From: Paraburkholderia azotifigens
GTDB taxonomy: Bacteria; Pseudomonadota; Gammaproteobacteria; Burkholderiales; Burkholderiaceae
Direction of reading: 5' to 3'
DNA: 64,000 bases
NCBI RefSeq assembly: GCF_007995085.1
Contig: NZ_VOQS01000003.1
Span: 2,728,001-2,792,000 of the forward strand
Positions 1-64,000 of this stretch are shown one piece after another; within the stretch, counting starts at the first letter, position 1, and each line of letters opens with the position of its first letter. Below the pieces are notes generated by a model. That model did no database searches. It was given only the letters and a program-made list of their open reading frames with translations, and had not been told where the DNA came from. The position numbers and the translations under genes were made by a program.

Positions 1-146
1 GCCGACGGGAAGAACAGTTGCCCGATCTGGATCGCGAAGAAGCTGTAGATCGTGAAGTCGTAAAACTCCAGCGCCGTGCCGAGCGTCGTCGCGGCGATCA
101 CCTGGGTCTTCGACAAACCGGCTTTTTCCAATGCAAGCGTTGACAC
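1..146 (-). CDS. MFS transporter, N-terminal fragment (runs off the window)
   Basis: The first 48 codons of a gene that continues beyond position 1. It starts with GTG at 146-144, with AAGGAG 8 nt upstream (160-155). The readable part contains GTALEFYDFTIYSFFA, the signature at the first membrane helix of the metabolite:H+ symporter branch of the major facilitator superfamily. It would be an inner-membrane importer of an organic acid or similar solute; the substrate cannot be told from this fragment. It is transcribed away from the XRE regulator, which is its likely controller. Confident as MFS, no more. Confidence 0.75.
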   Translation of the reverse strand, partial: MSTLALEKAGLSKTQVIAATTLGTALEFYDFTIYSFFAIQIGQLFFPS

Positions 147-206
147 GGCGACCGCTCCTTGAAGGACTGGCTGGGACTAACGGGAAACTGGTATCGACGC
201 GAGTTA

Positions 207-240
207 TCATATACGAGAAAAAATAAATTCTCGTATACGA
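207..240. promoter_or_regulatory. Paired palindromic operator between MFS gene and XRE regulator
   Basis: Two copies of the 10-bp palindrome TCRTATACGA lie at 207-216 and 231-240, 24 bp centre to centre. They also form a larger inverted repeat, TATACGAGAA (210-219) and TTCTCGTATA (228-237), around an A-rich 8-nt spacer. The position, between the divergent transporter and XRE-cupin genes and just upstream of the regulator's ATG, suggests the autoregulatory operator. This is inference from symmetry and location. Confidence 0.6.
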
Positions 241-269
241 CAAAACCCCGAGTTATCCAGAGTCCCGTC

Positions 270-914
270 ATGGCCAAATCCGTCGCGCGCAGCGAGTCCC
301 CGTCGACCGGGACTTCGTCCCAGATCGATCATCAGGCGGTCGGCGCGCGGCTGCGCGATGCGCGCAAGGCGCGCGGCCTGACGTTGATGCAGTTGTCGGA
401 GCAGTCGGGAATTGCCGTATCGACGATCTCGAAGGCGGAGCGCGGCGATATCGCGCTGACCTACGACAAGTTCGCAGCGCTCGCGCATGCGCTGCAAGTC
501 GAGTTCGACGCCATTTTCGGGCGCGCGAAGCGTGGGGGCGCGAGTCCTATCGTGCCGACTTTTACGGCGTCGGGCGAGCAGATGATCTACGACACGCCGA
601 ACTATGAATACGGGATGCTCGCGAACGATCTGACGGGCAAGCGCATGGTGCCGATGCGCGCGCATGTGCGGGCGCGCAAGCTCAGCGATTTTCCCGACTA
701 CATACGCCATAGCGGCGAGGAATTCGTGTTCCTGCTGAACGGCTCTCTGGAACTGCGCTTCGAAACGGGCGCGGTGTTTCAGCTGAAACCGGGCGACAGC
801 CTGTACTTCGACAGCGCCGTCGGCCACGTCTACCTGAGCACGGGAAAAAAGCCCGCCGAAGTGCTCGTGTGCTGCGTGGACACAGACGCGCAGCGGCCCG
901 CCGACGCGATCTGA
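270..914 (+). CDS. XRE-family transcriptional regulator with C-terminal cupin sensor domain
   Basis: 214-residue regulator. Residues about 22-78 form an XRE/Cro helix-turn-helix (VGARLRDARKARGLTLMQLS, then SGIAVSTISKAERG). The last 80 residues form a cupin 2 barrel with the HSGEEFVFLLNGSLELRF and LKPGDSLYFDS strands, the place where such proteins bind a small effector. The ATG at 270 is preferred over an upstream in-frame start at 159, because the HTH begins soon after it and the operator palindromes lie between the two. It faces the divergent MFS transporter, the usual arrangement for a local transporter controller. Effector unknown. Confidence 0.85.
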   Translation: MAKSVARSESPSTGTSSQIDHQAVGARLRDARKARGLTLMQLSEQSGIAVSTISKAERGDIALTYDKFAALAHALQVEFDAIFGRAKRGGASPIVPTFTASGEQMIYDTPNYEYGMLANDLTGKRMVPMRAHVRARKLSDFPDYIRHSGEEFVFLLNGSLELRFETGAVFQLKPGDSLYFDSAVGHVYLSTGKKPAEVLVCCVDTDAQRPADAI

Positions 915-974
915 ACGCGGCATGCGGCGCGCGTAACATGACCGCTTGTGCCATCACGCGCGAGGGCTGTCGTC

Positions 975-1370
975 ATGAGCGGGACCGATCTGCCGGAGAT
1001 CTACCGGGGCTACATCGCATGTCTGAACGGGCAGGACTGGGCGACGCTCGCGCAGTTCGTCGACGACGACGTCGTCTACAACGGTGTCCGCATCGGCTTG
1101 TCCGGCTATCGGGCGATGCTGGAGCGCGACTTTCGCGAGATCCCCGATCTTCACTTCGACATTGCGCTGCTCGTCGCCGAACCGCCTTTGATCGCGAGCC
1201 GGCTGCAGTTCCACTGTTCGCCTGCAGGGACGTTTCTTGGGCTCGCTGTCGATGGAAAGAAGGTGTCGTTTGCCGAGAACGTGTTCTACCGGTTTCGCGG
1301 CGGCAAGATCAGCGATGTGTGGTCCGTGATCGACAAGACGGCGATCGAGGCGCAGCTTTCGCTCGATTGA
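975..1370 (+). CDS. SnoaL-like / ester cyclase family protein
   Basis: 131 residues with the NTF2-like cone fold pattern of SnoaL-type polyketide cyclases and predicted ester cyclases: YRGYIACLNGQDW at the start, then a VVYNG strand, a FREIPDLHFDI segment, and FAENVFYRFRGGKISDVWSV near the end. Family members are often small-molecule binding or lyase-like enzymes, and most are uncharacterised. The ATG at 975 fits the family start. It lies 60 nt after the XRE-cupin gene on the same strand and could be co-transcribed. The substrate cannot be inferred. Confidence 0.7.
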   Translation: MSGTDLPEIYRGYIACLNGQDWATLAQFVDDDVVYNGVRIGLSGYRAMLERDFREIPDLHFDIALLVAEPPLIASRLQFHCSPAGTFLGLAVDGKKVSFAENVFYRFRGGKISDVWSVIDKTAIEAQLSLD

Positions 1371-1419
1371 CCGCCTATCCCGGCGTCAAAACGCGATATA
1401 TTCACGCATACATATCGAA

Positions 1420-1438
1420 TGCAAATCTGACATTTGCA
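1420..1438. promoter_or_regulatory. Perfect 7-bp inverted repeat upstream of the M24 peptidase gene
   Basis: TGCAAAT (1420-1426) and ATTTGCA (1432-1438) are exact inverted repeats with a 5-nt spacer. The site lies 26 nt before the chosen TTG start at 1464, in AT-rich sequence, as an operator would. A remnant LysR gene follows the peptidase gene, so the site may be the orphan target of the lost regulator. That link is inference. Confidence 0.5.
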
Positions 1439-1463
1439 AGTAGCGACGACAAGGACATACACG

Positions 1464-2123
1464 TTGAACACGACACGCAAGGAAGCCGTCGGCGAACATT
1501 ACTCGCTGGACGCGATGCAGCACGCCAGAACCATGACCTGGCGCGCCGTCGACGCGATCGCGGCCGAAGTCCGGCCGGGCATGGCCGAATCGGAAGCGAA
1601 TGCGCTGGCGCTGCGCGTTCTCAAGGATCTGGGCATGGACCGCATCTGGCATCCCGTGCTGGTGCGCTTCGGCGAAAACACGTTGCGAACCTTCAAGCAG
1701 CGCTCGAACGGCGATCCCGTACTGGCGGACAACGATATTTTCTTCATCGACCTCGGCGCCGTGTGGGCGAAGCACGAAGGCGATGCAGGCGCGACGTTCG
1801 TGTGCGGCGACGACCCCGACATGCATGCGTGCGCCGAGGCGGCGCGCACGATCTACGGCGAAGTCGAACAGCATTGGCGCACGACGGGTTGTGCGGGCAT
1901 CGCGCTGTATGACCACGCCGCGCAGCGGGCGAACGCGCACGGCGTTCGCCTGAACGTCGACATCAAGGGGCATCGCGTCAGCGATTTTCCTCACGCCATT
2001 TACAAAGCCGGCGATCTCGGCGACTTCGACGCGACGCCCGCTGCGGGCCTGTGGATTCTGGAGATCCAGATTGCGCATCCGACGCGGCCGTTCGGCGCGT
2101 TCCATGAAGATCTGCTGGTCTGA
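1464..2123 (+). CDS. M24-family (Xaa-Pro aminopeptidase-like) metallopeptidase domain protein
   Basis: 219 residues covering the pita-bread catalytic fold of the M24 family with no N-terminal creatinase domain. The five metal-ligand positions are recognisable: Asp in IFFIDLGAVW, Asp in EGDAGATF, His in the GHRVSDFPHAIY segment, Glu in ILEIQIAH and Glu in FHEDLLV near the C-terminus. It may hydrolyse a peptide or another amide. The TTG at 1464 is chosen because AAGGAC sits 7 nt upstream. The alternative TTG at 1434 lies inside the palindrome and has no ribosome site. The short length and divergent His motif make the exact substrate unclear. Confidence 0.75.
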   Translation: MNTTRKEAVGEHYSLDAMQHARTMTWRAVDAIAAEVRPGMAESEANALALRVLKDLGMDRIWHPVLVRFGENTLRTFKQRSNGDPVLADNDIFFIDLGAVWAKHEGDAGATFVCGDDPDMHACAEAARTIYGEVEQHWRTTGCAGIALYDHAAQRANAHGVRLNVDIKGHRVSDFPHAIYKAGDLGDFDATPAAGLWILEIQIAHPTRPFGAFHEDLLV

Positions 2124-2129
2124 TCGGCG

Positions 2130-2325
2130 ATGTTCATCCGCCAGCTCGAGTACCTCGTCAGGCGATAACGTGCGGCGCGCGTTGCTGATGCACGAACTGA
2201 CGCGCGAAATCGGCCTTGTCGCGCGCAACCGCGAAGCGATGTCGCCGCTCGTCGCCGCGTTCTGGCGTTGCGCCGAAGGACTGCATTTGCAGGACGAATT
2301 CGACGCGCTGCTGCCCGTGTGCTGA
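2130..2325 (+). pseudogene. LysR-family regulator remnant: start and tail joined by an internal deletion
   Basis: ATG at 2130 encodes MFIRQLEYLV, the textbook first ten residues of many LysR regulators, then hits a stop two codons later. Directly after, in another frame, the sequence ending at 2325 reads MHELTREIGLVARNREAMSP followed by a helix, which resembles the C-terminal end of a LysR effector domain. About 250 codons are missing between the two ends. I read this as the scar of a deletion that removed nearly the whole gene. It lies 6 nt after the M24 peptidase gene. Confidence 0.65.
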
Positions 2326-2349
2326 ACATCTGTCCGGACTCGATGCGAT

Positions 2350-2379
2350 AAAAAAAGGCCGCCTTCGCAGGTGGCCTTT
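2350..2379 (-). terminator. Rho-independent terminator of metE
   Basis: AAAGGCCGCC (2354-2363) pairs with GGTGGCCTTT (2370-2379) around a 6-nt loop. On the minus strand the stem is followed by a run of seven T (complement of 2350-2356). It sits 27 nt past the metE stop codon. Confidence 0.85.
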
Positions 2380-2405
2380 CGTCGTCATCGCACGAAACCG
2401 TTCGA

Positions 2406-4697
2406 TCAGAAGTGCTGGCGCAGCGTCTGCGCGGCCGCCACCATGTTCTTCAATGCGGGAATCACTTCTTCCCACGCACGCGTCTTCAGACCGCAATCCG
2501 GGTTCACCCACAAGCGTTCGGCGGGAATCCGCCCGGCCGCTTTCTTCATCAGCGTCACGATATGGTCCTGACTCGGAATGTTGGGCGAGTGAATGTCGTA
2601 CACGCCGGGGCCGATCTGGTTCGGATAGTTGAAGTCGTCGAACGCGTCGAGCAGTTCCATATCCGAGCGGGAGGTTTCGATCGTAATCACGTCGGCGTCC
2701 ATATCCGCGATCGACGCGATGATATCGTTGAACTCCGAATAGCACATATGCGTATGGATCTGCGTTTCGTCCTGCACGCCGTTCGCGGCGATGCGGAACG
2801 ATTCCACCGCCCATTGCAGGTATTGATTCCATTGCGAGCGACGCAGCGGCAGTCCTTCGCGTAAAGCCGCTTCGTCGATCTGGATCACGCGCACGCCTGC
2901 CTTCTCGAGATCCAGCACTTCTTCGCGGATCGCCAGTGCGAGTTGACGGCACGACACCGGGCGCGGCTGGTCGTCGCGTACGAACGACCAGTTCAGGATC
3001 GTCACCGGGCCCGTCAGCATGCCTTTCATTGGCTTCGCGGTTTGCGATTGCGCATAGCGGATCCATTCGACCGTCATCGCCTTCGGACGGCTGATGTCGC
3101 CGAACAGAATGGGCGGCTTCACGCAGCGTGAACCGTACGACTGCACCCAGCCGAACTGGCTGAACACGTAACCGTCGAGTTGCTCGCCGAAGTATTCGAC
3201 CATGTCGTTGCGTTCGGCTTCGCCATGCACGAGCACGTCGAGTCCGAGCGCTTCCTGCTCCTTCACGGCGCGCGTGATTTCGCGTTCCATCGCGAGCCTG
3301 TAGCCCGCGTGATCGAGTGCGCCCGCCTTGAACTGGTTGCGCGCGTGACGGATGTCGCGCGTCTGCGGAAACGATCCTATCGTGGTCGTCGGGAACGCGG
3401 GCAGCTTCAGAATGGCAGCCTGCTTGCCGGCGCGTTGCGCGTAAGCGCTGGCGCGCTGGCCGAGCGACGCGTCGATCTTCGCGAGCGCGGCCTTCACAGC
3501 CGGGTTGTGTACGCGAGGCGAGTTGCGGCGGCTTTCGATCGCTTTCGCATTAGCTTCGAGTTCTGCCGCCACCGATGCGCGGCCATTGTTCAACGCGCGC
3601 GCCAGCACCGTCAGCTCGTCGAGTTTCTGCAGCGCAAACGCGAGCCATGACCGGATGTCGGCGTCGAGCTTCTGCTCGCTGTTCAGATCGACAGGCGAGT
3701 GCAGCAGCGAGCACGACGGCGCGATCCACAGCCGTTCGCCGAGCGTCTCGTGCAGCGGTTCGAGCCATTCGAGTGCGGCGTTCAGATCGGTCTTCCAGAC
3801 ATTGCGGCCATTGATCGCGCCAACCGACAGCACGGCCGTATCAGGAAGCGTCGCGGCAACTTGCGCGACTTCATCGCGCGCATTGACGGCGTCGATATGC
3901 AGACCGTCGACGGGCAGCTTGCAGGCGAGTTCGAGGTTCTCCTTCAACTGCCCGAAGTAGGTGGCAAGCAGCAGACGCACGCGGCGCGCCGAGAGCGCAT
4001 CGTAGGCGGTGACGAATGCTTCGCGCCACTTCGCGTCGAGTTCTGTCACGAGTATGGGCTCGTCGATCTGCACCCAGTCGATGCCCTGCGCCGTGAAATA
4101 GTCGAGCAGCGCCGCGTACACGGGCAGCAGGCGCGGCAACAGCGCGAGCTTGCCGGAGTCGTCCTTCGCCTTGCCCAGCCACAGATACGTCACCGGTCCG
4201 ACGATCACCGGCTTCGCTTTCACGCCGAGTGCGCGTGCTTGTGCGAGTTGTTCGAGCAAACGCGAAGGATCGAGCGAGAACTGCGTGTTGGCATCGAACT
4301 CGGGGACGATGTAGTGATAGTTCGTATCGAACCACTTGGTCATTTCACCCGCGGCCACGCCGCCGCAGCACGCAACGTGATCGTCGGCGCCTTGCGCGGA
4401 ACGGCCTCGCGCGACGCGGAAATAGTTGTCGAGCGCATCGCCATGAAAGCCGCGCACCCGCTCGGGCAGATTGCCAAGCGTGAAGCTCATGTCGAGCACC
4501 TGGTCGTAGAACGCGAAGTCGCCGACGGGCGCCAGGTCCAGACGTGCCTGATCTTGCCAGTGACGCGCGCGAAGCTGCGCAGCGACGGCCTTCAGTTCGT
4601 CGCGCGACGACTCGTTCTTCCAGTATTTTTCGAGGGCGAATTTCAGCTCGCGTTGTGCGCCGATGCGCGGAAAGCCCAGATTGTGTGTCGTGACCAT
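2406..4697 (-). CDS. metE: 5-methyltetrahydropteroyltriglutamate-homocysteine methyltransferase (cobalamin-independent methionine synthase)
   Basis: 763 residues, close to the E. coli enzyme (753). It transfers the methyl group of methyl-tetrahydrofolate to homocysteine in the cytosol, the last step of methionine synthesis. The N-terminal half carries [20 protein letters not shown]. The C-terminal half carries the zinc site: HTHMCYSEF (His and Cys near 650 and 652) and NPDCGLKTR (Cys735), matching E. coli His641, Cys643 and Cys726. It is divergent from metR, which normally activates it with homocysteine as co-effector. A clear terminator follows. Confidence 0.97.
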
Positions 4698-4749
4698 TTT
4701 TTATATGCCGTCCAGAAAAGAGAAGCTGGAAGCGATGATAGAATTTTCG

Positions 4750-4782
4750 ATGTATGAATAAAAATGGATTTATTTCATACAT
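4750..4782. promoter_or_regulatory. Probable MetR binding site in the metE-metR intergenic region
   Basis: ATGTATGAA (4750-4758) and TTCATACAT (4774-4782) form an exact 9-bp inverted repeat with a 15-nt AT-rich spacer. Both arms contain the TGAA/TTCA halves of the enterobacterial MetR site, but the spacing here is wider than the classical five. It lies between the two divergent starts. Confidence 0.6.
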
Positions 4783-4808
4783 GGATTAATTCTGCTCATG
4801 GAGTCGCG

Positions 4809-5717
4809 ATGCTGGAGCGCAGTCATCTGATGCTGGTCAGGGAAGTGGAGCGGCAGGGCTCGCTGACGGGCGCCGCCGACAAACTGAATCTCACCCAATC
4901 GGCGTTGAGCCACACCGTGAAGAAGCTCGAACAGCAACTCGGCACGCCTGTCTGGATGCGCGAGGGCCGCTCGATGCGCCTCACGCAGGCAGGCCAATAT
5001 CTGCTGGGCCTCGCCAACCGTCTGCTGCCGCAGTTCGAGCACGCGGAAGAGCGCATGAAGCAGTACGCGCAAGGCGAGCGGGGCACGTTGCGCATCGGCA
5101 TGGAGTGTCACCCGTGCTACCAGTGGCTGCTGAAGGTGGTGTCGCCGTATCTCGCGCGCTGGCCGGATGTCGATGTCGACGTGAAGCAGCGTTTTCAGTT
5201 CGGCGGGATTGGCGCGCTGTTCGGCTATGACATCGACGTGCTCGTCACACCGGATCCCCTCAACAAGCCGGGTTTGCGCTTTCAGCCGGTGTTCGACTAC
5301 GAGCAGGTGCTGGTCGTCGGCGACGGGCATGCGCTCGCGGACGAGGCTTATGTAACGCCGGAGCATCTGTCGGCGGAAGTGCTGATCACGTATCCCGTCG
5401 AAACCGACCGGCTCGATATCTACACGCAGTTCCTCACGCCCGCGAACGTCGTGCCGCGCCGGCACAAGATCATCGAGACCACGGACATCATGCTGCAGAT
5501 GGTCGCTAGCGGCCGCGGCGTCGCGGCGCTGCCGCGCTGGCTCGCGGAGGAGTACGCGGGATGGATGCCGCTCACGCCGCTGCGGCTCGGCAAGAAGGGC
5601 ATCGCGAAGCAGATCTTTCTCGGCACGCGCGAAGCGGACGATGCGATCGATTATCTGAGCGCGTTCGTTGCAATGGCGCGCGAGGCGGATTGGACGGGCG
5701 CGCGGCTTCGTGACTAG
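4809..5717 (+). CDS. metR: LysR-type activator of methionine biosynthesis
   Basis: 302 residues. The N-terminal winged helix-turn-helix runs over about residues 1-60 (HLMLVREVERQGSLTGAADK, then LNLTQSALSHTVKKLEQQLG), followed by a LysR substrate-binding domain with GTLRIGMECHPCYQWLLKVV, typical of MetR. It activates metE with homocysteine as co-inducer. ATG at 4809 is taken because GGAG lies 5 nt upstream and the HTH begins at once. An in-frame ATG at 4764 would fall inside the palindromic operator. It is divergent from metE, the classical arrangement. Confidence 0.93.
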   Translation: MLERSHLMLVREVERQGSLTGAADKLNLTQSALSHTVKKLEQQLGTPVWMREGRSMRLTQAGQYLLGLANRLLPQFEHAEERMKQYAQGERGTLRIGMECHPCYQWLLKVVSPYLARWPDVDVDVKQRFQFGGIGALFGYDIDVLVTPDPLNKPGLRFQPVFDYEQVLVVGDGHALADEAYVTPEHLSAEVLITYPVETDRLDIYTQFLTPANVVPRRHKIIETTDIMLQMVASGRGVAALPRWLAEEYAGWMPLTPLRLGKKGIAKQIFLGTREADDAIDYLSAFVAMAREADWTGARLRD

Positions 5718-5943
5718 CCCATGCTCGCAGTGCATGCCGCGAGCATGGGCTCGTCTGCCTCAGTTCTCGCTGACGCGCATACACGAGTCGCAATCCGTCG
5801 CGCTCGCTGCCCTCGACGCGTTGCGGCGCACCGGCAGGCCGCCATCCCGCTTCGCCGATCCGTTCGAGCAGCACGCCATATCCGTCATCGGCATCGCCAT
5901 GCGGCCGCAAAGACGCCGCATACACCGGCTGAAAGCAGAGCAT
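5572..5943 (-). CDS. Uncertain small ORF, possibly a decayed gene overlapping the metR 3' end
   Basis: ATG at 5943 has GGAG 5 nt upstream. The first 60 codons use G/C third positions like a real gene and read MLCFQPVYAASLRPHGDADD, then a segment ending LVYARQREL. After that the frame runs through the metR terminator hairpin and antisense into metR, with low-quality sequence. It may be a genuine 60-70 residue protein that lost its stop codon, or chance. I do not recognise the family. Confidence 0.25.
   Translation of the reverse strand: MLCFQPVYAASLRPHGDADDGYGVLLERIGEAGWRPAGAPQRVEGSERDGLRLVYARQRELRQTSPCSRHALRAWASHEAARPSNPPRAPLQRTRSDNRSHRPLRACRERSASRCPSCRAAAA
5717..5750 (+). terminator. Hairpin after metR
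   Basis: GCCCATGCTCGC (5717-5728) and GCGAGCATGGGC (5739-5750) are perfect 12-bp complements around a 10-nt loop and begin at the metR stop codon. The stem is strong but there is no clean T-run, only TCGTCTGCCT, so termination may be partial. Confidence 0.6.
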
Positions 5944-5964
5944 GGCCGCTCCAGCAGCGGTTTC

Positions 5965-5985
5965 AGTTGGCGCACGGCGCCAACT
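5965..5985 (-). terminator. Hairpin directly after the first BON-domain gene
   Basis: AGTTGGCGC (5965-5973) and GCGCCAACT (5977-5985) form a perfect 9-bp stem with a 3-nt loop, 2 nt beyond the stop codon of the BON gene on the minus strand. No T-run follows, so it may stabilise the 3' end rather than terminate. Confidence 0.5.
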
Positions 5986-5987
5986 CG

Positions 5988-6737
5988 TTATTTTATGCAG
6001 ATCCTATGCCGGTTAAATGCATTTGCTATCGATGTCCGGCGTCGCATACGTGGTCTCGACATCGAATGTATGTGGTCGTGTACCCGCCGCACTTCAGGAT
6101 GACTTTGAACGACAGCGCTTACGTAGGCACGCTCGTCGACAGCGGGCAATGGGCCAAGCAGGGTGACAACCCCATCCCGCACCTCGACCTTGATTGCGTC
6201 GGCTCGCATTTCGGCGGCGACGCGCAACGCGGTGCGGATTCGGGCTGAAACCTCCATCTGGATCTGGCGGTCGCTGACACGAAGCTCATTGCTGATCGAC
6301 ATGATGCTTCGCAGCGGCAGAAGTACTGTCTCGGCGAGTTTTCGCTGATAGGACCAATCCACCCGGCCGGAAAGGGTTACGCATCCATTGCTAACGGTTA
6401 CCGTCACCGCGCCGGATGGCAGGCACGCCCGCCATTTCAGCGTATCCAGCACGGCGTCGCGAATCTCGGCGTCGCTACGGCGTAAATCGGGAGGCACATT
6501 GACGATCAGTTCCGTCGCCACGGATGCAACACCTTGCACGTCTTCCGCGGCCTCGCGTGCTGCGACACGCGCGGCGCAGCTCGATACCGTACCTGTCAAG
6601 ACGGCGCGGCCGTGGCGCACATCGACCAGAATGGACTCGCGGCTCAATAAGGGATCGCGACGAATGCTTTCAACGATGCAATTCGTGAGGTCGCCATCTC
6701 GCGGCGAAATGTTGAAGGTCGCTGCTGTCGCGTTCAC
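5988..6737 (-). CDS. BON-domain protein with three BON repeats
   Basis: 249 residues made of three BON domains (about 17-82, 88-155 and 160-226), each with the alternating helix and GxVxLxG strand pattern: GRAVLTGTV, GCVTLSGRV and GVVTLLGPL. BON domains are thought to bind phospholipid or help stabilise envelopes; OsmY is the best-known relative. No signal peptide is visible, so the location is unclear. The start is GTG at 6737, with AGGAGG 5 nt upstream; an upstream in-frame ATG at 6788 lacks this. It has a perfect FNR box 70 nt upstream. Two closer paralogues lie at 46017 and 55134. Confidence 0.85.
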   Translation of the reverse strand: MNATAATFNISPRDGDLTNCIVESIRRDPLLSRESILVDVRHGRAVLTGTVSSCAARVAAREAAEDVQGVASVATELIVNVPPDLRRSDAEIRDAVLDTLKWRACLPSGAVTVTVSNGCVTLSGRVDWSYQRKLAETVLLPLRSIMSISNELRVSDRQIQMEVSARIRTALRVAAEMRADAIKVEVRDGVVTLLGPLPAVDERAYVSAVVQSHPEVRRVHDHIHSMSRPRMRRRTSIANAFNRHRICIK

Positions 6738-6800
6738 GGAATCCTCCTGTACCGGGGCTAAGGATTGCTCATAGTGACTCACCGACACGCGTACCTATTC

Positions 6801-6814
6801 TTGATTGATATCAA
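6801..6814. promoter_or_regulatory. FNR/ANR box, perfect
   Basis: TTGAT-TGAT-ATCAA matches the FNR consensus at all ten positions. Its centre is 70 nt upstream of the BON gene start at 6737, a distance that fits a class II FNR promoter plus a short leader. Confidence 0.85.
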
Positions 6815-6994
6815 TAAACCTTGCATGGACTCACTCCGTCACCTTCCTCTAGAGATCAGAAAACGCATAGGCAGCATAAGAGCCGCATGGCCCCGTGCGC
6901 GCTGGCGTGCCGCGCACCGAAAGCGACCTCGAAACAGCAGCGGGTTTGGGGCGTCTTTATTCACCCATCTGTCTTCCCCGCGTCGGCAGCCGGA

Positions 6995-7432
6995 TCATGT
7001 CGACGTGACCGGGCAGGTCCCCGACAACTCGTTTTCCGTGTAACTGAAATACAGCACAGTCAGGCGGCTCGAATCGAGTATCCGAAATACATGCACGGTC
7101 CTGAAAATGGGATCCGTTGATGCGTCGAACACTTGAGCGCGTTGCGGCAGCTTGCCGTGCGTCTCCAGTTTGCCCACCTGATGACAGGACACTGCTGCAT
7201 CGGACGTGCGGGTGGCCGGCGCGTTATCACCCAAAGACCTTTCGTCTTCCGATTGGGAGACGTAGCAGGTCACGCCTCGTAGTAAAGGGTCGTCGAATGC
7301 GGAAATACTGATCTGCCCGCCATAGCGGTGCGAATGAGTTGCGATTCTCGCTAATTCCTCACCTTCAACCGGGAGGGCTACGAAGGTGGCGAGAATTGCC
7401 GAACTACAGAGTATTGCAAGACGATGCGCCAT
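6995..7432 (-). CDS. creA: CreA family periplasmic protein
   Basis: 145 residues. The first 25 are a signal peptide (MAHRLAILCSSAILATFVAL, cleavage near VEG-EE). The mature part has the CreA pattern: FDDPLLRGVTCYVSQSEDER, then AAVSCHQVGKL, then FRTVHVFRILDSSRLTVLYF. CreA proteins are conserved in proteobacteria but their role is unknown. ATG at 7432 is chosen because the signal peptide starts there and GGGAG lies upstream; the in-frame ATG at 7459 would add a polar lead. An FNR-like box lies about 100 nt upstream. Confidence 0.8.
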   Translation of the reverse strand: MAHRLAILCSSAILATFVALPVEGEELARIATHSHRYGGQISISAFDDPLLRGVTCYVSQSEDERSLGDNAPATRTSDAAVSCHQVGKLETHGKLPQRAQVFDASTDPIFRTVHVFRILDSSRLTVLYFSYTENELSGTCPVTST

Positions 7433-7528
7433 AATGTGTCTCCCGTTCCTGTACGACATGCCAGAACGAAAGCCATTGAAGGACGTCTGGCCGGTTAAGC
7501 CAGCTTAAGAGGCTGCATCTTTTAACGA

Positions 7529-7542
7529 TTGACCGATATCAA
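7529..7542. promoter_or_regulatory. FNR-type box upstream of creA
   Basis: TTGAC-CGAT-ATCAA, nine of ten consensus positions. The centre is 103 nt upstream of the CreA start at 7432. Confidence 0.65.
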
Positions 7543-7611
7543 CGGACAATCAAGCCCCGTCAGAACCTTTCGCGCAAAGCGCGCCCAATCGCAACGCGGT
7601 ATTGCAGGAAT

Positions 7612-9084
7612 TCAGGGGCTTCTCGTCTCAACAGCGGAGAGCGGCAGCAGAACGGTCAATGCGAAGCCTTGACCGGGAGCGGTCCGGACGGTTAGTTCGC
7701 CGCTCAAGGCCGCGACTCGTTCGCGCATACCCATCAAACCAAACGAGCCTGGAGACGGTCGCAAACCGTTCTGGCAACCGCGCCCATTGTCGACGATACG
7801 CACGACGCAATGCGGGTTGCTGCGCGCGATCTCCAGCGTCACCCGGCTCGCGCCGGCATGACGTGCCACGTTGGTCAACGCCTCCTGAACAATTCGAAAC
7901 ACGGCCGTGGAACTGTCATCGTTGAAGTCGATGTCGTCCGCGTCGATATGCTGAACGACGTAGATCGCGTATCGCGACGAAAACCGTTCTATGAACCACT
8001 CTATAGCTGGCAGCAGACCCAGATCGTCGAGCATGGCGGGGCGCAGGTCGGTCGCTATGCGTCGTACGGAAACGACCATCTGATCGATTAGCGCATAGAC
8101 GTTGCTCATATCGATGCTTCCCGTCGTCGGGTCGACATTTCCGGCAAGACTGCAATTTTTCGCGCATTCGATTTTTAGCGCCGCCAGTTGCTGGCCGAAG
8201 TCGTCATGCAGTTCGCGTGCAATCCGGGTTTTTTCCTCCTCGCGGGCGCGCTGGATGTTCGCCGAAAGCCGCTTCAGTTCTTCTTGCGATGCCCGCAGCG
8301 CTTCGTCGGCCAGTCGACGCTCCGTGACGTCGATAATCCATCCGACCATGCGGTAGGCTTCTCCGGACTCATTCCACAGTGCCTGGCCTCTCGCGTGTAT
8401 CCAACGGTATTCATCCGTTTTTGTGCGTATGCGGTATTCGATTTCATAGGCGCATCTTTGCGCGAGGTGTTCCGCGAGTTGTGTCCTGACTCGTTCGACG
8501 TCGTCGGGATGTATCAGATCGAGGACAAGTTGGTGGTCGTTGGGCAGTTCGTGCACCTCGTACCCCACGATTTCCCTGAATTGGGGCGACAGATAGACTG
8601 CACCTGTCTGTGGATTCCAATCCCACAGTCCGGCGCTTGCGCCCCTCACTGCCAGCTGGAATCGCTCCTCGCTTTCCTTCAGCGCTATCGCGATCCGATG
8701 GCGCTCTATCGCATAGCGTATGGCGCGGCCGAGCTCCGACGAACTGATGTCCCGCTTCGACAGATAGTCCTGTGCGCCTTCCTGAATAGCCCTCAATCCC
8801 ACCGACATATCTTCCAGTCCGGTCAGCACCAGTACGGGCAGTTGGGCCGCATGCTGCTGCAACGTTCTGAACGTGCCGATTCCTTGTGCGTCGGGCAACC
8901 CGAGGTCCAGGAGCACGATATCGAATTGACTCGACTGAATCTTGCTGCATGCGTCCGACAACAGGGTCGCATGGATCAGCCGATGCTGGAAATCCAGCAC
9001 ATCAGACAGTGCTTCCTTGATCAGCAAAGCGTCCGTGGGGCTGTCCTCGACGAGCAGGATTCGGACTTCTGGCAGCTCGTTCAT
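7612..9084 (-). CDS. Hybrid sensor: receiver-PAS-HisKA_3 histidine kinase (NarX/DegS-like catalytic part)
   Basis: 490 residues. It begins with a receiver domain (1-125) whose phospho-acceptor is Asp60 in FDIVLLDLGLPD, with Lys110 in YLSKRD. A PAS domain follows (about 137-257, ending VGWIIDVTERRLADEALRAS). Then comes a HisKA_3 dimerisation domain with His293 in IARELHDDFGQQLAALK and a HATPase_c domain with EALTNVARHAGAS and VDNGRG. Kinases of this class normally phosphorylate NarL/FixJ regulators; one lies at 14328. Its ATG overlaps the stop of the receiver gene upstream by 4 nt, so the two are translationally coupled. No haem or cysteine sensor motif is visible. Confidence 0.9.
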   Translation of the reverse strand: MNELPEVRILLVEDSPTDALLIKEALSDVLDFQHRLIHATLLSDACSKIQSSQFDIVLLDLGLPDAQGIGTFRTLQQHAAQLPVLVLTGLEDMSVGLRAIQEGAQDYLSKRDISSSELGRAIRYAIERHRIAIALKESEERFQLAVRGASAGLWDWNPQTGAVYLSPQFREIVGYEVHELPNDHQLVLDLIHPDDVERVRTQLAEHLAQRCAYEIEYRIRTKTDEYRWIHARGQALWNESGEAYRMVGWIIDVTERRLADEALRASQEELKRLSANIQRAREEEKTRIARELHDDFGQQLAALKIECAKNCSLAGNVDPTTGSIDMSNVYALIDQMVVSVRRIATDLRPAMLDDLGLLPAIEWFIERFSSRYAIYVVQHIDADDIDFNDDSSTAVFRIVQEALTNVARHAGASRVTLEIARSNPHCVVRIVDNGRGCQNGLRPSPGSFGLMGMRERVAALSGELTVRTAPGQGFALTVLLPLSAVETRSP

Positions 9085-9533
9085 GATCTGGCGGAGGGCA
9101 GAGTCACCACGCCAAACCAGAACTCGCTGATTCTGCGTACAACCTCTATAAATCGGTTGAAGTCGACTGGCTTGGTGATATAGCAGTTCGCATGCAGTCC
9201 ATATGTCCTCGCCACATCTTCTTCCGATTTGGAAGTCGTCAACACGACGACGGGGATGTTCATCAGTTCGGGATCTGCCTTCAGTTCCTGGAGAACTTCG
9301 CGGCCACTCTTTTTAGGAAGGTTGAGATCGAGAATGATCAATCCGGGGCGAGGTGCGTTGCCATGCTTTCCTTCGCGCCTCAGGAATTCCATCGCCGCGA
9401 CCCCATCTTCGGCGACATGCAACGGATTGAGCAACTTGTAGTAATCGAACGCTTCACGCGTAATCATGACGTCAGTCGGGCTATCCTCAACGAGAAGGAT
9501 ATGGATCAGATCGTCGGCGGTCTGGGTATGCAT
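9081..9533 (-). CDS. Single-domain response regulator (CheY/Rcp1-like)
   Basis: 150 residues, a lone receiver with no output domain. Acidic pocket ILLVEDSPTD, phospho-acceptor Asp69 in LIILDLNLPKKSG, conserved Thr in VVVLTTSKSEED and Lys in CYITKPVDF. The LPKKSG and CYITKPVDF features are those of the Rcp1-type receivers that partner bacteriophytochrome and PAS kinases. It sits between two kinases on one transcript: 3 nt after the stop of the upstream PAS kinase, and overlapping the start of the downstream hybrid kinase. It probably relays phosphate between them. Confidence 0.9.
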   Translation of the reverse strand: MHTQTADDLIHILLVEDSPTDVMITREAFDYYKLLNPLHVAEDGVAAMEFLRREGKHGNAPRPGLIILDLNLPKKSGREVLQELKADPELMNIPVVVLTTSKSEEDVARTYGLHANCYITKPVDFNRFIEVVRRISEFWFGVVTLPSARS

Positions 9534-9536
9534 GAA

Positions 9537-11047
9537 CTACCCCCCCGAGTTGTGCTGTGACGGGATACGGTCTTCCGTTCCCGCGTGAAGCGTGAAGAAG
9601 ACTGTCGTGCCGTTGCCCGGTTCGGACTCGACCCAGATGCGGCCTCCGTGCTGCTCGACGATACGCTTGCATAGCGCAAGGCCGATCCCTGTCCCCGGGT
9701 AGTCGGCCCGGGAATGAAGACGCTGAAAAATCATGAATATGCGGTCGAAGTATTGCGCGTCGATGCCGATTCCATTGTCCTTCACCGAAATCACCCAACT
9801 GTCGCCTTCACGCGTTGCAACGACGTCGACGCAGACAGCCCGATCGGCCTGCCGGAACTTGACCGCATTGCCGATCAGATTCTGAAAGAGCAGTGCGATT
9901 TGCGTCGGAATCGCCATGACGGAAGGCAGTGCCCCCGAGTGATCTGCGCACCGGACTCGTGCAGCACGACGCTCAAGCTTTTCAGCGCCATGTCGAGTGC
10001 GTCGGCACATTCGGTCAATTGCGGAATTGCGCCTGATCGTCCGACCCGGGAATACGAGAGCAAGTCGTCAATCAGCTTTTGCATCCGCGTGGCACCATCC
10101 ACGGCATGCATGATGAACTCATCTGCACGTGCGTCGAGCTGCCCTTGATAGCGGCGCTGGAGCAGCTGAAGCGGGCCCGCGACGGCACGTAACGGTTCCT
10201 GAAGATCGTGGGACGCCACGTACGCAAACTGTTCGAGATCCTGGTTCGAGCGCGCAAGCTCTTCCGTCCTGCGGATGAGTTCCTGCTCGGCGCGCTTTCT
10301 CTCCGAGATGTCGACAATGGCGGCAATCACGAAGTTTTCGTTGGAGGTGCGCACGGGGTTGAGACCGATCTCCACAGGAAACTCCATACCGTCCTGACGC
10401 CGGCCGTACAGGTCACGCCCCATGCCCATCGGGCGTGGTTTCAGATCATGCAGATAGGCGGACCGGGACACCTGATGGCCTGTCCGAAAGCGTTCCGGCA
10501 CAAGCGTTTCGATGGACTTCCCGAACAACTGGTCGCGACGGTAACCGAACAGATTTTCGGTCTGCGCATTCACGAGGACGATCTTTCCTTCCTGGTCCAC
10601 CATCACCATCGCATTGGGCGCTGCTTCCACCACTTGCCGGAAGCGCTCCTCCAGACGTCTGCGTTCGGTGATATCGACGATGGCGGCCAGTACGAATATG
10701 CCCTCGTTCGTCGTAACCGGGTTCAGCCCGATTTCGACGGGAACTTCGGTACCGTCCTTTCGTAGCGCAAAAAGGTCGCGGCCCGTCCCCATCGGTCTGC
10801 TGCTAAGGTTGCCGTAGAACATGTTGCGATAGTCGGGATGCGCGCCGCGCAGACGCTCGGGCACCAGCCTGTCGACACTGCTCCCGACGAGTTCGTCGCG
10901 CGGATAGCCGAACAGCCTTTCCGCCTGCGCGTTGACTAGAACGATCAGACCGTCCCGGTCGGCCATGACCATCGCGTTGGGCGCAGCTTCCACGACTTGC
11001 CGGAAGAGTTCGTGAGTCAGGCTGCTTAACTGCTTGTACGGCTCCAT
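9537..11047 (-). pseudogene. PAS-PAS histidine kinase, interrupted by a one-base frameshift
   Basis: The combined product would be about 503 residues. Residues 15-130 and 136-251 are two near-identical PAS domains, followed by HisKA with His280 in FAYVASHDLQEPLRAVAG. The HATPase part ([30 protein letters not shown]) lies in the next frame. The break is at the C-run 9932-9936: one extra base (six instead of five) restores a continuous reading ...[19 protein letters not shown] at 11047 has GGAG 5 nt upstream; an in-frame ATG at 11131 is weaker. It may be a real pseudogene, a sequencing slip or a slippage site. It is the first gene of the kinase-receiver-kinase operon. Confidence 0.8.
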
Positions 11048-11400
11048 TCGATCTCCGTCGTTTAAAGAAGCAACCAGCACGTCGACGCTGCCTGGCCGCG
11101 GCGCCGCTCGTGCCACGGGGCGGTAGCTCATTTATAGCCTACGCACATACGAAATATGATCGCTCGTTTCCGCTTCGTTGTGTGCTGTCGTCACAGCTTC
11201 GCCTCGCCAGAGAGGACATTCGGGTTTTCCCTTTCCCGCGGCGGCCGTACGAGGGGGAGCCCGGAACCGCCATGCCCTTGTGAGCGTGGTCGAAGCGATT
11301 GATACAAGTCAACGACGACAGTTCTGTGCACGCCATGATGTCTGGGTGGCGTGCGTGGCTCGCATGGCGCGCTGAAAGTCGGCATCGAACGGAGGCGAAG
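11048..11400. other. Divergent intergenic region, kinase operon / hibernation factor
   Basis: 353 nt between the kinase ATG and the hibernation-factor ATG. It holds one FNR-type box (11299-11312) nearer the plus-strand gene. I see no further open frame with coding character. Confidence 0.6.
11299..11312. promoter_or_regulatory. FNR-type box upstream of the hibernation factor gene
   Basis: TTGAT-ACAA-GTCAA, nine of ten consensus positions. The centre is 96 nt upstream of the ATG at 11401. Confidence 0.7.
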
Positions 11401-11721
11401 ATGGGTATTGGCATGCAGATCGTCTACCTGGGCTTCTGTGGGACGGCGCGACTGGAAGGCGAGGCTGCCGCGCAACTGGTACGGCTGGAACGCTACAGCG
11501 GGCTGCTTTCAAATTGCCATCTGGCAATCGAACAGGTGCATTCAGCATCGGCCAGGCCGAGCTACGACGTCCGCCTCGATCTGATCACTCGCACGCGCGA
11601 CTTCAAACCCATCGAACATTGTTCAAGCGAAGACGCGGAACAGGCGGTCCGCTGCGCGTTCGACGCTGCGGAAAGGGAACTTCAGGCGGCCGAGAATGCG
11701 GCGAAGCATCGGCGGCAATGA
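11401..11721 (+). CDS. Ribosome-associated hibernation factor family protein (HPF/RaiA-like)
   Basis: 106 residues with a single S30AE-type fold: a first strand (MQIVYLGFCG), a helix (EGEAAAQLVRLERYSGLLS), then strands NCHLAIEQVHS and YDVRLDLITR and a final helix (DAEQAVRCAFDAAERELQ). This is the order seen in HPF, RaiA and the old sigma-54 modulation family. Such proteins sit in the decoding centre of stalled ribosomes and protect them in stationary or anoxic cells. It lacks the C-terminal dimerisation domain of long HPF. ATG at 11401 has GGAGG 6-7 nt upstream. An FNR box precedes it. The similarity is by pattern; confidence moderate. Confidence 0.7.
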   Translation: MGIGMQIVYLGFCGTARLEGEAAAQLVRLERYSGLLSNCHLAIEQVHSASARPSYDVRLDLITRTRDFKPIEHCSSEDAEQAVRCAFDAAERELQAAENAAKHRRQ

Positions 11722-11780
11722 CGTCGGGCCGATGCAGGCAAGTCAGCGACCGCCCCTGGCGATCACGCCCGTTCCCGGGT

Positions 11781-12125
11781 TCATTGCGACATGACCCACT
11801 CGATCAGTTTGTGCGCATCTTCGGCAGACAACGCGCCGCCACGTTCGGGCGGCAGTGGCATGGGCGTGTCTCCCCAATGCGCGCGACCGCCTTTTCTCAG
11901 CTTGATTTCGAGCATCGCCTTCGCATCGGGCACATCCCGATACCGGTCCGCGATCTGACGAAACGAAGGCGCAAGAAAGGGCGCATCTGACGTGTGACAG
12001 AACATGCAATGCTGCTGGTCGACCAGTTCGGTCGGTTCATCGACTCGCGCATTGGCCGTGTTCATTCCAGTGAAAATGAAAACCGCAATGCTGGTATGCA
12101 GGAAAAAGCAGCGGGCGAGGCTCAC
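11781..12125 (-). CDS. Small secreted c-type cytochrome
   Basis: 114 residues. It has an N-terminal signal segment (SLARCFFLHTSIAVFIFTG), then one haem c motif CMFCH with a preceding QQH. A likely axial Met lies in WGDTPMPLPPERGG and a C-terminal helix in EDAHKLIEWVMS, the layout of cytochrome c551/c552-type class I proteins. It would carry electrons in the periplasm. The start is GTG at 12125, with AAGGAG 7 nt upstream. It follows the Acg-type nitroreductase gene by 48 nt on the same strand and is probably co-transcribed from the FNR box at 13276. Confidence 0.85.
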   Translation of the reverse strand: MSLARCFFLHTSIAVFIFTGMNTANARVDEPTELVDQQHCMFCHTSDAPFLAPSFRQIADRYRDVPDAKAMLEIKLRKGGRAHWGDTPMPLPPERGGALSAEDAHKLIEWVMSQ

Positions 12126-12173
12126 GACAAGGCTCCTTGATGGATTGGCAATGCGAGGTGAACGGATTTCGCA

Positions 12174-13205
12174 TCAGTCGAGAATGGTCGACAAAGATCG
12201 TCTCGGCGAATGGTCGACGTGCGGACCGCGGCCCATACGCAGCAGCAGCTGCGGTATCGCATCGATGTTCAGCAGCGCTGCGAGCGCTTCTCTCAGCGAC
12301 GTGACTTCGATAGGCTGATTGAGGTACGAGGCGGTCACTCCCCTCGACGCCGCGAGCAGCAGCATGCGTTCGAGCGCCTGGCCGGTCGCCAGCCAGGCCT
12401 CGCGGTCGTCGCGTACCGTTGCGATGCCGACGAACAGCGGCGACCCTTCGACAAGCCGCTGATGCGTGGCCGGGGCGCCGACACCGACGTCGAACACGCG
12501 AACGACCGACGTGACCAGCGGCGCCGCGATATCAAGCAGCCCGCCGACAGCCGCGCCGTACGCGGGCATACCGTCGTTCCGGCGGCTCGAATGAATCCAG
12601 CTCGCAAGCTCTCTGCGAAACCGTGCGTCGGCAAATTGCGCGGAGTCCGCCTCGGCGATCAACTGGGCGATCGCCTGACGCGCGGTCTCCGCGTCCACGC
12701 AGGTCGCGATGGCGCCTTCCGCATCGCAGGCCGCGACCAGTTCCGTTTGCAGTTGCGGATCGACGGGTTCGTTGGCGAATGGCGCGCGGGTTGTGACGCG
12801 GGTCGTCAATGCACTGAACAGAGTGGCGAGTTCCGCGTCGAGATGCCCGTCTCGCGAGACACGCAGCTGCACGACGATATCGGGGTCGAACTCGGAGGGG
12901 AACACGGTGATTGCATAGGACAGCCCGAAATAGCTCAATGCGACTCGCAGGTTAAGCACGGCTGCACCACAACTTATGAGCAGTTCACGATCAAACGGAT
13001 CGACAACGGGCAACGCCCGCGTCCGGTCCGCGCACACCTGGACCGTAGAGCCGTCGACGATGAACCGCCAGGGCTGTGTGTTGTGATTGGAGGGGGCGAG
13101 AATGGCGTACTGAAGTGCAAATCGCAACTGTTGTTCAAGCGACGCACGAGCATCGAAGTCCGTCTCGTTCAGCTCCCATGCGCGGAGGGTTATCGCGTTG
13201 TTCAT
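12174..13205 (-). CDS. Acg-family nitroreductase-fold flavoprotein
   Basis: 343 residues, longer than ordinary nitroreductases, matching the two-lobed Acg family. Landmarks are LQYAILAPSNHNTQPWRFIV (residues about 29-48, the FMN-site signature of Acg), ISCGAAVLNLRVAL and the C-terminal RMGRGPHVDHSPRR. Acg is a DosR-regulated protein in Mycobacterium tuberculosis and is thought to sequester FMN. ATG at 13205 has AAGGAA upstream; an in-frame ATG at 13265 would add a polar 20 residues. An FNR-type box lies 77 nt upstream. Confidence 0.85.
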   Translation of the reverse strand: MNNAITLRAWELNETDFDARASLEQQLRFALQYAILAPSNHNTQPWRFIVDGSTVQVCADRTRALPVVDPFDRELLISCGAAVLNLRVALSYFGLSYAITVFPSEFDPDIVVQLRVSRDGHLDAELATLFSALTTRVTTRAPFANEPVDPQLQTELVAACDAEGAIATCVDAETARQAIAQLIAEADSAQFADARFRRELASWIHSSRRNDGMPAYGAAVGGLLDIAAPLVTSVVRVFDVGVGAPATHQRLVEGSPLFVGIATVRDDREAWLATGQALERMLLLAASRGVTASYLNQPIEVTSLREALAALLNIDAIPQLLLRMGRGPHVDHSPRRSLSTILD

Positions 13206-13275
13206 GTCAGATATTCCTTGGCCCGTGCGACGATGGCGCTGTTCGCATTCATCGTCGCATGTCATGGCAACTCAT

Positions 13276-13289
13276 CTTTGAGACAAATC
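13276..13289. promoter_or_regulatory. FNR-type box upstream of the Acg-like gene
   Basis: TTGAG-ACAA-ATCAA, nine of ten consensus positions. The centre is 77 nt upstream of the start at 13205 and 84 nt after the fnr-like gene's stop. Confidence 0.7.
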
Positions 13290-13372
13290 AAGGTCTTGAT
13301 TGACACCATCAGCCCGTGCGCCTCTCGTCTCTCGTGCCACTGAACCGGCAGCGTCCGTTTACCGTCGTGCGC

Positions 13373-14158
13373 TCAGACCTTCGCGAGGCGCTCGGGGTCG
13401 ACGATCCGGACCGTCTTGCCGTTTGCTCGAACGAGATGCTCGCGCTGAAACTTCGAAAACATGCGGCTTACGGTTTCGAGCTTCATTCCGAGGTAACAAC
13501 CGATTTCCTCGCGTGTCATGCGCAGATTGAACTCGGCGGCCGAGAATCCGCGCGTCTTGAAGCGCCGGGAGAGATTGAGAAGAAACGAAGCTACGCGCTG
13601 TTCTGCCGACATGGTGCCGAGCAGCATCATCTGCACGGACTCACGCACGATTTCGCCGCTCATCATCTGATAGATGTGATGCTGCATCGACTTTACCTCG
13701 CGGCAGATGATCTCGAGTTGCGCGAACGGAATAATGCAGACAACGCTGTCCTCGAGCGCGATCGCATCGCAGTTGTGCTGGCCGGCGCAGACGCCGTCGA
13801 ACCCGAGCGCGTCGCCCGCGATCTCGAAGCCCGTCACATGCTCGCGACCGTCGCGGTGCATGACGACCGTTTTGAACGAGCCGGCTCGTATCGCGTAGAT
13901 GCTCTTGAAATGGTCGCCGGCACGATACAGCGTGTCGCCGCGTTTAACGGCCCTCGTCGTGCAGATGACTGCGTCGAGTTTCGACAGATCGTCTGCGCTC
14001 AGATCGGCCGGCATGCAGATGGAGCGCATCGAACACGACGAGCAGCGCGTCGTGGCCGGGCGCGTCGGGTTGCACGGCTCGACGGGCCGAATCGGAATAA
14101 TCTCGGCAGTCGCGTGTTCCGGGACGTGACTGGAAGCCAGCGTGTTTGCGTCAAACAT
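13373..14158 (-). CDS. fnr: FNR/ANR-type oxygen-responsive transcription factor
   Basis: 261 residues of the CRP-FNR superfamily. N-terminal cysteines 39, 42 and 48 form CX2CX5C, and Cys141 in SVVCIIPF aligns with E. coli FNR Cys122, so all four [4Fe-4S] ligands are present. A cyclic-nucleotide-binding-like barrel follows (LYRAGDHFKSIYAIRAGSFK). The recognition helix MKLETVSRMFSKFQ carries Glu228, Ser231 and Arg232, the residues FNR uses to read TTGAT. Extra cysteines at 124 and 130 are unusual. ATG at 14158 has GAGGAG upstream. It is the obvious controller of the 20 FNR-type boxes found in this window. Confidence 0.93.
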   Translation of the reverse strand: MFDANTLASSHVPEHATAEIIPIRPVEPCNPTRPATTRCSSCSMRSICMPADLSADDLSKLDAVICTTRAVKRGDTLYRAGDHFKSIYAIRAGSFKTVVMHRDGREHVTGFEIAGDALGFDGVCAGQHNCDAIALEDSVVCIIPFAQLEIICREVKSMQHHIYQMMSGEIVRESVQMMLLGTMSAEQRVASFLLNLSRRFKTRGFSAAEFNLRMTREEIGCYLGMKLETVSRMFSKFQREHLVRANGKTVRIVDPERLAKV

Positions 14159-14203
14159 GTTTGTCTCCTCAACCCTCGTCTGCGCGCGCATGTGCGCGGC
14201 GCT

Positions 14204-14217
14204 TTGCGATGAATCAA
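14204..14217. promoter_or_regulatory. Weak FNR-like site upstream of the fnr-like gene
   Basis: TTGCG-ATGA-ATCAA has one perfect half-site and one poor one. The centre is 52 nt before the ATG at 14158. Possible autoregulation, low confidence. Confidence 0.3.
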
Positions 14218-14327
14218 GTATCGGCGCGCTTATCGCAAAAAAACATCGGAGGCGCTTGAAGAGGAGATAGGACGCGAGGTAATCAAACTAGGAAAATTCC
14301 TACCAACGCTGACAAACAAACGGCTAT

Positions 14328-14972
14328 CTATAACTCGTCGTCATCGACGAGCTTGTAACGAATCGCATAACGCACGAGCGCGTTCTCATTTGGCAACTGC
14401 ATTTTCTCGAGCACGCGCGTTTTGTGGGTGCTGACGGTCTTGACGCTCACACATAGTTCGTGGGCGATCTCCGTAATGCTCTGACCGGATACGATTCGTC
14501 TGAAGACATCGAACTCCCGATCCGAAAGACGTTGATGCGGTAACGCTTCCGCGGGCTCGTTGAGGGTTTGGGCGAAGCGTTCAGCCATTGCCAGGCTGAT
14601 GTACACGCCGCCACCGGCTATCTTTGTGACCGCGTTGACGAGTTCCCCACTCGCGCTTTCCTTCGTCAGATAGCCGGCCGCGCCCGCCTTGAATGCGCGC
14701 ACCGCGTACTGCTGCTCAGCGTGCATCGTCAGCACGAGGATGCGCAGCGCGGGTTGCTCGTCCTTGATCTGCTTGATGAGTTCGATGCCGTTGCGACCGG
14801 GCATGGTCAGGTCCAGAACCAGCACGTGCGCTTGCGTGGAGCGAATGAGCGCGATGGTGGTCGCGCCATCCCACGCTTCGCCGGCCACCTCGAAGCCGCT
14901 TGCGTTCTGAAGTATGTGGCGCAAGCCGTCGCGTACGAGTGCGTGGTCGTCCGCCAACAGTACCTTGATCAT
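14328..14972 (-). CDS. NarL/FixJ-family response regulator
   Basis: 214 residues. The receiver domain holds phospho-acceptor Asp54 in HVLVLDLTMPGRNG, with Lys in GYLTKESASG. The LuxR-type DNA-binding domain runs over about 148-208 (LSDREFDVFRRIVSGQSITE, then LCVSVKTVSTHKTRVLEKMQ). Such regulators pair with HisKA_3 kinases; the hybrid kinase at 7612 is the best candidate partner in the window. ATG at 14972 is chosen because the receiver begins there and AGGAAG lies upstream. It is a single-gene unit next to the fnr-like gene. Confidence 0.92.
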   Translation of the reverse strand: MIKVLLADDHALVRDGLRHILQNASGFEVAGEAWDGATTIALIRSTQAHVLVLDLTMPGRNGIELIKQIKDEQPALRILVLTMHAEQQYAVRAFKAGAAGYLTKESASGELVNAVTKIAGGGVYISLAMAERFAQTLNEPAEALPHQRLSDREFDVFRRIVSGQSITEIAHELCVSVKTVSTHKTRVLEKMQLPNENALVRYAIRYKLVDDDEL

Positions 14973-15293
14973 GGTTGCGTTTCTTCCTGTCTGACAGATT
15001 GCAGGGGGAAACTTGACCGTTTTTGCAAAATTGCGGTCTGTCGCGCCGATCGGGCATTGGGCGGGACAAAGCATCGATATGTTCCGATTCTACGCGTTTG
15101 CATGTCACGCGCGTGACCCTAAATAATTTACTTTTTGTGCGCTTACATAAAAAATGGCTCGCGTGCCGTATTTGCGGGACCAGCGTCCGGTTGACCTGAG
15201 TCAATCGGTGACGTCGAGACAGGAACACACTGCCTTTCATGCGCATCGATACCCGTTTCCAGGTGGCCGACGCATCACGACGGGAGGTTGATC
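14973..15293. other. Divergent intergenic region, NarL-type regulator / UspA
   Basis: 321 nt. It contains an AT-rich stretch (15118-15155) that could hold a promoter and one FNR-type box at 15191-15204. No coding frame with gene-like character is seen. Confidence 0.5.
15191..15204. promoter_or_regulatory. FNR-type box upstream of a UspA gene
   Basis: TTGAC-CTGA-GTCAA, a perfect inverted repeat with eight of ten consensus positions. The centre is 96 nt upstream of the ATG at 15294. Confidence 0.65.
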
Positions 15294-15764
15294 ATGTATG
15301 ACCGGATTCTTGTTGCGCTTGACGACAGCGCGAGCGCGCAGATGGCGCTCGGTGAAGCGGTCAGGCTCGCGAAACTCTCTCGCGGCGTGGTGTATGCGCT
15401 GTCGGTCGTGGACCGCGGCCGATGGCCCGCGGAGGCAACCGCACGGTACGACTTCGAACCCGAACCGTCGGCCGCGTCGAACGCCGCCACGCGCATATTC
15501 GACGAGGCGAACGCGCTGTTTCGGGAGTCGGGCGTCAGTGGGAAGACGCGCGCAATCGATGCATATGGTGAAACTGTCCCGGAAGTGCTCGCTCGCGCGG
15601 CGGAAGAATGCGATGCCGATATCATCGTGATGGGTACGCACGGAAGGCGGGGCGCGCAGCGGTTTTTCCTCGGCAGCGTCGCGGAGTCGCTCGTGCGTTC
15701 GTCGCAGAGGCCTGTCCTGCTGGTCCGGCATGATGGTTCAGGCGACGCTCAAGCGAAAGCGTGA
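15294..15764 (+). CDS. Universal stress protein, single UspA domain
   Basis: 156 residues, one Usp fold. It begins MYDRILVALDDSASAQMALG. Near the end it carries the ATP-binding motif GTHGRRGAQRFFLGSVAE (G-2X-G-9X-G-S), so it belongs to the ATP-binding Usp branch, which forms dimers in the cytosol under starvation or anoxia. ATG at 15294 has GGGAGG upstream; a TTG 6 nt earlier is in frame but less likely. First of six usp genes in the window, and transcribed alone. Confidence 0.9.
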   Translation: MYDRILVALDDSASAQMALGEAVRLAKLSRGVVYALSVVDRGRWPAEATARYDFEPEPSAASNAATRIFDEANALFRESGVSGKTRAIDAYGETVPEVLARAAEECDADIIVMGTHGRRGAQRFFLGSVAESLVRSSQRPVLLVRHDGSGDAQAKA

Positions 15765-15846
15765 CGCGTCGCAATAACGCGGCGTCTCGTTCATGCACGT
15801 GCGGCTCGCACGCGACTCTTCTGTCGCCTTGCCTGTGCGGCCGCGC

Positions 15847-15882
15847 GGTGTGACGCCGACCGACGCGCATCGGTGTCACACC
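15847..15882. terminator. Hairpin between convergent usp genes
   Basis: GGTGTGACGCCGA (15847-15859) pairs with TCGGTGTCACACC (15870-15882) with one mismatch and a 10-nt loop. It lies midway between two convergent usp genes and could end both transcripts. No long T-run. Confidence 0.5.
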
Positions 15883-15934
15883 ATTGTCTGCGTCGGCGCC
15901 GGTCTCACGCCGATGCGATGGCGTTCACTCAATC

Positions 15935-16768
15935 TCAATGCGACATCAGCACCGGCAAGGTCATCGATTCCAGCATTGTCCGCGTCACGCCGCCGAATAC
16001 GCGTTCGCGTGCGCGGGAATGGCCGTAAGCGCCCATCACGAGCAGATCGATGTGCATATCCGACGCCCGGCTGAGCAAGGTGGCGCCGGCACTCGCGCCG
16101 ATGTGCGCGCGCCGCGTAGAAAACGATGCGGTCACGCCGTGCGTATCGAGCCATGCCGCGACGTCGATTCCTACGGGCCTCTCGCGTGCCCCATCGGCGG
16201 GCTGCACGATGTCGACCGTCACGTAACGCGCGTTCTCGAGCAGCGGCAGCGCGTCAGCCACGGCGCGAGCGGCCTCCCGGCTGCCGTCCCACGCGATCAG
16301 AACGTTTTCGCCCAGCGCCTGCACGCTGCCTGCATGAGGTACGACGAGCGCCGGACAACCCGCATCGAGCACCAGATTGCCGACGAAATTGGGCGCCACA
16401 TACGATGCAGCGTCTCTCGAGTCGTCCTGGCCCAGGATCAACAGGTCGGCATGACGCGCATGGAGCAGGGCGACTTCCGGCGCGGGTCCGCGCGGCGCGC
16501 GCCATTCGACGCTGCGGTGGCCCGCCCGTTCCGCCGCGGCGAGAAAACTGTCATGCGCTTTCTGCAGGAGCCCGGCGCGGCGTCCTTCGAGTTCCGCGAA
16601 CGGACGGCTGCCGATCTGCCTGAGCGCGCCGGGCAGCAGTTCGGTGCAAACGGCATACAGGCCAATGAGATGCGCATCCCAGCGCCTGGCGAGATCAAGT
16701 GAAAGGGCGATTCTCGCTGCGCTGTGACGGCTATCGTCAATGTGGACGAGCAAGGTCTTGTAGGTCAT
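15935..16768 (-). CDS. Universal stress protein, tandem Usp domains
   Basis: 277 residues with two Usp folds. The first is degenerate (YKTLLVHIDDSRHSAARIAL to ILGQDDSRDAASY). The second (ENVLIAWDGSREAARAVADA to MGAYGHSRARERVFGGVTRT) keeps a version of the nucleotide loop. ATG at 16768 overlaps the TGA of the preceding usp gene as ATGA, so the two are translationally coupled. Last of three usp genes on one minus-strand transcript. Likely a cytosolic stress protein; the ligand is unknown. Confidence 0.9.
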   Translation of the reverse strand: MTYKTLLVHIDDSRHSAARIALSLDLARRWDAHLIGLYAVCTELLPGALRQIGSRPFAELEGRRAGLLQKAHDSFLAAAERAGHRSVEWRAPRGPAPEVALLHARHADLLILGQDDSRDAASYVAPNFVGNLVLDAGCPALVVPHAGSVQALGENVLIAWDGSREAARAVADALPLLENARYVTVDIVQPADGARERPVGIDVAAWLDTHGVTASFSTRRAHIGASAGATLLSRASDMHIDLLVMGAYGHSRARERVFGGVTRTMLESMTLPVLMSH

Positions 16769-17268
16769 GTCAGTTCCTTTTCGACGGGGATGTCGGTCGA
16801 CGTTTCCCCGGTCGAGCCGGCGGTGCGCGCTGGAATCATCAGGACAGGACAGGCTGCGCCTCGCAACACCCGTTCGGCGACGCTTCCCAGCACCATCCGC
16901 CGGAAACCTCGCCGTCCATGCGTGCCCATGACGATGAGATCGGCATGCCACTCGCCAGCCGTTTCATTGACGCGATGGGCGACATCCTCTCCCGGCGGCG
17001 CGACTTCGACGACACGCGGCACGCCTGTCACGCTGCGTATTGCGATTCGTGCGCTCGCATCGGAGGCGATACGCTTGCCTTCTTCCTCGAAAGCGTCCCG
17101 GATGATGGAAGGATCGAAGCCGGGGACGTCGTAGGCGATCACGGGCACGTCGATCACATACAGCGGCAGAACCTCGGCGCCGTGTTCGACGGCGAGATCG
17201 AGAGCGATATCGAGGGCGCGCGACGCGGTGTCGCTGCCGTCGAGTGCGATGAGTATGCGTTTGTACAT
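16765..17268 (-). CDS. Universal stress protein, single UspA domain
   Basis: 167 residues, one ATP-binding-type Usp domain: MYKRILIALDGSDTASRALD at the start and GTHGRRGFRRMVLGSVAERV near the end. The last 20 residues form a polar tail after the fold (TAGSTGETSTDIPVEKELT). Middle gene of the usp trio: 16 nt after the tandem usp at 17285, and overlapping the next by 4 nt. Expected to share the FNR box at 18205. Confidence 0.92.
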   Translation of the reverse strand: MYKRILIALDGSDTASRALDIALDLAVEHGAEVLPLYVIDVPVIAYDVPGFDPSIIRDAFEEEGKRIASDASARIAIRSVTGVPRVVEVAPPGEDVAHRVNETAGEWHADLIVMGTHGRRGFRRMVLGSVAERVLRGAACPVLMIPARTAGSTGETSTDIPVEKELT

Positions 17269-17284
17269 GACAAACCTTCCACGG

Positions 17285-18124
17285 CTAGTGTGAATAGAGA
17301 ACGGGTACGGTCATCGACCGGAGCAGCGTTCGCGTGGCGCCGCCCATCACCAGTTCACGCAGACGCGTGTGGGCGTACGCACCCATCACGACGAGATCGC
17401 AACCGAGGTCGGCCGCCTGGGACAACAGCACTTCCCCGACGGGTGCGTAGCGCTCGACGTTGACTTCGCGCACTTCGACCTTTACGCCATGACGCGCGAG
17501 CGTCACCGCAATGTCGGCGCCCGGAATGCGTCGTCCCGTCGGCTCGTCGCGATCCGCGTTGACCGTGAGCAGGGTGACGTTGGCAGCGTCCGACAGAAAG
17601 GGCATCGCATCGTGCAGTGCGCGGGTCGCTTCGCGGCTGCCGTCCCATGCGATCAGCACCTGCTTGCCGCAGTCCGCGAATGTGCCGCTCGACGGCATCA
17701 CGAGCACGGGCCGGCCGGCCGCCATGATCAGATTCTCGATGAACTGCTCGGCGACGAACGACTCGGGATCGTCGAGATCCGTCTGGCTTGCGACGACCAG
17801 ATCGGCAAGGCGCGCATACGGCGGCATCGATTCGTTTGGATAGCCTTCGGCCGCGATCCACTGTCCGTCGACTTCGAGCCGGGCCAGTTCGGCGTGAAAG
17901 AGACGTTTGAGTTCGTCGCACTTGTCCTTCCGTTGGCGCTCGTGTTCGGCGTAATAGCTGGCCGTGCCCGCCATGATGAAGAGGGCCTGCGAATCTGGAA
18001 CGTACGCCGAAAAGACACCCGTCAGTCTCGCGTGGAAGCGGTGCGCCAACTGCAACGCAAATTCGAGCCGCGCGCGTGCATGCGTACTGGTATCCAGATG
18101 AACAAGAATGCTTCTGTAGCTCAT
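17285..18124 (-). CDS. Universal stress protein, tandem Usp domains
   Basis: 279 residues with two Usp folds (about 1-145 and 150-279). The first half includes a long insert rich in charged residues (HERQRKDKCDELKRLFHAEL). The second reads KQVLIAWDGSREATRALHDA and ends GAYAHTRLRELVMGGATRTL. ATG at 18124 is preferred (GGGAG at a good distance) over the ATG two codons earlier, which sits almost on the ribosome site. First gene of the three-usp operon, divergent from the phasin-like/phaB operon; both share the FNR box at 18205. Confidence 0.9.
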   Translation of the reverse strand: MSYRSILVHLDTSTHARARLEFALQLAHRFHARLTGVFSAYVPDSQALFIMAGTASYYAEHERQRKDKCDELKRLFHAELARLEVDGQWIAAEGYPNESMPPYARLADLVVASQTDLDDPESFVAEQFIENLIMAAGRPVLVMPSSGTFADCGKQVLIAWDGSREATRALHDAMPFLSDAANVTLLTVNADRDEPTGRRIPGADIAVTLARHGVKVEVREVNVERYAPVGEVLLSQAADLGCDLVVMGAYAHTRLRELVMGGATRTLLRSMTVPVLYSH

Positions 18125-18204
18125 CGCCATTGCTCCCGATGGAATGCGGATTAGCGGGCGGCGCCCGGGTGCAATGGAGTCTATGACGCGCTATCCGAGG
18201 TCGA

Positions 18205-18218
18205 TTGATGCATGTCAA
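18205..18218. promoter_or_regulatory. FNR-type box shared by two divergent operons
   Basis: TTGAT-GCAT-GTCAA, nine of ten consensus positions. It lies almost exactly midway: 87 nt from the usp start at 18124 and 86 nt from the plus-strand start at 18298. Confidence 0.75.
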
Positions 18219-18297
18219 TCGCAATGCAGTACGCGCGGCTAGAGTGGACATCGAAGCGTGCCGACGCACGCACTGCATTGCACAAGGAGCAAGGATC

Positions 18298-18789
18298 ATG
18301 AACCGGTTACCAGACTTCGCTGCGCCGCTGGAGATTTGCCAGGCCGAACTCGCTGAGCCGATCCGACTGACGGAGCTTGCGGAAGACTGGCGGCGCGATC
18401 TGAACGCATTGGAGAGCCGGAGCATCAGACGGGATCGCGATGCCATACGTCGCGTCGAGGCGGCGCTGGCGCAATCCGGCGATTCGTATGCTTTCACATC
18501 CGCCCTGCAGGCCGCGATGCGGGCCTATGCGAACGAGACACTTTCAATCTGGGGCGACGCGGCGCTGAATACCGCGCAGCGTCAGGCCGAACTGATCGAC
18601 GAACTCACGCGCCTGTCGGGTGCATGGAGACTGTTCTGGTTCGCGCCGCTGCAAAAGCTGCCCGGCGCCGAGGCGCCCCTCGGCAGTTTCAGCGCATGGC
18701 TGCGCGCCTGTCAGGACGAAATGCTGAGCGTCGTCCGCTCGACACCGACGCAGTCACGCACGCCCGCCCATACGGCAATGGGAGCGTGA
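18298..18789 (+). CDS. Phasin-like hypothetical protein
   Basis: 163 residues, almost wholly helical, with amphipathic stretches such as LQAAMRAYANETLSIWGDAA and QRQAELIDELTRLSGAWRLF and a small-residue tail. This resembles phasin-type granule proteins. Its stop is 1 nt before the start of acetoacetyl-CoA reductase, so the two are coupled, which supports a role in polyhydroxybutyrate storage. I cannot place it in a named family with certainty. ATG at 18298 has AAGGAG and AAGGA upstream. Confidence 0.55.
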   Translation: MNRLPDFAAPLEICQAELAEPIRLTELAEDWRRDLNALESRSIRRDRDAIRRVEAALAQSGDSYAFTSALQAAMRAYANETLSIWGDAALNTAQRQAELIDELTRLSGAWRLFWFAPLQKLPGAEAPLGSFSAWLRACQDEMLSVVRSTPTQSRTPAHTAMGA

Positions 18790-18790
18790 C

Positions 18791-19537
18791 ATGAAAACAG
18801 ACCGTGTGGCTTTTGTCACGGGCGGCATGGGCGGCCTTGGCGCGGCGATCAGCAGGGCGCTTCACGACGCGGGAATCAACGTGGCCATGTCGTATTCGGC
18901 GCGTAACGATCACGTCGCGACATGGCTGATGAAGGAGCGCGATGCAGGCCGCAATTTTCACGCGTACGAGGCCGACGTTGCCGACTTCGATTCGTGCGCG
19001 CGGTGCGCGCGCCGCGTGCTCGACGAACTCGGGAAAGTCGACATCCTGATCAACAATGCAGGCATCACGCGCGATTCGACTTTCGCGCGCATGAGCAAGA
19101 CCGATTGGGACAGCGTGCTGCATACCGACCTTGACGGCCTCTTCAACATGACGAAGCCGTTCTTGCCAGGCATGGTGGAACGCGGATACGGGCGTATCGT
19201 CAATATCGGGTCGGTGAACGGATCACGGGGTGCATTCGGGCAGACCAACTATTCGGCTGCCAAGGCCGGCGTGCATGGATTCACCAAGGCGCTTGCGCTC
19301 GAAGTCGCGAAGCGAGGCGTCACAGTCAACACCGTATCGCCGGGATATCTCGCAACGGCGATGGTGGAAGCCGTGCCGCGCGACGTCATGGAAACGAAGA
19401 TCTTGCCGCAAATCCCCGTCGGGCGTCTTGGGCGGCCGGAGGAAGTGGCTGCGCTGGTTGCGTTTCTCTGTTCCGATAGCGCGGCTTTCATCACAGGCGC
19501 CGACCTGGCCATCAATGGCGGAATGCACATGGAATGA
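18791..19537 (+). CDS. phaB: Acetoacetyl-CoA reductase (NADPH), PHB synthesis
   Basis: 248-residue short-chain dehydrogenase. Cofactor loop TGGMGGLG (10-17), NNAG at 88-91, catalytic Ser141, Tyr154 and Lys158 (NYSAAKAG). The motif ITRDSTFARM is typical of PhaB. It reduces acetoacetyl-CoA to (R)-3-hydroxybutyryl-CoA, the precursor of polyhydroxybutyrate; a polymerase lies at 47070 and a depolymerase at 39022. It is coupled to the phasin-like gene upstream and followed by a flavodoxin-like gene. Reoxidation of NADPH by this step would help cells short of oxygen (inference). Confidence 0.92.
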   Translation: MKTDRVAFVTGGMGGLGAAISRALHDAGINVAMSYSARNDHVATWLMKERDAGRNFHAYEADVADFDSCARCARRVLDELGKVDILINNAGITRDSTFARMSKTDWDSVLHTDLDGLFNMTKPFLPGMVERGYGRIVNIGSVNGSRGAFGQTNYSAAKAGVHGFTKALALEVAKRGVTVNTVSPGYLATAMVEAVPRDVMETKILPQIPVGRLGRPEEVAALVAFLCSDSAAFITGADLAINGGMHME

Positions 19538-19582
19538 TGGCCGCGCGGAAGATTGCACGCGGGCGTTCAGATGGAGATATGC

Positions 19583-20113
19583 ATGTCGGAAGCGAGCAAC
19601 GCATTTCTGGTCGTGTACTTCTCGCGCAGCGGCAGGACGCGGCGCATTGCCGAAATGCTGGCCTCGGAACTCGGCGCCGACGTCGAGCCGATTTGCGAGC
19701 GCAACTCAGGCGGCGCTCAAGGACGCAAGCGCGGCTATGTACGGTCGCTGCTCGACGCATGGTTCGAACGGCCGGCCGACCTGTTGCCTGCGCTACATGA
19801 CGTATCGCGTTACGACGTCGTGGTGGTGGCGTCCGCGGTCTGGGCGAGCCACGCTTCTGCGCCTGCTGTGACGTGGCTGAAGGAGCATGGCGGACGCATC
19901 CCGCGTCTTGCGCTGTTCTGCTGCGTGCGCCGCCGAGGCCACAAACAGGCGTTGAAGCAGATGATGCACGCGGCGGGCAAGCCAGCCGTCGCGTGCTGCG
20001 TGGTCACAGACCGTGATGTGCGTACCCGTGTCGACGGGGTAAAGCGTCAGGCGTTTGCGCGGAAGATCAGGCATCAGCTGCCGGATCGGTTCGAAAAGGA
20101 GGGGACGATGTAA
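19583..20113 (+). CDS. Flavodoxin-fold protein
   Basis: 176 residues. It starts with a flavodoxin-like FMN phosphate loop (FLVVYFSRSGRTRRIAEMLA). It then has YDVVVVASAVWASHASAPAV, the position of the first flavin-stacking loop, and PRLALFCCVRRRGHKQALKQ. Related stand-alone flavodoxins serve as one-electron carriers or quinone reductase partners. Two adjacent cysteines (FCCVRR and ACCVVTD) are unusual. ATG at 19583 has GGAG 6 nt upstream; other in-frame starts at 19553 and 19571 are possible. Last gene of the phasin-like/phaB operon. Confidence 0.75.
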   Translation: MSEASNAFLVVYFSRSGRTRRIAEMLASELGADVEPICERNSGGAQGRKRGYVRSLLDAWFERPADLLPALHDVSRYDVVVVASAVWASHASAPAVTWLKEHGGRIPRLALFCCVRRRGHKQALKQMMHAAGKPAVACCVVTDRDVRTRVDGVKRQAFARKIRHQLPDRFEKEGTM

Positions 20114-20178
20114 CCGTTCCGCAGGGAACGCATCGTCGCTATTTTCAGCACGCAAAACAGGCAAAAGCAGCAGGCAAA

Positions 20179-20204
20179 GGCAGGCGCCATCGCGGACGCC
20201 TGCC
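20179..20204. terminator. Hairpin between the flavodoxin-like gene and adh
   Basis: GGCAGGCG (20179-20186) pairs with CGCCTGCC (20197-20204) across a 10-nt loop, between two convergent genes. Short direct repeats follow (TTTGCCATG twice at about 20219-20236 and CCCATCAAT twice at about 20239-20257). No strong T-run. Confidence 0.4.
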
Positions 20205-20252
20205 ATGCCGTTTGCCATGTTTGCCATGTTTGCGATAGCCCATCAATCCCCA

Positions 20253-21278
20253 TCAATCGAGCGCCATCACGATCCGCCCATCCACTGTCCCTTCGCGGAG
20301 CGCACCGAACACCGCGTTGATGTTCTCGAGCCGGTCGCGATGAATGTGCGCTCGAACGCTGCCCTGCGCGGCGAAGTCGAGCGACTCCTGCAAATCGCGC
20401 CGCGTCCCCACGATCGAGCCGCGTATCGTAATGCCGTTAAGGACCGTCGAAAAAATCGGCAGCGGAAAATCGCCCGGCGGCAAACCGTTGAGTGCGACCG
20501 TGCCGCCGCGTCGGACCATGCCAAGCGCTTGCGCGAATGCACTGCGCGACACGGCAGTCACCAGCACGCCATGCGCGCCGCCAATTTCTTTCTGGATAAA
20601 AGCGGCCGGATCCGTGGTTTTCGCATTGACGACAAGCTTCGCGCCCAGATTGCGTGCAAGGTCGAGTTTCGCGTCGGAGATGTCGACTGCAACCACGTGC
20701 AATCCCATTGCAATCGCATACTGCACGGCGACGTGCCCAAGCCCACCGATACCCGAAATCGCCAGCCACTGGCCCGGGCGCGTGTCCGTCACGCGAATGC
20801 CTTTGTAGACGGTCACGCCGGCGCAGAGAATCGGCGCGATTTCATCGAACGCGACAGTGTCGGGAAGATGTCCGACATAGTTGGGATCGGCCAGCACGTA
20901 TTCGGCATATCCGCCGTTGACCGAGTACCCCGTGTTCTTCTGGTCGTGACAGAGCGTTTCCCATCCGCTCAGACAGTGTTCGCACCGGCCGCAGGCCGTA
21001 TAGAGCCAGGGCACGCCGACGCGGTCGCCTTCCTTTACGCCCTTCACGCCGCTGCCAACAGCGGCGACGTAACCGACGCCCTCATGTCCGGGAATGAAAG
21101 GCAGCGTCGGTTTGACGGGCCAATCGCCGTCGGCGGCATGAAGATCGGTATGGCAGACGCCCGACGCCTTGATGTTCACCAGAATCTGGCCCGGACCGAC
21201 ATCAGGCACGGCGACTTCTTCGATGCTCAGCGGCTTGCCGAATTCTCGTACGACAGCGGCTTTCATATGGCGGGTCAT
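20253..21278 (-). CDS. adhP: Zinc-dependent alcohol dehydrogenase (AdhP/AdhA type)
   Basis: 341 residues, medium-chain dehydrogenase. Catalytic zinc ligands Cys42 ([14 protein letters not shown]) and His65-Glu66 (GHEGVGYV), with a third Cys in [11 protein letters not shown]. Structural zinc cysteines at 96, 99, 102 and 110. NAD loop [13 protein letters not shown]. It interconverts primary alcohols and aldehydes with NAD(H). In oxygen-poor cells it would regenerate NAD by reducing acetaldehyde (inference). A perfect FNR box lies 63 nt upstream, the closest of all in the window. Confidence 0.93.
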
Positions 21279-21334
21279 GCGACGCTCCTCGGAAAAATGG
21301 TTCGTGCAGTGTTGCGCATGCGAACATCGCGCGG

Positions 21335-21348
21335 TTGATTCAGATCAA
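21335..21348. promoter_or_regulatory. FNR/ANR box, perfect
   Basis: TTGAT-TCAG-ATCAA matches the consensus at all ten positions. The centre is 63 nt upstream of the alcohol dehydrogenase start at 21278. Confidence 0.85.
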
Positions 21349-21401
21349 CGGGTATCGCCTGTCGCGCCGGAATGAGGGGCGTTCGCGTTGGTCTTGTCCG
21401 G

Positions 21402-22016
21402 TCAAACACGCAACGATCCGCGCAGCGTACCGAAGTCCGTGCGAGGCCGACGGTGCACGGGCGAGACGTCGGGGGTGGAGAAAGCAGGTTTGTCCTGACA
21501 GGCATGCAGCGCTTGCGCAAGATCGAGTGGGAAGCGGTGCAACGATGCGTTGTATTGCAGCGCTGCATGGTCGTACCGTTCACGCGCGGCCGCGATTCGG
21601 GCCGCAGACGATGCAAGCCGCGTTTGCAGCATCTGGAAACGCGGGGCCGTCTCAATTCGGTGCACGGATTCGCAGACGATCATGAGTTGCGAGATCGCTT
21701 CCGTCATTTGACGTTGCGCCACGTCGAATCGCGCGAACAACGCGGGTTCGCCGACGAGCGCCGGCGTCGCATGCAAGGCTTCGATGGCTGAACGGGCGTC
21801 TGCAACGTTCTTCAGTGTCGATGCGTCCGCGGGCAGGTAGCGGCGGGCGAGGGCGGTCGTTTCATCGACCAGTGCAAGGCGCTCGTCGTAAAGCACGACG
21901 ACGTCCGAGAAGGCGGCCTTGACCTGGTCATCCGCCTGGAGCGATGGGACAACCCCACAGGCTGTCAACGCATCGAGGGCCAACAGAACCGGAATGATCA
22001 GCAAGGCTTTCATCAT
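21402..22016 (-). CDS. LemA-like lipoprotein
   Basis: 204 residues. The first 20 form a lipoprotein signal (MMKALLIIPVLLALDALTAC) with lipobox LTAC, Cys about 20. The body is helical (DDQVKAAFSDVVVLYDERLA, then ARFDVAQRQMTEAISQLMIV) and ends in a YNASLHRFPLDLA segment, which matches the LemA pattern of an elongated helical bundle tethered to a membrane. LemA proteins have no settled function. The tail after about 185 is polar. It is divergent from the ATP synthase operon, and each gene has its own FNR-type box. Confidence 0.7.
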   Translation of the reverse strand: MMKALLIIPVLLALDALTACGVVPSLQADDQVKAAFSDVVVLYDERLALVDETTALARRYLPADASTLKNVADARSAIEALHATPALVGEPALFARFDVAQRQMTEAISQLMIVCESVHRIETAPRFQMLQTRLASSAARIAAARERYDHAALQYNASLHRFPLDLAQALHACQDKPAFSTPDVSPVHRRPRTDFGTLRGSLRV

Positions 22017-22077
22017 GTCGACCGCGCTCCAGGTGAGGTCCATCACATCGAGCGTAGACGGGCGTGTGCGTATCCGT

Positions 22078-22091
22078 TTGATCCCCGTCAA
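22078..22091. promoter_or_regulatory. FNR-type box upstream of the LemA-like gene
   Basis: TTGAT-CCCC-GTCAA, nine of ten consensus positions. The centre is 68 nt upstream of the start at 22016. Confidence 0.7.
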
Positions 22092-22157
22092 GCGCGACGC
22101 GCTTTTGAGAGCGCGCACCACGCATCGTTCGCGCAATGCGACTCATGCGTGCAGTCA

Positions 22158-22171
22158 TTGATCAGGATCAG
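22158..22171. promoter_or_regulatory. FNR-type box upstream of the N-ATPase operon
   Basis: TTGAT-CAGG-ATCAG, nine of ten consensus positions. The centre is 69 nt upstream of the GTG at 22234. Confidence 0.65.
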
Positions 22172-22200
22172 CTTTGAGCGGGCGCTCGCCGTTATCTTGA

Positions 22201-23703
<1,503 letters not shown>

Positions 23704-23716
23704 AGGATGCATCGCC

Positions 23717-24148
23717 ATGACGGACGACTCGCTCAGCCTGACCATCGCAACGCCCGCGCGCGTGGTCGTCGACGGATTGGCGATCGTCTCGTTGCGCGCG
23801 GAAGACGCGAGCGGCGGGTTCGGCATTCACGTCGGACATGTGGATATGGTGACGCTTCTCGGCGCGTCTGTCGTGCGGTGGGCGACGCCGGACGGCACCG
23901 CGCATTTTTGCGCCGTGGACGGCGGCGTGCTGATCGTGTCGAACGGCGCGACCGTGTCGATCGCATGCAGGGAAGCCGTGCTGGGCGAATCGTTGCAAGG
24001 GCTGGAGGCGCAAGTGCACGGCACGCGTGAAACGCAACTCGATGCGATGCGGCGCGCGCGTGTCGAGCAGACGCGCCTTCATGCTCGTGCTGTGCGACAG
24101 ATGTTGCGTTACCTGCGTCCACAGGCGGCGCGTGGAGTGCCCCAATGA
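23717..24148 (+). CDS. atpC: N-type ATPase subunit epsilon
   Basis: 143 residues. The N-terminal beta-sandwich typical of epsilon is clear (LSLTIATPARVVVDGLAIVS, GGFGIHVGHVDMVTLL, CAVDGGVLIVSNG), followed by a short helical tail. It links the rotor to the catalytic head. It starts 13 nt after atpD and its TGA overlaps the ATG of the next gene (ATGA). Identified by position and the N-terminal pattern. Confidence 0.85.
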   Translation: MTDDSLSLTIATPARVVVDGLAIVSLRAEDASGGFGIHVGHVDMVTLLGASVVRWATPDGTAHFCAVDGGVLIVSNGATVSIACREAVLGESLQGLEAQVHGTRETQLDAMRRARVEQTRLHARAVRQMLRYLRPQAARGVPQ

Positions 24149-24459
24149 CAAGCCAGCGCAAGCGCGATGCCCCGGCGGACGATCGCGTCGCGAAAGCGGC
24201 ACGGCGCGCTTCGGATCGCGACGCAATGGGACGCGAAGACCGGGAGCCGTCGCTGGCCGCACGGCTTGGGCAGATCGGCATTCTCGGCTGGACGATCGTT
24301 TTGCCGACGCTCGTCTGTCTCGCGCTGGGTCGATGGCTGGACCGGCTGATGGGAACGCGCGTGTTTTTCTCGGCGCCGTTTCTGATGATCGGGGCGGCGA
24401 TCGGTTTCTGGTCGGCATGGAAATGGATGCACCGGCAGCAAAGGAGAGATCGTGACTAA
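24145..24459 (+). CDS. atpQ: N-type ATPase accessory membrane subunit AtpQ (AtpI-like)
   Basis: 104 residues: about 40 hydrophilic residues, then two membrane helices (LGWTIVLPTLVCLALGRWLD and FLMIGAAIGFWSAWKWMHRQ). This is the AtpI-like protein usually third in N-ATPase operons, thought to help c-ring assembly or Mg2+ handling. It overlaps atpC by 4 nt and atpR by 8 nt. The call rests on operon position plus topology. Confidence 0.8.
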   Translation: MTSQRKRDAPADDRVAKAARRASDRDAMGREDREPSLAARLGQIGILGWTIVLPTLVCLALGRWLDRLMGTRVFFSAPFLMIGAAIGFWSAWKWMHRQQRRDRD

Positions 24460-24745
24460 TACCGTTTTCGCTCACCTGCCCACTGCACTGGCCTTGTTCG
24501 TCGCCGGCCTTGCGGTCGGCCTGCTCGCGGGTGCGGCGCACTTCGCTTCGCTCCGCTGGAATGCCTCGCTGTTCATTGCCGGGCGTCCCGTCGGCGCACT
24601 GCTGCTGCAACTGTCGCGTTTCGCGTTGACGGCGGCCGTGTTCGTCCTGCTGGCGAAGGCGGCCACGCTGGCTCTGCTCGGCGGGATGGGCGGTTTCATG
24701 TGGACGCGCAGCATCGCGCTGCGGCTCGGGCGAGCCGGATCATGA
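24452..24745 (+). CDS. atpR: N-type ATPase subunit AtpR
   Basis: 97 residues with three predicted membrane helices (LPTALALFVAGLAVGLLAGA; VGALLLQLSRFALTAAVFVL; a short last one) and a conserved Arg in LSRFAL. AtpR is unique to N-ATPases; its membrane Arg and Asn residues were proposed to interact with the c ring. It sits in the expected fourth place and overlaps both neighbours. Confidence 0.82.
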   Translation: MTNTVFAHLPTALALFVAGLAVGLLAGAAHFASLRWNASLFIAGRPVGALLLQLSRFALTAAVFVLLAKAATLALLGGMGGFMWTRSIALRLGRAGS

Positions 24746-25440
24746 TGCATTCGCCTCTGACCACGGAGCCGTTGCTGCACATCGGTCCTCTCGCGATAAG
24801 CGCGCCCGTGATCGTTACGTGGGCGCTCATGGCGTGCCTCGCGACGGGCGCTGCACTGCTCACCCGCAAGCTGTCGGTCGCGCCTTCAAGAATGCAGACA
24901 GTGCTCGAACTGCTCGTCGAAACCGTCGATACCCAGATACGCGACACGATGCAAACCGATCCGGCGCCGTATCGCTCGCTGATCGGCACGCTCTTTCTGT
25001 TCGTGCTGGTTGCGAACTGGTCGTCGCTCGTGCCCGGCGTCGAGCCACCCACGGCGCATCTGGAAACGGACGCCGCGCTCGCTTTGCTCGTGCTTCTCGC
25101 GACCGTGGCGTACGGCGTGCGCTCGCGCGGCGTGCGCGGATATATGGCCACCTTCGCCGAGCCGACGTGGGTGATGATCCCGTTGAATATCGTCGAGCAG
25201 CTTACGCGAACCTTTTCGCTGGTCGTACGCCTGTTCGGCAATGTGATGAGCGGTGTGTTTGTCGTGGGCATCGTGTTGTCGCTGGCGGGCCTGCTCGTGC
25301 CGATCCCGCTGATGGCGCTCGATCTGCTGACGGGGGCCGTGCAGGCCTACATCTTCGCCGTGCTCGCGATGGTCTTCATCGGCGCGGCAGTCGGCGAAAA
25401 GCCGCATCCCGCCAACGACAACCAGAAGGAACACGCATGA
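24742..25440 (+). CDS. atpB: N-type ATPase subunit a
   Basis: 232 residues, the ion-channel stator subunit. The essential arginine is Arg163 in TRTFSLVVRLFGNVMSGVFV, with ANWSSLVPGVEPPTAHLETD earlier and LLTGAVQAYIFAVLAMVFIG at the end, all hallmarks of F-type subunit a. ATG at 24742 overlaps the atpR stop; a second ATG follows at once. It ends ATGA with subunit c. Confidence 0.92.
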   Translation: MMHSPLTTEPLLHIGPLAISAPVIVTWALMACLATGAALLTRKLSVAPSRMQTVLELLVETVDTQIRDTMQTDPAPYRSLIGTLFLFVLVANWSSLVPGVEPPTAHLETDAALALLVLLATVAYGVRSRGVRGYMATFAEPTWVMIPLNIVEQLTRTFSLVVRLFGNVMSGVFVVGIVLSLAGLLVPIPLMALDLLTGAVQAYIFAVLAMVFIGAAVGEKPHPANDNQKEHA

Positions 25441-25682
25441 ACCTGATTGAAATCATCAGCATTGCCGCAGCCGCGCTCGCGGTGGCGTTCGGCGCGATCG
25501 GTCCGGCGCTTGCCGAAGGCCGCGCGGTGGCGGCTGCCATGGACGCTATCGCGCGGCAGCCGGATGCGGCGGGCACGTTGTCCCGCACGCTGTTCGTGGG
25601 CCTCGCGATGATCGAGACAATGGCGATCTATTGCCTCGTGATCGCGTTGCTGCTGCTGTTCGCCAATCCTTTCGTGAAGTGA
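25437..25682 (+). CDS. atpE: N-type ATPase subunit c, two carboxylates in the ion site
   Basis: 81 residues, two membrane helices. Helix 1 ends GPALAEGRAV and the loop carries ARQPDAAG. Helix 2 has LAMIETMAIYCLVIALLLLF. Compared with the Na+ ring of Ilyobacter tartaricus (Gln32, Glu65, Ser66, Tyr70), this subunit has Glu27, Glu60, Thr61 and Tyr65, so a second carboxylate replaces Gln. The rotor ring of the Burkholderia pseudomallei N-ATPase has been reported as an unusually large ring with two carboxylates and proton selectivity. Ion choice here is therefore more likely H+ than Na+ (inference). Confidence 0.9.
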   Translation: MNLIEIISIAAAALAVAFGAIGPALAEGRAVAAAMDAIARQPDAAGTLSRTLFVGLAMIETMAIYCLVIALLLLFANPFVK

Positions 25683-25688
25683 TGCGCG

Positions 25689-26432
25689 ATGAAGATCGAC
25701 TGGTCGACGCTGGCGCTGCAGACAGTCAATGTGCTGATCCTGGTGTGGCTTCTGCAGCGTTACCTGTTCCGCCCCGTCGCGAGAATCATCGCGGAGCGCC
25801 AGTCCGCGGCGCAGGCGCTCATTGCCGACGCGGAAGCCGTCAGGCTCGCTGTCCGCAAGGAGCTCGACGCGATGACGGCCGACCGTGCGCAACTTGCCGC
25901 GCGACGAGCCGAAGCCCTTGCGCAGATCGAACGCGACGCGGACCAGCAGCGGGCCGCACTTCTCGCGGCAGCGCATGAAGAAGCCGACAGGCTGCGCGCC
26001 GAGGCCGTCGCGGAGATCGAGCTCGATCGAGCAGCGCTCGCCCACGAGGCGTCGGCGCGAGCGGTCGAACTGGCTGTCGACGTCGCACGCAAGCTGCTCG
26101 AACGCGTGCCCGATTCGATGCGGGTGGAGCCGTTTATCGAGGGGCTCGTGAACGGCGTCAACGGACTTTCTCCAACGGCGCGACAGGCGCTGTTGGCGGA
26201 CGCTTCACTGCAATTGACAGTTCCGCGCGCACTGACGGCCCACGAGCAGCACACATGCGAAGCCGCGCTTTCCGCGGCGCTCGGGCACGCTGTTGCATGG
26301 CGCGCGCAGATCGATGGCACGCTGGTTGCGGGACTCGAGCTGGCCGGACGTCATGGCATCGTGCGCAATAGCTGGCGCGATCAACTGGAGCAGGTTCGCA
26401 ATGGATTATTCGACGGCGATGGACGCGTCTGA
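25689..26432 (+). CDS. atpF: N-type ATPase subunit b with delta-like C-terminal part
   Basis: 247 residues, longer than an ordinary b subunit (about 156). One membrane helix ([20 protein letters not shown]) is followed by a long charged, alanine-rich coiled coil (about 35-145). The C-terminal 100 residues look like the end of subunit delta/OSCP ([36 protein letters not shown]). N-ATPase operons lack atpH, so this fused tail probably replaces it. It overlaps atpA by 32 nt. Confidence 0.88.
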
Positions 26433-27996
26433 CGACACGCGCGACGGATGGCTGGCCTGCAAACGCAGCGCACTCGCGGCTATCGAACTCGAGACACGCG
26501 CGATCGCGATGGGCCGCGTCGAGCGTATCGCCGACGGCATCGCCTTCGTGTCGGGGCTACCCGACGTCGCGCTGGACGAACTCGTCGATATCGAAAGCGG
26601 CGTGACGGGTTACGTGCATTCGCTCGATGTCGACGTCGCGAGTGTCATCATGCTGGATAGCAGCCAGTCCGTTCGGGCGGGCATGCGCGTGACACCTCGC
26701 CATACCGTGCTCGACGTGCCCGTCGGCGACGCGCTGCTTGGGCGCGTGGTCGATCCACTCGGACGGCCGCTCGACGGCGGCGACGCGATCAGGGGGGAGA
26801 GCCGCCTGCCCGTCGAACGTCCGGCGCCTGCTATCGTCGATCGCGATTTCGTCAGTGAACCGCTCGAAACGGGGGTGCTGATCGTCGATGCGCTGTTTGC
26901 AATCGGCCGCGGGCAGCGCGAGTTGATCATCGGCGACCGGGCCACCGGCAAGACGTCGCTCGCGATCGAGACGATCGTCAATCAACGGCATAGCGACGTG
27001 ATCTGCGTCTATGTGGCCATCGGTCAACGGTCGACGGCGGTTCAGCGAGCGGTCGATGCGATACGGCAATACGGGGCACCCGAGCGCTGCGTCTTCGTGG
27101 TGGCGTCGTCGGCCTCGCCGCCCGGATTGCAATGGATCGCGCCGTTTGCCGGATTCTCGATAGCCGAGTTCTTTCGGGACCGTGGGCAGCACGCGCTGGT
27201 CGTCGTCGACGACCTGACCAAACACGCGGCCACGCATCGCGAACTCGCGCTGCTGACACGCGAGCCCCCGGGGCGCGAGGCGTATCCGGGCGATATCTTC
27301 TATCTGCATGCGCGTCTGCTCGAACGCGCGGCGCGGCTCTCCGCCGATCTGGGAGGCGGCTCGCTGACGGCCTTGCCGATTGCCGAAACCGACGCCGGCA
27401 ATCTGGCCGCCTACATCCCCACGAACCTGATTTCAATCACGGATGGCCAGATCGTGCTCGATGCAGGCCTGTTCGCGGCCAATCAGCGTCCCGCCGTCGA
27501 CGTCGGCCTGAGCGTCAGCCGCGTGGGCGGAAAGGCTCAGCATCCCGCGTTGCGCGATGTGGCGGGCCGCTTGCGGCTCGACTACGCGCAGTTTCTCGAA
27601 CTGGAGGTGTTCAGCCGATTCGGCGGGCTCGCCGACGCCCGCGTGGTCGCACAGGTCGAGCGGGGCAAACGCATCCGCGCACTCTTCGCACAGCCGCGCT
27701 TTAGCGCGTTAAAGGGCATCGAACAGGTCGGCCTGCTCTCTGCGCTGGCAGATGGTCTGTTCGATGACGTGCCCATCGAAGCGATCGCGACGGCGCGGCG
27801 CCGGCTCGTTACATCGGGCGCGGTGCACTGCCTGACAGGCGACACACAGGACGCACAAGCGCTCTCAGTGCCGCTCGACGACGCGCTGCGTCAGCGTCTG
27901 ATCGATGTCGTGCGCGAATTCATCAAACAGCCGAGCCCGGCAACGACGGACGCCGCCACCTCGCGGGAGCATGCAGATGACCAGCCGGCTCAGTGA
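26401..27996 (+). CDS. atpA: N-type ATPase subunit alpha
   Basis: 531 residues. Walker A is GDRATGKT (178-185) and a Walker B-like strand reads [33 protein letters not shown] and [20 protein letters not shown] are alpha signatures. It is the non-catalytic nucleotide-binding F1 subunit. ATG at 26401 has GGAG 10 nt upstream; ATG at 26419 is an alternative. The tail after about 515 is polar and specific to this version. It overlaps atpF and atpG. Confidence 0.92.
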
Positions 27997-28855
27997 GATC
28001 GAAGGCAGGATGACGACGGCACGTCAACTGGATGACGTGATCGGCGCGATGCGCGGGATCGCGGCGGCGCGCGAGCGTGAGGCGCAGGCGCGGCTTGCGG
28101 GGATACGTTCCGTCGCGGCGACGGTTGGCGAAGCGATTGGCATGGTGCTCGCGGCATCGGCCCATCGGGACACGCGCGACATTCCGCCGGAGCACAGCCT
28201 GACTCCCGTGCTGATCGTACTTTGCACGGAGCAGGGCTTCGTCGGCGGATTCAACGAACGGCTGCTGGAGCGCGTCGAAAGCTGGCCGTCGCGTGGCGCG
28301 GCTACGCTGTTCGTGGTCGGCACGCGTGGCGCGGCATTGGCGGACGAACGAGGCCTCGCATACGACTGGTCCGTGCCGATGGCCAGCCATGCCGAAGACG
28401 TGATGCGTGTGGCCGGGCGCATCAGCGATGCGGTGTTCTCGCGTTTCGAAGCGCATCCCGCATCGGAAATATGGCTGATACACGCATTACGGGTGGAAGG
28501 CGCACAGGTGGCCGTCGTGACGCGGCGGCTCGTGCCGTTCGATTTCGAGCGCTTCAAGACTACGTCACGCGTGCGGCCGCCGTTGCTTCCGCTACCGATA
28601 GACAGCATGTTGGCCGGGCTCGCCGAGCGTTATGTCCATGTCGAGCTATGCGAAGGCCTCATGTTGTCTTTTGCTGCTGAGAACGCGGCTCGTATGACGG
28701 CGATGCTCGCAGCGAGCGATCACGTCGGCGACACATTGAAAGCGCTCACGCGCGAGGCCCGCATCGTCCGCCAGGACGAGATCACCACCGAAATCGCCGA
28801 ACTTGCCGTCGCGGCGCCAGCGTCGGAATTCGTGGCCGGGAAGGAGGCATCTTGA
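27977..28855 (+). CDS. atpG: N-type ATPase subunit gamma
   Basis: 292 residues. N-terminal helix [20 protein letters not shown] with [16 protein letters not shown], and C-terminal helix [20 protein letters not shown], the two ends that form the rotor coiled coil. The centre is a Rossmann-like domain with a [16 protein letters not shown] motif, typical of gamma. ATG at 27977 has GGGAG 7 nt upstream; the ATG two codons earlier sits too close. Its TGA overlaps the TTG of the next gene. Confidence 0.9.
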
Positions 28856-29304
28856 CGCGTGCACCTGACCTGCTGTGCGTCGCACTCACGGCTTCGATAC
28901 TGCTCGCCGCGTGCGCGACGGCGTCGCGGGAAGCGGCGTTCCGGAACGAAGAGGTCGAACTTTCCCGGGCACGTCACGAGGCCAGCATCGCGTGTGAGAC
29001 GACTGTCGCCTGCGACAAGGCGTGGGCGCGCACGCGGACGTTCATCGAGACACACTCGGCGACGCGAATCGTGCAGGCAGACAGCTCGTCGATTCAGACA
29101 GCTCTTCCGCATGCGTTTGGCTTCGTTTATCTCGCAGCCACGAGAAGCGCAGACGAAGCGGGCCATATCGTCATTCATCTCAAGGCCATGTGCAGAGGCA
29201 TGTATGCCAGTGACGGCGGCGCGGGGCTGCTGTACTCGACTTGCGCCCGATCGATCGAGTCGGCGCAAGCGGAATTTCACGCGTGGGTAGAGGAAGACCG
29301 CTAA
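28852..29304 (+). CDS. Small lipoprotein at the end of the N-ATPase operon
   Basis: 150 residues starting with TTG at 28852, which shares bases with the atpG stop (TTGA); AAGGAGG lies 4 nt upstream. The signal is [20 protein letters not shown] with lipobox LAAC. The mature part has four further cysteines (IACETTVACDKAWA, LKAMCRGMY, LYSTCARS), which could form two disulfides, and a charged helix at the end. No family recognised. Translational coupling to atpG suggests a partner of the ATPase, or chance placement. Confidence 0.75.
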   Translation: MTRAPDLLCVALTASILLAACATASREAAFRNEEVELSRARHEASIACETTVACDKAWARTRTFIETHSATRIVQADSSSIQTALPHAFGFVYLAATRSADEAGHIVIHLKAMCRGMYASDGGAGLLYSTCARSIESAQAEFHAWVEEDR

Positions 29305-29514
29305 CGAGCCCTGAGGCGGTCGCGCGTGCCATCAGGCAGGAACAACCGGCGAACACCGCTAGGAATATTCCTACTTCATGACTTCATCGACTACCGACGT
29401 TTAAAGCCTCGCCGATTTCAATCAAAGCAGGTGCGCTCGATACTGTACTTAACCCGCCGCCGCCAGAGAGACACACGGTCGGCAAGCGGGGACAGGCAGA
29501 ACGAGGAGCACGAA

Positions 29515-29763
29515 ATGAACGGCAATGGCATTTCCCTCAGAGATCTCGTCGACAAATGGCTCGCACCAACGCGTTCCATCCCCGCCAAAGTGATCGAGAT
29601 CGGGCGCTTCGGCTCCGGCGGCGTGCGATTCGTTCGTCTGGAGGGAGCGGTGTCGAACTGTCCGTTAAGCATTGTTTTCTTCCGGCATGGACACGGCGCA
29701 TGGGATGTCTTTCCGCCCGTGCCGGATACACCTGCCATGGGCACACGCCTGTTCGCCGCATGA
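29515..29763 (+). CDS. Hypothetical protein, 82 residues
   Basis: A compact reading frame with GAGGAG 6-8 nt upstream of ATG 29515. It reads SLRDLVDKWLAPTRSIPAKV then IEIGRFGSGGVRFVRLEGAV and ends VPDTPAMGTRLFAA. No signal peptide or membrane helix. I do not recognise the family. A poor FNR-like site (CCGAT-TTCA-ATCAA, 29412-29425) lies about 96 nt upstream. It stands between the N-ATPase operon and the K+ channel gene. Confidence 0.55.
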   Translation: MNGNGISLRDLVDKWLAPTRSIPAKVIEIGRFGSGGVRFVRLEGAVSNCPLSIVFFRHGHGAWDVFPPVPDTPAMGTRLFAA

Positions 29764-29921
29764 TTCGCGTCAGAGGTCGAAAGCGGGCGCGGTCGGGGGC
29801 TGATCTGTGTCAAGGCCTGCACCGGAATCTGGCATAGCCTGACAAGCGGAGACACCACTTCGATTTGCCCGTCCGGCCCGTCCTGTCACGATGACGTCGC
29901 CCGGTTGCATACCTTCGCACA

Positions 29922-30761
29922 ATGGCCAATAGCCTCGGTTTCTTCACGATCGGCGGTGTGGATTCGCACGATAATCCACGAGCGGTGCGCGCGTGGCGTC
30001 ACATCCGCTGGTACTTGTGCGCATGCAGTTTGCTCGCCATCCCGGCTTTCTACGGCGAACTCACCGCGACTACCGATGCCGCGCTCTTCGTCGCCCGCGC
30101 GCTGTATCTGTGCATGTTCGCGGCTTTCGCGCTCTCGATCCTTCGTTTGCTTTATCTCAGCAAGAAGCGCAAAGCGCTGCTTTTGCACAATCGCCTCGAT
30201 GTTCTGATCACGGCCGGCGCAGCGTTGAGTGCGACGTGGGGCGCGCCGCCGTGGCAAACGGCCGAATGGGTGCTCCGGCTATTGTTCGTGAGCCTCGTCG
30301 CGGTGCGCATCGTATTGTCCCTGCACGAGTTCTTCACGCCGAACCGGATCGTCTGGTTGCTGGGCGCGGGTGCCGCCGTGCTCGCCCTGGCCGGTGCCGG
30401 TTTCATGTGGCTCGAGCCCAGAGTCCACTCCTACGCCGATGGCTTGTGGCTTGCATTCGAGAGCAGCGCGACGGTTGGCTATGGCGATATCGCCCCGACT
30501 ACGCCCGCCTCACGCGTGTTCGCTGTATTCGTTGTTCTGCTTGGGTACGGCATGCTGTCGCTGGTCTTTGCCAGTATTGCTGCCGCCTTCATCGGAAAAG
30601 AGGAGCGCGCGCTGCGGCGCGAAATGCACCGGGACATCAAGCATCTGAACGATGAAATCGCCCGGCTGCACGGTGAGTTTCGTGCGCTGCGGGACGCGCT
30701 GGGGAACCCGGCTGTCTCAACCGCTCAGTCGCCGCGGCAAGACGAGCGCGAACCGCGATAA
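29922..30761 (+). CDS. Two-pore-domain-style potassium channel protein
   Basis: 279 residues. Four predicted membrane helices in the first 150 residues are followed by the pore: helix WLLGAGAAVLALAGAGFMWL, pore loop with selectivity filter TVGYGD (184-189), and last helix FAVFVVLLGYGMLSLVFASI. This is the voltage-gated-like Kch fold with weak voltage sensor charges. The cytosolic end is a coiled coil (REMHRDIKHLNDEIARLHGE) without a RCK/TrkA domain. It would pass K+ across the inner membrane. No clear FNR box of its own. Confidence 0.88.
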   Translation: MANSLGFFTIGGVDSHDNPRAVRAWRHIRWYLCACSLLAIPAFYGELTATTDAALFVARALYLCMFAAFALSILRLLYLSKKRKALLLHNRLDVLITAGAALSATWGAPPWQTAEWVLRLLFVSLVAVRIVLSLHEFFTPNRIVWLLGAGAAVLALAGAGFMWLEPRVHSYADGLWLAFESSATVGYGDIAPTTPASRVFAVFVVLLGYGMLSLVFASIAAAFIGKEERALRREMHRDIKHLNDEIARLHGEFRALRDALGNPAVSTAQSPRQDEREPR

Positions 30762-30778
30762 AGCGCGTCCCGACCGAA

Positions 30779-31207
30779 TCACTCGCCGCGAAGAGGCGGG
30801 ACGGGTATCGATTGTTTTGGCGATTGTTTGACTGCGCCCCCGGTGGGCGTCGGCGCATGCGTAACGTCGGGAGAAGCGGTCACGGCGGGGCGCGATGGCG
30901 CGTTCATCGACAGTCCGATGTCAGCTGCAGGCTTTCCGGTCTGCACGGCCGTAAGCGGCTGGCTCGCCGCCGTCTGCGCGCCCGCAGCGATGTCGGCGAT
31001 GCGCTTGCAATACAGCATCGCCTGCGATGCGCAGGCAGGCAGCATCAAGCTGCCGATCGCGGCATATTCGAGCGGATTGCGGACTGTCGCGGCGCGCATC
31101 CACGCTTCCTCGCAGAGGGCAATCCATTTCGTCAATGCTTCGGTGTTTGCCAGCGCGACAGCCTGCATCGTATCGGCGGCGAAGGGTTCGGAGGGAAGGG
31201 TGTTCAT
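30779..31207 (-). CDS. Phasin-like protein
   Basis: 142 residues. The first 90 are helical with the phasin pattern (ALANTEALTKWIALCEEAWM, YAAIGSLMLPACASQAMLYC); the rest is a proline-, threonine- and alanine-rich disordered tail. It would coat PHB granules. ATG at 31207 has AGGAG 6-7 nt upstream. An FNR-type box lies 83 nt upstream, and the gene is divergent from a usp gene. Second phasin-like protein of the window, unrelated in length to that at 18298. Confidence 0.65.
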   Translation of the reverse strand: MNTLPSEPFAADTMQAVALANTEALTKWIALCEEAWMRAATVRNPLEYAAIGSLMLPACASQAMLYCKRIADIAAGAQTAASQPLTAVQTGKPAADIGLSMNAPSRPAVTASPDVTHAPTPTGGAVKQSPKQSIPVPPLRGE

Positions 31208-31283
31208 CAGCGTCTCCTGTTCCGTTCTGGGAATTTGCGGTCCGTGTCCAGCTTCGACTGTATGACGGCGACGTCCTGATCCG

Positions 31284-31297
31284 TTGAGGCACGTCAA
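31284..31297. promoter_or_regulatory. FNR-type box upstream of the phasin-like gene
   Basis: TTGAG-GCAC-GTCAA, eight of ten consensus positions. The centre is 83 nt upstream of the start at 31207. Confidence 0.6.
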
Positions 31298-31350
31298 TCG
31301 ACGGGACGATTCCGGTAAAAAAAGACACTGACGCCATGAGACGTCGAGCC

Positions 31351-31364
31351 TTGATGCAGGTCAA
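31351..31364. promoter_or_regulatory. FNR-type box upstream of a usp gene and exporter operon
   Basis: TTGAT-GCAG-GTCAA, nine of ten consensus positions. The centre is 109 nt upstream of the ATG at 31467. Confidence 0.7.
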
Positions 31365-31466
31365 GCGCGCATGCGCACAAGCATCGAAGATAAGAAGCAT
31401 GCCATGCGACGCATCATGCAGCGCGGCGAATCGTGGTGCAGCAAATACTTCAAGGAGGCGGTCATC

Positions 31467-31937
31467 ATGTACAAGCAGATTCTGATTGCACTGGACGGTA
31501 GCAAGACATCGGAGAGGGTGCTGAACGAGGCGGTGAAGATGGCCCGCCTGACAGGTGGAAAAGTTCAGGCCGTGTACGTGGTCGACAAGACGCCGCTCTT
31601 CAGCTACGCGGGATACTACGATCCCATCGCGCTCGTCGATGCGCTGCGCAAGGATGGCCGTACCACTCTGCAGAACGCGGAAACAACCTGCCGTCAGGCC
31701 GGTGTCGTTTGCGATGCTGAACTTGTCGAGACCGAACGTCTGAACGAGGACGTGGCGACGACGCTTCAACATTGCGCCGAGCGGCTGGGTGCGGATCTCG
31801 TGATCCTCGGCACGCACGGCCGGCGAGGCGTGCGCCGCATCGTGCTTGGCAGCGTGGCCGAGCGCTTCGTCCGGTTTGCGCAGTGCCCGGTGCTGCTCGT
31901 GCGTGGCACCGAACCGGAACAGGGCGGACAGGGCTAG
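31467..31937 (+). CDS. Universal stress protein, single UspA domain
   Basis: 156 residues, ATP-binding Usp type: MYKQILIALDGSKTSERVLN at the start and GTHGRRGVRRIVLGSVAERF near the end. ATG at 31467 has AAGGAGG 8 nt upstream; longer in-frame starts lack this. It is 68 nt before an ABC exporter operon on the same strand and probably shares its FNR-controlled promoter. Confidence 0.92.
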   Translation: MYKQILIALDGSKTSERVLNEAVKMARLTGGKVQAVYVVDKTPLFSYAGYYDPIALVDALRKDGRTTLQNAETTCRQAGVVCDAELVETERLNEDVATTLQHCAERLGADLVILGTHGRRGVRRIVLGSVAERFVRFAQCPVLLVRGTEPEQGGQG

Positions 31938-32005
31938 GAACTGTCGTCCGGCGGCGGACGACGGCGAAACAAGGCCTTCGTCCGCCGTGCAGATGAGGAA
32001 ACGAG

Positions 32006-33142
32006 ATGAAAGGCATCCTCAGGCTCGCGTTCAAGCTGCTCGTCAACGATAGCGCCAAGTTCACGGCGCTGATCGTCGGCATCACGTTCGCCGTGTTCCT
32101 GATGATTGAAATGACCTCGCTGTTCGCGGGCATCCTCAACAAGTCGTCGTCTACGGTGATCAACATCGGCGCAAAGATGTGGGTGATGGACCCCGCCGTA
32201 CAGACGATTGCGAGCAGCATCGGCATGCCGGACTACGTGCTCGACGCCGTACGCAGCATCGATGGCGTCAACTATGCCGTGCCGCTTTATTCAGGGGTCG
32301 CGCTGGTGCGTTTGCGCGACGGCGCGTACCAGGCCGTCACGGTGATCGGGCTGGACGACGCCAGTCTGTTCGGCTGGCCGAAGATGAAGGCAGGCCGGAT
32401 CGAAGACATCTACGCGGAGAATGGTTTTATCGCCATCGACGACGCGGAATTCATCAAGCTGCACAACCCCAGGCTCGGCACGGACTTCGAACTCAACGAC
32501 CATCGCGGCGTTGTAGTCGGCATCGCGACCGTGACGAGCAGCGGCCTGTTCGGAACGCCGACGCTCTATACGACCTACAAGCGGGCGGTCGAATACATTC
32601 CGACGACGCGCTACACCACGTCCTATATTCTCGTCGAGCCCAAGTCGGCGGCGGACGTCGCGCATATCAAGCAGGTTGTCGCTTCGCTCGGGTACGTAGC
32701 CTATACGAAGAAAGAGTTCATGCAACGCATCTCGCACTTCTACAAGTATGAAACGGGGCTGGGCACGAACATTCTGTTGATGACGGCAATCAGTTTCATT
32801 GTCGGCCTGTCGATATCAGGACAGACCTTTTACACGTTCATCCTCGAAAACCTGGAGAAGTTCGGCGCGCTGAAGGCCATTGGTGCGAAGGGCCACGAGC
32901 TCGTCGCGATGATCCTGTTTCAGGCAACGTTTACCGCGTTGACGGGCTACGGACTCGGCGCGGGGCTGTGCGCGGCGTCGATCAGTCTCGTCCGTCTGCG
33001 TGTGCCTGACTACGCGGCGATGATTACCTTCGGCAATCTCGCGCTCGCATTCGCGATGGTCGTGGTAATCGCAGCCTCGTCGAGCTACCTCGGCGTGCGC
33101 CGCGTGCTGCGCATCGAACCGTTCGATATTTTCCGGGGCTAG
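32006..33142 (+). CDS. ABC exporter permease (DevC/MacB-type FtsX domain)
   Basis: 378 residues. One membrane helix near the N-terminus (TALIVGITFAVFLMIEMTSL), a large periplasmic domain (about 45-260), then three helices with the FtsX pattern (FIVGLSISGQTFYTFILENL, EKFGALKAIGAKGHELVAMI). It would transmit ATPase motion to the periplasm in a DevBCA-type tripartite exporter. Start ATG at 32006; the upstream site is GAGGAAACGAG. Followed 2 nt later by its ATPase. Confidence 0.88.
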   Translation: MKGILRLAFKLLVNDSAKFTALIVGITFAVFLMIEMTSLFAGILNKSSSTVINIGAKMWVMDPAVQTIASSIGMPDYVLDAVRSIDGVNYAVPLYSGVALVRLRDGAYQAVTVIGLDDASLFGWPKMKAGRIEDIYAENGFIAIDDAEFIKLHNPRLGTDFELNDHRGVVVGIATVTSSGLFGTPTLYTTYKRAVEYIPTTRYTTSYILVEPKSAADVAHIKQVVASLGYVAYTKKEFMQRISHFYKYETGLGTNILLMTAISFIVGLSISGQTFYTFILENLEKFGALKAIGAKGHELVAMILFQATFTALTGYGLGAGLCAASISLVRLRVPDYAAMITFGNLALAFAMVVVIAASSSYLGVRRVLRIEPFDIFRG

Positions 33143-33144
33143 CC

Positions 33145-33843
33145 GTGGCCGCCATTGCCATCGACGCGAGCGGGCTGAACAAGTGGTTCGGCGAGGGCGA
33201 CGCGCGCACGCAGGCGCTGTCGAACGTGGCGATGCAGGCCCGCTTTGGCGAAATGCTGCTGATAGTCGGCCCGTCGGGAAGCGGCAAGACCACCTTGCTG
33301 AGCGTGATCTCGGGCATTCTGCGGCCGGATTCAGGCGCGGTGTCGATCGACGGCGTCGATCTCTGGCAACAGGGCGACGACGCGATCGCGGACTTTCGTC
33401 TCAAGCGTATCGGCTTCGTGTTTCAGGACTATCACCTGTTTCCACGTCTTACCACGGTGGAGAACGTAGCCATTCCGTTGATCCTCAGACGTCGCGACTG
33501 GGATCAATCGATCAGCGAGGCGATGACGTGGCTCGATGTGGTCGGGCTGCGCAACCGTGCCGCGCTGCCACCGATGAAACTCTCGGGCGGCGAGCAGCAG
33601 CGTGTGGCGATTGCGCGCGCGATCGTCAGTCAGCCCGATATCCTGATCCTCGATGAGCCGACGGCGTCGCTCGATGGCGATACCGGCCGTTCGATCATCG
33701 ATTTCGTGAAGCACAAGGTGCTCAACGACCACCGCTGTATCGTCATTGTCACGCACGACAGCCGGATATTCGATTACGCCGATCGCGTCATGCACATGGA
33801 GGACGGCAAGCTCAAGACCATCGACGCGGGAGGCGGGCAATGA
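33145..33843 (+). CDS. ABC exporter ATPase (DevA/LolD family)
   Basis: 232 residues, one nucleotide-binding domain: Walker A GPSGSGKT, Q-loop FVFQDYHLFPRLT, signature KLSGGEQQRVAIARA, Walker B DILILDEPTASLDG, switch His in IVIVTHDSR. GTG start at 33145, directly after the permease stop. Its TGA overlaps the ATG of the fusion protein gene (ATGA). It energises the exporter from the cytosolic side. Confidence 0.94.
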   Translation: MAAIAIDASGLNKWFGEGDARTQALSNVAMQARFGEMLLIVGPSGSGKTTLLSVISGILRPDSGAVSIDGVDLWQQGDDAIADFRLKRIGFVFQDYHLFPRLTTVENVAIPLILRRRDWDQSISEAMTWLDVVGLRNRAALPPMKLSGGEQQRVAIARAIVSQPDILILDEPTASLDGDTGRSIIDFVKHKVLNDHRCIVIVTHDSRIFDYADRVMHMEDGKLKTIDAGGGQ

Positions 33844-34925
33844 AACAGCGGCTCCTGTTCGTGCTCGCCTTCGTGGGTTTCATCGCGAGCATCGTGGCCG
33901 CGTGGGTCTACGGCATCCAGCAACCGCCCCAGCCACCCGTCTTCGATCCCGCGTCGAACCCTTATGCCCACGGGGTGTACGCGACGGGCATCGTGGAAAG
34001 CGATCAGCCCGCCGGGGCGAACATCAACATCTACCCGGATGTGTCCGGCGCGGTGACCAGACTGCTGGTGCACGACGGCGACAGCGTTCGCCGTGGCGAC
34101 GTGTTGCTGGTCATCGACGACGCCGTGCAGCGGGCGACCGTCGCGCAGCTCGAAGCACAGGCAGACGCCGCGCAATCGGTACTCGACGAACTGCGCGCCC
34201 AGCCGCGTCCTGAAACCCTGGATGTGGCAAGCGCGCAGGTCGGCGCCGCGTCGGCCAGCCTCAAGATGGCGCAGGATCAGTTCGACAAGCAGAAGCATGC
34301 GTACGAGATCGACCCGAAGGCTGTCAGCCGCGATACGCTCGACAATGCCGCGAACGGGGTTGCCGTTGCGCGTGCAAACCTGGACGTGGTTACGCGGCAA
34401 TACCGGTTGACTCGTGCGGGCGCGTGGACATACGACGTGCGCAACCAGGAACGCCAGGTCGAGTCGCTGCGCAAGGCGGTCGCGGCTGCTGATGCACAGC
34501 TCGAGCGATACACGCTGCGTGCGCCTGCCGACGGCGTGGTGCTGTCGGTGAATGCAGCGTCGGGGTCTTATCTGTCGCCGCAGGGCGTGTACGACACGTA
34601 TGCACAGGGCAGCGCGCCCGTGCTGGTTCTCGGCACGCCGTCGAACCGCCTGGCCGTGCGCTGCTACGTCGACGAAATTCTGATCAGCCGGTTGCCGGAT
34701 CTGCATGGGCTGAAGGCACGCATGTTCATTCGCGGCACGTCAGTGCAGGCGGATCTGCAATTCATGCGTGTCCAGCCGTATGTGACGCCGAAGATCCAGT
34801 TGACGGACCAGCGTAGGGAGCGTGTCGACGTGCGCGTGTTGCCTGTGCTTTTCCGGGTCGTCACACAGCAGCCGGCCCGTCTGTTTCCAGGGCAGATCGT
34901 CGATGTATACATTGCCGCCAGTTGA
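33840..34925 (+). CDS. Membrane fusion protein of the exporter (HlyD/DevB family)
   Basis: 361 residues. An N-terminal membrane anchor (LLFVLAFVGFIASIVAAWVY) is followed by a split lipoyl domain (GAVTRLLVHDGDSVRRGDVL ... YTLRAPADGVVLSVNAASGS) flanking an alpha-helical hairpin (about 100-215), then a beta-barrel end. It bridges the inner-membrane ABC transporter and the outer-membrane factor. It overlaps the ATPase gene by 4 nt and the outer-membrane gene by 23 nt. Confidence 0.9.
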   Translation: MKQRLLFVLAFVGFIASIVAAWVYGIQQPPQPPVFDPASNPYAHGVYATGIVESDQPAGANINIYPDVSGAVTRLLVHDGDSVRRGDVLLVIDDAVQRATVAQLEAQADAAQSVLDELRAQPRPETLDVASAQVGAASASLKMAQDQFDKQKHAYEIDPKAVSRDTLDNAANGVAVARANLDVVTRQYRLTRAGAWTYDVRNQERQVESLRKAVAAADAQLERYTLRAPADGVVLSVNAASGSYLSPQGVYDTYAQGSAPVLVLGTPSNRLAVRCYVDEILISRLPDLHGLKARMFIRGTSVQADLQFMRVQPYVTPKIQLTDQRRERVDVRVLPVLFRVVTQQPARLFPGQIVDVYIAAS

Positions 34926-36381
34926 GCGCCGCACACTGCGGACGATCGCACGCACTGCGCGAGCCGCCGTGCTGCTAGCGAGCGTCGCATGTGTCGCCGC
35001 GTGCACGGTCGGTCCGAACTTTTCGCGACCGGCCACGCCGCGCGTCGAACGCTACGACGCATCGGACGCATCGGGCGTCGCCTCTGCGGGGCAGCAGCTA
35101 TTGTCGCCCGCGGTCCCGCTGCGCGACGACTGGTGGACATCGTTCGGCTGCCACGCAATCGATATGGCCGTCGACGAGGCGTTGACGGGCAACGTCACGC
35201 TGGAACATGGGGAGGCGACGCTGAGGCGAAGCGAACATCTGTTGCGCGCCGGTGCAGGTGTCTTTTTTCCTCAAGTCGATGCACAGGGGGATGCTTCCCG
35301 TCAGCGCTTTTTGCCGCTGCGCACGGGCGTCGACGCGCCAGCGTCGATCTTTAATCTGTTCACGTTGTCGGCCACTGTCAGTTACACGCTCGACATCTGG
35401 GGCGGGGAGCGCAGGCAGGTCGAAGCGCTCGCCGCACAAGCGGAAACGCAACGCTATGCGCTCGTTGCTTCTTACCTGACGCTGGCTGCAAACGTCGTCA
35501 ACGCGATGATCGCCCGGGCGGCCTATAGCGACGAAATCGCTGCGACACATGAGATGGTCGACCTCGTGCGCGAACAGGTTCACATTACGGAAGTTCAGGT
35601 CGCGGCGGGCGCGAGTGCGTGGTCCGCCGTGCTGTCGCTGCAGAACGAACTGGCGACGCTCGAGGCGTCGCTGCCCGGGATCGAGCAGAAGCGCATCGAA
35701 ACTGAACATCTGCTTGCGCTGCTCGCGGGGATGTATCCGGAGCAATGGAGCGCGCCTGCCGTGTCGTTGGGCGAGATCGCGTTACCTGGCGTATTGCCGC
35801 AGACGCTGCCGTCTTCGCTGGTTAGGCGGCGCCCCGACATCCTGCAGGCGGAAGCCGCGCTGCATATGGCGAGTGCGGATATCGGGGTGGCCACGGCGGC
35901 ACTGTTCCCGCAGATCACGTTGTCCGCTTCGGGCGGTTTCGAAAGTGCGGTGCTTCATTCGCTCGGAACACCGGCTGGACAGGTCTGGAGCCTCGCGGCA
36001 GGTGTGACGGCGCCCGTGTTTCATGGGGGCGCATTGTGGTTCCAGCGTAAGGCCGCCGTGGAAGCCTATAACGAGTCGAGCGCCGCGTATCGCGAGGTCG
36101 TGCTCGCGGCATTCGCCCAGGTCGCCGACGCGCTGCGGGCACTCGAACACGATGCACAGACGGTCGATGCGCAGACCCGTGCAGTTCAGGCGGCAGCCGA
36201 GGCGCTGCGGCTCATCAAGGAGTCGTATCGTGCGGGGACAGTCGGGTATCTGCAGATACTCGTCGCCGATGGCCAGTATCACCAGGCCCGGATTGCGTGG
36301 CTGCAGGCCATCGCCCAGCGCCTTCAGGATACGGTTGCGCTTTATGCGGCGCTCGGCGGCGGCCTGATTGCCGACTCATGA
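34903..36381 (+). CDS. Outer-membrane efflux lipoprotein (NodT/OprM family)
   Basis: 492 residues. The lipoprotein signal ends LASVACVAAC (lipobox VAAC), then TVGPNFSRPATPR, the classical NodT-family start. Two repeats of the TolC fold follow, with LTLAANVVNAMIARAAYSDE in the first and RRRPDILQAEAALHMASADI (the RRPDI motif) in the second, and a tail IAQRLQDTVALYAALGGG. It forms the outer-membrane duct of the tripartite exporter. Start ATG 34903 overlaps the fusion-protein gene; the ribosome site is weak, suggesting coupling. Confidence 0.92.
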   Translation: MYTLPPVERRTLRTIARTARAAVLLASVACVAACTVGPNFSRPATPRVERYDASDASGVASAGQQLLSPAVPLRDDWWTSFGCHAIDMAVDEALTGNVTLEHGEATLRRSEHLLRAGAGVFFPQVDAQGDASRQRFLPLRTGVDAPASIFNLFTLSATVSYTLDIWGGERRQVEALAAQAETQRYALVASYLTLAANVVNAMIARAAYSDEIAATHEMVDLVREQVHITEVQVAAGASAWSAVLSLQNELATLEASLPGIEQKRIETEHLLALLAGMYPEQWSAPAVSLGEIALPGVLPQTLPSSLVRRRPDILQAEAALHMASADIGVATAALFPQITLSASGGFESAVLHSLGTPAGQVWSLAAGVTAPVFHGGALWFQRKAAVEAYNESSAAYREVVLAAFAQVADALRALEHDAQTVDAQTRAVQAAAEALRLIKESYRAGTVGYLQILVADGQYHQARIAWLQAIAQRLQDTVALYAALGGGLIADS

Positions 36382-36414
36382 TCGCCGTCGGTAATGAAGC
36401 ACATCGTTACAGCA

Positions 36415-36861
36415 CTATCGCGATGCCTGCCCGGAAATGGGCGCGGAGGTTTCGGGCAGTTCGCCCCAACCAATGGGCGCAAAAACGGTGCCGCCCGCCA
36501 GTTCGACCCACTCCGTGAACCTCTGCAGCGTGACGCCTGCCATGATGTGGATCTGCGTCCCGTGAAAATAGCTTTCGGTGCGCAGCCAGGGCGATGCGCC
36601 CACGTTGAGTTCGAGCACACTTAGCGAATGACCGTTGAGGCCGGATTCGGGCGGAAAGAGCGGGCCGTCGAAGGCAACCTTCAGAATCTGATCGGTGCCG
36701 TCACCATAAGGCAGGTGGGCATGAAACTGATACGGCGCCTTGTCCCATCCTTCGCCCCACTGTTCGTCGAGACCGATCCGGGTGAAATACGCCCACGGCC
36801 CGCGTACGAAGCACAGACGATAGACGTTGCCCACACCGTCGAGATCGACCCGCAATGTCAT
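36415..36861 (-). CDS. Hypothetical protein, 148 residues
   Basis: A well-formed gene of unknown family. It is rich in aromatic residues and beta-strand-like segments (VYRLCFVRGPWAYFTRIGLD, APYQFHAHLPYGDGTDQILK) and ends PISGQASR. No signal peptide, membrane helix or cysteine cluster. It has an FNR-type box 94 nt upstream and is divergent from a DUF1488 gene with its own box. Its style (compact, aromatic, 150 residues) is like that of the unknown at 55866, but the sequences are not clearly related. Confidence 0.6.
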   Translation of the reverse strand: MTLRVDLDGVGNVYRLCFVRGPWAYFTRIGLDEQWGEGWDKAPYQFHAHLPYGDGTDQILKVAFDGPLFPPESGLNGHSLSVLELNVGASPWLRTESYFHGTQIHIMAGVTLQRFTEWVELAGGTVFAPIGWGELPETSAPISGQASR

Positions 36862-36948
36862 CTATGCCCCCATCTGCTTACAGAACACGTGTGCCGTCGA
36901 TGCTGCGAAGGCGGCAATCCCATCGTTGCACGCGTCGGATGGACAGCG

Positions 36949-36962
36949 TTGATGCAAGTCAA
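36949..36962. promoter_or_regulatory. FNR-type box for the minus-strand unknown gene
   Basis: TTGAT-GCAA-GTCAA, nine of ten consensus positions. The centre is 94 nt upstream of the start at 36861; a second box lies 45 bp away for the divergent gene. Confidence 0.7.
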
Positions 36963-36993
36963 CGGATGCATGGACGACCTCCGTCCGCCGGCG

Positions 36994-37007
36994 TTGACAT
37001 GCATCAA
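36994..37007. promoter_or_regulatory. FNR-type box for the DUF1488 gene
   Basis: TTGAC-ATGC-ATCAA, nine of ten consensus positions. The centre is 71 nt upstream of the ATG at 37072. Confidence 0.7.
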
Positions 37008-37071
37008 ATCCACCCGCAAGCGCGAGGCTAATCTGGCATTGCACCCTTGCGCCCCACGTGGAGTCGTTGCC

Positions 37072-37347
37072 ATGCAAATATCGTTTCCTTCCTGTCGCCC
37101 GGATTATTGCGCGCGCGACCTGGTGTTGACGTTTCCCGCGCGCGTCGATCACCAGACCGTGCAATGCGCCATTACGGCAGAAGCGCTCGAAGATCATTTC
37201 GACGCGCGGTCGCTGCGAGAAGAAGATCTCATCGACGCATTCACTGCACATCGTCGCGACATCGAGATTGCAGCCCGGCGGATGCTGACCGAGATAGGCG
37301 GGAATCCCATTCTGCTGCATAGCGGCTATTTTCGCTTTTGCACCTGA
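37072..37347 (+). CDS. DUF1488-like protein
   Basis: 91 residues. ATG at 37072 has GGAG 8 nt upstream. The pattern is that of DUF1488: a strand with a phenylalanine (LVLTFPARVDHQTVQCAITA), then EALEDHFDA and a helical end with IEIAARRMLTEIGG. Function unknown. Its last 107 nt overlap, in convergent orientation, the end of the kinase gene at 37241, so at least one of the two 3' ends may be extended. The FNR-type box makes a real gene likely. Confidence 0.7.
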   Translation: MQISFPSCRPDYCARDLVLTFPARVDHQTVQCAITAEALEDHFDARSLREEDLIDAFTAHRRDIEIAARRMLTEIGGNPILLHSGYFRFCT

Positions 37348-39025
37348 TGCGCCCGTCGGCGGTCGCAGGTTCGGCGGCAGGCGAAGCTATCAGTTCGAGC
37401 ACCCGTTTCCAGAAGGCAGGTTCGTTGAAGGCTTCGACGGGAACGACGGTCTCGAAGGCGAAGGTCTGCGCCGTTTCGACGGCCGTCAGAGGCTCTGCGG
37501 TGGCCAGTTGCAGGGACAGCGTGGATGTATCGGCGTCGGAGGCGTCGCGCTGGTTGCGCCGACGTGTGCCGATGCGTTCTGCCAGAACGTCTGGAGCGGC
37601 GCGAAAGTCCAGTATGCGCACACCTACGCCGAGGCGCTCTCCCAGCGCGAAAAAAGCGCTGCGATGGCGATGTTCGAGGAACGTCGCGTCGACGATCACA
37701 CTGTAGCCAGCCTGTAGAACACAGGTTGCGAGGCCAAGCAGATGGTCATAGACGGCGTGCCGCGCCTCGGCCGTGTAGTGCGTCGCGTCCAGACGGGCAT
37801 CTGCCGCAGCCATGGATTCCATACGCTTGCGTTCGACATCGCTCGATAGCCACACTGCGCCGCTCAACCCGGCCAGCGCGCGGCTGGCGACCGATTTGCC
37901 GGAACCCGAAAAACCGTGACACAGCAGCATGACGGGCGGCGGCGTTTGTGTCTCGGCTGCGGCAATCTCGATGTAGCGTGCGGCGTCGCGTGCCGCTGCG
38001 GCGGCCTTCGAAGACGAGCCGCTCTTGCTGCGCAAATGTGCCACGAGCACTCGAACCAGCGCACGATAGACGACATAGAGCGGCATCAGTTCGAGTGCCG
38101 CGTAGTCGCCCGATGCTTCCAGCCAGGCGTTCAACAGCCGGTTCGACAGACGCGTGCCTGCCCGCGCCCGAAGATCCATGACAAGGAAGGCGATGTCGTT
38201 GGCGATATCGATCCAGCGCAGTGCATCGTCAAAGTCGATGCAGTCGAACATCGATACCTCGCCGCGCCAGCGCATCACGTTGTCGAGGTGCAGATCGCCA
38301 TGACAGGCGCGCACGAAACCGTTGGCACGGCGCCCGTCGATTGCGGCTGAGCGCTGCGCAAGTTGTTGTCCGCACCAGGCAGCGATTTCGGGCAGACGCG
38401 CTTCGACGCAGCCAGCCTGAAGCGCCACATTGACGGCTTCGATCTGCGCCTTGAGCAGTGCGGCGCTGCCGTACCGTGCGAGCGGCGCATTTCGCGGCGC
38501 ACGCCGATGCCAGGCAGCAAGTCGACGGGCCGCGCCATCGACATCGTGCAGCGACAGTGCCCCGCTTCGGGCGAGACTGGAAAAGAGCACGGCTTCGTCG
38601 AATCGGCGCATCTTGACGGCGTGTTCGACTGCACGGCCTCTCGATCCGAATGTGACCGTACGCCCACGACGCATGATCGGGAGCACGCCAAGGTAAAGGT
38701 CCCGCGCAAGCGGTCTGTTCAGCTGCAACTGGGCTTCGCAGCAACGTTGCCGCGTCTCTGGCGCCGTGAAATCCGCGAATCCCGGCGCAACGGGCTTGAT
38801 GATCTTGTAAGCGAAGCGGCCCGCGAGGTACACGATCGAGATATGGGTCTCTATTCTGACGATCCTGCCAGCCGGATGACGATACGTGGATGCTCGCTGC
38901 ATGGCTTGTTCGATTCCGCGCACCTGGCGTTGCGCAGCCCGCACGCGGTTCGCGCCATGCAGCGTGTTCGAATCCGCCCGCCTGGCGCGCCGTTTCGTCG
39001 GCCTGCGTCTGAAGGGTTGGATCAC
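37241..39025 (-). CDS. Aminoglycoside-phosphotransferase-like and P-loop kinase fusion protein
   Basis: 594 residues. The first half resembles APH-type kinases: RIETHISIVYLAGRFAYKII, then HGDLHLDN (242-249), the catalytic-loop motif, and MFDCIDFDDALRWIDIANDI. The second half is a zeta-toxin/polynucleotide-kinase-like P-loop domain with GFSGSGKS (371-378) and VIVDATFLEHRHRSAFFALG. Such two-domain proteins are common in proteobacteria but uncharacterised. GTG at 39025 has AGGAGG 6 nt upstream and shares bases with the phaZ stop (GTGA). The last 36 codons are antisense to the DUF1488 gene. Confidence 0.85.
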   Translation of the reverse strand: MIQPFRRRPTKRRARRADSNTLHGANRVRAAQRQVRGIEQAMQRASTYRHPAGRIVRIETHISIVYLAGRFAYKIIKPVAPGFADFTAPETRQRCCEAQLQLNRPLARDLYLGVLPIMRRGRTVTFGSRGRAVEHAVKMRRFDEAVLFSSLARSGALSLHDVDGAARRLAAWHRRAPRNAPLARYGSAALLKAQIEAVNVALQAGCVEARLPEIAAWCGQQLAQRSAAIDGRRANGFVRACHGDLHLDNVMRWRGEVSMFDCIDFDDALRWIDIANDIAFLVMDLRARAGTRLSNRLLNAWLEASGDYAALELMPLYVVYRALVRVLVAHLRSKSGSSSKAAAAARDAARYIEIAAAETQTPPPVMLLCHGFSGSGKSVASRALAGLSGAVWLSSDVERKRMESMAAADARLDATHYTAEARHAVYDHLLGLATCVLQAGYSVIVDATFLEHRHRSAFFALGERLGVGVRILDFRAAPDVLAERIGTRRRNQRDASDADTSTLSLQLATAEPLTAVETAQTFAFETVVPVEAFNEPAFWKRVLELIASPAAEPATADGRIRCKSENSRYAAEWDSRLSRSASAGLQSRCRDDVQ

Positions 39026-40319
39026 GCGTGCCTCCTGCTACGGGTTGGCCTGTCTGTGTGTTGCCTGACGGGCATGCTCGACGCCGCGTCCTCGACCTCG
39101 CGCCAGAATCGGCACAGTGCCGGATGAACGGCTTCGCGCCAGCGCGAGCCGGTGAAAAGGTCATAGTGATTACACGTCGGAACCGTCATCTGGCGGTCGC
39201 GCGGTGGCGACGAAGCGCCGCACAAGGTGTGCGCACAGTGCGTCTGGCCGGCACCCGTGATGTCGTCGAGTTCGCCTTCCACGGTGCACAACGGCGTGCG
39301 GGAGAGCGCATTCAGTTCGACATGCCGGCCCTGAACCGACCACGCATTGCGCGGCAACCGATGCTCCTGGAAAACGACGCGAAGGATATCGAGGAAGTAG
39401 CTTTCCGCCATGTCGAGTACGGCCGCGTACTCGTTCAATGATCGCAGCGCCTCGGCGGCCGCGCGCATGTCGCCTGCCAGCCAGTTCGACCAGTAAGCCG
39501 CTTCAAGCCGGACGTGCCGTTCCGGGTGCGCCGCGAGCATGGCGCTCTGCTGGATGAACCCGGGATAGACGCGCCTTCCTGCGCCGCGATACGGCGGGGG
39601 ACCACATCGATCACCTGATCGCGAAACCATTCCAGGGTGTGTGATGTGGCGAACCGGTCGATGCGGGTCGGATTGATCCGGGAATCGATGGGCCCTCCGA
39701 GCAGCGAAATGCTGGCCAAAGGGACGGCGAGCACGCTCGTGAGCAATGCCGCCGCGGCCAGCGCCGGTACGGTCGCCTGACAAACCGCGACGACGTGCAC
39801 TGGCGGCCCGTGTGCACGGGCCGTGCTTATGAAGCGTTCGAGTGCAAGCACGTAGTCGTCGAGCGACAGAGGTCCGGCATCGGGCGGCACGTCTCGGGCG
39901 TCGGCCCAGTCCGAAACGAATACGTCGCGCTCCTCGAGCAGTGTTTCGACGGTCTCGCGCAACATGACGGCGTGATGGCCTGCGAGCGGTGCGCAAAGCA
40001 TGATGGGCCATTTGACGCCTGTTTTCGCCGCCATGCGTTTCCGTGTGAATTTGCGCAACGCGCCAACCGGCAGCGAATCGACAACACTCTCTTCGATTTC
40101 GATCCGGCTGCCGCCGCTGGTTACCGAACGGATTCCAAAGGGCGGCGGTTCGCCATAGGCACACGCCGATCTGAGCAGCCAGTGGCTAAATGCCTTTGCC
40201 ACGTCTCCGAGATTTGTCCCGGGGATTTGCATCGGGACAGCTTCGATGTCATTGCCGGGCCTTTCCCCGGCAATCGTTCGAGCGAGGCGCCGCTGTGCAT
40301 CGATGAACCCATACCACAT
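39022..40319 (-). pseudogene. phaZ: Intracellular PHB depolymerase, interrupted by a one-base frameshift
   Basis: Both halves are clear. N-terminal frame: start MWYGFIDAQRRLARTIAGE and VHVVAVCQATVPALAAAALL with the catalytic Cys180 of intracellular depolymerases. C-terminal frame: VYPGFIQQSAMLAAHPERHV, LCTVEGELDDITGAGQT and CNHYDLFTGSRWRE. The break is at the run of five G (39596-39600, five C in the gene). A sixth would give a continuous protein of about 431 residues, the normal length. ATG at 40319 has GAGGAG upstream. It would mobilise stored PHB. It lies between groEL and the kinase fusion and is coupled to the latter. Confidence 0.82.
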
Positions 40320-40331
40320 CGTCTACGCTCC

Positions 40332-42017
<1,686 letters not shown>

Positions 42018-42047
42018 CTATTTAAGTCGCCGCGTACGGGAAACCGA

Positions 42048-42061
42048 TTGATCTGCGTCAA
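42048..42061. promoter_or_regulatory. FNR-type box between groEL and ftsH
   Basis: TTGAT-CTGC-GTCAA, nine of ten consensus positions. It lies 100 nt from the groEL start (41954) and 76 nt from the ftsH start (42131), so it could serve both. Confidence 0.7.
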
Positions 42062-42130
42062 CGGGGCAGGGGCGATGCCGGCAGAACATCGTGAAACCGG
42101 ACACGCCGCTTCCCATCGTCCCGAGAGACC

Positions 42131-44116
42131 ATGATGCCCACACAGCGTCCTTCGCGCGATGCGCGCAAATCGCCCCGATGGTTCGACCTGTTGAGTATCG
42201 CGCTCACGGTGTTCTTCGTGATGGTCGTCGTGTTGCAGTTCCTGACGGCGCAAGGCATGACGACGGAAATTGCGTATAGCGACTTCCAGCGACTCGTTGC
42301 CGCAGGGCAAGTCGCCGACCTGGAAGTGACGCCTACGCGCATCACGGGAACGCTCAAGATGCCGGGTGCCGCTTCACTGCTGCCTGCCTCCGACGCAACA
42401 GCCGCCAACAGGAACGGCGAGCCGTCGCGCTTCACGACGATGCGCGTCGCCGATGAGCGTCTGGCTGACTCGCTCACGGCAGCGGGCATCCGCTATTCGG
42501 GTGCTGTCGACAGTGCGTGGCCCGGCATGCTTTTGTCCTGGGCCGTTCCCCTGCTGGCGATGTTCTTCGTGTGGAATCTGTTATGGCGGCGCACGGGCGG
42601 CTTGCAGCAGTACACGAAGATGGGCCGCGGCAATGCGCATATTCTCGTGCAAAACGAAACAGGGATTACCTTCGACGACATCGCGGGTATCGATGAAGCC
42701 AAAGCCGAGCTTCGCCAGATCGTCGCGTTTTTGCGCGACGCCGAACGCTATCGCCGTCTTGGGGGCAAGATCCCGAAGGGTGTGCTGATCGTCGGCGCAC
42801 CGGGCACGGGTAAGACGTTGCTCGCCAAGGCCGTGGCGGGTGAAGCGGGCGTGCCGTTCTATTCGGTGAGCGGCGCGGGCTTTGTCGAAATGTTCGTCGG
42901 CGTGGGCGCGGCCCGCGTCCGGGATCTTTTCGAGCAGGCGCAGGCCGAGGCGCCATGCATCATTTTTATCGACGAACTGGACGCGCTCGGCAAAGTGCGC
43001 GGAGCGGGCCTGACTTCCGGCAATGACGAACGCGAGCAGACGCTCAACCAGTTGCTCATCGAGATGGACGGTTTCAAATCGAATTCGGGCGTCATCATCA
43101 TGGCGGCGACGAACCGGCCCGAGACGCTCGACCCCGCGTTGCTGCGGCCCGGCCGCTTCGACAGGCATATCGCCATCGACAGGCCCGACCTCAACGGCCG
43201 CCGTCAGATTCTCGCGGTGCATACGCGCCACGTGAAACTGGCGAACGACGTCGATCTGAACGAACTGGCGTCGCGCACGCCGGGTTTCGTCGGCGCCGAC
43301 CTCGCGAATGTCGTCAACGAAGCCGCGCTGCATGCCGCCGAAGCCGACAAGCAGGCGGTCGATATGGCCGACTTCGACGAAGCGATCGATCGCGCGATGA
43401 CGGGCATGGAACGCAAGAGCCGCGTGATGAACGCGCAGGAAAAGATCACCATCGCGTATCACGAGGCCGGTCATGCGCTCGTCGCCCATAGCCGCAAGCA
43501 TTGCGACCCTGTCAAGAAAGTGTCGATCATTCCGCGCGGCGTAGCGGCGCTGGGTTATACGCAGCAGGTGCCGACGGAAGACCGCTATGTGCTGCGCGAA
43601 AGCGAACTGCTCGACCGGCTCGATGCGCTGCTTGGCGGCCGCGTCGCGGAGGAACTGGTCTTCGGCGATGTGTCGACCGGCGCGGAGAACGATCTCGATC
43701 GCGCGACGGCAATGGCCCGGCACATGGTAAGCCGTTACGGGATGAGCGAGCGCATCGGGCTGGCAACGATGAGCGAATCGCCGGGTCCTCTGGACCTGCC
43801 GGGACTCGGTGGCTGGCGCGGGACGTCTTGCAGCGACGACACGGCGCGTCTTGTCGACGAGGAAATCCGACGGATGCTCGACGATGCGCATGCACGTGTC
43901 AAAGCCACGCTCTCCACCCAGCGCGCGACGCTCGAACGTATCGCCCGGTTGCTGCTCGAGCGCGAAGTGCTCGATCACGAGATGCTGCAACGCGCGATCG
44001 ACGGTACGTCGAAGGCGGTACAGCAGGATGCACTTGCACCCACGGGCGCACCCACCGGCGCACCCACGGGCGCAAATATCGAAGCCGGAGAAGACGAGGA
44101 ATCGTGCTCGGGATGA
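42131..44116 (+). CDS. ftsH: FtsH-type membrane AAA protease, second copy
   Basis: 661 residues. Two membrane helices ([17 protein letters not shown] and [19 protein letters not shown]) flank a periplasmic part. The AAA domain has Walker A GAPGTGKT (222-229), Walker [12 protein letters not shown] and second region of homology [11 protein letters not shown]. Zinc-protease motif HEAGH at 444-448. The C-terminus carries a threefold PTGA repeat ([17 protein letters not shown]) not seen in housekeeping FtsH. It degrades misfolded or regulatory membrane and soluble proteins. Two adjacent ATGs (42131, 42134) are possible starts. It shares the FNR box with divergent groEL. Confidence 0.94.
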
Positions 44117-44160
44117 AAGCCGCACCGCTCGAGCCGTCAACGTGCCCGACACGAGCGCGA

Positions 44161-44174
44161 TTGACATGAATCAA
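44161..44174. promoter_or_regulatory. FNR-type box upstream of hsp20
   Basis: TTGAC-ATGA-ATCAA, nine of ten consensus positions. The centre is 159 nt upstream of the ATG at 44327, the longest spacing among the single-target boxes here. Confidence 0.65.
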
Positions 44175-44326
44175 CGGCTCGGAATCCGGTACGGATACGC
44201 TGAAAGCGTGATTTCGTACGGAATCGCGTTGCTGGGGCTACGGTGCCGCAGTCGCGCAGTGAGCCGGCTTTTGCGGTCGGACAATCGGGGCCATGTCCTG
44301 GCCTGCTTATCTGGAGGAGAAGTGCA

Positions 44327-44764
44327 ATGAGCAATCTGACGCGTTTTGACCCGTTCTCGCTGGACCCGGTCGTTTCGGATCTGTTTCAGGGTTTCTTCCG
44401 GCCCATGCGGTCGATGGCGACGCCTCAGGACGCCGAGCTTGCGTCGATGAAGATCGACGTGACGGAAAACGATAGCGCTTATACGGTGAAGGCGGAGCTT
44501 CCGGGCCTCGACAAGAAGGATATCGACGTGCAAATCGACGGGCGCATCGTGTCGATCAACGCCAAGGTCGAGCGTAACAAGGAAGAAAAGGAAGGTGAAC
44601 GCGTGATCCGCCGCGAGCGGTATTCCGGCGCGTTCAGCCGCTCGTTTTCGCTTGCCGGCGAAGTGGACGACGCGAAAGCAACCGCCGAGTACAAGGACGG
44701 TGTGCTGTCGTTGAGTCTGCCGAAAAAGGCGCCGACCGACCAGAAGCGTCTGACGATCGGCTAA
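44327..44764 (+). CDS. Small heat-shock protein, Hsp20/alpha-crystallin family
   Basis: 145 residues. The N-terminus MSNLTRFDPFSLDPVVSDLF is typical of the bacterial class A Hsp20. An alpha-crystallin domain (about 45-135) follows, with YTVKAELPGLDKKDIDVQID and ending GVLSLSLPKKAPTDQ, which carries the conserved GVLxLxLPK. It holds unfolded proteins without ATP. ATG at 44327 has GGAGGAG upstream. Followed by two terminator hairpins. Confidence 0.94.
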   Translation: MSNLTRFDPFSLDPVVSDLFQGFFRPMRSMATPQDAELASMKIDVTENDSAYTVKAELPGLDKKDIDVQIDGRIVSINAKVERNKEEKEGERVIRRERYSGAFSRSFSLAGEVDDAKATAEYKDGVLSLSLPKKAPTDQKRLTIG

Positions 44765-44774
44765 TGCGTGCACG

Positions 44775-44803
44775 GCGCGCCTTGTTTTTCATGGCGCGCT
44801 TTT
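44775..44803 (+). terminator. Terminator after hsp20, first hairpin
   Basis: GCGCGCC (44775-44781) pairs with GGCGCGC (44793-44799) across an 11-nt loop, followed by TTTT. It begins 11 nt after the stop codon. Confidence 0.75.
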
Positions 44804-44844
44804 CGACAGGTTTTCAAGCCGCCAGCAAAATGAAGGCGGACGCG

Positions 44845-44877
44845 AAACGGGCCTGATTTTCAGGCCCGTTTCCTTTT
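44845..44877 (+). terminator. Terminator after hsp20, second and stronger hairpin
   Basis: AAACGGGCCTGA (44845-44856) and TCAGGCCCGTTT (44860-44871) form a perfect 12-bp stem with a 3-nt loop, followed by CCTTTT. Suitable for either strand. Confidence 0.88.
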
Positions 44878-44901
44878 CCTTGTTGACTTTTCCTTGTTGA
44901 C
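44874..44901. repeat. 14-bp tandem duplication
   Basis: TTTTCCTTGTTGAC occurs twice head to tail (44874-44887 and 44888-44901), starting in the T-rich tail of the hsp20 terminator. It looks like a replication-slippage duplication. Confidence 0.85.
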
Positions 44902-44966
44902 GCAATGTGCTGATTCAGCAGGCGCGCACGCGCATCGTTCTGCCTGTCCGGTGAAAGCAGATGAGA

Positions 44967-45635
44967 TCAGTCTGCAAGAGAAGTCAGCGTCGTGCCCGGC
45001 GCGCCGATCGTCTGAGCAAGAATGGGGAGCTCGTCCTCATTCAGTTTCAGCGCGTCGCTCAGCAGACGGTGATTGATCCAGCCGCGCACGACGCAGCCCA
45101 GGCCTTCGGAGGCGCAGTACAGCGACACGTTCTGCGCCATGGCGCCTGTCGCGACAGCGGAAAAGATATCGCGCTGCTGTGGCGGCATGCCGAGCAGGCG
45201 CGACATGTTGACCACGTAGACCAGGTCCAGCGGCGCAGCGCCGACGAAGTCCTGGTAACCGGTCAGGTTGCGCGCATCGCTTGCATGTTTCAGGACGAGC
45301 CGGTGCGCGGGCGCATCGTACCGGTAGACACCGTTCGGCATCACGGCGTAGAGGTCGACTTCATTGAATGCGTTCGCCGATGGCGCGGTGCGCCCGCCTG
45401 TACGCGGCCGGTTGATGCCATCGGCGGCCCACAGCAGCGCGCCGAGCGTGGCGGATGGAAGCGGCGCATCGGAGAATTCGCGCGTGCTGGCGCGTAGCGC
45501 GAGGGCCTTCATCAGCGGCGCGCCCGAGGACATGTCGGGTTGCGGCAATTCGATAATGGCCGGGGTATCGCCCCGGGCGCGAGCCGGCGCACGACCGTGA
45601 GCGGGTTCGTACGTCAGCAGTTGCATGTCGGTCAT
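44967..45635 (-). CDS. SagB-type nitroreductase-fold oxidoreductase
   Basis: 222 residues, one FMN nitroreductase fold. Landmarks are LRASTREFSDAPLPSATLGA (the RxSxRxF start), LLWAADGINRPRTGGRTAPS (the SagB/ThcOx pattern), GAMAQNVSLYCASEGLGCVV, and a C-terminal TIGAPGT segment. It probably reduces quinones or nitro compounds, or has lost that role; there is no bacteriocin cluster nearby, so the SagB name reflects fold only. ATG at 45635 has AAGGAG upstream. An FNR-type box lies 93 nt upstream. Confidence 0.85.
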   Translation of the reverse strand: MTDMQLLTYEPAHGRAPARARGDTPAIIELPQPDMSSGAPLMKALALRASTREFSDAPLPSATLGALLWAADGINRPRTGGRTAPSANAFNEVDLYAVMPNGVYRYDAPAHRLVLKHASDARNLTGYQDFVGAAPLDLVYVVNMSRLLGMPPQQRDIFSAVATGAMAQNVSLYCASEGLGCVVRGWINHRLLSDALKLNEDELPILAQTIGAPGTTLTSLAD

Positions 45636-46016
45636 GATCGACTCCTTCGTGGATGGGTCGATGCATTCGCCTGGGCGTTGGTGCATCGCTTCCAGGATAG
45701 AGGCGGCCTGAAGTATGACCGTTGACTTCGGTCAATCGCATCGCGATAGATGGGCGGGACCCATAGCCGGTCACGGCGAGAGCGTCAATCATGCCGTCAG
45801 GCTGCGCGAAATGCACGAAATGCACGATACCCGCCGCCTTGCATGAATCGCCGGGCAACAGCGGGTCACGTTTTCTGGCTTTCTTGCAAAAAGGCCAGTA
45901 TCAGGTCGACGTCGGGAACTCGCGCATGCTTGATCTGCATCAGTCCCATCGTCCGCTCGTGGATCGATGCTTGTTCGTGGTGGCGCAAACCACGCTTCAA
46001 ATGGAGGAGATGCGTA
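45636..46016. other. Divergent intergenic region, nitroreductase / BON protein
   Basis: 381 nt. One FNR-type box at 45722-45735, a short direct repeat (GAAATGCAC twice, about 45808-45825) and a long leader to the BON gene. No convincing coding frame, although an open frame continuous with the BON gene exists upstream of its ATG. Confidence 0.5.
45722..45735. promoter_or_regulatory. FNR-type box upstream of the SagB-type gene
   Basis: TTGAC-TTCG-GTCAA, a perfect inverted repeat with eight of ten consensus positions. It is 93 nt from the nitroreductase start and 288 nt from the BON start on the other side. Confidence 0.65.
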
Positions 46017-46667
46017 ATGAAATCAGACCGGCAATTGAGAAAGGACGTCGAGGATGAACTCGATTGGGATCCCGCCGTGACAGCGACGGACATTGGCGTG
46101 GAGGTGACGGATCGCGTGGTCACGCTCTCCGGCCATCCTCCAAGCTACGCTGAAAAGCTCGCTGCCGAAAAGGCGGCGCATCGTGTGGCCGGCGTGAAAG
46201 CTGTCGTGGTGGACATGCAGGTCCGGCTGCCCCAGAAAGACGAACGCACCGATGAAGACATCGCCGGTGCCGTACACGATATCGTCCACTGGACTGTCGG
46301 CCTGCCGGACGATTCCGTGAAGGTTCAGGTAGAACGGGGATGGGTCACCTTGACGGGCGCAGTGGACTCGGCGTACCAGGCCCACGTCGTCGTGCGGGCG
46401 ATCAGCCATATGCGCGGGGTGCGCGGCGTCGGCAACCGCATCGAAGTGCGTTGCCATGTCGCCCCGCAAGACATCGGCGCCCAGATTGCGCAGGCCATGC
46501 AACGCCATGCGGACCGCGAAGTCAGGCACATCGGTATCGATGTCAAGGATGGAACCGTCACCCTGTCGGGCAAAGTCGGCTCTTACGCCGAGCGAGCCGT
46601 CGCGAGAGGGGCCGCGTGGAGCGCGCCGGGCGTGCGAGCCGTGGTCGACGATCTCGTTGTCGAATGA
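46017..46667 (+). CDS. BON-domain protein, three repeats
   Basis: 216 residues with three BON domains (about 5-70, 77-145 and 150-215), each holding a GxVxLxG strand: RVVTLSGHPPS, GWVTLTGAVDS and GTVTLSGKVGS. It starts MKSDRQLRKDVEDELDWDP and is a close paralogue, of identical length, of the protein at 55134. BON domains probably bind membranes or stabilise the envelope; no signal peptide is present. ATG at 46017 has GGAGGAG upstream. Small unknown and phaC genes follow. Confidence 0.88.
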   Translation: MKSDRQLRKDVEDELDWDPAVTATDIGVEVTDRVVTLSGHPPSYAEKLAAEKAAHRVAGVKAVVVDMQVRLPQKDERTDEDIAGAVHDIVHWTVGLPDDSVKVQVERGWVTLTGAVDSAYQAHVVVRAISHMRGVRGVGNRIEVRCHVAPQDIGAQIAQAMQRHADREVRHIGIDVKDGTVTLSGKVGSYAERAVARGAAWSAPGVRAVVDDLVVE

Positions 46668-46730
46668 CATAGTCGTCTCACGCCGCCGCACCGTTTCGTA
46701 ATCCGCGGCGGCGAGGGAAAAGGAGCCCGT

Positions 46731-46970
46731 ATGACCTTGTCTGGAAACGTGCAGGAAGGCGCATGGTCCGTGAACGTGCAGACCGAACCGGTCGAAGGCG
46801 GCGGATATCGATCGACCGTCCAGGTGAAGCATTCGTCGCCGGAAGGGGACTTCGAACGTACCTTTCTCCATGGGAAACAGTTCAGCACGGAACGCGAGGC
46901 CGTGCTGGACGGATTGCGTGAAGGGATGACGTGGATAGAGTTGAAGATGGCACGGACCTTCAAGGTGTGA
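46731..46970 (+). CDS. Hypothetical protein, 79 residues
   Basis: A compact beta-rich protein: VQEGAWSVNVQTEPVEGGGY, VQVKHSSPEGDFERTFLHGK, then a helix TEREAVLDGLREGMTWIELK. No signal peptide. I do not recognise a family. ATG at 46731 has AAGGAG 5 nt upstream. It lies between a BON protein gene and phaC, so it may ride on the same transcript and be a PHB- or stress-associated accessory. Confidence 0.65.
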   Translation: MTLSGNVQEGAWSVNVQTEPVEGGGYRSTVQVKHSSPEGDFERTFLHGKQFSTEREAVLDGLREGMTWIELKMARTFKV

Positions 46971-47069
46971 ACGCAGACCCTGCTTTCAGCAGCGTGACGC
47001 AGGTCAGGTGTACGAGCCCGTGACCGCGTAAAGCAGGCATGGGTCAATAGCCAGGACAAACGAACGACG

Positions 47070-48926
47070 ATGGCAACAATTCCTTTGATGGCCGACGACA
47101 AGCCTCAACCCTTGCCGGAACGTATGGCTTCACTCGCGACGCCCATGTTTGCGAGTCGCGTTACCCGCGGCAATGCACCGGACCACGCCCCAACCGGTTG
47201 TCACGAAGAGGGCGCGTCTCATCCGCTGCTTTCACGCGACGCGCTTGACCGCGCGGCGCATGCCGGCGTCGCCTCTTTGTCGGGCGGCCTGTCCCCGACC
47301 TCCGTGGCGCTCGCCTTCATGGATTGGGCGCTCCACATGACGGTCGCGCCGGGAAGGGTACTGGAGCTTTCGACCGACGCCGTATTGGCTGGCGCTGACA
47401 TGGCACACGGCGCATTGCGCACGAGCGTGGCCAGGCAAAAGCGTGGACATGTGCCCGAAGATCCACGTTTCGCGGATGACGCCTGGGCCGCGTGGCCGTT
47501 TCATGCGTATCGCGACGGTTTCCTCCGGCTCCAGCAGTGGTGGGAGTCTGCGACGACGGACATACCGGGCGTCGAAAGACATCACGAGGATCTGGTGCGC
47601 TTCCTCGCTCGCCAATGGCTGGATGCGTGTTCGCCCAGCAACTTTGTCGCCACCAATCCGGTGGTGCAGCGGGCAGCATGGTCGAGCGGCGGGACGAGCT
47701 TCGTCGCGGGCGCAATGCACTGGCTTGCTGACGTGCGCGATCTTGTGCACGACCGTTCGGGCGACCCGCACGACTATTCATCGGAATGGCTGCCGGGCAA
47801 GCGCGTCGCGATCACCCCAGGAAAAGTTATCTGGCGCAGCGAGTTGTGTGAATTGCTGCAGTACGCACCGACGACACCGACGGTGGCGAAAGAACCCATC
47901 CTGATCGTGCCGTCGTGGATCATGAAGTACTACATTCTCGACCTTCAGCCACACGATTCGTTGATCCGCTATCTCGTCGACGCAGGCCATACCGTCTACA
48001 CGATTTCGTGGCGCAACCCCGGCGCGGCATTCCGTGACGTCGGACTCGAAGCGTATCTACAGGAGGGATTGCTCGCAGCCCTCGCGCAAGTGCGCGACCG
48101 TGACGCCCAGCGGGTGCACATGGTCGGCTACTGTCTCGGCGGCACCTTGCTCGCCATTGCGGCAGCGGCGCTCTTTCGCGACGGCAGAGGGGACGAACTG
48201 AAAACCGTGACGCTGCTTGCCGCTCAGACGGATTTCACCGAACCGGGAGAACTCGGACTATTTATCGACGCCAGCGAACTCGCAGCGCTCGATGCGTTGA
48301 TGTGGCGTCAGGGCTATCTCGACGGTTCGCAGATGTCGGCGGCATTCCAGTTGCTCAAGGCCCGCGATCTGATCTGGTCGCGGATGATGAGCGAGTATCT
48401 GCTCGGCCGGCGTTCGCAACCGAACGACCTGATGGCGTGGAACGCCGATACGACGCGCCTGCCTTACCGGATGCACAGCGAGTATCTGACCTCGCTCTTT
48501 CTCAACAACGACCTCGCGGAGGGGCGCTATTGTGTCGGCGGACGGCCTGTTGCGCTGTCCGATATCGAAGCGCCGATGTTCGTCGTCGGCACCGAGCGCG
48601 ACCATGTTTCGCCCTGGCGCTCCGTCTACAAGCTTCACCTGCTCACACACAACGAGCTGACGTTTCTGCTGACGACGGGCGGGCACAATGCCGGCATCGT
48701 CTCGCAGCCGGGCCATCCGGACCGCTATTACCGTTGTGCAACGAGAGCGGCCGGTGAGCCATACCGCGGCAGGCAGGAATTTCTCTCAGCCAACGAACCC
48801 GTCGACGGCTCATGGTGGCCTACGTGGAATGCGTGGCTGCGCGACCATTCGGACGGCGAGGTGGCGGGGCGCGCAATCGTCGATGGGCTGGAGGACGCGC
48901 CCGGCACGTACGTGTTCGAAAGATAG
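47070..48926 (+). CDS. phaC: Poly-3-hydroxybutyrate polymerase, class I
   Basis: 618 residues. The PhaC N-terminal part (SNFVATNPVVQRAAWSSGGT) precedes an alpha/beta hydrolase core with the modified lipase box GYCLGG, catalytic Cys355. The Asp lies in VVGTERDHVSPW and the His in TTGGHNAGIV, completing the triad. It polymerises (R)-3-hydroxybutyryl-CoA into storage granules; the reductase is at 18791 and the depolymerase at 39022. ATG at 47070 lacks a strong ribosome site; an in-frame ATG six codons later is an alternative. Confidence 0.93.
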   Translation: MATIPLMADDKPQPLPERMASLATPMFASRVTRGNAPDHAPTGCHEEGASHPLLSRDALDRAAHAGVASLSGGLSPTSVALAFMDWALHMTVAPGRVLELSTDAVLAGADMAHGALRTSVARQKRGHVPEDPRFADDAWAAWPFHAYRDGFLRLQQWWESATTDIPGVERHHEDLVRFLARQWLDACSPSNFVATNPVVQRAAWSSGGTSFVAGAMHWLADVRDLVHDRSGDPHDYSSEWLPGKRVAITPGKVIWRSELCELLQYAPTTPTVAKEPILIVPSWIMKYYILDLQPHDSLIRYLVDAGHTVYTISWRNPGAAFRDVGLEAYLQEGLLAALAQVRDRDAQRVHMVGYCLGGTLLAIAAAALFRDGRGDELKTVTLLAAQTDFTEPGELGLFIDASELAALDALMWRQGYLDGSQMSAAFQLLKARDLIWSRMMSEYLLGRRSQPNDLMAWNADTTRLPYRMHSEYLTSLFLNNDLAEGRYCVGGRPVALSDIEAPMFVVGTERDHVSPWRSVYKLHLLTHNELTFLLTTGGHNAGIVSQPGHPDRYYRCATRAAGEPYRGRQEFLSANEPVDGSWWPTWNAWLRDHSDGEVAGRAIVDGLEDAPGTYVFER

Positions 48927-48992
48927 CTGCGCGACTACGCCTTTACTTTAGCGACGTCAGGCGTAGCTCGCGTTATAGCCGTTATAGCCCTT

Positions 48993-50357
48993 CTATAGCC
49001 CTTCGAGTTCAACCGTTTGTTGATAGACGGGCACCTCGCAAGGCCACCGGAGTGTTTCGGAGATGCGGCGCCGCATCGCGTCCGCCGCCGCAGGTTCGCC
49101 GTGTGTCACGAAAGTGCGCACAGGCGGGCCCGTCAGGCTCGACAGCCATTGCAACAGTTCGCGGTAGTCGGCATGGGCCGAAAGCGAGGCGATCGATTCG
49201 ACGTGTGCCCGCACACGGACATATTCGCCATGCAGCTTGATCGAGTTCTCATGAGCGGCGAGGGCAGCGCCGCGCGTGCCTGCCGCCTGGAAGCCCACCA
49301 ATGCGATCGTGTTGCGTGCATCCGGCGCGTACAGGTGCAGATGATGCAGCACGCGGCCGCCCGTCGCCATGCCGCTGCCCGCGATAATGACCATTGGGCC
49401 GTGATGCGACGCGATGGCCTTCGACTGATCGACGGTTCGGGTCATGATCGCCACCTTGTCGATCGCGTGAGCCTCGGAGAGGGTCAACCGATGCTCGTCG
49501 AGATATTTCCGGTAAACCTCGGTGACGCTCGTCGCCATCGGGCTGTCGAGGTAGACGGGTACGTTCGCCATGCGCCCCGTCTCTTTCAGCTTGGCAATGT
49601 AGTAGAGAATCTCCTGCGCTCGCCCGACGGCGAAGCAAGGCATCACCACGACGCCGCCTTTCGCGAAGGTCTTGCTGAACATCTGCGCCAGCTCGTCCGC
49701 CGGATTCGACTCGGGGTGCAAGCGATCGCCATAAGTCGACTCGACCACGAGATAGTCCGCATGCGCGAGGGGCGCGGGTCGACGCATGATGGGATCATTC
49801 GGCCGCCCCACGTCGCCGGAAAACGCCAGTACCTTGTGATTCCGGCAGAGCACGACGCTCGCCGCGCCGAGGATGTGGCCGGCCGGCAGGAAGCGAAAGC
49901 AGAGTCCGTGTTTCAGGTCGACGGGATGGTCGAAAGGGCACGGCGCCAGCAGGCGCAGCGCGCGCTCCGCATCTTGCATCGTGTAGAGCGGCAGCGCCGG
50001 GTGGTGCTTCGAAAAACCGTGCCGGTTCGCGAAGTCCGCTTCTTCTTCCTGCAGCCGCGCGCTGTCGCGCAACATGATCTCGCAGAGCGCGGCCGTTCCC
50101 GGTGTGCAATACACGCGGCCGTTGAAGCCATTGCGCACGAGCAGCGGCAGATAGCCGCTGTGATCGATGTGCGCGTGCGTGAGTATCACGGCATCGATGG
50201 AATCGGCGGGCACAGGCAGCGGCGTCCAGTTGCGCATCCGCAGGTTCTTGACACCCTGAAATAGCCCGCAATCGACCAGAATGCGAACCCCCGGTTCCTC
50301 CAGTAGATATTTCGACCCGGTGACGGTTTCGCTCGCGCCAAGAAAGGTGAGTTTCAT
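48993..50357 (-). CDS. Beta-CASP metallo-beta-lactamase-fold nuclease
   Basis: 454 residues. The metallo-beta-lactamase part carries HAHIDH (61-66), later AGHILGAAS and FSGDVGR, then a beta-CASP insert with VVVESTYGDR, GGVVVMPCFAVGRAQEILYY and IIAGSGMATGGRVLHHL, and a late SLSAHADYRELL. This is the CPSF-like/YSH1-like RNA endonuclease group of bacteria, predicted to cut RNA with two zinc ions. Its substrate is unknown. It starts at ATG 50357 and has two FNR-type boxes upstream, the nearer 65 nt away. Confidence 0.9.
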   Translation of the reverse strand: MKLTFLGASETVTGSKYLLEEPGVRILVDCGLFQGVKNLRMRNWTPLPVPADSIDAVILTHAHIDHSGYLPLLVRNGFNGRVYCTPGTAALCEIMLRDSARLQEEEADFANRHGFSKHHPALPLYTMQDAERALRLLAPCPFDHPVDLKHGLCFRFLPAGHILGAASVVLCRNHKVLAFSGDVGRPNDPIMRRPAPLAHADYLVVESTYGDRLHPESNPADELAQMFSKTFAKGGVVVMPCFAVGRAQEILYYIAKLKETGRMANVPVYLDSPMATSVTEVYRKYLDEHRLTLSEAHAIDKVAIMTRTVDQSKAIASHHGPMVIIAGSGMATGGRVLHHLHLYAPDARNTIALVGFQAAGTRGAALAAHENSIKLHGEYVRVRAHVESIASLSAHADYRELLQWLSSLTGPPVRTFVTHGEPAAADAMRRRISETLRWPCEVPVYQQTVELEGL

Positions 50358-50415
50358 GAGGTCTCCATGCGTACGGGTGTATGGGTCAATTGCAACTCAT
50401 TCGAGTTCGCGCCCA

Positions 50416-50429
50416 TTGACCTGGATCAT
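50416..50429. promoter_or_regulatory. Imperfect FNR-type box upstream of the beta-CASP gene
   Basis: TTGAC-CTGG-ATCAT, eight of ten consensus positions. The centre is 65 nt upstream of the start at 50357. Confidence 0.45.
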
Positions 50430-50492
50430 GCGCCATCCAGTCGTCGTGCCGGCAAGAGTGAAATTGCTGGAGCCGATGCGCTGTGGCCGCGC

Positions 50493-50506
50493 TTGACTTG
50501 GGTCAA
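50493..50506. promoter_or_regulatory. FNR-type box upstream of the small membrane protein and P-type ATPase
   Basis: TTGAC-TTGG-GTCAA, a perfect inverted repeat with eight of ten consensus positions. The centre is 66 nt upstream of the ATG at 50566. Confidence 0.65.
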
Positions 50507-50565
50507 TCGCGTGCCGGACGCGAGTGTTAGCTTAATGACAGTGAAGATGGTGAGTGGAGATGGCA

Positions 50566-50664
50566 ATGGTCAGACTGATCGCAGTGGGATGTGGACTCGT
50601 TGCATTGCTGACTGTCGCTGCAGTTGCGGTGATGTACTACGTCATCTGGAAGAACGCCGACTGA
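50566..50664 (+). CDS. Small single-helix membrane protein, 32 residues
   Basis: MVRLIAVGCGLVALLTVAAV then a short end VMYYVIWKNAD. One membrane helix of about 22 residues is flanked by Arg at the N-terminal side and Lys at the C-terminal side. ATG at 50566 has GGAG 6 nt upstream; an ATG two codons earlier sits on the ribosome site. It stands 66 nt behind an FNR-type box and 102 nt before the P-type ATPase. It resembles in size and topology the small partner subunits of pumps and oxidases, but sequence alone does not name it. Confidence 0.6.
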   Translation: MVRLIAVGCGLVALLTVAAVAVMYYVIWKNAD

Positions 50665-50765
50665 TTTGTCGCCACGCCCGACTGTCGGGAGGCAAAAGCC
50701 GATATGCAAACCCTCAAAAAGATCGCTTTTCGCCTCGACCGGTCTCCGTACACTTGCGTGAGCCC

Positions 50766-53216
50766 ATGAGACGCGAGGACACGGCATCGGGTCTGACGAG
50801 CGCCGAAGTGGCCGCGTTGCAGGCGCGGTACGGCCCGAACGTGATCGCATCGGCGTCGGACAGGCTATGGTGGCGTACCGCGCGCGACGTGCTCACGGAG
50901 CCGATGTTCCTCCTGTTGCTCATCGCCACCGCGCTGTATGGTCTGTTGGGCGATACGCCGCAAGCGATCACACTGCTCGCATTTGTCCTGGCAGTGGTAT
51001 TGCTGACTGCCTTTCAAAGTCATCGAACGGCAAGTGTGCTGCGGGCGCTGCGCGATCTTTCGGCGCCGCGTGCCCATGTGCTGCGCGACGGAAAGCGAGA
51101 CTCGGTGTCGGCGGTGCAACTCGTTCCAGGCGACATCGTCTTCGTCGAGGAAGGCGCAAAGATACCCGCTGATGGCACGCTGATCGAAGCGCACGAACTG
51201 AGCATCGACGAATCGCTGCTCACGGGGGAATCCGTCGCGGTCGACAAACACCCCGGTCTCTCCGGCGGCATGCGGCAAGAGGCTACGTCTAACATGCTGT
51301 TCTCCGGGACGATGGTGGTGCGTGGCCAGGGTTGCATGACGGTCACGGCTACCGGGGCGCACACGCAACTCGGACGGATCGGCATGCAGCTTGCCGATGT
51401 CAGAGAACCGTCATCGCCCTTGCAACTCGAAATCCGCACGTTCGTCAGACGCTTCGCGACGCTGGCGTTGATCATCTGCGCATTGCTGGTGCTCGCTTAC
51501 CGCTGGCGCACCGGCGCATGGCTTCCGGGGCTGCTCGCGGGGATCACACTTGCAATCAGCCTTCTGCCCGAGGAACTGCCCGTCATCATGACCGTGTTCA
51601 TGGCGCTGGGCGCACGACGCATCGTCAACGAGGGCGTATTGACGCGGCGGCTCAGCGCGATCGAGACGCTGGGGCAGACGTCCGTGCTGTGCGTCGACAA
51701 GACGGGCACGCTGACGCAGAACCGGATGTCGGTCCGTACGCTCTACGCAAACGGCGAGGAGGCGTGGCTGAGGGGCGACGAACCTGCCATCACACAGCCC
51801 TTTCATGAACTGATCGAGTATCTCGTGCTGGCAAGCGAGATCGAGCCGCTCGACCCGATGGAGCGCGCGTTTCACGAGGCGGGCCACGCGTACCTCGCCG
51901 ACACGGGCCGCCTGCATCCACACTGGTCGCTCGTGCAAGAGTATGCGTTGAGTCCCGAGTTGCCAGCCATGTCGCATGGATGGCGAACGTCCGAACCCGG
52001 AGAAAGTCTGGTCGCATGCAAGGGGGCACCCGAGGCGATCTGTGCCTTGTGTGATATGCAGCCCGAGGCCGCGCAAGCCTTGCTGGAACGTGCGACGCAC
52101 ATGGCGGAGAAGGGGCTGCGCGTGCTCGGCGTTGCAAAGGCGCGCCACGATGGGCAAGCGTGGCCTGCAGGACAGCGCGAGTTTGACTTCACGTTCGTCG
52201 GTCTCGTCGGACTGCTCGACCCCGTCCGCCCGGATGTCACGGGCGCAATCGCCGAATGCAAGGCGGCAGGTGTGAGGGTCGTCATGATCACGGGCGACTA
52301 TCCATCGACGGCTTGTGCGATTGCCACGGAAGTCGGAATTGCCGCCGCACCCGTCGTGACAGGTGCCGAACTCGCCGCCATGGACGATGCTGCATTGCAG
52401 CGGGCGATACGCGAGTCGAATGTGTTTGCGCGCGTGACACCCGGACAGAAGTTGCGGCTTGTAGAAGCGTTCCGCCGCGCTGGCGAAGTGGTCGCGATGA
52501 CGGGCGACGGCGTCAACGACGCACCCGCGCTGAAGGCGGCGCATATCGGCATCGCGATGGGACGGCGCGGTGCCGAAGTGGCGCGCGAAGTCGCGTCCCT
52601 CGTGCTGTTACGGGACGATTTTTCGCCGATCGTGTCGGCCATTCGTCTCGGCCGCCGCATCTACGGTAACCTGAAGCGGGCAATCAGTTATAGCGTTGCC
52701 GCGCACATCCCGATGGTCGCCGCCGCGACTATTCCCGTCGTCGCGGGCTGGCAACCCATGCTTGGACCCATTCATATCGTCGCGCTCGAACTGGTCATCA
52801 CCCCGGTTTGTTCGATTGTCTTCGAGAACGAGCGGGAAAGGTCCAATGTGATGCGGGAACGGCCGCGACGTGTTGGCGAGAGGCTGATGACCAACCGAAC
52901 GCTGGCAACCAGCGTGACATTGGGATGCATCGTTGGCGCCATCGTCGTGTTGGCGTATGCCATCGCGCTCTCCGTCGGGCTCGATGCCGTCGCCGCGCGC
53001 ACGGTCGCCTTTCCGCTGCTCGTGTCGGGCAATCTCGGCCTCATGTTCGGCGTGCGTCTGCTCGCAAGAGGTGCGAAAGCGCACGCTCTACGGAATGCGA
53101 ACCCGTACGGATGGGCCGTTGCCGGATTTGCGTTGGCTGCCCTGGCCATGCTGCTGACGATCCCCGCCATCGCGACCGTGTTCGACATGCGCGCGGTGTT
53201 GGCCGACCTGATGTGA
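50766..53216 (+). CDS. P-type cation-transporting ATPase (P2-like)
   Basis: 816 residues. Actuator motif SLLTGESVAVDK, phosphorylation site DKTGT at Asp311 (VLCVDKTGTLTQNRMS), nucleotide-binding domain with CKGAPEAICAL, hinge MTGDGVNDAPALKAAHIGIA, ten predicted membrane helices. There is no N-terminal metal-binding domain, so it is in the Ca2+/Mn2+/Mg2+ (P2) group rather than the heavy-metal pumps; the exact ion is unknown. The start is ambiguous: ATG at 50766 fits the family start but has a weak ribosome site, and the frame is open upstream. It is linked to the small membrane protein and the FNR box. Confidence 0.88.
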   Translation: MRREDTASGLTSAEVAALQARYGPNVIASASDRLWWRTARDVLTEPMFLLLLIATALYGLLGDTPQAITLLAFVLAVVLLTAFQSHRTASVLRALRDLSAPRAHVLRDGKRDSVSAVQLVPGDIVFVEEGAKIPADGTLIEAHELSIDESLLTGESVAVDKHPGLSGGMRQEATSNMLFSGTMVVRGQGCMTVTATGAHTQLGRIGMQLADVREPSSPLQLEIRTFVRRFATLALIICALLVLAYRWRTGAWLPGLLAGITLAISLLPEELPVIMTVFMALGARRIVNEGVLTRRLSAIETLGQTSVLCVDKTGTLTQNRMSVRTLYANGEEAWLRGDEPAITQPFHELIEYLVLASEIEPLDPMERAFHEAGHAYLADTGRLHPHWSLVQEYALSPELPAMSHGWRTSEPGESLVACKGAPEAICALCDMQPEAAQALLERATHMAEKGLRVLGVAKARHDGQAWPAGQREFDFTFVGLVGLLDPVRPDVTGAIAECKAAGVRVVMITGDYPSTACAIATEVGIAAAPVVTGAELAAMDDAALQRAIRESNVFARVTPGQKLRLVEAFRRAGEVVAMTGDGVNDAPALKAAHIGIAMGRRGAEVAREVASLVLLRDDFSPIVSAIRLGRRIYGNLKRAISYSVAAHIPMVAAATIPVVAGWQPMLGPIHIVALELVITPVCSIVFENERERSNVMRERPRRVGERLMTNRTLATSVTLGCIVGAIVVLAYAIALSVGLDAVAARTVAFPLLVSGNLGLMFGVRLLARGAKAHALRNANPYGWAVAGFALAALAMLLTIPAIATVFDMRAVLADLM

Positions 53217-53246
53217 CGCCAGGGCGACAGAGAGGAGGGCGCGCTC

Positions 53247-53912
53247 GTGATGCAGTACCTGAGCATCCTGTTTGCGGCCGTTTTCGTGCTGAACCTGATG
53301 CCGGCGTTCGCTCCGCCGACCTGGCTCGCCATGTCCTGGATCGGCTTCCAGAAGCCCGAAGCCAATCCGCTGCTGATCGCATTCGTGGCTGCCGGTGCGG
53401 CGACGCTTGCGCGTCTCGTGCTGGCGCGCAGTGCGGGGTGGCTGGTTCGAAGCAGGCTCTTGCGGGAAGCGGATCGCGAAAACGTCGACATCCTGAAGTC
53501 GCGTATCGGCCGACACAAAGCGACGACGGCGGGGGCGATCCTGCTCTATGCTTTCAGCCCGCTGCCGTCCAACTATCTCTTCATCGCCTACGGACTCATG
53601 CGGGCCGATCTCTGGCTGATCGGCGTCCCGTTTTTTGTCGGACGGGTGGCCAGCTATACGGCGTGGGCCAGTCTCGCGCAGTGGGCGCATGGAGTGCTGG
53701 ACCTCGAGACAGAGGCCGAGGGCGCGTTTCTCAGTCTGTACTTCATCGGCTCGCAGTGCGTCACGCTAGGACTGCTGGTACTGTTCGTCAGGCTGGACTG
53801 GGGGCTGCTGCTGCACGAACGGCATTTGCGGCTGCGGCCGGCTCGCTGGCAAAGGAAGCGGCGCGTCGACAAGAAGGAGGAGAAACCTCCTTCGGCGAGA
53901 GAGGCGCCGTAG
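53247..53912 (+). CDS. Multi-pass inner-membrane protein, DedA/VTT-like in layout
   Basis: 221 residues. Predicted helices run over 4-24, 40-62, about 95-120, 125-145 and 165-185. The stretch YAFSPLPSNYLFIAYGLMRA followed by DLWLIGVPFFVGRVASYTAW is reminiscent of small-residue re-entrant loops of VTT/DedA proteins, but the family call is uncertain. The tail is highly basic (LRLRPARWQRKRRVDKKEEK). GTG at 53247 has AGGAGG 6 nt upstream; ATG at 53250 is equally possible. It lies 30 nt after the P-type ATPase, probably the same operon. Confidence 0.65.
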   Translation: MMQYLSILFAAVFVLNLMPAFAPPTWLAMSWIGFQKPEANPLLIAFVAAGAATLARLVLARSAGWLVRSRLLREADRENVDILKSRIGRHKATTAGAILLYAFSPLPSNYLFIAYGLMRADLWLIGVPFFVGRVASYTAWASLAQWAHGVLDLETEAEGAFLSLYFIGSQCVTLGLLVLFVRLDWGLLLHERHLRLRPARWQRKRRVDKKEEKPPSAREAP

Positions 53913-53940
53913 CAACGGCGCCGCTGTGTCCCTCGTGCTG

Positions 53941-54903
53941 TCAGACCTTGGCGGGCATTGCTTCACGGTCGTGCACGAGCAATACAGGCGTATCGGCGAG
54001 ACGCACCGTGCGGGCCGCGACGCTGCCGACAAGCCAACGCTCGAAGCCGCGCCTGCCGTGAGTGCCGAGTACGAGCAGGTCGCCTTTCCAGTCCTGAACG
54101 TCCCGTAAGATCGTGTGGGGGATGTCGTCGCGGGTCGCATGCGTCTTGAGCAGCGCCGTCTCCATGTAGCGCCCCTGTTCGGCGCAGATGCGCGCTGCAC
54201 GTTCGAGTGCTGTGCAACCCTCTTCGAGATTCGCGCTTTCCATGATGCGGATGGCCTCGCCATCCATCACGTTGCTCGCACGGTCCACGACGAAGATCGC
54301 GCGCAACCGGCTGTCAGGCGTGGCCAGCTGAAGGCCCGTGCGCAACGCCGTGATCGAACACGCGCTGCCATCCATCGCAAACACCATTCGCTGGGCGGCC
54401 GCATCGGTTGCAACACGGCTGTCTTCAGGGACCAGCAGCAACGAGCAGCTCGCGCGGCGTGCAACGGGTTCGGACACCGTGCCTTCGACCCAGCGCAACA
54501 GGCCATGATGGTGCCGCATGCCCATCACGATCAGATCGGCGTTCCAGTCCGACGCGGTTTCAAGTAATGCGTCCGCCGTATTTCCGCGGTGAACGGAAAG
54601 GTCGATCAGGCCGAATTCCAGTTGCGTGCCTGCAAACATGGCTTCGATCCTGGCAAGCGCGGCGCGCGAATCGCCGACGATTTCGTCCCGTGCAGCGGCG
54701 AGAAAGTCTTGTGTGGTCGAGCCGAGCGGAAATAGCGTGCGCGGATTCTGCGCAACCGTGACGACCCTGATCGTCGCGCGTCCGGCGAACATCGTCTTCG
54801 CGTACTCGGCGGCACGCATCGTCGCTTCTGAGTCGTCGATCGCCAGCATGATGCGCTGGAGCGTGCGGCGGTCGGTTAGCTCCACGCTGGATGATTCCTC
54901 CAT
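53941..54903 (-). CDS. Universal stress protein, tandem Usp domains
   Basis: 320 residues, the longest usp of the window. The first domain reads QRIMLAIDDSEATMRAAEYA and MGMRHHHGLLRWVEGTVSEP. The second reads QRMVFAMDGSACSITALRTG and ends GTHGRRGFERWLVGSVAART, with the ATP loop intact. ATG at 54903 has GGAG 8 nt upstream. An FNR-type box lies 71 nt upstream and the gene is divergent from the BON operon. Confidence 0.9.
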   Translation of the reverse strand: MEESSSVELTDRRTLQRIMLAIDDSEATMRAAEYAKTMFAGRATIRVVTVAQNPRTLFPLGSTTQDFLAAARDEIVGDSRAALARIEAMFAGTQLEFGLIDLSVHRGNTADALLETASDWNADLIVMGMRHHHGLLRWVEGTVSEPVARRASCSLLLVPEDSRVATDAAAQRMVFAMDGSACSITALRTGLQLATPDSRLRAIFVVDRASNVMDGEAIRIMESANLEEGCTALERAARICAEQGRYMETALLKTHATRDDIPHTILRDVQDWKGDLLVLGTHGRRGFERWLVGSVAARTVRLADTPVLLVHDREAMPAKV

Positions 54904-54967
54904 GATGTTTCTCCGTATCGGGTGAGAGGGCGACGAATCGATTCTCCGTCGAAAAGAGCGCGTTCGC

Positions 54968-54981
54968 TTGATCGTCGTCAA
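54968..54981. promoter_or_regulatory. FNR-type box upstream of a tandem usp gene
   Basis: TTGAT-CGTC-GTCAA, nine of ten consensus positions. The centre is 71 nt upstream of the start at 54903. Confidence 0.7.
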
Positions 54982-55035
54982 GCGAGCGTCGACGCGGCCT
55001 TGTCGTCCGATGCAGATCGCGGCACAGCGACCTGA

Positions 55036-55049
55036 TTGACTTCGATCAA
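55036..55049. promoter_or_regulatory. FNR-type box upstream of the BON-pps-pfkB operon
   Basis: TTGAC-TTCG-ATCAA, nine of ten consensus positions. The centre is 91 nt upstream of the ATG at 55134. Last box of the island. Confidence 0.75.
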
Positions 55050-55133
55050 TCGAGCGAAATGCGTGCGGATTAGTCTGACCGTGTGGACTCGATGTTCAGT
55101 TCAGGAACGCAAGCATTCAGGAGGACCGTCGCC

Positions 55134-55784
55134 ATGAAATCGGACAGTCAACTGCGTCGCGAAGTGGAAGAAGAGCTGTCGAACAATCCGGCTATCGACG
55201 CGAACCGCATAGGGGTCGCCGTCGCGGATGGCATCGTCACGCTTAGCGGACATGTGTCGGACTATGCACAGAAGGTTGCCGCCGAACGATCCGTGCTGCG
55301 GATTGCAGGTGTCGTCGCGGTGGTCGCGCATATCGACGTGACGGTTCGAGAAACCGATCAAAGAACGGATGAAGACATCGCATTGAGCGTGCGGGCCGTG
55401 CTCGACTGGATCTCGGGTCTCGAAGAAGACTCCATCAGGATCAAGGTGGAGCAGGGGTGGGTGACATTGAGCGGCAGCGTCAAGGACGGTTATCGCAGCC
55501 ATGTCGCGGAGAAACATATCGGACACCTGCGCGGCGTCACGGGTATTACGAACAACATCAGAATCTCGGGTTCCGCTTCTCCGACCGACATCGAGCACAA
55601 CATTCGCAAAGCCATCCAGCGTCACACGGATCGCGAAATGAAGCACATCGCCGTTCAGGTCGAGGGGGGAAACGTTACCCTCTCGGGACAAGTGAGCACC
55701 AAGGCTGAGCGCGCGGTTGTATGGGGTGCGGCGCGCGCTACGCCGGGCGTGAAAACCGTCGTCGATCACCTCATGGTGGGTTGA
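55134..55784 (+). CDS. BON-domain protein, three repeats
   Basis: 216 residues, same length and domain order as the protein at 46017 and starting almost identically (MKSDSQLRREVEEELSNNP). Strands are GIVTLSGHVSD, GWVTLSGSVKD and GNVTLSGQVST. Probably a recent duplicate within the island. ATG at 55134 has AGGAGG upstream. First gene of a likely operon that runs through an unknown gene, PEP synthase and a PfkB kinase. Confidence 0.88.
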   Translation: MKSDSQLRREVEEELSNNPAIDANRIGVAVADGIVTLSGHVSDYAQKVAAERSVLRIAGVVAVVAHIDVTVRETDQRTDEDIALSVRAVLDWISGLEEDSIRIKVEQGWVTLSGSVKDGYRSHVAEKHIGHLRGVTGITNNIRISGSASPTDIEHNIRKAIQRHTDREMKHIAVQVEGGNVTLSGQVSTKAERAVVWGAARATPGVKTVVDHLMVG

Positions 55785-55865
55785 CGAAACGCCGCTGCAA
55801 TCACGTGCGGGAGCTTGCAGTGCCCGCGGCATACGTGATGTGACAGGCATTGACTGGAGACACCT

Positions 55866-56336
55866 ATGAACTGGCTGACGGAATACTTTGCGCAAGAAAC
55901 GCGCACGTTGAATCTCTCCCTGTGGGCCTATCCACCTGCTGTCATGGGGCCAGATGGTCCCATTGTCCAGTCGGCGGCGCTGTACGCACCGTATCCGGGT
56001 ATCGAACTGACGTTTTCACCTGCCGGAAAGGTCCGGCACGGCGATCGCACCTACGAACTCCCCGCGAGATACGACAGCACAGGCGCGATGAAAGCGACCG
56101 CGACGGCGGCGCCGAAAGATGATGCGAACTTCTTTCGCGAGGTGTCCATTTTCGCGCCCTCGCATCTGAATGGCGAAGCCGTCATCGTGATCAACCATGC
56201 ATTCTCGTTTGCGCCGCAATTTGCGGCCGACGGTACGCCCGGCTTCGTTGGACTGGCCGCGCCGGATTCGGACGACTATTTCCGCACCGGACAGATGAAA
56301 TTGCCGTGGATGTTCGCGGGCTACCTGAGCATCTGA
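55866..56336 (+). CDS. Hypothetical protein, 156 residues
   Basis: A well-formed gene with GGAG 6 nt before ATG 55866. It has aromatic strands and proline-rich turns (LSLWAYPPAVMGPDGPIVQS, LYAPYPGIELTFSPAG) and ends FRTGQMKLPWMFAGYLSI. No signal peptide or membrane helix. No family recognised. It lies between the BON and PEP synthase genes, 63 nt before the latter, so co-transcription is likely. Confidence 0.6.
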   Translation: MNWLTEYFAQETRTLNLSLWAYPPAVMGPDGPIVQSAALYAPYPGIELTFSPAGKVRHGDRTYELPARYDSTGAMKATATAAPKDDANFFREVSIFAPSHLNGEAVIVINHAFSFAPQFAADGTPGFVGLAAPDSDDYFRTGQMKLPWMFAGYLSI

Positions 56337-56399
56337 GCGTCTGGGCAAAACGAAGCAACACGAGTCGATCACGTGTGGATCACGAGCGAGGAGGAGCCC

Positions 56400-58838
56400 A
56401 TGAGCACGATTGAAACGCCGATCCGCTGGTTCGACGCGTTGCGTCGTACGGATGTACCGACCGTAGGCGGCAAGAATGCGTCACTGGGAGAGATGGTGGG
56501 CTGCCTTGCCGGCAAAGGCATCCGCGTACCGCCCGGCTTCGCGACGACGGCGGGGGCGTACTGGCAATTCATCGACGCGAACGGGCTGCGCGAAGCCATT
56601 TCGACAGTGCTCGCGGAATTCCGTGCCAGCCGACGCTCGCTCGCCGACACGGGGGAAACGATCCGCCGGGCAATGCTTCGAGGCGAATGGCCCGCCAGCA
56701 CGACCCAAGCCATTTGCGACGCGTACGCCGAGCTTGCACGCCGCGTCGGAGTCGACAATCCGGACGTCGCAGTGCGTTCGAGCGCGACAGCTGAAGATTT
56801 ACCCGACGCAAGCTTCGCGGGACAGCAGGAAACCTTGCTCGCCATTCGCGGCCCACACGCGCTGATGGATGCGTGCCGCCGGTGCTATGCGTCGCTCTTT
56901 ACGGACCGCGCGATCAGTTACCGCGAGGCGCGCGGTTTCGATCATATGAAAGTTGCACTGTCGGTTGGCGTGCAGCAGATGGTGCGCTCTGATCTCGGTG
57001 GCGCGGGCGTCGCGTTCTCGATTGATACCGAAACGGGCTTCGACAAGATCGTATTGATCAGCGCGGCGTGGGGGCTCGGCGAGAACGTCGTGCAAGGCGC
57101 TGTCGATCCCGACGAATATGAAGTATTCAAGCCGCTTCTGCAAAACGAAGCCTTTGCACCCATTGTCGGCAAGAAGCGCGGCAGCAAGCTCAAGAAAATG
57201 GTGTACGCGAAGGGGAGCGCTCATACGACGAAGAACGTGCCGACTTCGAAGGCCGAGCGGGCCGCGTTCGTCCTCTCTGACCACGACGTGCTCACGCTAT
57301 CGCGCTGGGTGTGCGATATCGAATCGCACTACGGGCAGCCGATGGACATCGAATGGGCCAAGGACGGTCTGAGCGGGAACATCTTCATCGTTCAGGCGCG
57401 GCCCGAGACCGTTCAGTCGCGGCGCGAGGCAACGGCCGTCAAGACGTTCCGGCTGAAGTCGGCGGGGCGCGAGCTTGTCACGGGCGTGAGCGTCGGTCAG
57501 GCGATCGCTGCCGGCAACGTGTGCGTCATCGACAGTCCCCTTGAGCGGGACCGTTTCGTCGACGGCTCCGTTCTCGTCACAGCCGCCACCGATCCCGATT
57601 GGGTGCCCGTGATGCGGCGTGCCGCCGGTATCGTCACCGACCACGGCGGCCGCACGTCGCATGCAGCCATTGTGAGCCGCGAACTCGGCCTTCCCGCTAT
57701 CGTCGGCACGGGAAACGCGACGCGGGTCTTGCACGACGAGCAGGAAGTGACCGTTTCCTGTGCGCAAGGCGAGATCGGGCGCGTATTCGAAGGCATCGCG
57801 GATTACCAGGTCGAAGAGATCGACTTTGCGGCAATCCCGCCAACCCGCACACACGTCATGCTGAATCTCGCGAACCCTGATGCCGCGCTGCGCTGGTGGC
57901 GTATGCCGGCGGATGGAGTCGGACTGGCGCGGATGGAGTTCGTGATCAGCAATCACATCAAGATTCATCCGATGGCGCTGGCGTGCTACGACCAGTTGAA
58001 GGATTCGGAGGCGGCCCGGGCGATTGCTGCGATGACGGAAGGGTATAGCGACAAGACGGAATACTTCGTCGACCGGCTCGCCTGCGGGCTCGGGCGCATC
58101 GCGGCAGTGTGCTATCCGAAACCCGTGGTGGTCCGTCTGAGCGACTTCAAGACCAACGAATACGCGCATCTCATCGGAGGCCAGGCTTTCGAGCCGAGCG
58201 AGGAAAATCCGATGCTCGGCTTTCGCGGCGCATCGCGCTACTACTCCCCGCGCTACGGTCCCGGCTTCGCACTGGAATGCCGTGCGCTGCGCCGTCTGCG
58301 AATGGAAATGGGCCTGCGCAATGTGATCGTCATGGTGCCGTTCTGCCGGACACCGGACGAAGCGGACCGCGTTCTCGACGCGATGGCTGCCAATGGTCTC
58401 AGACGCGGCGACGACGGTCTGCAGATCTACGTGATGTGCGAGATCCCGTCGAACGTGATCCTGGCCGAAGCATTCGCACAGCGCTTCGATGGCTTCTCGA
58501 TCGGCAGCAACGATCTGACGCAACTCACGCTCGGCGTCGATCGCGATTCCGCCGAACTGGCGTCGCTGTTCGACGAGCGCAACGAAGCCGTGCGGTGGAT
58601 GATACGCGAGGTCATCGAACGGGCGCATCGTGCGGGGGCGACAGTCAGCCTGTGCGGCGAAGCGCCGAGCGTGCATCCCGAGTATGCGGCATTTCTCGTG
58701 GAATGCGGCATCGACTCCCTGTCCGTGAGCCCCGATAGCTTCATCGCCGTCAAGCGGCACGTCGCGCAGGCGGAAGCGTCGAAGGGTTCGACGGGCGACG
58801 AGGCGCGCGGATCGATACTTTCTGCAATCGCGCGGTAG
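56400..58838 (+). CDS. ppsA: Phosphoenolpyruvate synthase
   Basis: 812 residues. N-terminal ATP-grasp part (VGGKNASLGEMVGCLAGKGI). Swivelling phospho-histidine domain with His421 in GGRTSHAAIVSRELGLPAIV. C-terminal PEP/pyruvate barrel with Cys752 in SLCGEAPS; these positions match E. coli PpsA His421 and Cys751. It converts pyruvate, ATP and water to PEP, AMP and phosphate, or runs in reverse to make ATP from PEP with AMP and phosphate. ATG at 56400 has GAGGAGGAG upstream. It probably is a second copy; pfkB follows 9 nt later. Confidence 0.95.
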   Translation: MSTIETPIRWFDALRRTDVPTVGGKNASLGEMVGCLAGKGIRVPPGFATTAGAYWQFIDANGLREAISTVLAEFRASRRSLADTGETIRRAMLRGEWPASTTQAICDAYAELARRVGVDNPDVAVRSSATAEDLPDASFAGQQETLLAIRGPHALMDACRRCYASLFTDRAISYREARGFDHMKVALSVGVQQMVRSDLGGAGVAFSIDTETGFDKIVLISAAWGLGENVVQGAVDPDEYEVFKPLLQNEAFAPIVGKKRGSKLKKMVYAKGSAHTTKNVPTSKAERAAFVLSDHDVLTLSRWVCDIESHYGQPMDIEWAKDGLSGNIFIVQARPETVQSRREATAVKTFRLKSAGRELVTGVSVGQAIAAGNVCVIDSPLERDRFVDGSVLVTAATDPDWVPVMRRAAGIVTDHGGRTSHAAIVSRELGLPAIVGTGNATRVLHDEQEVTVSCAQGEIGRVFEGIADYQVEEIDFAAIPPTRTHVMLNLANPDAALRWWRMPADGVGLARMEFVISNHIKIHPMALACYDQLKDSEAARAIAAMTEGYSDKTEYFVDRLACGLGRIAAVCYPKPVVVRLSDFKTNEYAHLIGGQAFEPSEENPMLGFRGASRYYSPRYGPGFALECRALRRLRMEMGLRNVIVMVPFCRTPDEADRVLDAMAANGLRRGDDGLQIYVMCEIPSNVILAEAFAQRFDGFSIGSNDLTQLTLGVDRDSAELASLFDERNEAVRWMIREVIERAHRAGATVSLCGEAPSVHPEYAAFLVECGIDSLSVSPDSFIAVKRHVAQAEASKGSTGDEARGSILSAIAR

Positions 58839-58847
58839 GGCCTTGCC

Positions 58848-59852
58848 ATGAACGACATTGTCACAGTCACCCTCAATCCCGCAGTCGATTTATCGACGGC
58901 CGTCGATCGCGTCGTCGATACCCACAAGCTGCGTTGCGAAGCCGCGCAGCGCGACCCCGGCGGCGGCGGGATCAATGTCGCGCGGGTGTTGCATCGCCTC
59001 GGCAGCGAGTGCATCGCGCTGTTTGCGGCGGGTGGAGCGACGGGCCGCACCCTCGGCGGTTTGCTCGATCGCGAGAATCTGCGTACTCGCTGCATCGACA
59101 TCGAAGGCGAAACGCGCGAGAACTTCTCCGTGATGGAAACGTCCACCCGGCGTGAATACCGTTTCGTGTTGCCTGGGCCGACTCTCGCGCCGGCGGAGTG
59201 GAATGAGTGTCTGCGCAGCGTATCCGGGCATGTCGGTTCTGCGCGCTTTCTTGTGTTGAGCGGAAGCCTGCCCCCGGGCGTGCCGCCGGACGCCTACGCT
59301 CAACTCGCCCGCGCGGCCACCGCTGCGCGGCCGGACATCCGCGTTGCCGTAGACGCATCGGGCCCGACGCTCGCGGCAGCACTCGACGGCGGGTATATCG
59401 ACATCGTCAAGCCGAGTCTGAACGAACTGCGTGAGTTGACGGCGCTGCCGCTGAACGGCGTGGACGAGCAGATCGGCGCCGCGCGAAAGTTGATTGAAGA
59501 GCGCAAGGCAAGGATGGTTGCGCTCACGCTGGGCGACAAAGGTTCAGTGCTCGCAACGCACGACGAAACATGGTTGATGCCCGCGCTGGAAACCGAGGTT
59601 CGAAGTGCAATCGGCGCGGGCGACAGCTTCCTCGCCGGATTGATCTGGGCGCTCGACCATGGAGCCCTGGCATGCGAGGCGCTCGCATACGCGACAGCGG
59701 CGGCCGCCGCGACGATGAAGCAGACGGGCACCCGGCTTTGCGATGCGCGAGACGTCGCGCGCGCCTATGCAAAGGGAGACCGTCCTGTACCCGTGCAAGT
59801 CTCCACGCGTTCGTGCAACACGCACAGCGAACTCACGCCATCAAAGCAATGA
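58848..59852 (+). CDS. pfkB: PfkB-family sugar-phosphate kinase (1-phosphofructokinase / 6-phosphofructokinase II type)
   Basis: 334 residues. It starts VTVTLNPAVDLSTAVDRVVD, the hexose-phosphate kinase branch start. Substrate motif GGGGINVARVLHRLG, catalytic end motif IGAGDSFLAG with Asp259 as base. The C-terminal 25 residues after the fold are polar. It phosphorylates fructose 6-phosphate or 1-phosphate; the exact substrate is not decided by sequence. The pairing with PEP synthase, a gluconeogenic or reversible enzyme, hints at a glycolytic shunt under anoxia (inference). Confidence 0.88.
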   Translation: MNDIVTVTLNPAVDLSTAVDRVVDTHKLRCEAAQRDPGGGGINVARVLHRLGSECIALFAAGGATGRTLGGLLDRENLRTRCIDIEGETRENFSVMETSTRREYRFVLPGPTLAPAEWNECLRSVSGHVGSARFLVLSGSLPPGVPPDAYAQLARAATAARPDIRVAVDASGPTLAAALDGGYIDIVKPSLNELRELTALPLNGVDEQIGAARKLIEERKARMVALTLGDKGSVLATHDETWLMPALETEVRSAIGAGDSFLAGLIWALDHGALACEALAYATAAAAATMKQTGTRLCDARDVARAYAKGDRPVPVQVSTRSCNTHSELTPSKQ

Positions 59853-60018
59853 AGCGCTTCTTTACGAACGCTTTGTTCTCCTCGTAAACCCCGCCAAAAG
59901 AAAACGCCTCGCGTAAGAAGCGGGTAAGCGGGCGATTTTATCGTTACGTATAGCGCGTCGATACCTTCCGACGGTGATCCCTATCAGGCAGCAAAAGACA
60001 TTCATGCAGGAGACGAAG

Positions 60019-60324
60019 ATGGATCTGGAACTCGCAGAGAGAATCAAATCAGGCGTGACGTATCACGAACTCGTGCGAAAGCGCTCGCGACTGGGATGGA
60101 CGCTGACGGCCCTTGTGCTTGTCGTCTACTACGGCTACGTGCTGCTTGTCGCGTTCGACAAAGAATTGCTGGCGACCCGGATGGGCGCGGGTGTGATGAC
60201 GTGGGGCATGCCGATCGGACTGTTCGTGATCGTATTCACTGTTGCGATCACCGGCTTTTACGTGCGGCGCGCCAACGGCACCTATGACGAACTCACCGAC
60301 CGGATCAAGCGGGAGGCAGCATGA
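60019..60324 (+). CDS. yjcH: DUF485 membrane protein, ActP partner (YjcH-like)
   Basis: 101 residues. Two membrane helices ([20 protein letters not shown] and [20 protein letters not shown]) with the VRKRSRLGW lead and the [16 protein letters not shown] end typical of DUF485. It is always paired with acetate permease ActP and overlaps it by 4 nt (ATGA). ATG at 60019 has AGGAG 6 nt upstream; an ATG at 60004 is also in frame. No FNR box, so it is probably outside the island's regulon. Confidence 0.9.
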
Positions 60325-61982
60325 AGACCCGACAAACGTTCGCCCCCGGCATCCTGCTCGCTGTATCGTCCGGCTGCTTCGCCGCCGGTGCCGACCTCGG
60401 CCAGACGATCAAGCAGGCAACCAACTGGACCGCGATCAGCATGTTCGTCGTGTTCGTGATAGCAACGCTTTTCATCACCAAATGGGCCGCCAGGCGGACG
60501 CGTTCGGCCGCCGAGTTCTATACGGCCGGCGGCGGGATCACCGGCTTTCAGAACGGTCTTGCGATTGCGGGCGATTTCATGTCAGCCGCGTCGTTCCTCG
60601 GCATTTCGGCCGCGGTTTACTCGAACGGATATGACGGTCTTATCTATTCGATCGGCTTTCTGGTGGGCTGGCCGATCATTACGTTCCTGATGGCGGAGCG
60701 GCTACGCAACCTCGGTCGCTTTACCTTCGCCGACGTCGCAGCATACCGCTTCAGGCAGGCACCGATACGCGCATTCGCGGCATCGGGCACGCTGGTCGTC
60801 GTCGCGTTCTATCTGATTGCGCAGATGGTCGGCGCCGGGCAACTGATCAAACTGCTATTCGGGCTCGAATACTGGATTGCGGTCGTGATCGTCGGTGCGC
60901 TGATGATGGTGTACGTGCTTTTCGGCGGCATGACAGCGACCACCTGGGTTCAGATCATCAAGGCATGCCTGCTCCTCGCGGGCGCCACGTTCATGGCCTT
61001 CATGGTGTTGTGGCAATTTCATTTCAGCCCTGAAGCGCTCTTTGCAAAGGCCGTCGAGGTGCATGAGAAGAAAGCGTCGATCATGGGTCCGGGCAACTTC
61101 ATCAAGGACCCCGTTTCGGCGATCTCGTTCGGCATTGCGCTGATGTTCGGCACGGCTGGCCTGCCGCATATCCTGATGCGCTTTTTCACGGTCCCGAACG
61201 CAAAGGAAGCGCGCAAGTCGGTGTTCTGGGCGACCACGTGGATCGGTTACTTCTACATTCTGACGTTTATTATCGGCTTCGGCGCGATCGTCATGGTGAG
61301 CACCAACCCGGTCTTCAAGGACGCAGCGGGCAAGCTGCTGGGCGGCACGAACATGGCGGCGGTGCATCTGGCGAGCGCCGTCGGCGGCAACGTGTTCCTG
61401 GGTTTTATTTCCGCGGTTGCCTTCGCGACGATTCTCGCGGTCGTCGCGGGTCTCACGCTCGCTGGCGCATCGGCCGTATCGCATGATCTGTATGCGACGG
61501 TGTTCAAGCACGGCAAGGCGTCGAGCGCGAACGAACTGTTCGTCTCCCGCATCACGACACTCGCGCTCGGCATCATTGCCGTCGTGCTCGGCATCGTGTT
61601 CGAGAAACAGAACATTGCGTTCATGGTTTCGCTGGCGTTCGCCGTGGCCGCTTCCGCGAACTTCCCTGTGCTGTTCATGTCCGTGCTCTGGCGCGGTTGC
61701 ACGACGCGTGGCGCAGCCATCGGCGGCTTCCTGGGCCTGTTCTCGGCGGTGCTGCTGACCGTGCTTTCGAAGGCGGTATGGGTCGACGTGTTTCATCATG
61801 CAAGCGCGCCGTTTCCCTATGCATCGCCGGCGCTGTTCTCGATGGCAATTGGCTTTGGCGGCATCTGGTTCTTCTCGGTGACCGACCGGTCCGCGCGCGC
61901 GCGCATCGACCAGGCGGGGTTCGAGGCACAGGCAGTGCGCTCCGAAACCGGCATCGGCGCCGTAGAGGGCGCGAGCCATTGA
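60321..61982 (+). CDS. actP: Cation/acetate symporter
   Basis: 553 residues of the sodium:solute symporter family. It begins with a signal-like helix ([16 protein letters not shown]), then helix 1 with [23 protein letters not shown] motifs [20 protein letters not shown] and [20 protein letters not shown] follow, with about 13 membrane helices in all. ActP takes up acetate, and glycolate or propionate, with Na+ or H+. It is coupled to the DUF485 gene, the standard pair. Confidence 0.94.
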
Positions 61983-62144
61983 GCGCTGGCTGCAACCTGC
62001 ATGATTCGCATGTCGAGGTCGCCCGGTCCGCCGGGCGATTCTGGCTGAGTTGCCGCGGCAGTGTTGCCGTGTGCGCAGAACGCTACGCGCTGCGCCACGC
62101 AAACGCCAAAAAAACCGTCGACGGGGCGCCAATGGGGAAAGGCG

Positions 62145-64000
62145 TCAACCGAGTCCAAATCGCCGGACAAACCACGTCTTGGTCAAATGCGTCAATGCTG
62201 CGTAGCTGAGAAGAATCAGCACAACAGCGGGCCAATACGTCCACGGCAATGGTGTGAATCCGAGCATCTTTCCAATCGAAGTGAAAGGCAGGCTGATGCC
62301 CGCGACGCCGACCGCGATGCTCGTCGCGATGAGCGCCGAACTCGCGCGGCTTTCGACAAAGGGCACCTTGGCGGTGCGAATGATATGGATGATGAGTGTC
62401 TGCGTGAGCAGCGATTCGACGAACCAGCCAGTCTGAAACAGGGCGGGGTTGTCCCATGCGTCGAACATTTTCAGCATCATGAAGAAGGTCACGTAGTCGA
62501 ACAGCGAGCTGACGGGGCCGATCAACAGCATGAACTTCACGATATTGCCGAGATCCCACCGACGCGGAACGCTGAGGTATTCAGCATCGACGTTGTCGGT
62601 AGGAATGCTGGTCTGGGAGAAATCGTAGAGCAGGTTGTTGGTGAGAACCTGGATTGGCGCCATAGGCAAGAACGGCAACAGGATGCTCGCGCCCAATACG
62701 CTGAACATATTGCCGAAGTTCGAGCTTGCGCCCATCTTGATGTACTTCGTGATGTTGCCGAATACCTTCCGGCCTTCCAGCACGCCTTCGTTGAGTACGG
62801 CGAGGCTTTTTTCGAGCAGGATAATGTCGGCGGAATCTTTCGCGATGTCGACGGCGCTGTCGACGGACACGCCGACGTCCGACGCCTTGAGCGCCGGCCC
62901 GTCGTTGATGCCATCGCCCAGAAATCCGACGACGTGGCCTTTGCTATGCAACGCGTTGACGATGGATGCCTTCTGCGAAGGAGAGACCTTCGCGAACACG
63001 CACTCTTTTTCCGCCAGATCCGCAAGCCCGGCGGGAGTCAGCGCTTCGAGCTCCTTGCCGAGCACGATCCGCTCCACGTCGATGCCCACGTCGTGACAGA
63101 TCTTTCGGGTGACCCTGTCGTTGTCGCCCGTCAGGATCTTCACCTGCACGCCACTCGCCTTGAGCGCCGCAAGGGCCGCCGCCGCCGTTTCTTTTGGCGG
63201 ATCGAGAAACGCGATGAAACCGAGCAGAATCAGATCACGCTCGTCCGCAACCGAATACGCCGTCTGATCGGGCGGCATCTCCTTGTATGCGACCGCGACG
63301 ACGCGAAAACCATCCGAGTTGAGCGCATCGGTAATCTCTTTGGTTGCAGCGTAATGGCTTTCGTCGAGCGTGCCCGTCTCGCCATCGATCGCGTAGCGCG
63401 TGCTGACCGAGAACATTTCCTCGACTGCCCCTTTCGAAATCATGATATGGACGCCATCTTCCCGCGCGAGTACAACCGACATCCGGCGGCGCTCGAAGTC
63501 GAATGGCATCTCATCGATCTTGGTGAAGCTCTCGTGTGCCTTGAGCTGCTCGTGGAGTTCGGCATGCTTCAACACTGCAACGTCGAGCAGGTTTTTCAGT
63601 CCGGATTGATGCGTGCTGTTGAGGAACGCATATTCGAGAACCCGATCCGATTCATTGCCCTGGATGTCGAGGTGGCGCTTCAGGATGATCCGGTCCTGTG
63701 TGAGCGTTCCTGTCTTGTCGGTGCATAGCACGTCGAGCGCACCGAAGTTCTGGATCGCATTCAGGCGCTTCACGATGACTCTTTTGCGCGACATGTCGAT
63801 CGCACCTTTCGCAAGGTTGACGGTAACGATCATCGGCAACATTTCGGGCGTGAGTCCGACGCCCACGGCAACGGCGAAAAGAACCGCCTCGAACCAGTTT
63901 CCTTTGGTCAGGCCATTGATCACGAATACAAGCGGCACCATCACCAGAATGAAGCGGATCATCAGCCATGTGAACCGGGTGACCCCCTTGTCGAAGCTGG
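62145..64000 (-). CDS. mgtA: Mg2+-transporting P-type ATPase, MgtA/MgtB type (5' end outside the window)
   Basis: More than 605 residues are visible; the gene starts beyond position 64000, as shown by the open frame FDKGVTRFTWLMIRFILVMV at the edge. Phosphorylation site CTDKTGTLTQDRI, LGFIAFLDPPKETAAAALAA, FLGDGINDGPALKASDVGVS, then MSVVLAREDGVHIMISKGAV in the nucleotide domain, and six C-terminal helices with LTNNLLYDFSQTSIPTDNVD, a MgtA signature. It imports Mg2+ along with ATP hydrolysis. It converges on actP and is outside the FNR-box region as far as can be seen. Confidence 0.93.
   Translation of the reverse strand, partial: SFDKGVTRFTWLMIRFILVMVPLVFVINGLTKGNWFEAVLFAVAVGVGLTPEMLPMIVTVNLAKGAIDMSRKRVIVKRLNAIQNFGALDVLCTDKTGTLTQDRIILKRHLDIQGNESDRVLEYAFLNSTHQSGLKNLLDVAVLKHAELHEQLKAHESFTKIDEMPFDFERRRMSVVLAREDGVHIMISKGAVEEMFSVSTRYAIDGETGTLDESHYAATKEITDALNSDGFRVVAVAYKEMPPDQTAYSVADERDLILLGFIAFLDPPKETAAAALAALKASGVQVKILTGDNDRVTRKICHDVGIDVERIVLGKELEALTPAGLADLAEKECVFAKVSPSQKASIVNALHSKGHVVGFLGDGINDGPALKASDVGVSVDSAVDIAKDSADIILLEKSLAVLNEGVLEGRKVFGNITKYIKMGASSNFGNMFSVLGASILLPFLPMAPIQVLTNNLLYDFSQTSIPTDNVDAEYLSVPRRWDLGNIVKFMLLIGPVSSLFDYVTFFMMLKMFDAWDNPALFQTGWFVESLLTQTLIIHIIRTAKVPFVESRASSALIATSIAVGVAGISLPFTSIGKMLGFTPLPWTYWPAVVLILLSYAALTHLTKTWFVRRFGLG

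Follow-up and report, generated by a model that had tools for sequence, protein, structure and literature searches.

Which regulator reads a dense cluster of FNR-type boxes, and to what end the genes behind them are gathered near an fnr gene, is the question raised by a 64,000-nucleotide stretch of Paraburkholderia azotifigens DNA (hereafter the window, meaning the whole stretch analysed). An earlier note had described about 20 such sites between 6801 and 55049, and this cluster was confirmed. A scan with the strict pattern TTGAYNNNNRTCAA found 16 boxes, spanning 6801 to 55049, whereas 100 shuffles gave an expectation of 0.15 and never more than 2; the Poisson probability of at least 16 in 48 kb is 1.3e-20, uncorrected for the choice of window. 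Allowing one mismatch gave 24 matches against 4.2 expected, eight of them beyond the strict set. One, at 6805, overlaps the strict box at 6801, and the remaining seven were checked for a -10 element at a spacer of 21 bp, which was present at 13278, 22158, 29800 and 31284 and absent at 45930, 50416 and 58740. Since four near-matches with a well-placed -10 join the 16 strict boxes, 20 is a fair count. Over these 20 the left half is TTGAT in 10 and TTGAC in 7, and the right half ATCAA in 7 and GTCAA in 12; the tally given before (10 and 8, 7 and 11) was right for TTGAT and ATCAA and slightly off for the rest. Box centres mostly lie 60-115 nt from the likely start (63-110 nt had been claimed), the choice of start being a judgement; exceptions are 44161 (about 75 or 160, according to which hsp20 start is taken), 31351 (46 or 110) and 50493 (start uncertain). 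The boxes and the genes discussed with them are listed here by position, with strand and with the -10 hexamer found.

5988-6737: BON gene, the likely target of the strict box at 6801..6814 (minus strand), which is without a -10 at spacer 21
7529..7542, minus strand: strict box, TAAGCT at spacer 21, towards a creA-like gene
7612..11131, minus strand: two-component genes (RR-PAS-HisKA_3 hybrid kinase, response regulator, PAS-PAS histidine kinase in two frames; Pfam)
11299..11312, plus strand: strict box, CATGAT at spacer 21, towards 11401-11721 (S30AE-like, below the Pfam cut-off)
12174..13265, minus strand: Acg/Rv3131-family FMN oxidoreductase gene, downstream of fnr (NF047509, 322 bits, cut-off 199)
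13278..13291, minus strand: near-match box, GACGAT at spacer 21, towards the Acg-type gene; conserved in both aligned relatives (2/2)
13373..14191, minus strand: fnr, FNR-type regulator with four ligand cysteines and the recognition motif ETVSR
14328..15074, minus strand: NarL/FixJ-type response regulator gene, upstream of fnr on the same strand (Pfam Response_reg, GerE)
15191..15204, plus strand: strict box, CACACT at spacer 21, towards the universal stress protein gene 15294-15764
18205..18218, no single strand: strict box flanked on either side by a -10 (TAGAGT, TAGACT), leftwards a universal stress protein pair, rightwards 18298 and an SDR gene
21335..21348, minus strand: strict box, AACACT at spacer 21, towards the alcohol dehydrogenase gene 20253-21278
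22078..22091, minus strand: strict box, TACGCT at spacer 21, towards a lemA-like gene
22158..22198, plus strand: putative N-ATPase promoter, near-match box TTGATCAGGATCAG, 21 bp, TATCTT
22234..28855, plus strand: N-type rotary ATPase operon (Pfam), beta subunit first, AtpR present
29800..29813, plus strand: near-match box, TAGCCT at spacer 21, towards the ion channel gene 29922-30761
31284..31297, minus strand: near-match box, TACAGT at spacer 21, towards the phasin gene 30779-31207; conserved in all three aligned relatives (3/3)
31351..31364, plus strand: strict box, GAAGAT at spacer 21, towards a universal stress protein gene
36949..36962, minus strand: strict box, AACGAT at spacer 21, towards 36415-36861 (without a Pfam match)
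36994..37007, plus strand: strict box, TAATCT at spacer 21, towards the DUF1488 gene 37072-37347
42048..42061, no single strand: strict box between groEL-like (minus) and ftsH-like (plus) genes, without a -10 at spacer 21
44161..44174, plus strand: strict box, TACGCT at spacer 21, towards the hsp20 gene
45722..45735, minus strand: strict box, TATCCT at spacer 22, towards the nitroreductase gene 44967-45635
50493..50506, plus strand: strict box, TAGCTT at spacer 21, towards a P-type ATPase gene (ORF end 53216)
54968..54981, minus strand: strict box, GAGAAT at spacer 21, towards the universal stress protein gene 53941-54903
55036..55049, plus strand: strict box, TAGTCT at spacer 21, towards the BON gene 55134-55784
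58848-59852: PfkB gene, past the last box of the window

In a class II FNR promoter the box is centred near -41.5. At a spacing of exactly 21 bp the motif nAnnnT is found for 45 of the 55 island boxes, compared with 0-11 at other spacings from 8 to 39, and for only one of 15 isolated boxes. Ten island boxes are without it at this spacer, among them 6801, 42048 and 45722 in the window. The same spacing was seen for 141 of the 160 strict boxes situated no more than 10 kb from the fnr genes of 40 named loci (0-30 at other spacings), where the reversed-pattern control gave no box at all. The box centre would fall at -40.5 or -41.5, depending on how the hexamer is numbered, and the fixed distance from box to -10 supports the proposal that these are class II FNR promoters. 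Written as a rule (TTGA-N6-TCAA, 21 bp, TAnnnT), this predicted module occurs at 31 sites in the 9.7-Mb genome; the reversed pattern occurs at none. The T/C and A/G halves mix freely among boxes, and half-site type showed no link with -10 quality in 231 oriented promoters (p 0.12 and 0.24). Between species the half type changed once in 46 comparisons, while the spacer showed 14% transitions (p 0.008). With the half types conserved in this way, and a deviant last base kept in the N-ATPase box, the GTCAA half may still tune affinity among targets, as had been suggested, despite the missing link with -10 quality.

The cluster does not end with the window. Strict boxes are absent from 1-6800 and 55050-64000, so that the flanks described as box-free are indeed so inside the window, but boxes restart at the equivalent of position 64871, 870 bp past its end, and run to 84244, making the local cluster 24 boxes in 77 kb. 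The genome as a whole contains 80 strict boxes (16 with the reversed pattern), with more box islands on contigs C3 and C5, and the idea of one self-contained 48-kb regulon found no support. Island regions, eight in number, were picked by boxes and not by -10 elements; 28 of the 31 modules lie in the examined regions (about 4% of the genome) and none on contig C1. Twenty-five strict boxes are scattered outside the islands; 15 of these were checked for nAnnnT, and two others, C5:676062 and C5:1743700, carry TAnnnT. An FNR-family gene is present in three of seven box-bearing regions (the window, C5:1138-1158 kb and C5:948-988 kb), and the region around an fnr at C3:1578-1596 kb has no box. Site density equal to that of the window, an observation that the earlier note had named as fatal to its reading, was not found genome-wide and was found in several other islands. 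No tRNA gene is present in the window. One island copy lies on a plasmid typed as conjugative.

The product of the resident fnr scores 236.2 bits with the NCBIfam Fnr model NF008365 (cut-off 228). Its C50, C53, C59 and C152 align with cysteines of FNR chains of solved structure, and its recognition helix reads ETVSR where those chains have ETISR, which bears out the claim that ligand and recognition residues are in place. Between the fnr start and the preceding gene there is no box, even with one mismatch. Among the 20 superfamily proteins read, from 24 matches in the genome, ETVSR occurs in only four; three of these have all four cysteines, and in the fourth the third N-terminal cysteine is missing. 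Of the complete copies, two sit inside box islands.

Comparison with relatives argues that the boxes are conserved by selection. All 23 alignable orthologous pairs keep the box while the flanks differ at 24% of positions, and the aligned cores show no change in 184 positions. In P. caribensis MWAP64, of which one replicon was compared, 10 of 10 aligned boxes are kept in an island without fnr. Across 144 genomes of the genus, the mean number of modules was 11.1 with an island-type fnr (n = 85) and 1.39 without (n = 59), kinship being ignored, compared with a control count of 0.4 in both groups. Four genomes without this fnr have at least five modules and six with it have two or fewer. That predicted class II FNR promoters are common mainly in genomes with an island-type fnr is apparently new.

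Islands of this kind are themselves already known from Burkholderia. The low-oxygen-activated locus, lxa, of B. cenocepacia (BCAM0275-BCAM0323) includes the FNR BCAM0287, and an FNR-box-like motif accompanies many of its induced genes (PMC4505428). The accounts of lxa in PMC4505428 and PMC6127331 have in common with the window an internal fnr, universal stress proteins, an alpha-crystallin, a phosphofructokinase and an FNR-box-like motif. An island of B. stagnalis with 13 strict boxes also has many gene families in common with the window. These families and the published FNR and motif (PMC4505428) substantiate the likeness to lxa that had been claimed. We took fnr, universal stress protein, Hsp20 and PfkB genes clustered with FNR boxes as the mark of an lxa-type island, and all are found here. 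Differences from lxa as published are the N-type ATPase operon and the ABC efflux system inside the island, and the presence in this genome of several islands on two replicons. The box type, the four-cysteine sensor and the centre near -41.5 are those of the FNR regulon of E. coli and the ANR regulon of Pseudomonas, whereas the class II sites here are concentrated in accessory islands. Hsp20, universal stress proteins, an Acg-type oxidoreductase, a cation ATPase and PfkB are common to the mycobacterial DosR regulon (PMC3095998), a likeness already in print for lxa (PMC6127331), but DosR is a response regulator while the island here would be run through FNR boxes.

Taken together, it is very probable that the window represents most of an lxa-type accessory low-oxygen island with class II FNR promoters on which a pool of FNR proteins acts in trans. 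When oxygen falls, FNR would acquire its dimeric [4Fe-4S] form, bind the boxes and recruit RNA polymerase. The genes behind the boxes are survival genes: universal stress proteins, Hsp20, nitroreductases, a phasin, an alcohol dehydrogenase, a channel, a P-type ATPase and the N-ATPase. The FNR paralogues, rather than the resident copy by itself, would serve the boxes in common, and the neighbouring two-component genes may feed the resident fnr. Pseudomonas putida likewise has three FNR proteins, whose differing O2 sensitivity was measured biochemically (PMC4505428); here the several four-cysteine FNRs are known from sequence. One report counts against the low-oxygen reading: anoxia lowered the expression of universal stress protein genes in stationary cells of B. 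thailandensis (PMC3966863).

The earlier note had placed the regulon around its own regulator, which in strict form means that the resident FNR (13373-14191) alone reads the surrounding boxes and the other FNRs do not. The position of fnr within the box cluster, the far larger module counts of genomes with an island-type fnr and the 160 boxes close to such genes speak for this. The two other complete FNRs of the genome also carry ETVSR, however, most of its other box islands are without fnr, and the intact boxes of the P. caribensis island lower the model further. We therefore regard a self-contained regulon as unlikely. It is still harder to credit that the boxes are read mainly by a FixK/Dnr-type regulator, or by the neighbouring response regulator, with FNR uninvolved. 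Similar boxes can be bound by CRP/FNR proteins that have no iron-sulphur cluster, kinases and a response regulator of the FixJ type adjoin fnr, and the fourth ETVSR protein, with its incomplete cysteine set, would suit such a role. Against this, ETVSR is confined to four of the proteins read, three of them with all FNR ligands, and the box is a CRP/FNR palindrome and not a response-regulator site.

Chance clustering of a short palindrome has a negligible probability. The 25 scattered boxes are near the genome level of the reversed pattern and single boxes may still be chance, but the shuffles, the empty control in the fnr loci, the fixed -10 spacing and the unchanged cores are all at odds with it, and for the cluster as a whole chance was rejected on the spacing and conservation tests. 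Reading of the boxes in trans by an FNR pool is thus the explanation that we prefer.

The N-type ATPase operon is one of the predicted targets. Like other N-type ATPases it has the beta subunit first and includes AtpR (64.5 bits, cut-off 26). The beta subunit passes the general atpD model TIGR01039 (614.6 against 462.85) and falls below the NCBIfam alternate F1F0 model TIGR03305 (608.7 bits, cut-off 752), and as to the coupling ion, which may be Na+ or H+, the c-subunit motif, IETMAIY, differs from the ESTxxY motif given in PMC6688271. Thirty of 48 matching loci were read, and in 25 of these a predicted FNR class II promoter precedes the operon, with the deviant last base of the box kept across loci. 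This promoter also occurs in a genome that carries an fnr of 86% identity and that, having an fnr at the coordinates of the one in NC_010625.1, is probably P. phymatum STM815. In Caballeronia SBC2 the part matching atpD is preceded, at about 275 bp, by a strict box that has TAAAGT at spacer 21; B. pyrrocinia LWK2 carries a pair of strict boxes ahead of atpD, neither with nAnnnT at spacer 20-22 towards it. No such promoter was found before the N-ATPase in Methylosinus and Sphingobium. N-ATPases are said to occur always alongside an F-ATPase (PMC6688271), the Gluconobacter operon rose 2-3 fold under oxygen limitation (PMC6191907), and the cellular functions of these enzymes have been called largely unexplored (PMC5376962). 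A conserved, predicted FNR class II promoter before an N-ATPase operon, within a low-oxygen island, sets this one apart from known N-ATPases and is apparently new. By hydrolysing ATP the enzyme would hold the membrane gradient once respiration stops.

Our results suggest, tentatively and with slightly more doubt than assurance, that the class II FNR regulon of the genus does not belong to the core genome and is, nearly in full, an accessory kit for anoxic survival, spread over several islands, partly plasmid-borne and equipped with its own oxygen sensor. The energetic centre of this kit would be the N-ATPase, a dedicated target of FNR whose box is weakened yet conserved, pumping ions at the cost of ATP. 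If this is true, the purpose of N-ATPases in these bacteria would be explained, and an N-type ATPase would be placed under an oxygen sensor. Because a short promoter rule finds 31 sites and its control none, the sequence can be used to read low-oxygen regulons of this family. The findings raise the question of how the several FNR paralogues work on a common set of boxes, and the plasmid-borne copy suggests that a stress regulon, regulator included, may travel as islands.

The window carried 16 strict boxes (exact TTGAY-N4-RTCAA, the FNR/ANR-type site) compared with 0.15 expected. A search allowing one mismatch added eight matches, of which one overlaps the 6801 box, three lack a -10 hexamer and four (13278, 22158, 29800 and 31284) have a -10 at the spacing of the strict boxes. 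With these four, the 20 sites of the earlier note are a sound count.

Start-codon distances, from which the earlier note had argued for class II promoters, are weak evidence for that architecture. We determined the position of the -10 hexamer relative to the box for 55 strict boxes in seven of the eight island regions (genome stretches read around boxes or fnr). TAnnnT lay exactly 21 bp past the box in 25 of 110 orientations, while each of 47 other offsets gave 0-3 of 110; counted per box, this was 24 of 55 compared with 0 of 15 isolated boxes. For nAnnnT, a spacer of 21 was found at 45 of 55 boxes, other spacings from 8 to 39 gave 0-11, and only 1 of 15 isolated boxes had it. Within the window, 13 of the 16 strict boxes had nAnnnT at 21; box 45722 had TATCCT at 22, and boxes 6801 and 42048 had nAnnnT at neither 21 nor 22. 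In a second data set, 40 named fnr loci, 141 of 160 strict boxes had nAnnnT at 21 (other spacings, 0-30), and the reversed-pattern control gave 0 boxes. The start of the hexamer is 28.5 bp from the box centre, placing the centre at -41.5 or -40.5, depending on hexamer numbering. In established FNR biochemistry, the [4Fe-4S] cluster is stable when O2 is absent, and the FNR dimer that then forms activates RNA polymerase from about -41.5. The fixed spacing thus argues for class II promoters, as the earlier note had proposed.

The boxes are conserved by selection. Of the 16 strict boxes, 13 had an alignable counterpart in PGU19 and 10 had one in P. caribensis MWAP64, and the strict box was retained in all 23 aligned pairs. 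The eight fixed core positions showed 0 changes in 184 compared with 23.8% in the flanks (p 2e-22). Of 46 T/C and A/G positions, one had changed, compared with transitions at 14% in the four-base spacer (p 0.008) and at 12% in the flanks (p 0.019). For boxes 7529, 21335 and 50493, an alignable counterpart was absent from the seven sequences used.

The window (C3:2728001-2792000) lies on contig C3, one of the five that make up a 9.70-Mb genome. Eight more boxes lie beyond it, starting at window-equivalent 64871 and ending at 84244, around genes for acetyl-CoA synthetase, a CBS-BON protein, a PAS kinase, an amino acid permease, a Na/H exchanger and others. Genome-wide there were 80 strict boxes, 55 in island regions on C3 and contig C5 and 25 scattered; the reversed pattern matched 16 times. 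The complete module (TTGAN6TCAA-N21-TANNNT) occurred 31 times (control, 0), with 28 occurrences inside island regions that total 402 kb, or ~4% of the genome, and none on contig C1. The dense clustering described earlier was therefore borne out, but because boxes continue past the window and further islands lie on C3 and C5, the unit is made up of several islands rather than a single 48-kb regulon.

The islands have recently shared DNA. Window 40326-42167, which holds the groEL-like gene and box 42048, matches C5:766766-768608 in the C5 island at 99.2% identity over 1843 bp, and identity in the hsp20 stretch is 91.8%. This points to recent exchange or duplication. Two plasmids carry a similar gene set with fnr. 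One, pOLGA1 of P. phytofirmans OLGA172 (271 kb, classed as non-mobilizable), has 11 strict boxes in 42 kb, genes for arginine deiminase and, ahead of atpD, a perfect box with TATCGT. The other, pPHS1_P of P. graminis (495 kb, classed as conjugative), has 6 boxes in 41 kb.

The resident FNR (13373..14191, minus strand) has the four ligand cysteines and ETVSR when aligned with solved FNR chains, in agreement with the earlier note. Judged by this fnr, the closest named relatives of the genome are Burkholderia sp. E7m39 (91%) and members of Paraburkholderia. That the regulon has its "own regulator" was not supported. Among the 20 of 24 family matches compared, two further complete FNRs were found, one at C5:1151989, within another island, and one at C3:1585398, where the surrounding region has no box. 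The orthologous stretch of MWAP64 carries 12 strict boxes over 42 kb and lacks fnr; the only match in that replicon at E <=1e-40 is ~200 kb away. Several FNRs reading the boxes in trans is the better model. A fourth ETVSR protein (C5:976888-977112) is missing the third N-terminal cysteine (CKTCAMAELR) and might recognise the same boxes, its oxygen response being altered or absent.

We surveyed 144 genomes of the genus for island-type fnr (best E <=1e-95). Genomes with it (n=85) averaged 11.1 modules compared with 1.39 in those without (n=59; Mann-Whitney p 7e-20, kinship uncorrected); the control was 0.4 in both groups. Four genomes without island-type fnr had at least 5 modules and six with it had <=2. 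In genome G012, modules occur in runs on contigs C8, C34 and C41, their promoter sequences nearly the same and an fnr present on each contig, as if these were copies of one island.

The gap between the resident fnr and the preceding gene held no box with <=1 mismatch, and box 15191 has no -10 directed to the fnr/two-component operon. For this reason fnr would be fed by the adjoining two-component genes. A PAS-PAS histidine kinase (9537-11131, minus strand) lies in two frames, PAS and HisKA in 9875-11131 and HATPase_c in 9537-10010; its P. caribensis counterpart is a single 629-aa frame, and the split may be genuine or may stem from the assembly.

Genes of the island in the window
22234-28855: N-ATPase operon, beta subunit first, AtpR subunit present
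Beside boxes: five universal stress protein genes
Beside boxes: Hsp20, groEL-like and ftsH-like genes
Beside boxes: Acg/Rv3131-family oxidoreductase, second nitroreductase, alcohol dehydrogenase
Beside boxes: ion channel, P-type ATPase
Beside boxes: BON and LemA proteins, DUF1488 gene, phasin

PHB synthase and a PHB depolymerase family protein are interspersed among the box-linked genes, and PEP synthase and PfkB lie just past the window's last box. The set matches in kind the low-oxygen-activated (lxa) locus of Burkholderia cenocepacia, for which passages in PMC4505428, PMC6127331 and PMC9104464 give universal stress proteins, alpha-crystallin, phosphofructokinase and FNR BCAM0287. The resemblance noted earlier extends to B. 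stagnalis, in which an island with 13 strict boxes has many gene families in common with the window. That lxa resembles the mycobacterial DosR regulon has been published before, in a passage of PMC6127331. A small gene behind a box (11401-11721, plus strand) resembles S30AE ribosome hibernation proteins at 20.7 bits, below the Pfam cut-off of 23.7. The P-type ATPase ORF begins upstream of box 50493, its first Pfam domain starts at residue 138, and a hydrophobic frame of ~34 codons, read from the DNA, directly follows the 50493 promoter and precedes that domain.

Upstream of the N-ATPase operon, whose beta subunit scores under the NCBIfam cut-off for the alternate ATPase, stand TTGATCAGGATCAG, 21 bp and TATCTT. 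The survey gave 48 N-ATPase matches in 45 of 144 genomes. Among the 30 loci read, 25 had a box (<=1 mismatch) with TAnnnT at spacer 21, one had spacer 22 and four had no such promoter; other spacings from 14 to 30 gave 0-1 and a coding stretch 0. In 23 of these 25 boxes it is the last base that deviates, and in 19 of the 23 it is G. Island-type fnr was present in 43 of 45 N-ATPase genomes compared with 42 of 99 others (p 1e-10). At the E threshold used, genomes G142 (13 modules) and G030 (8 modules) carry N-ATPase without island-type fnr. The c-subunit (~25437-25682, plus strand; 81 aa) has carboxylates in both helices and IETMAIY in place of the ESTxxY motif described in a passage of PMC6688271.

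The cellular functions of N-ATPases are called "largely unexplored" in the abstract of PMC5376962, and no N-ATPase-FNR link in Burkholderiales was found among the literature matches listed. A Gluconobacter Na+-ATP synthase is up under oxygen limitation, according to part of PMC6191907. Against a low-oxygen role, oxygen-limited B. thailandensis raised its chromosome 1 ATP synthase and not the chromosome 2 operon (from part of PMC3966863); by its gene order, the chromosome 2 operon is probably the N-type. In anoxia, the N-ATPase would act as an ATP-driven ion pump.
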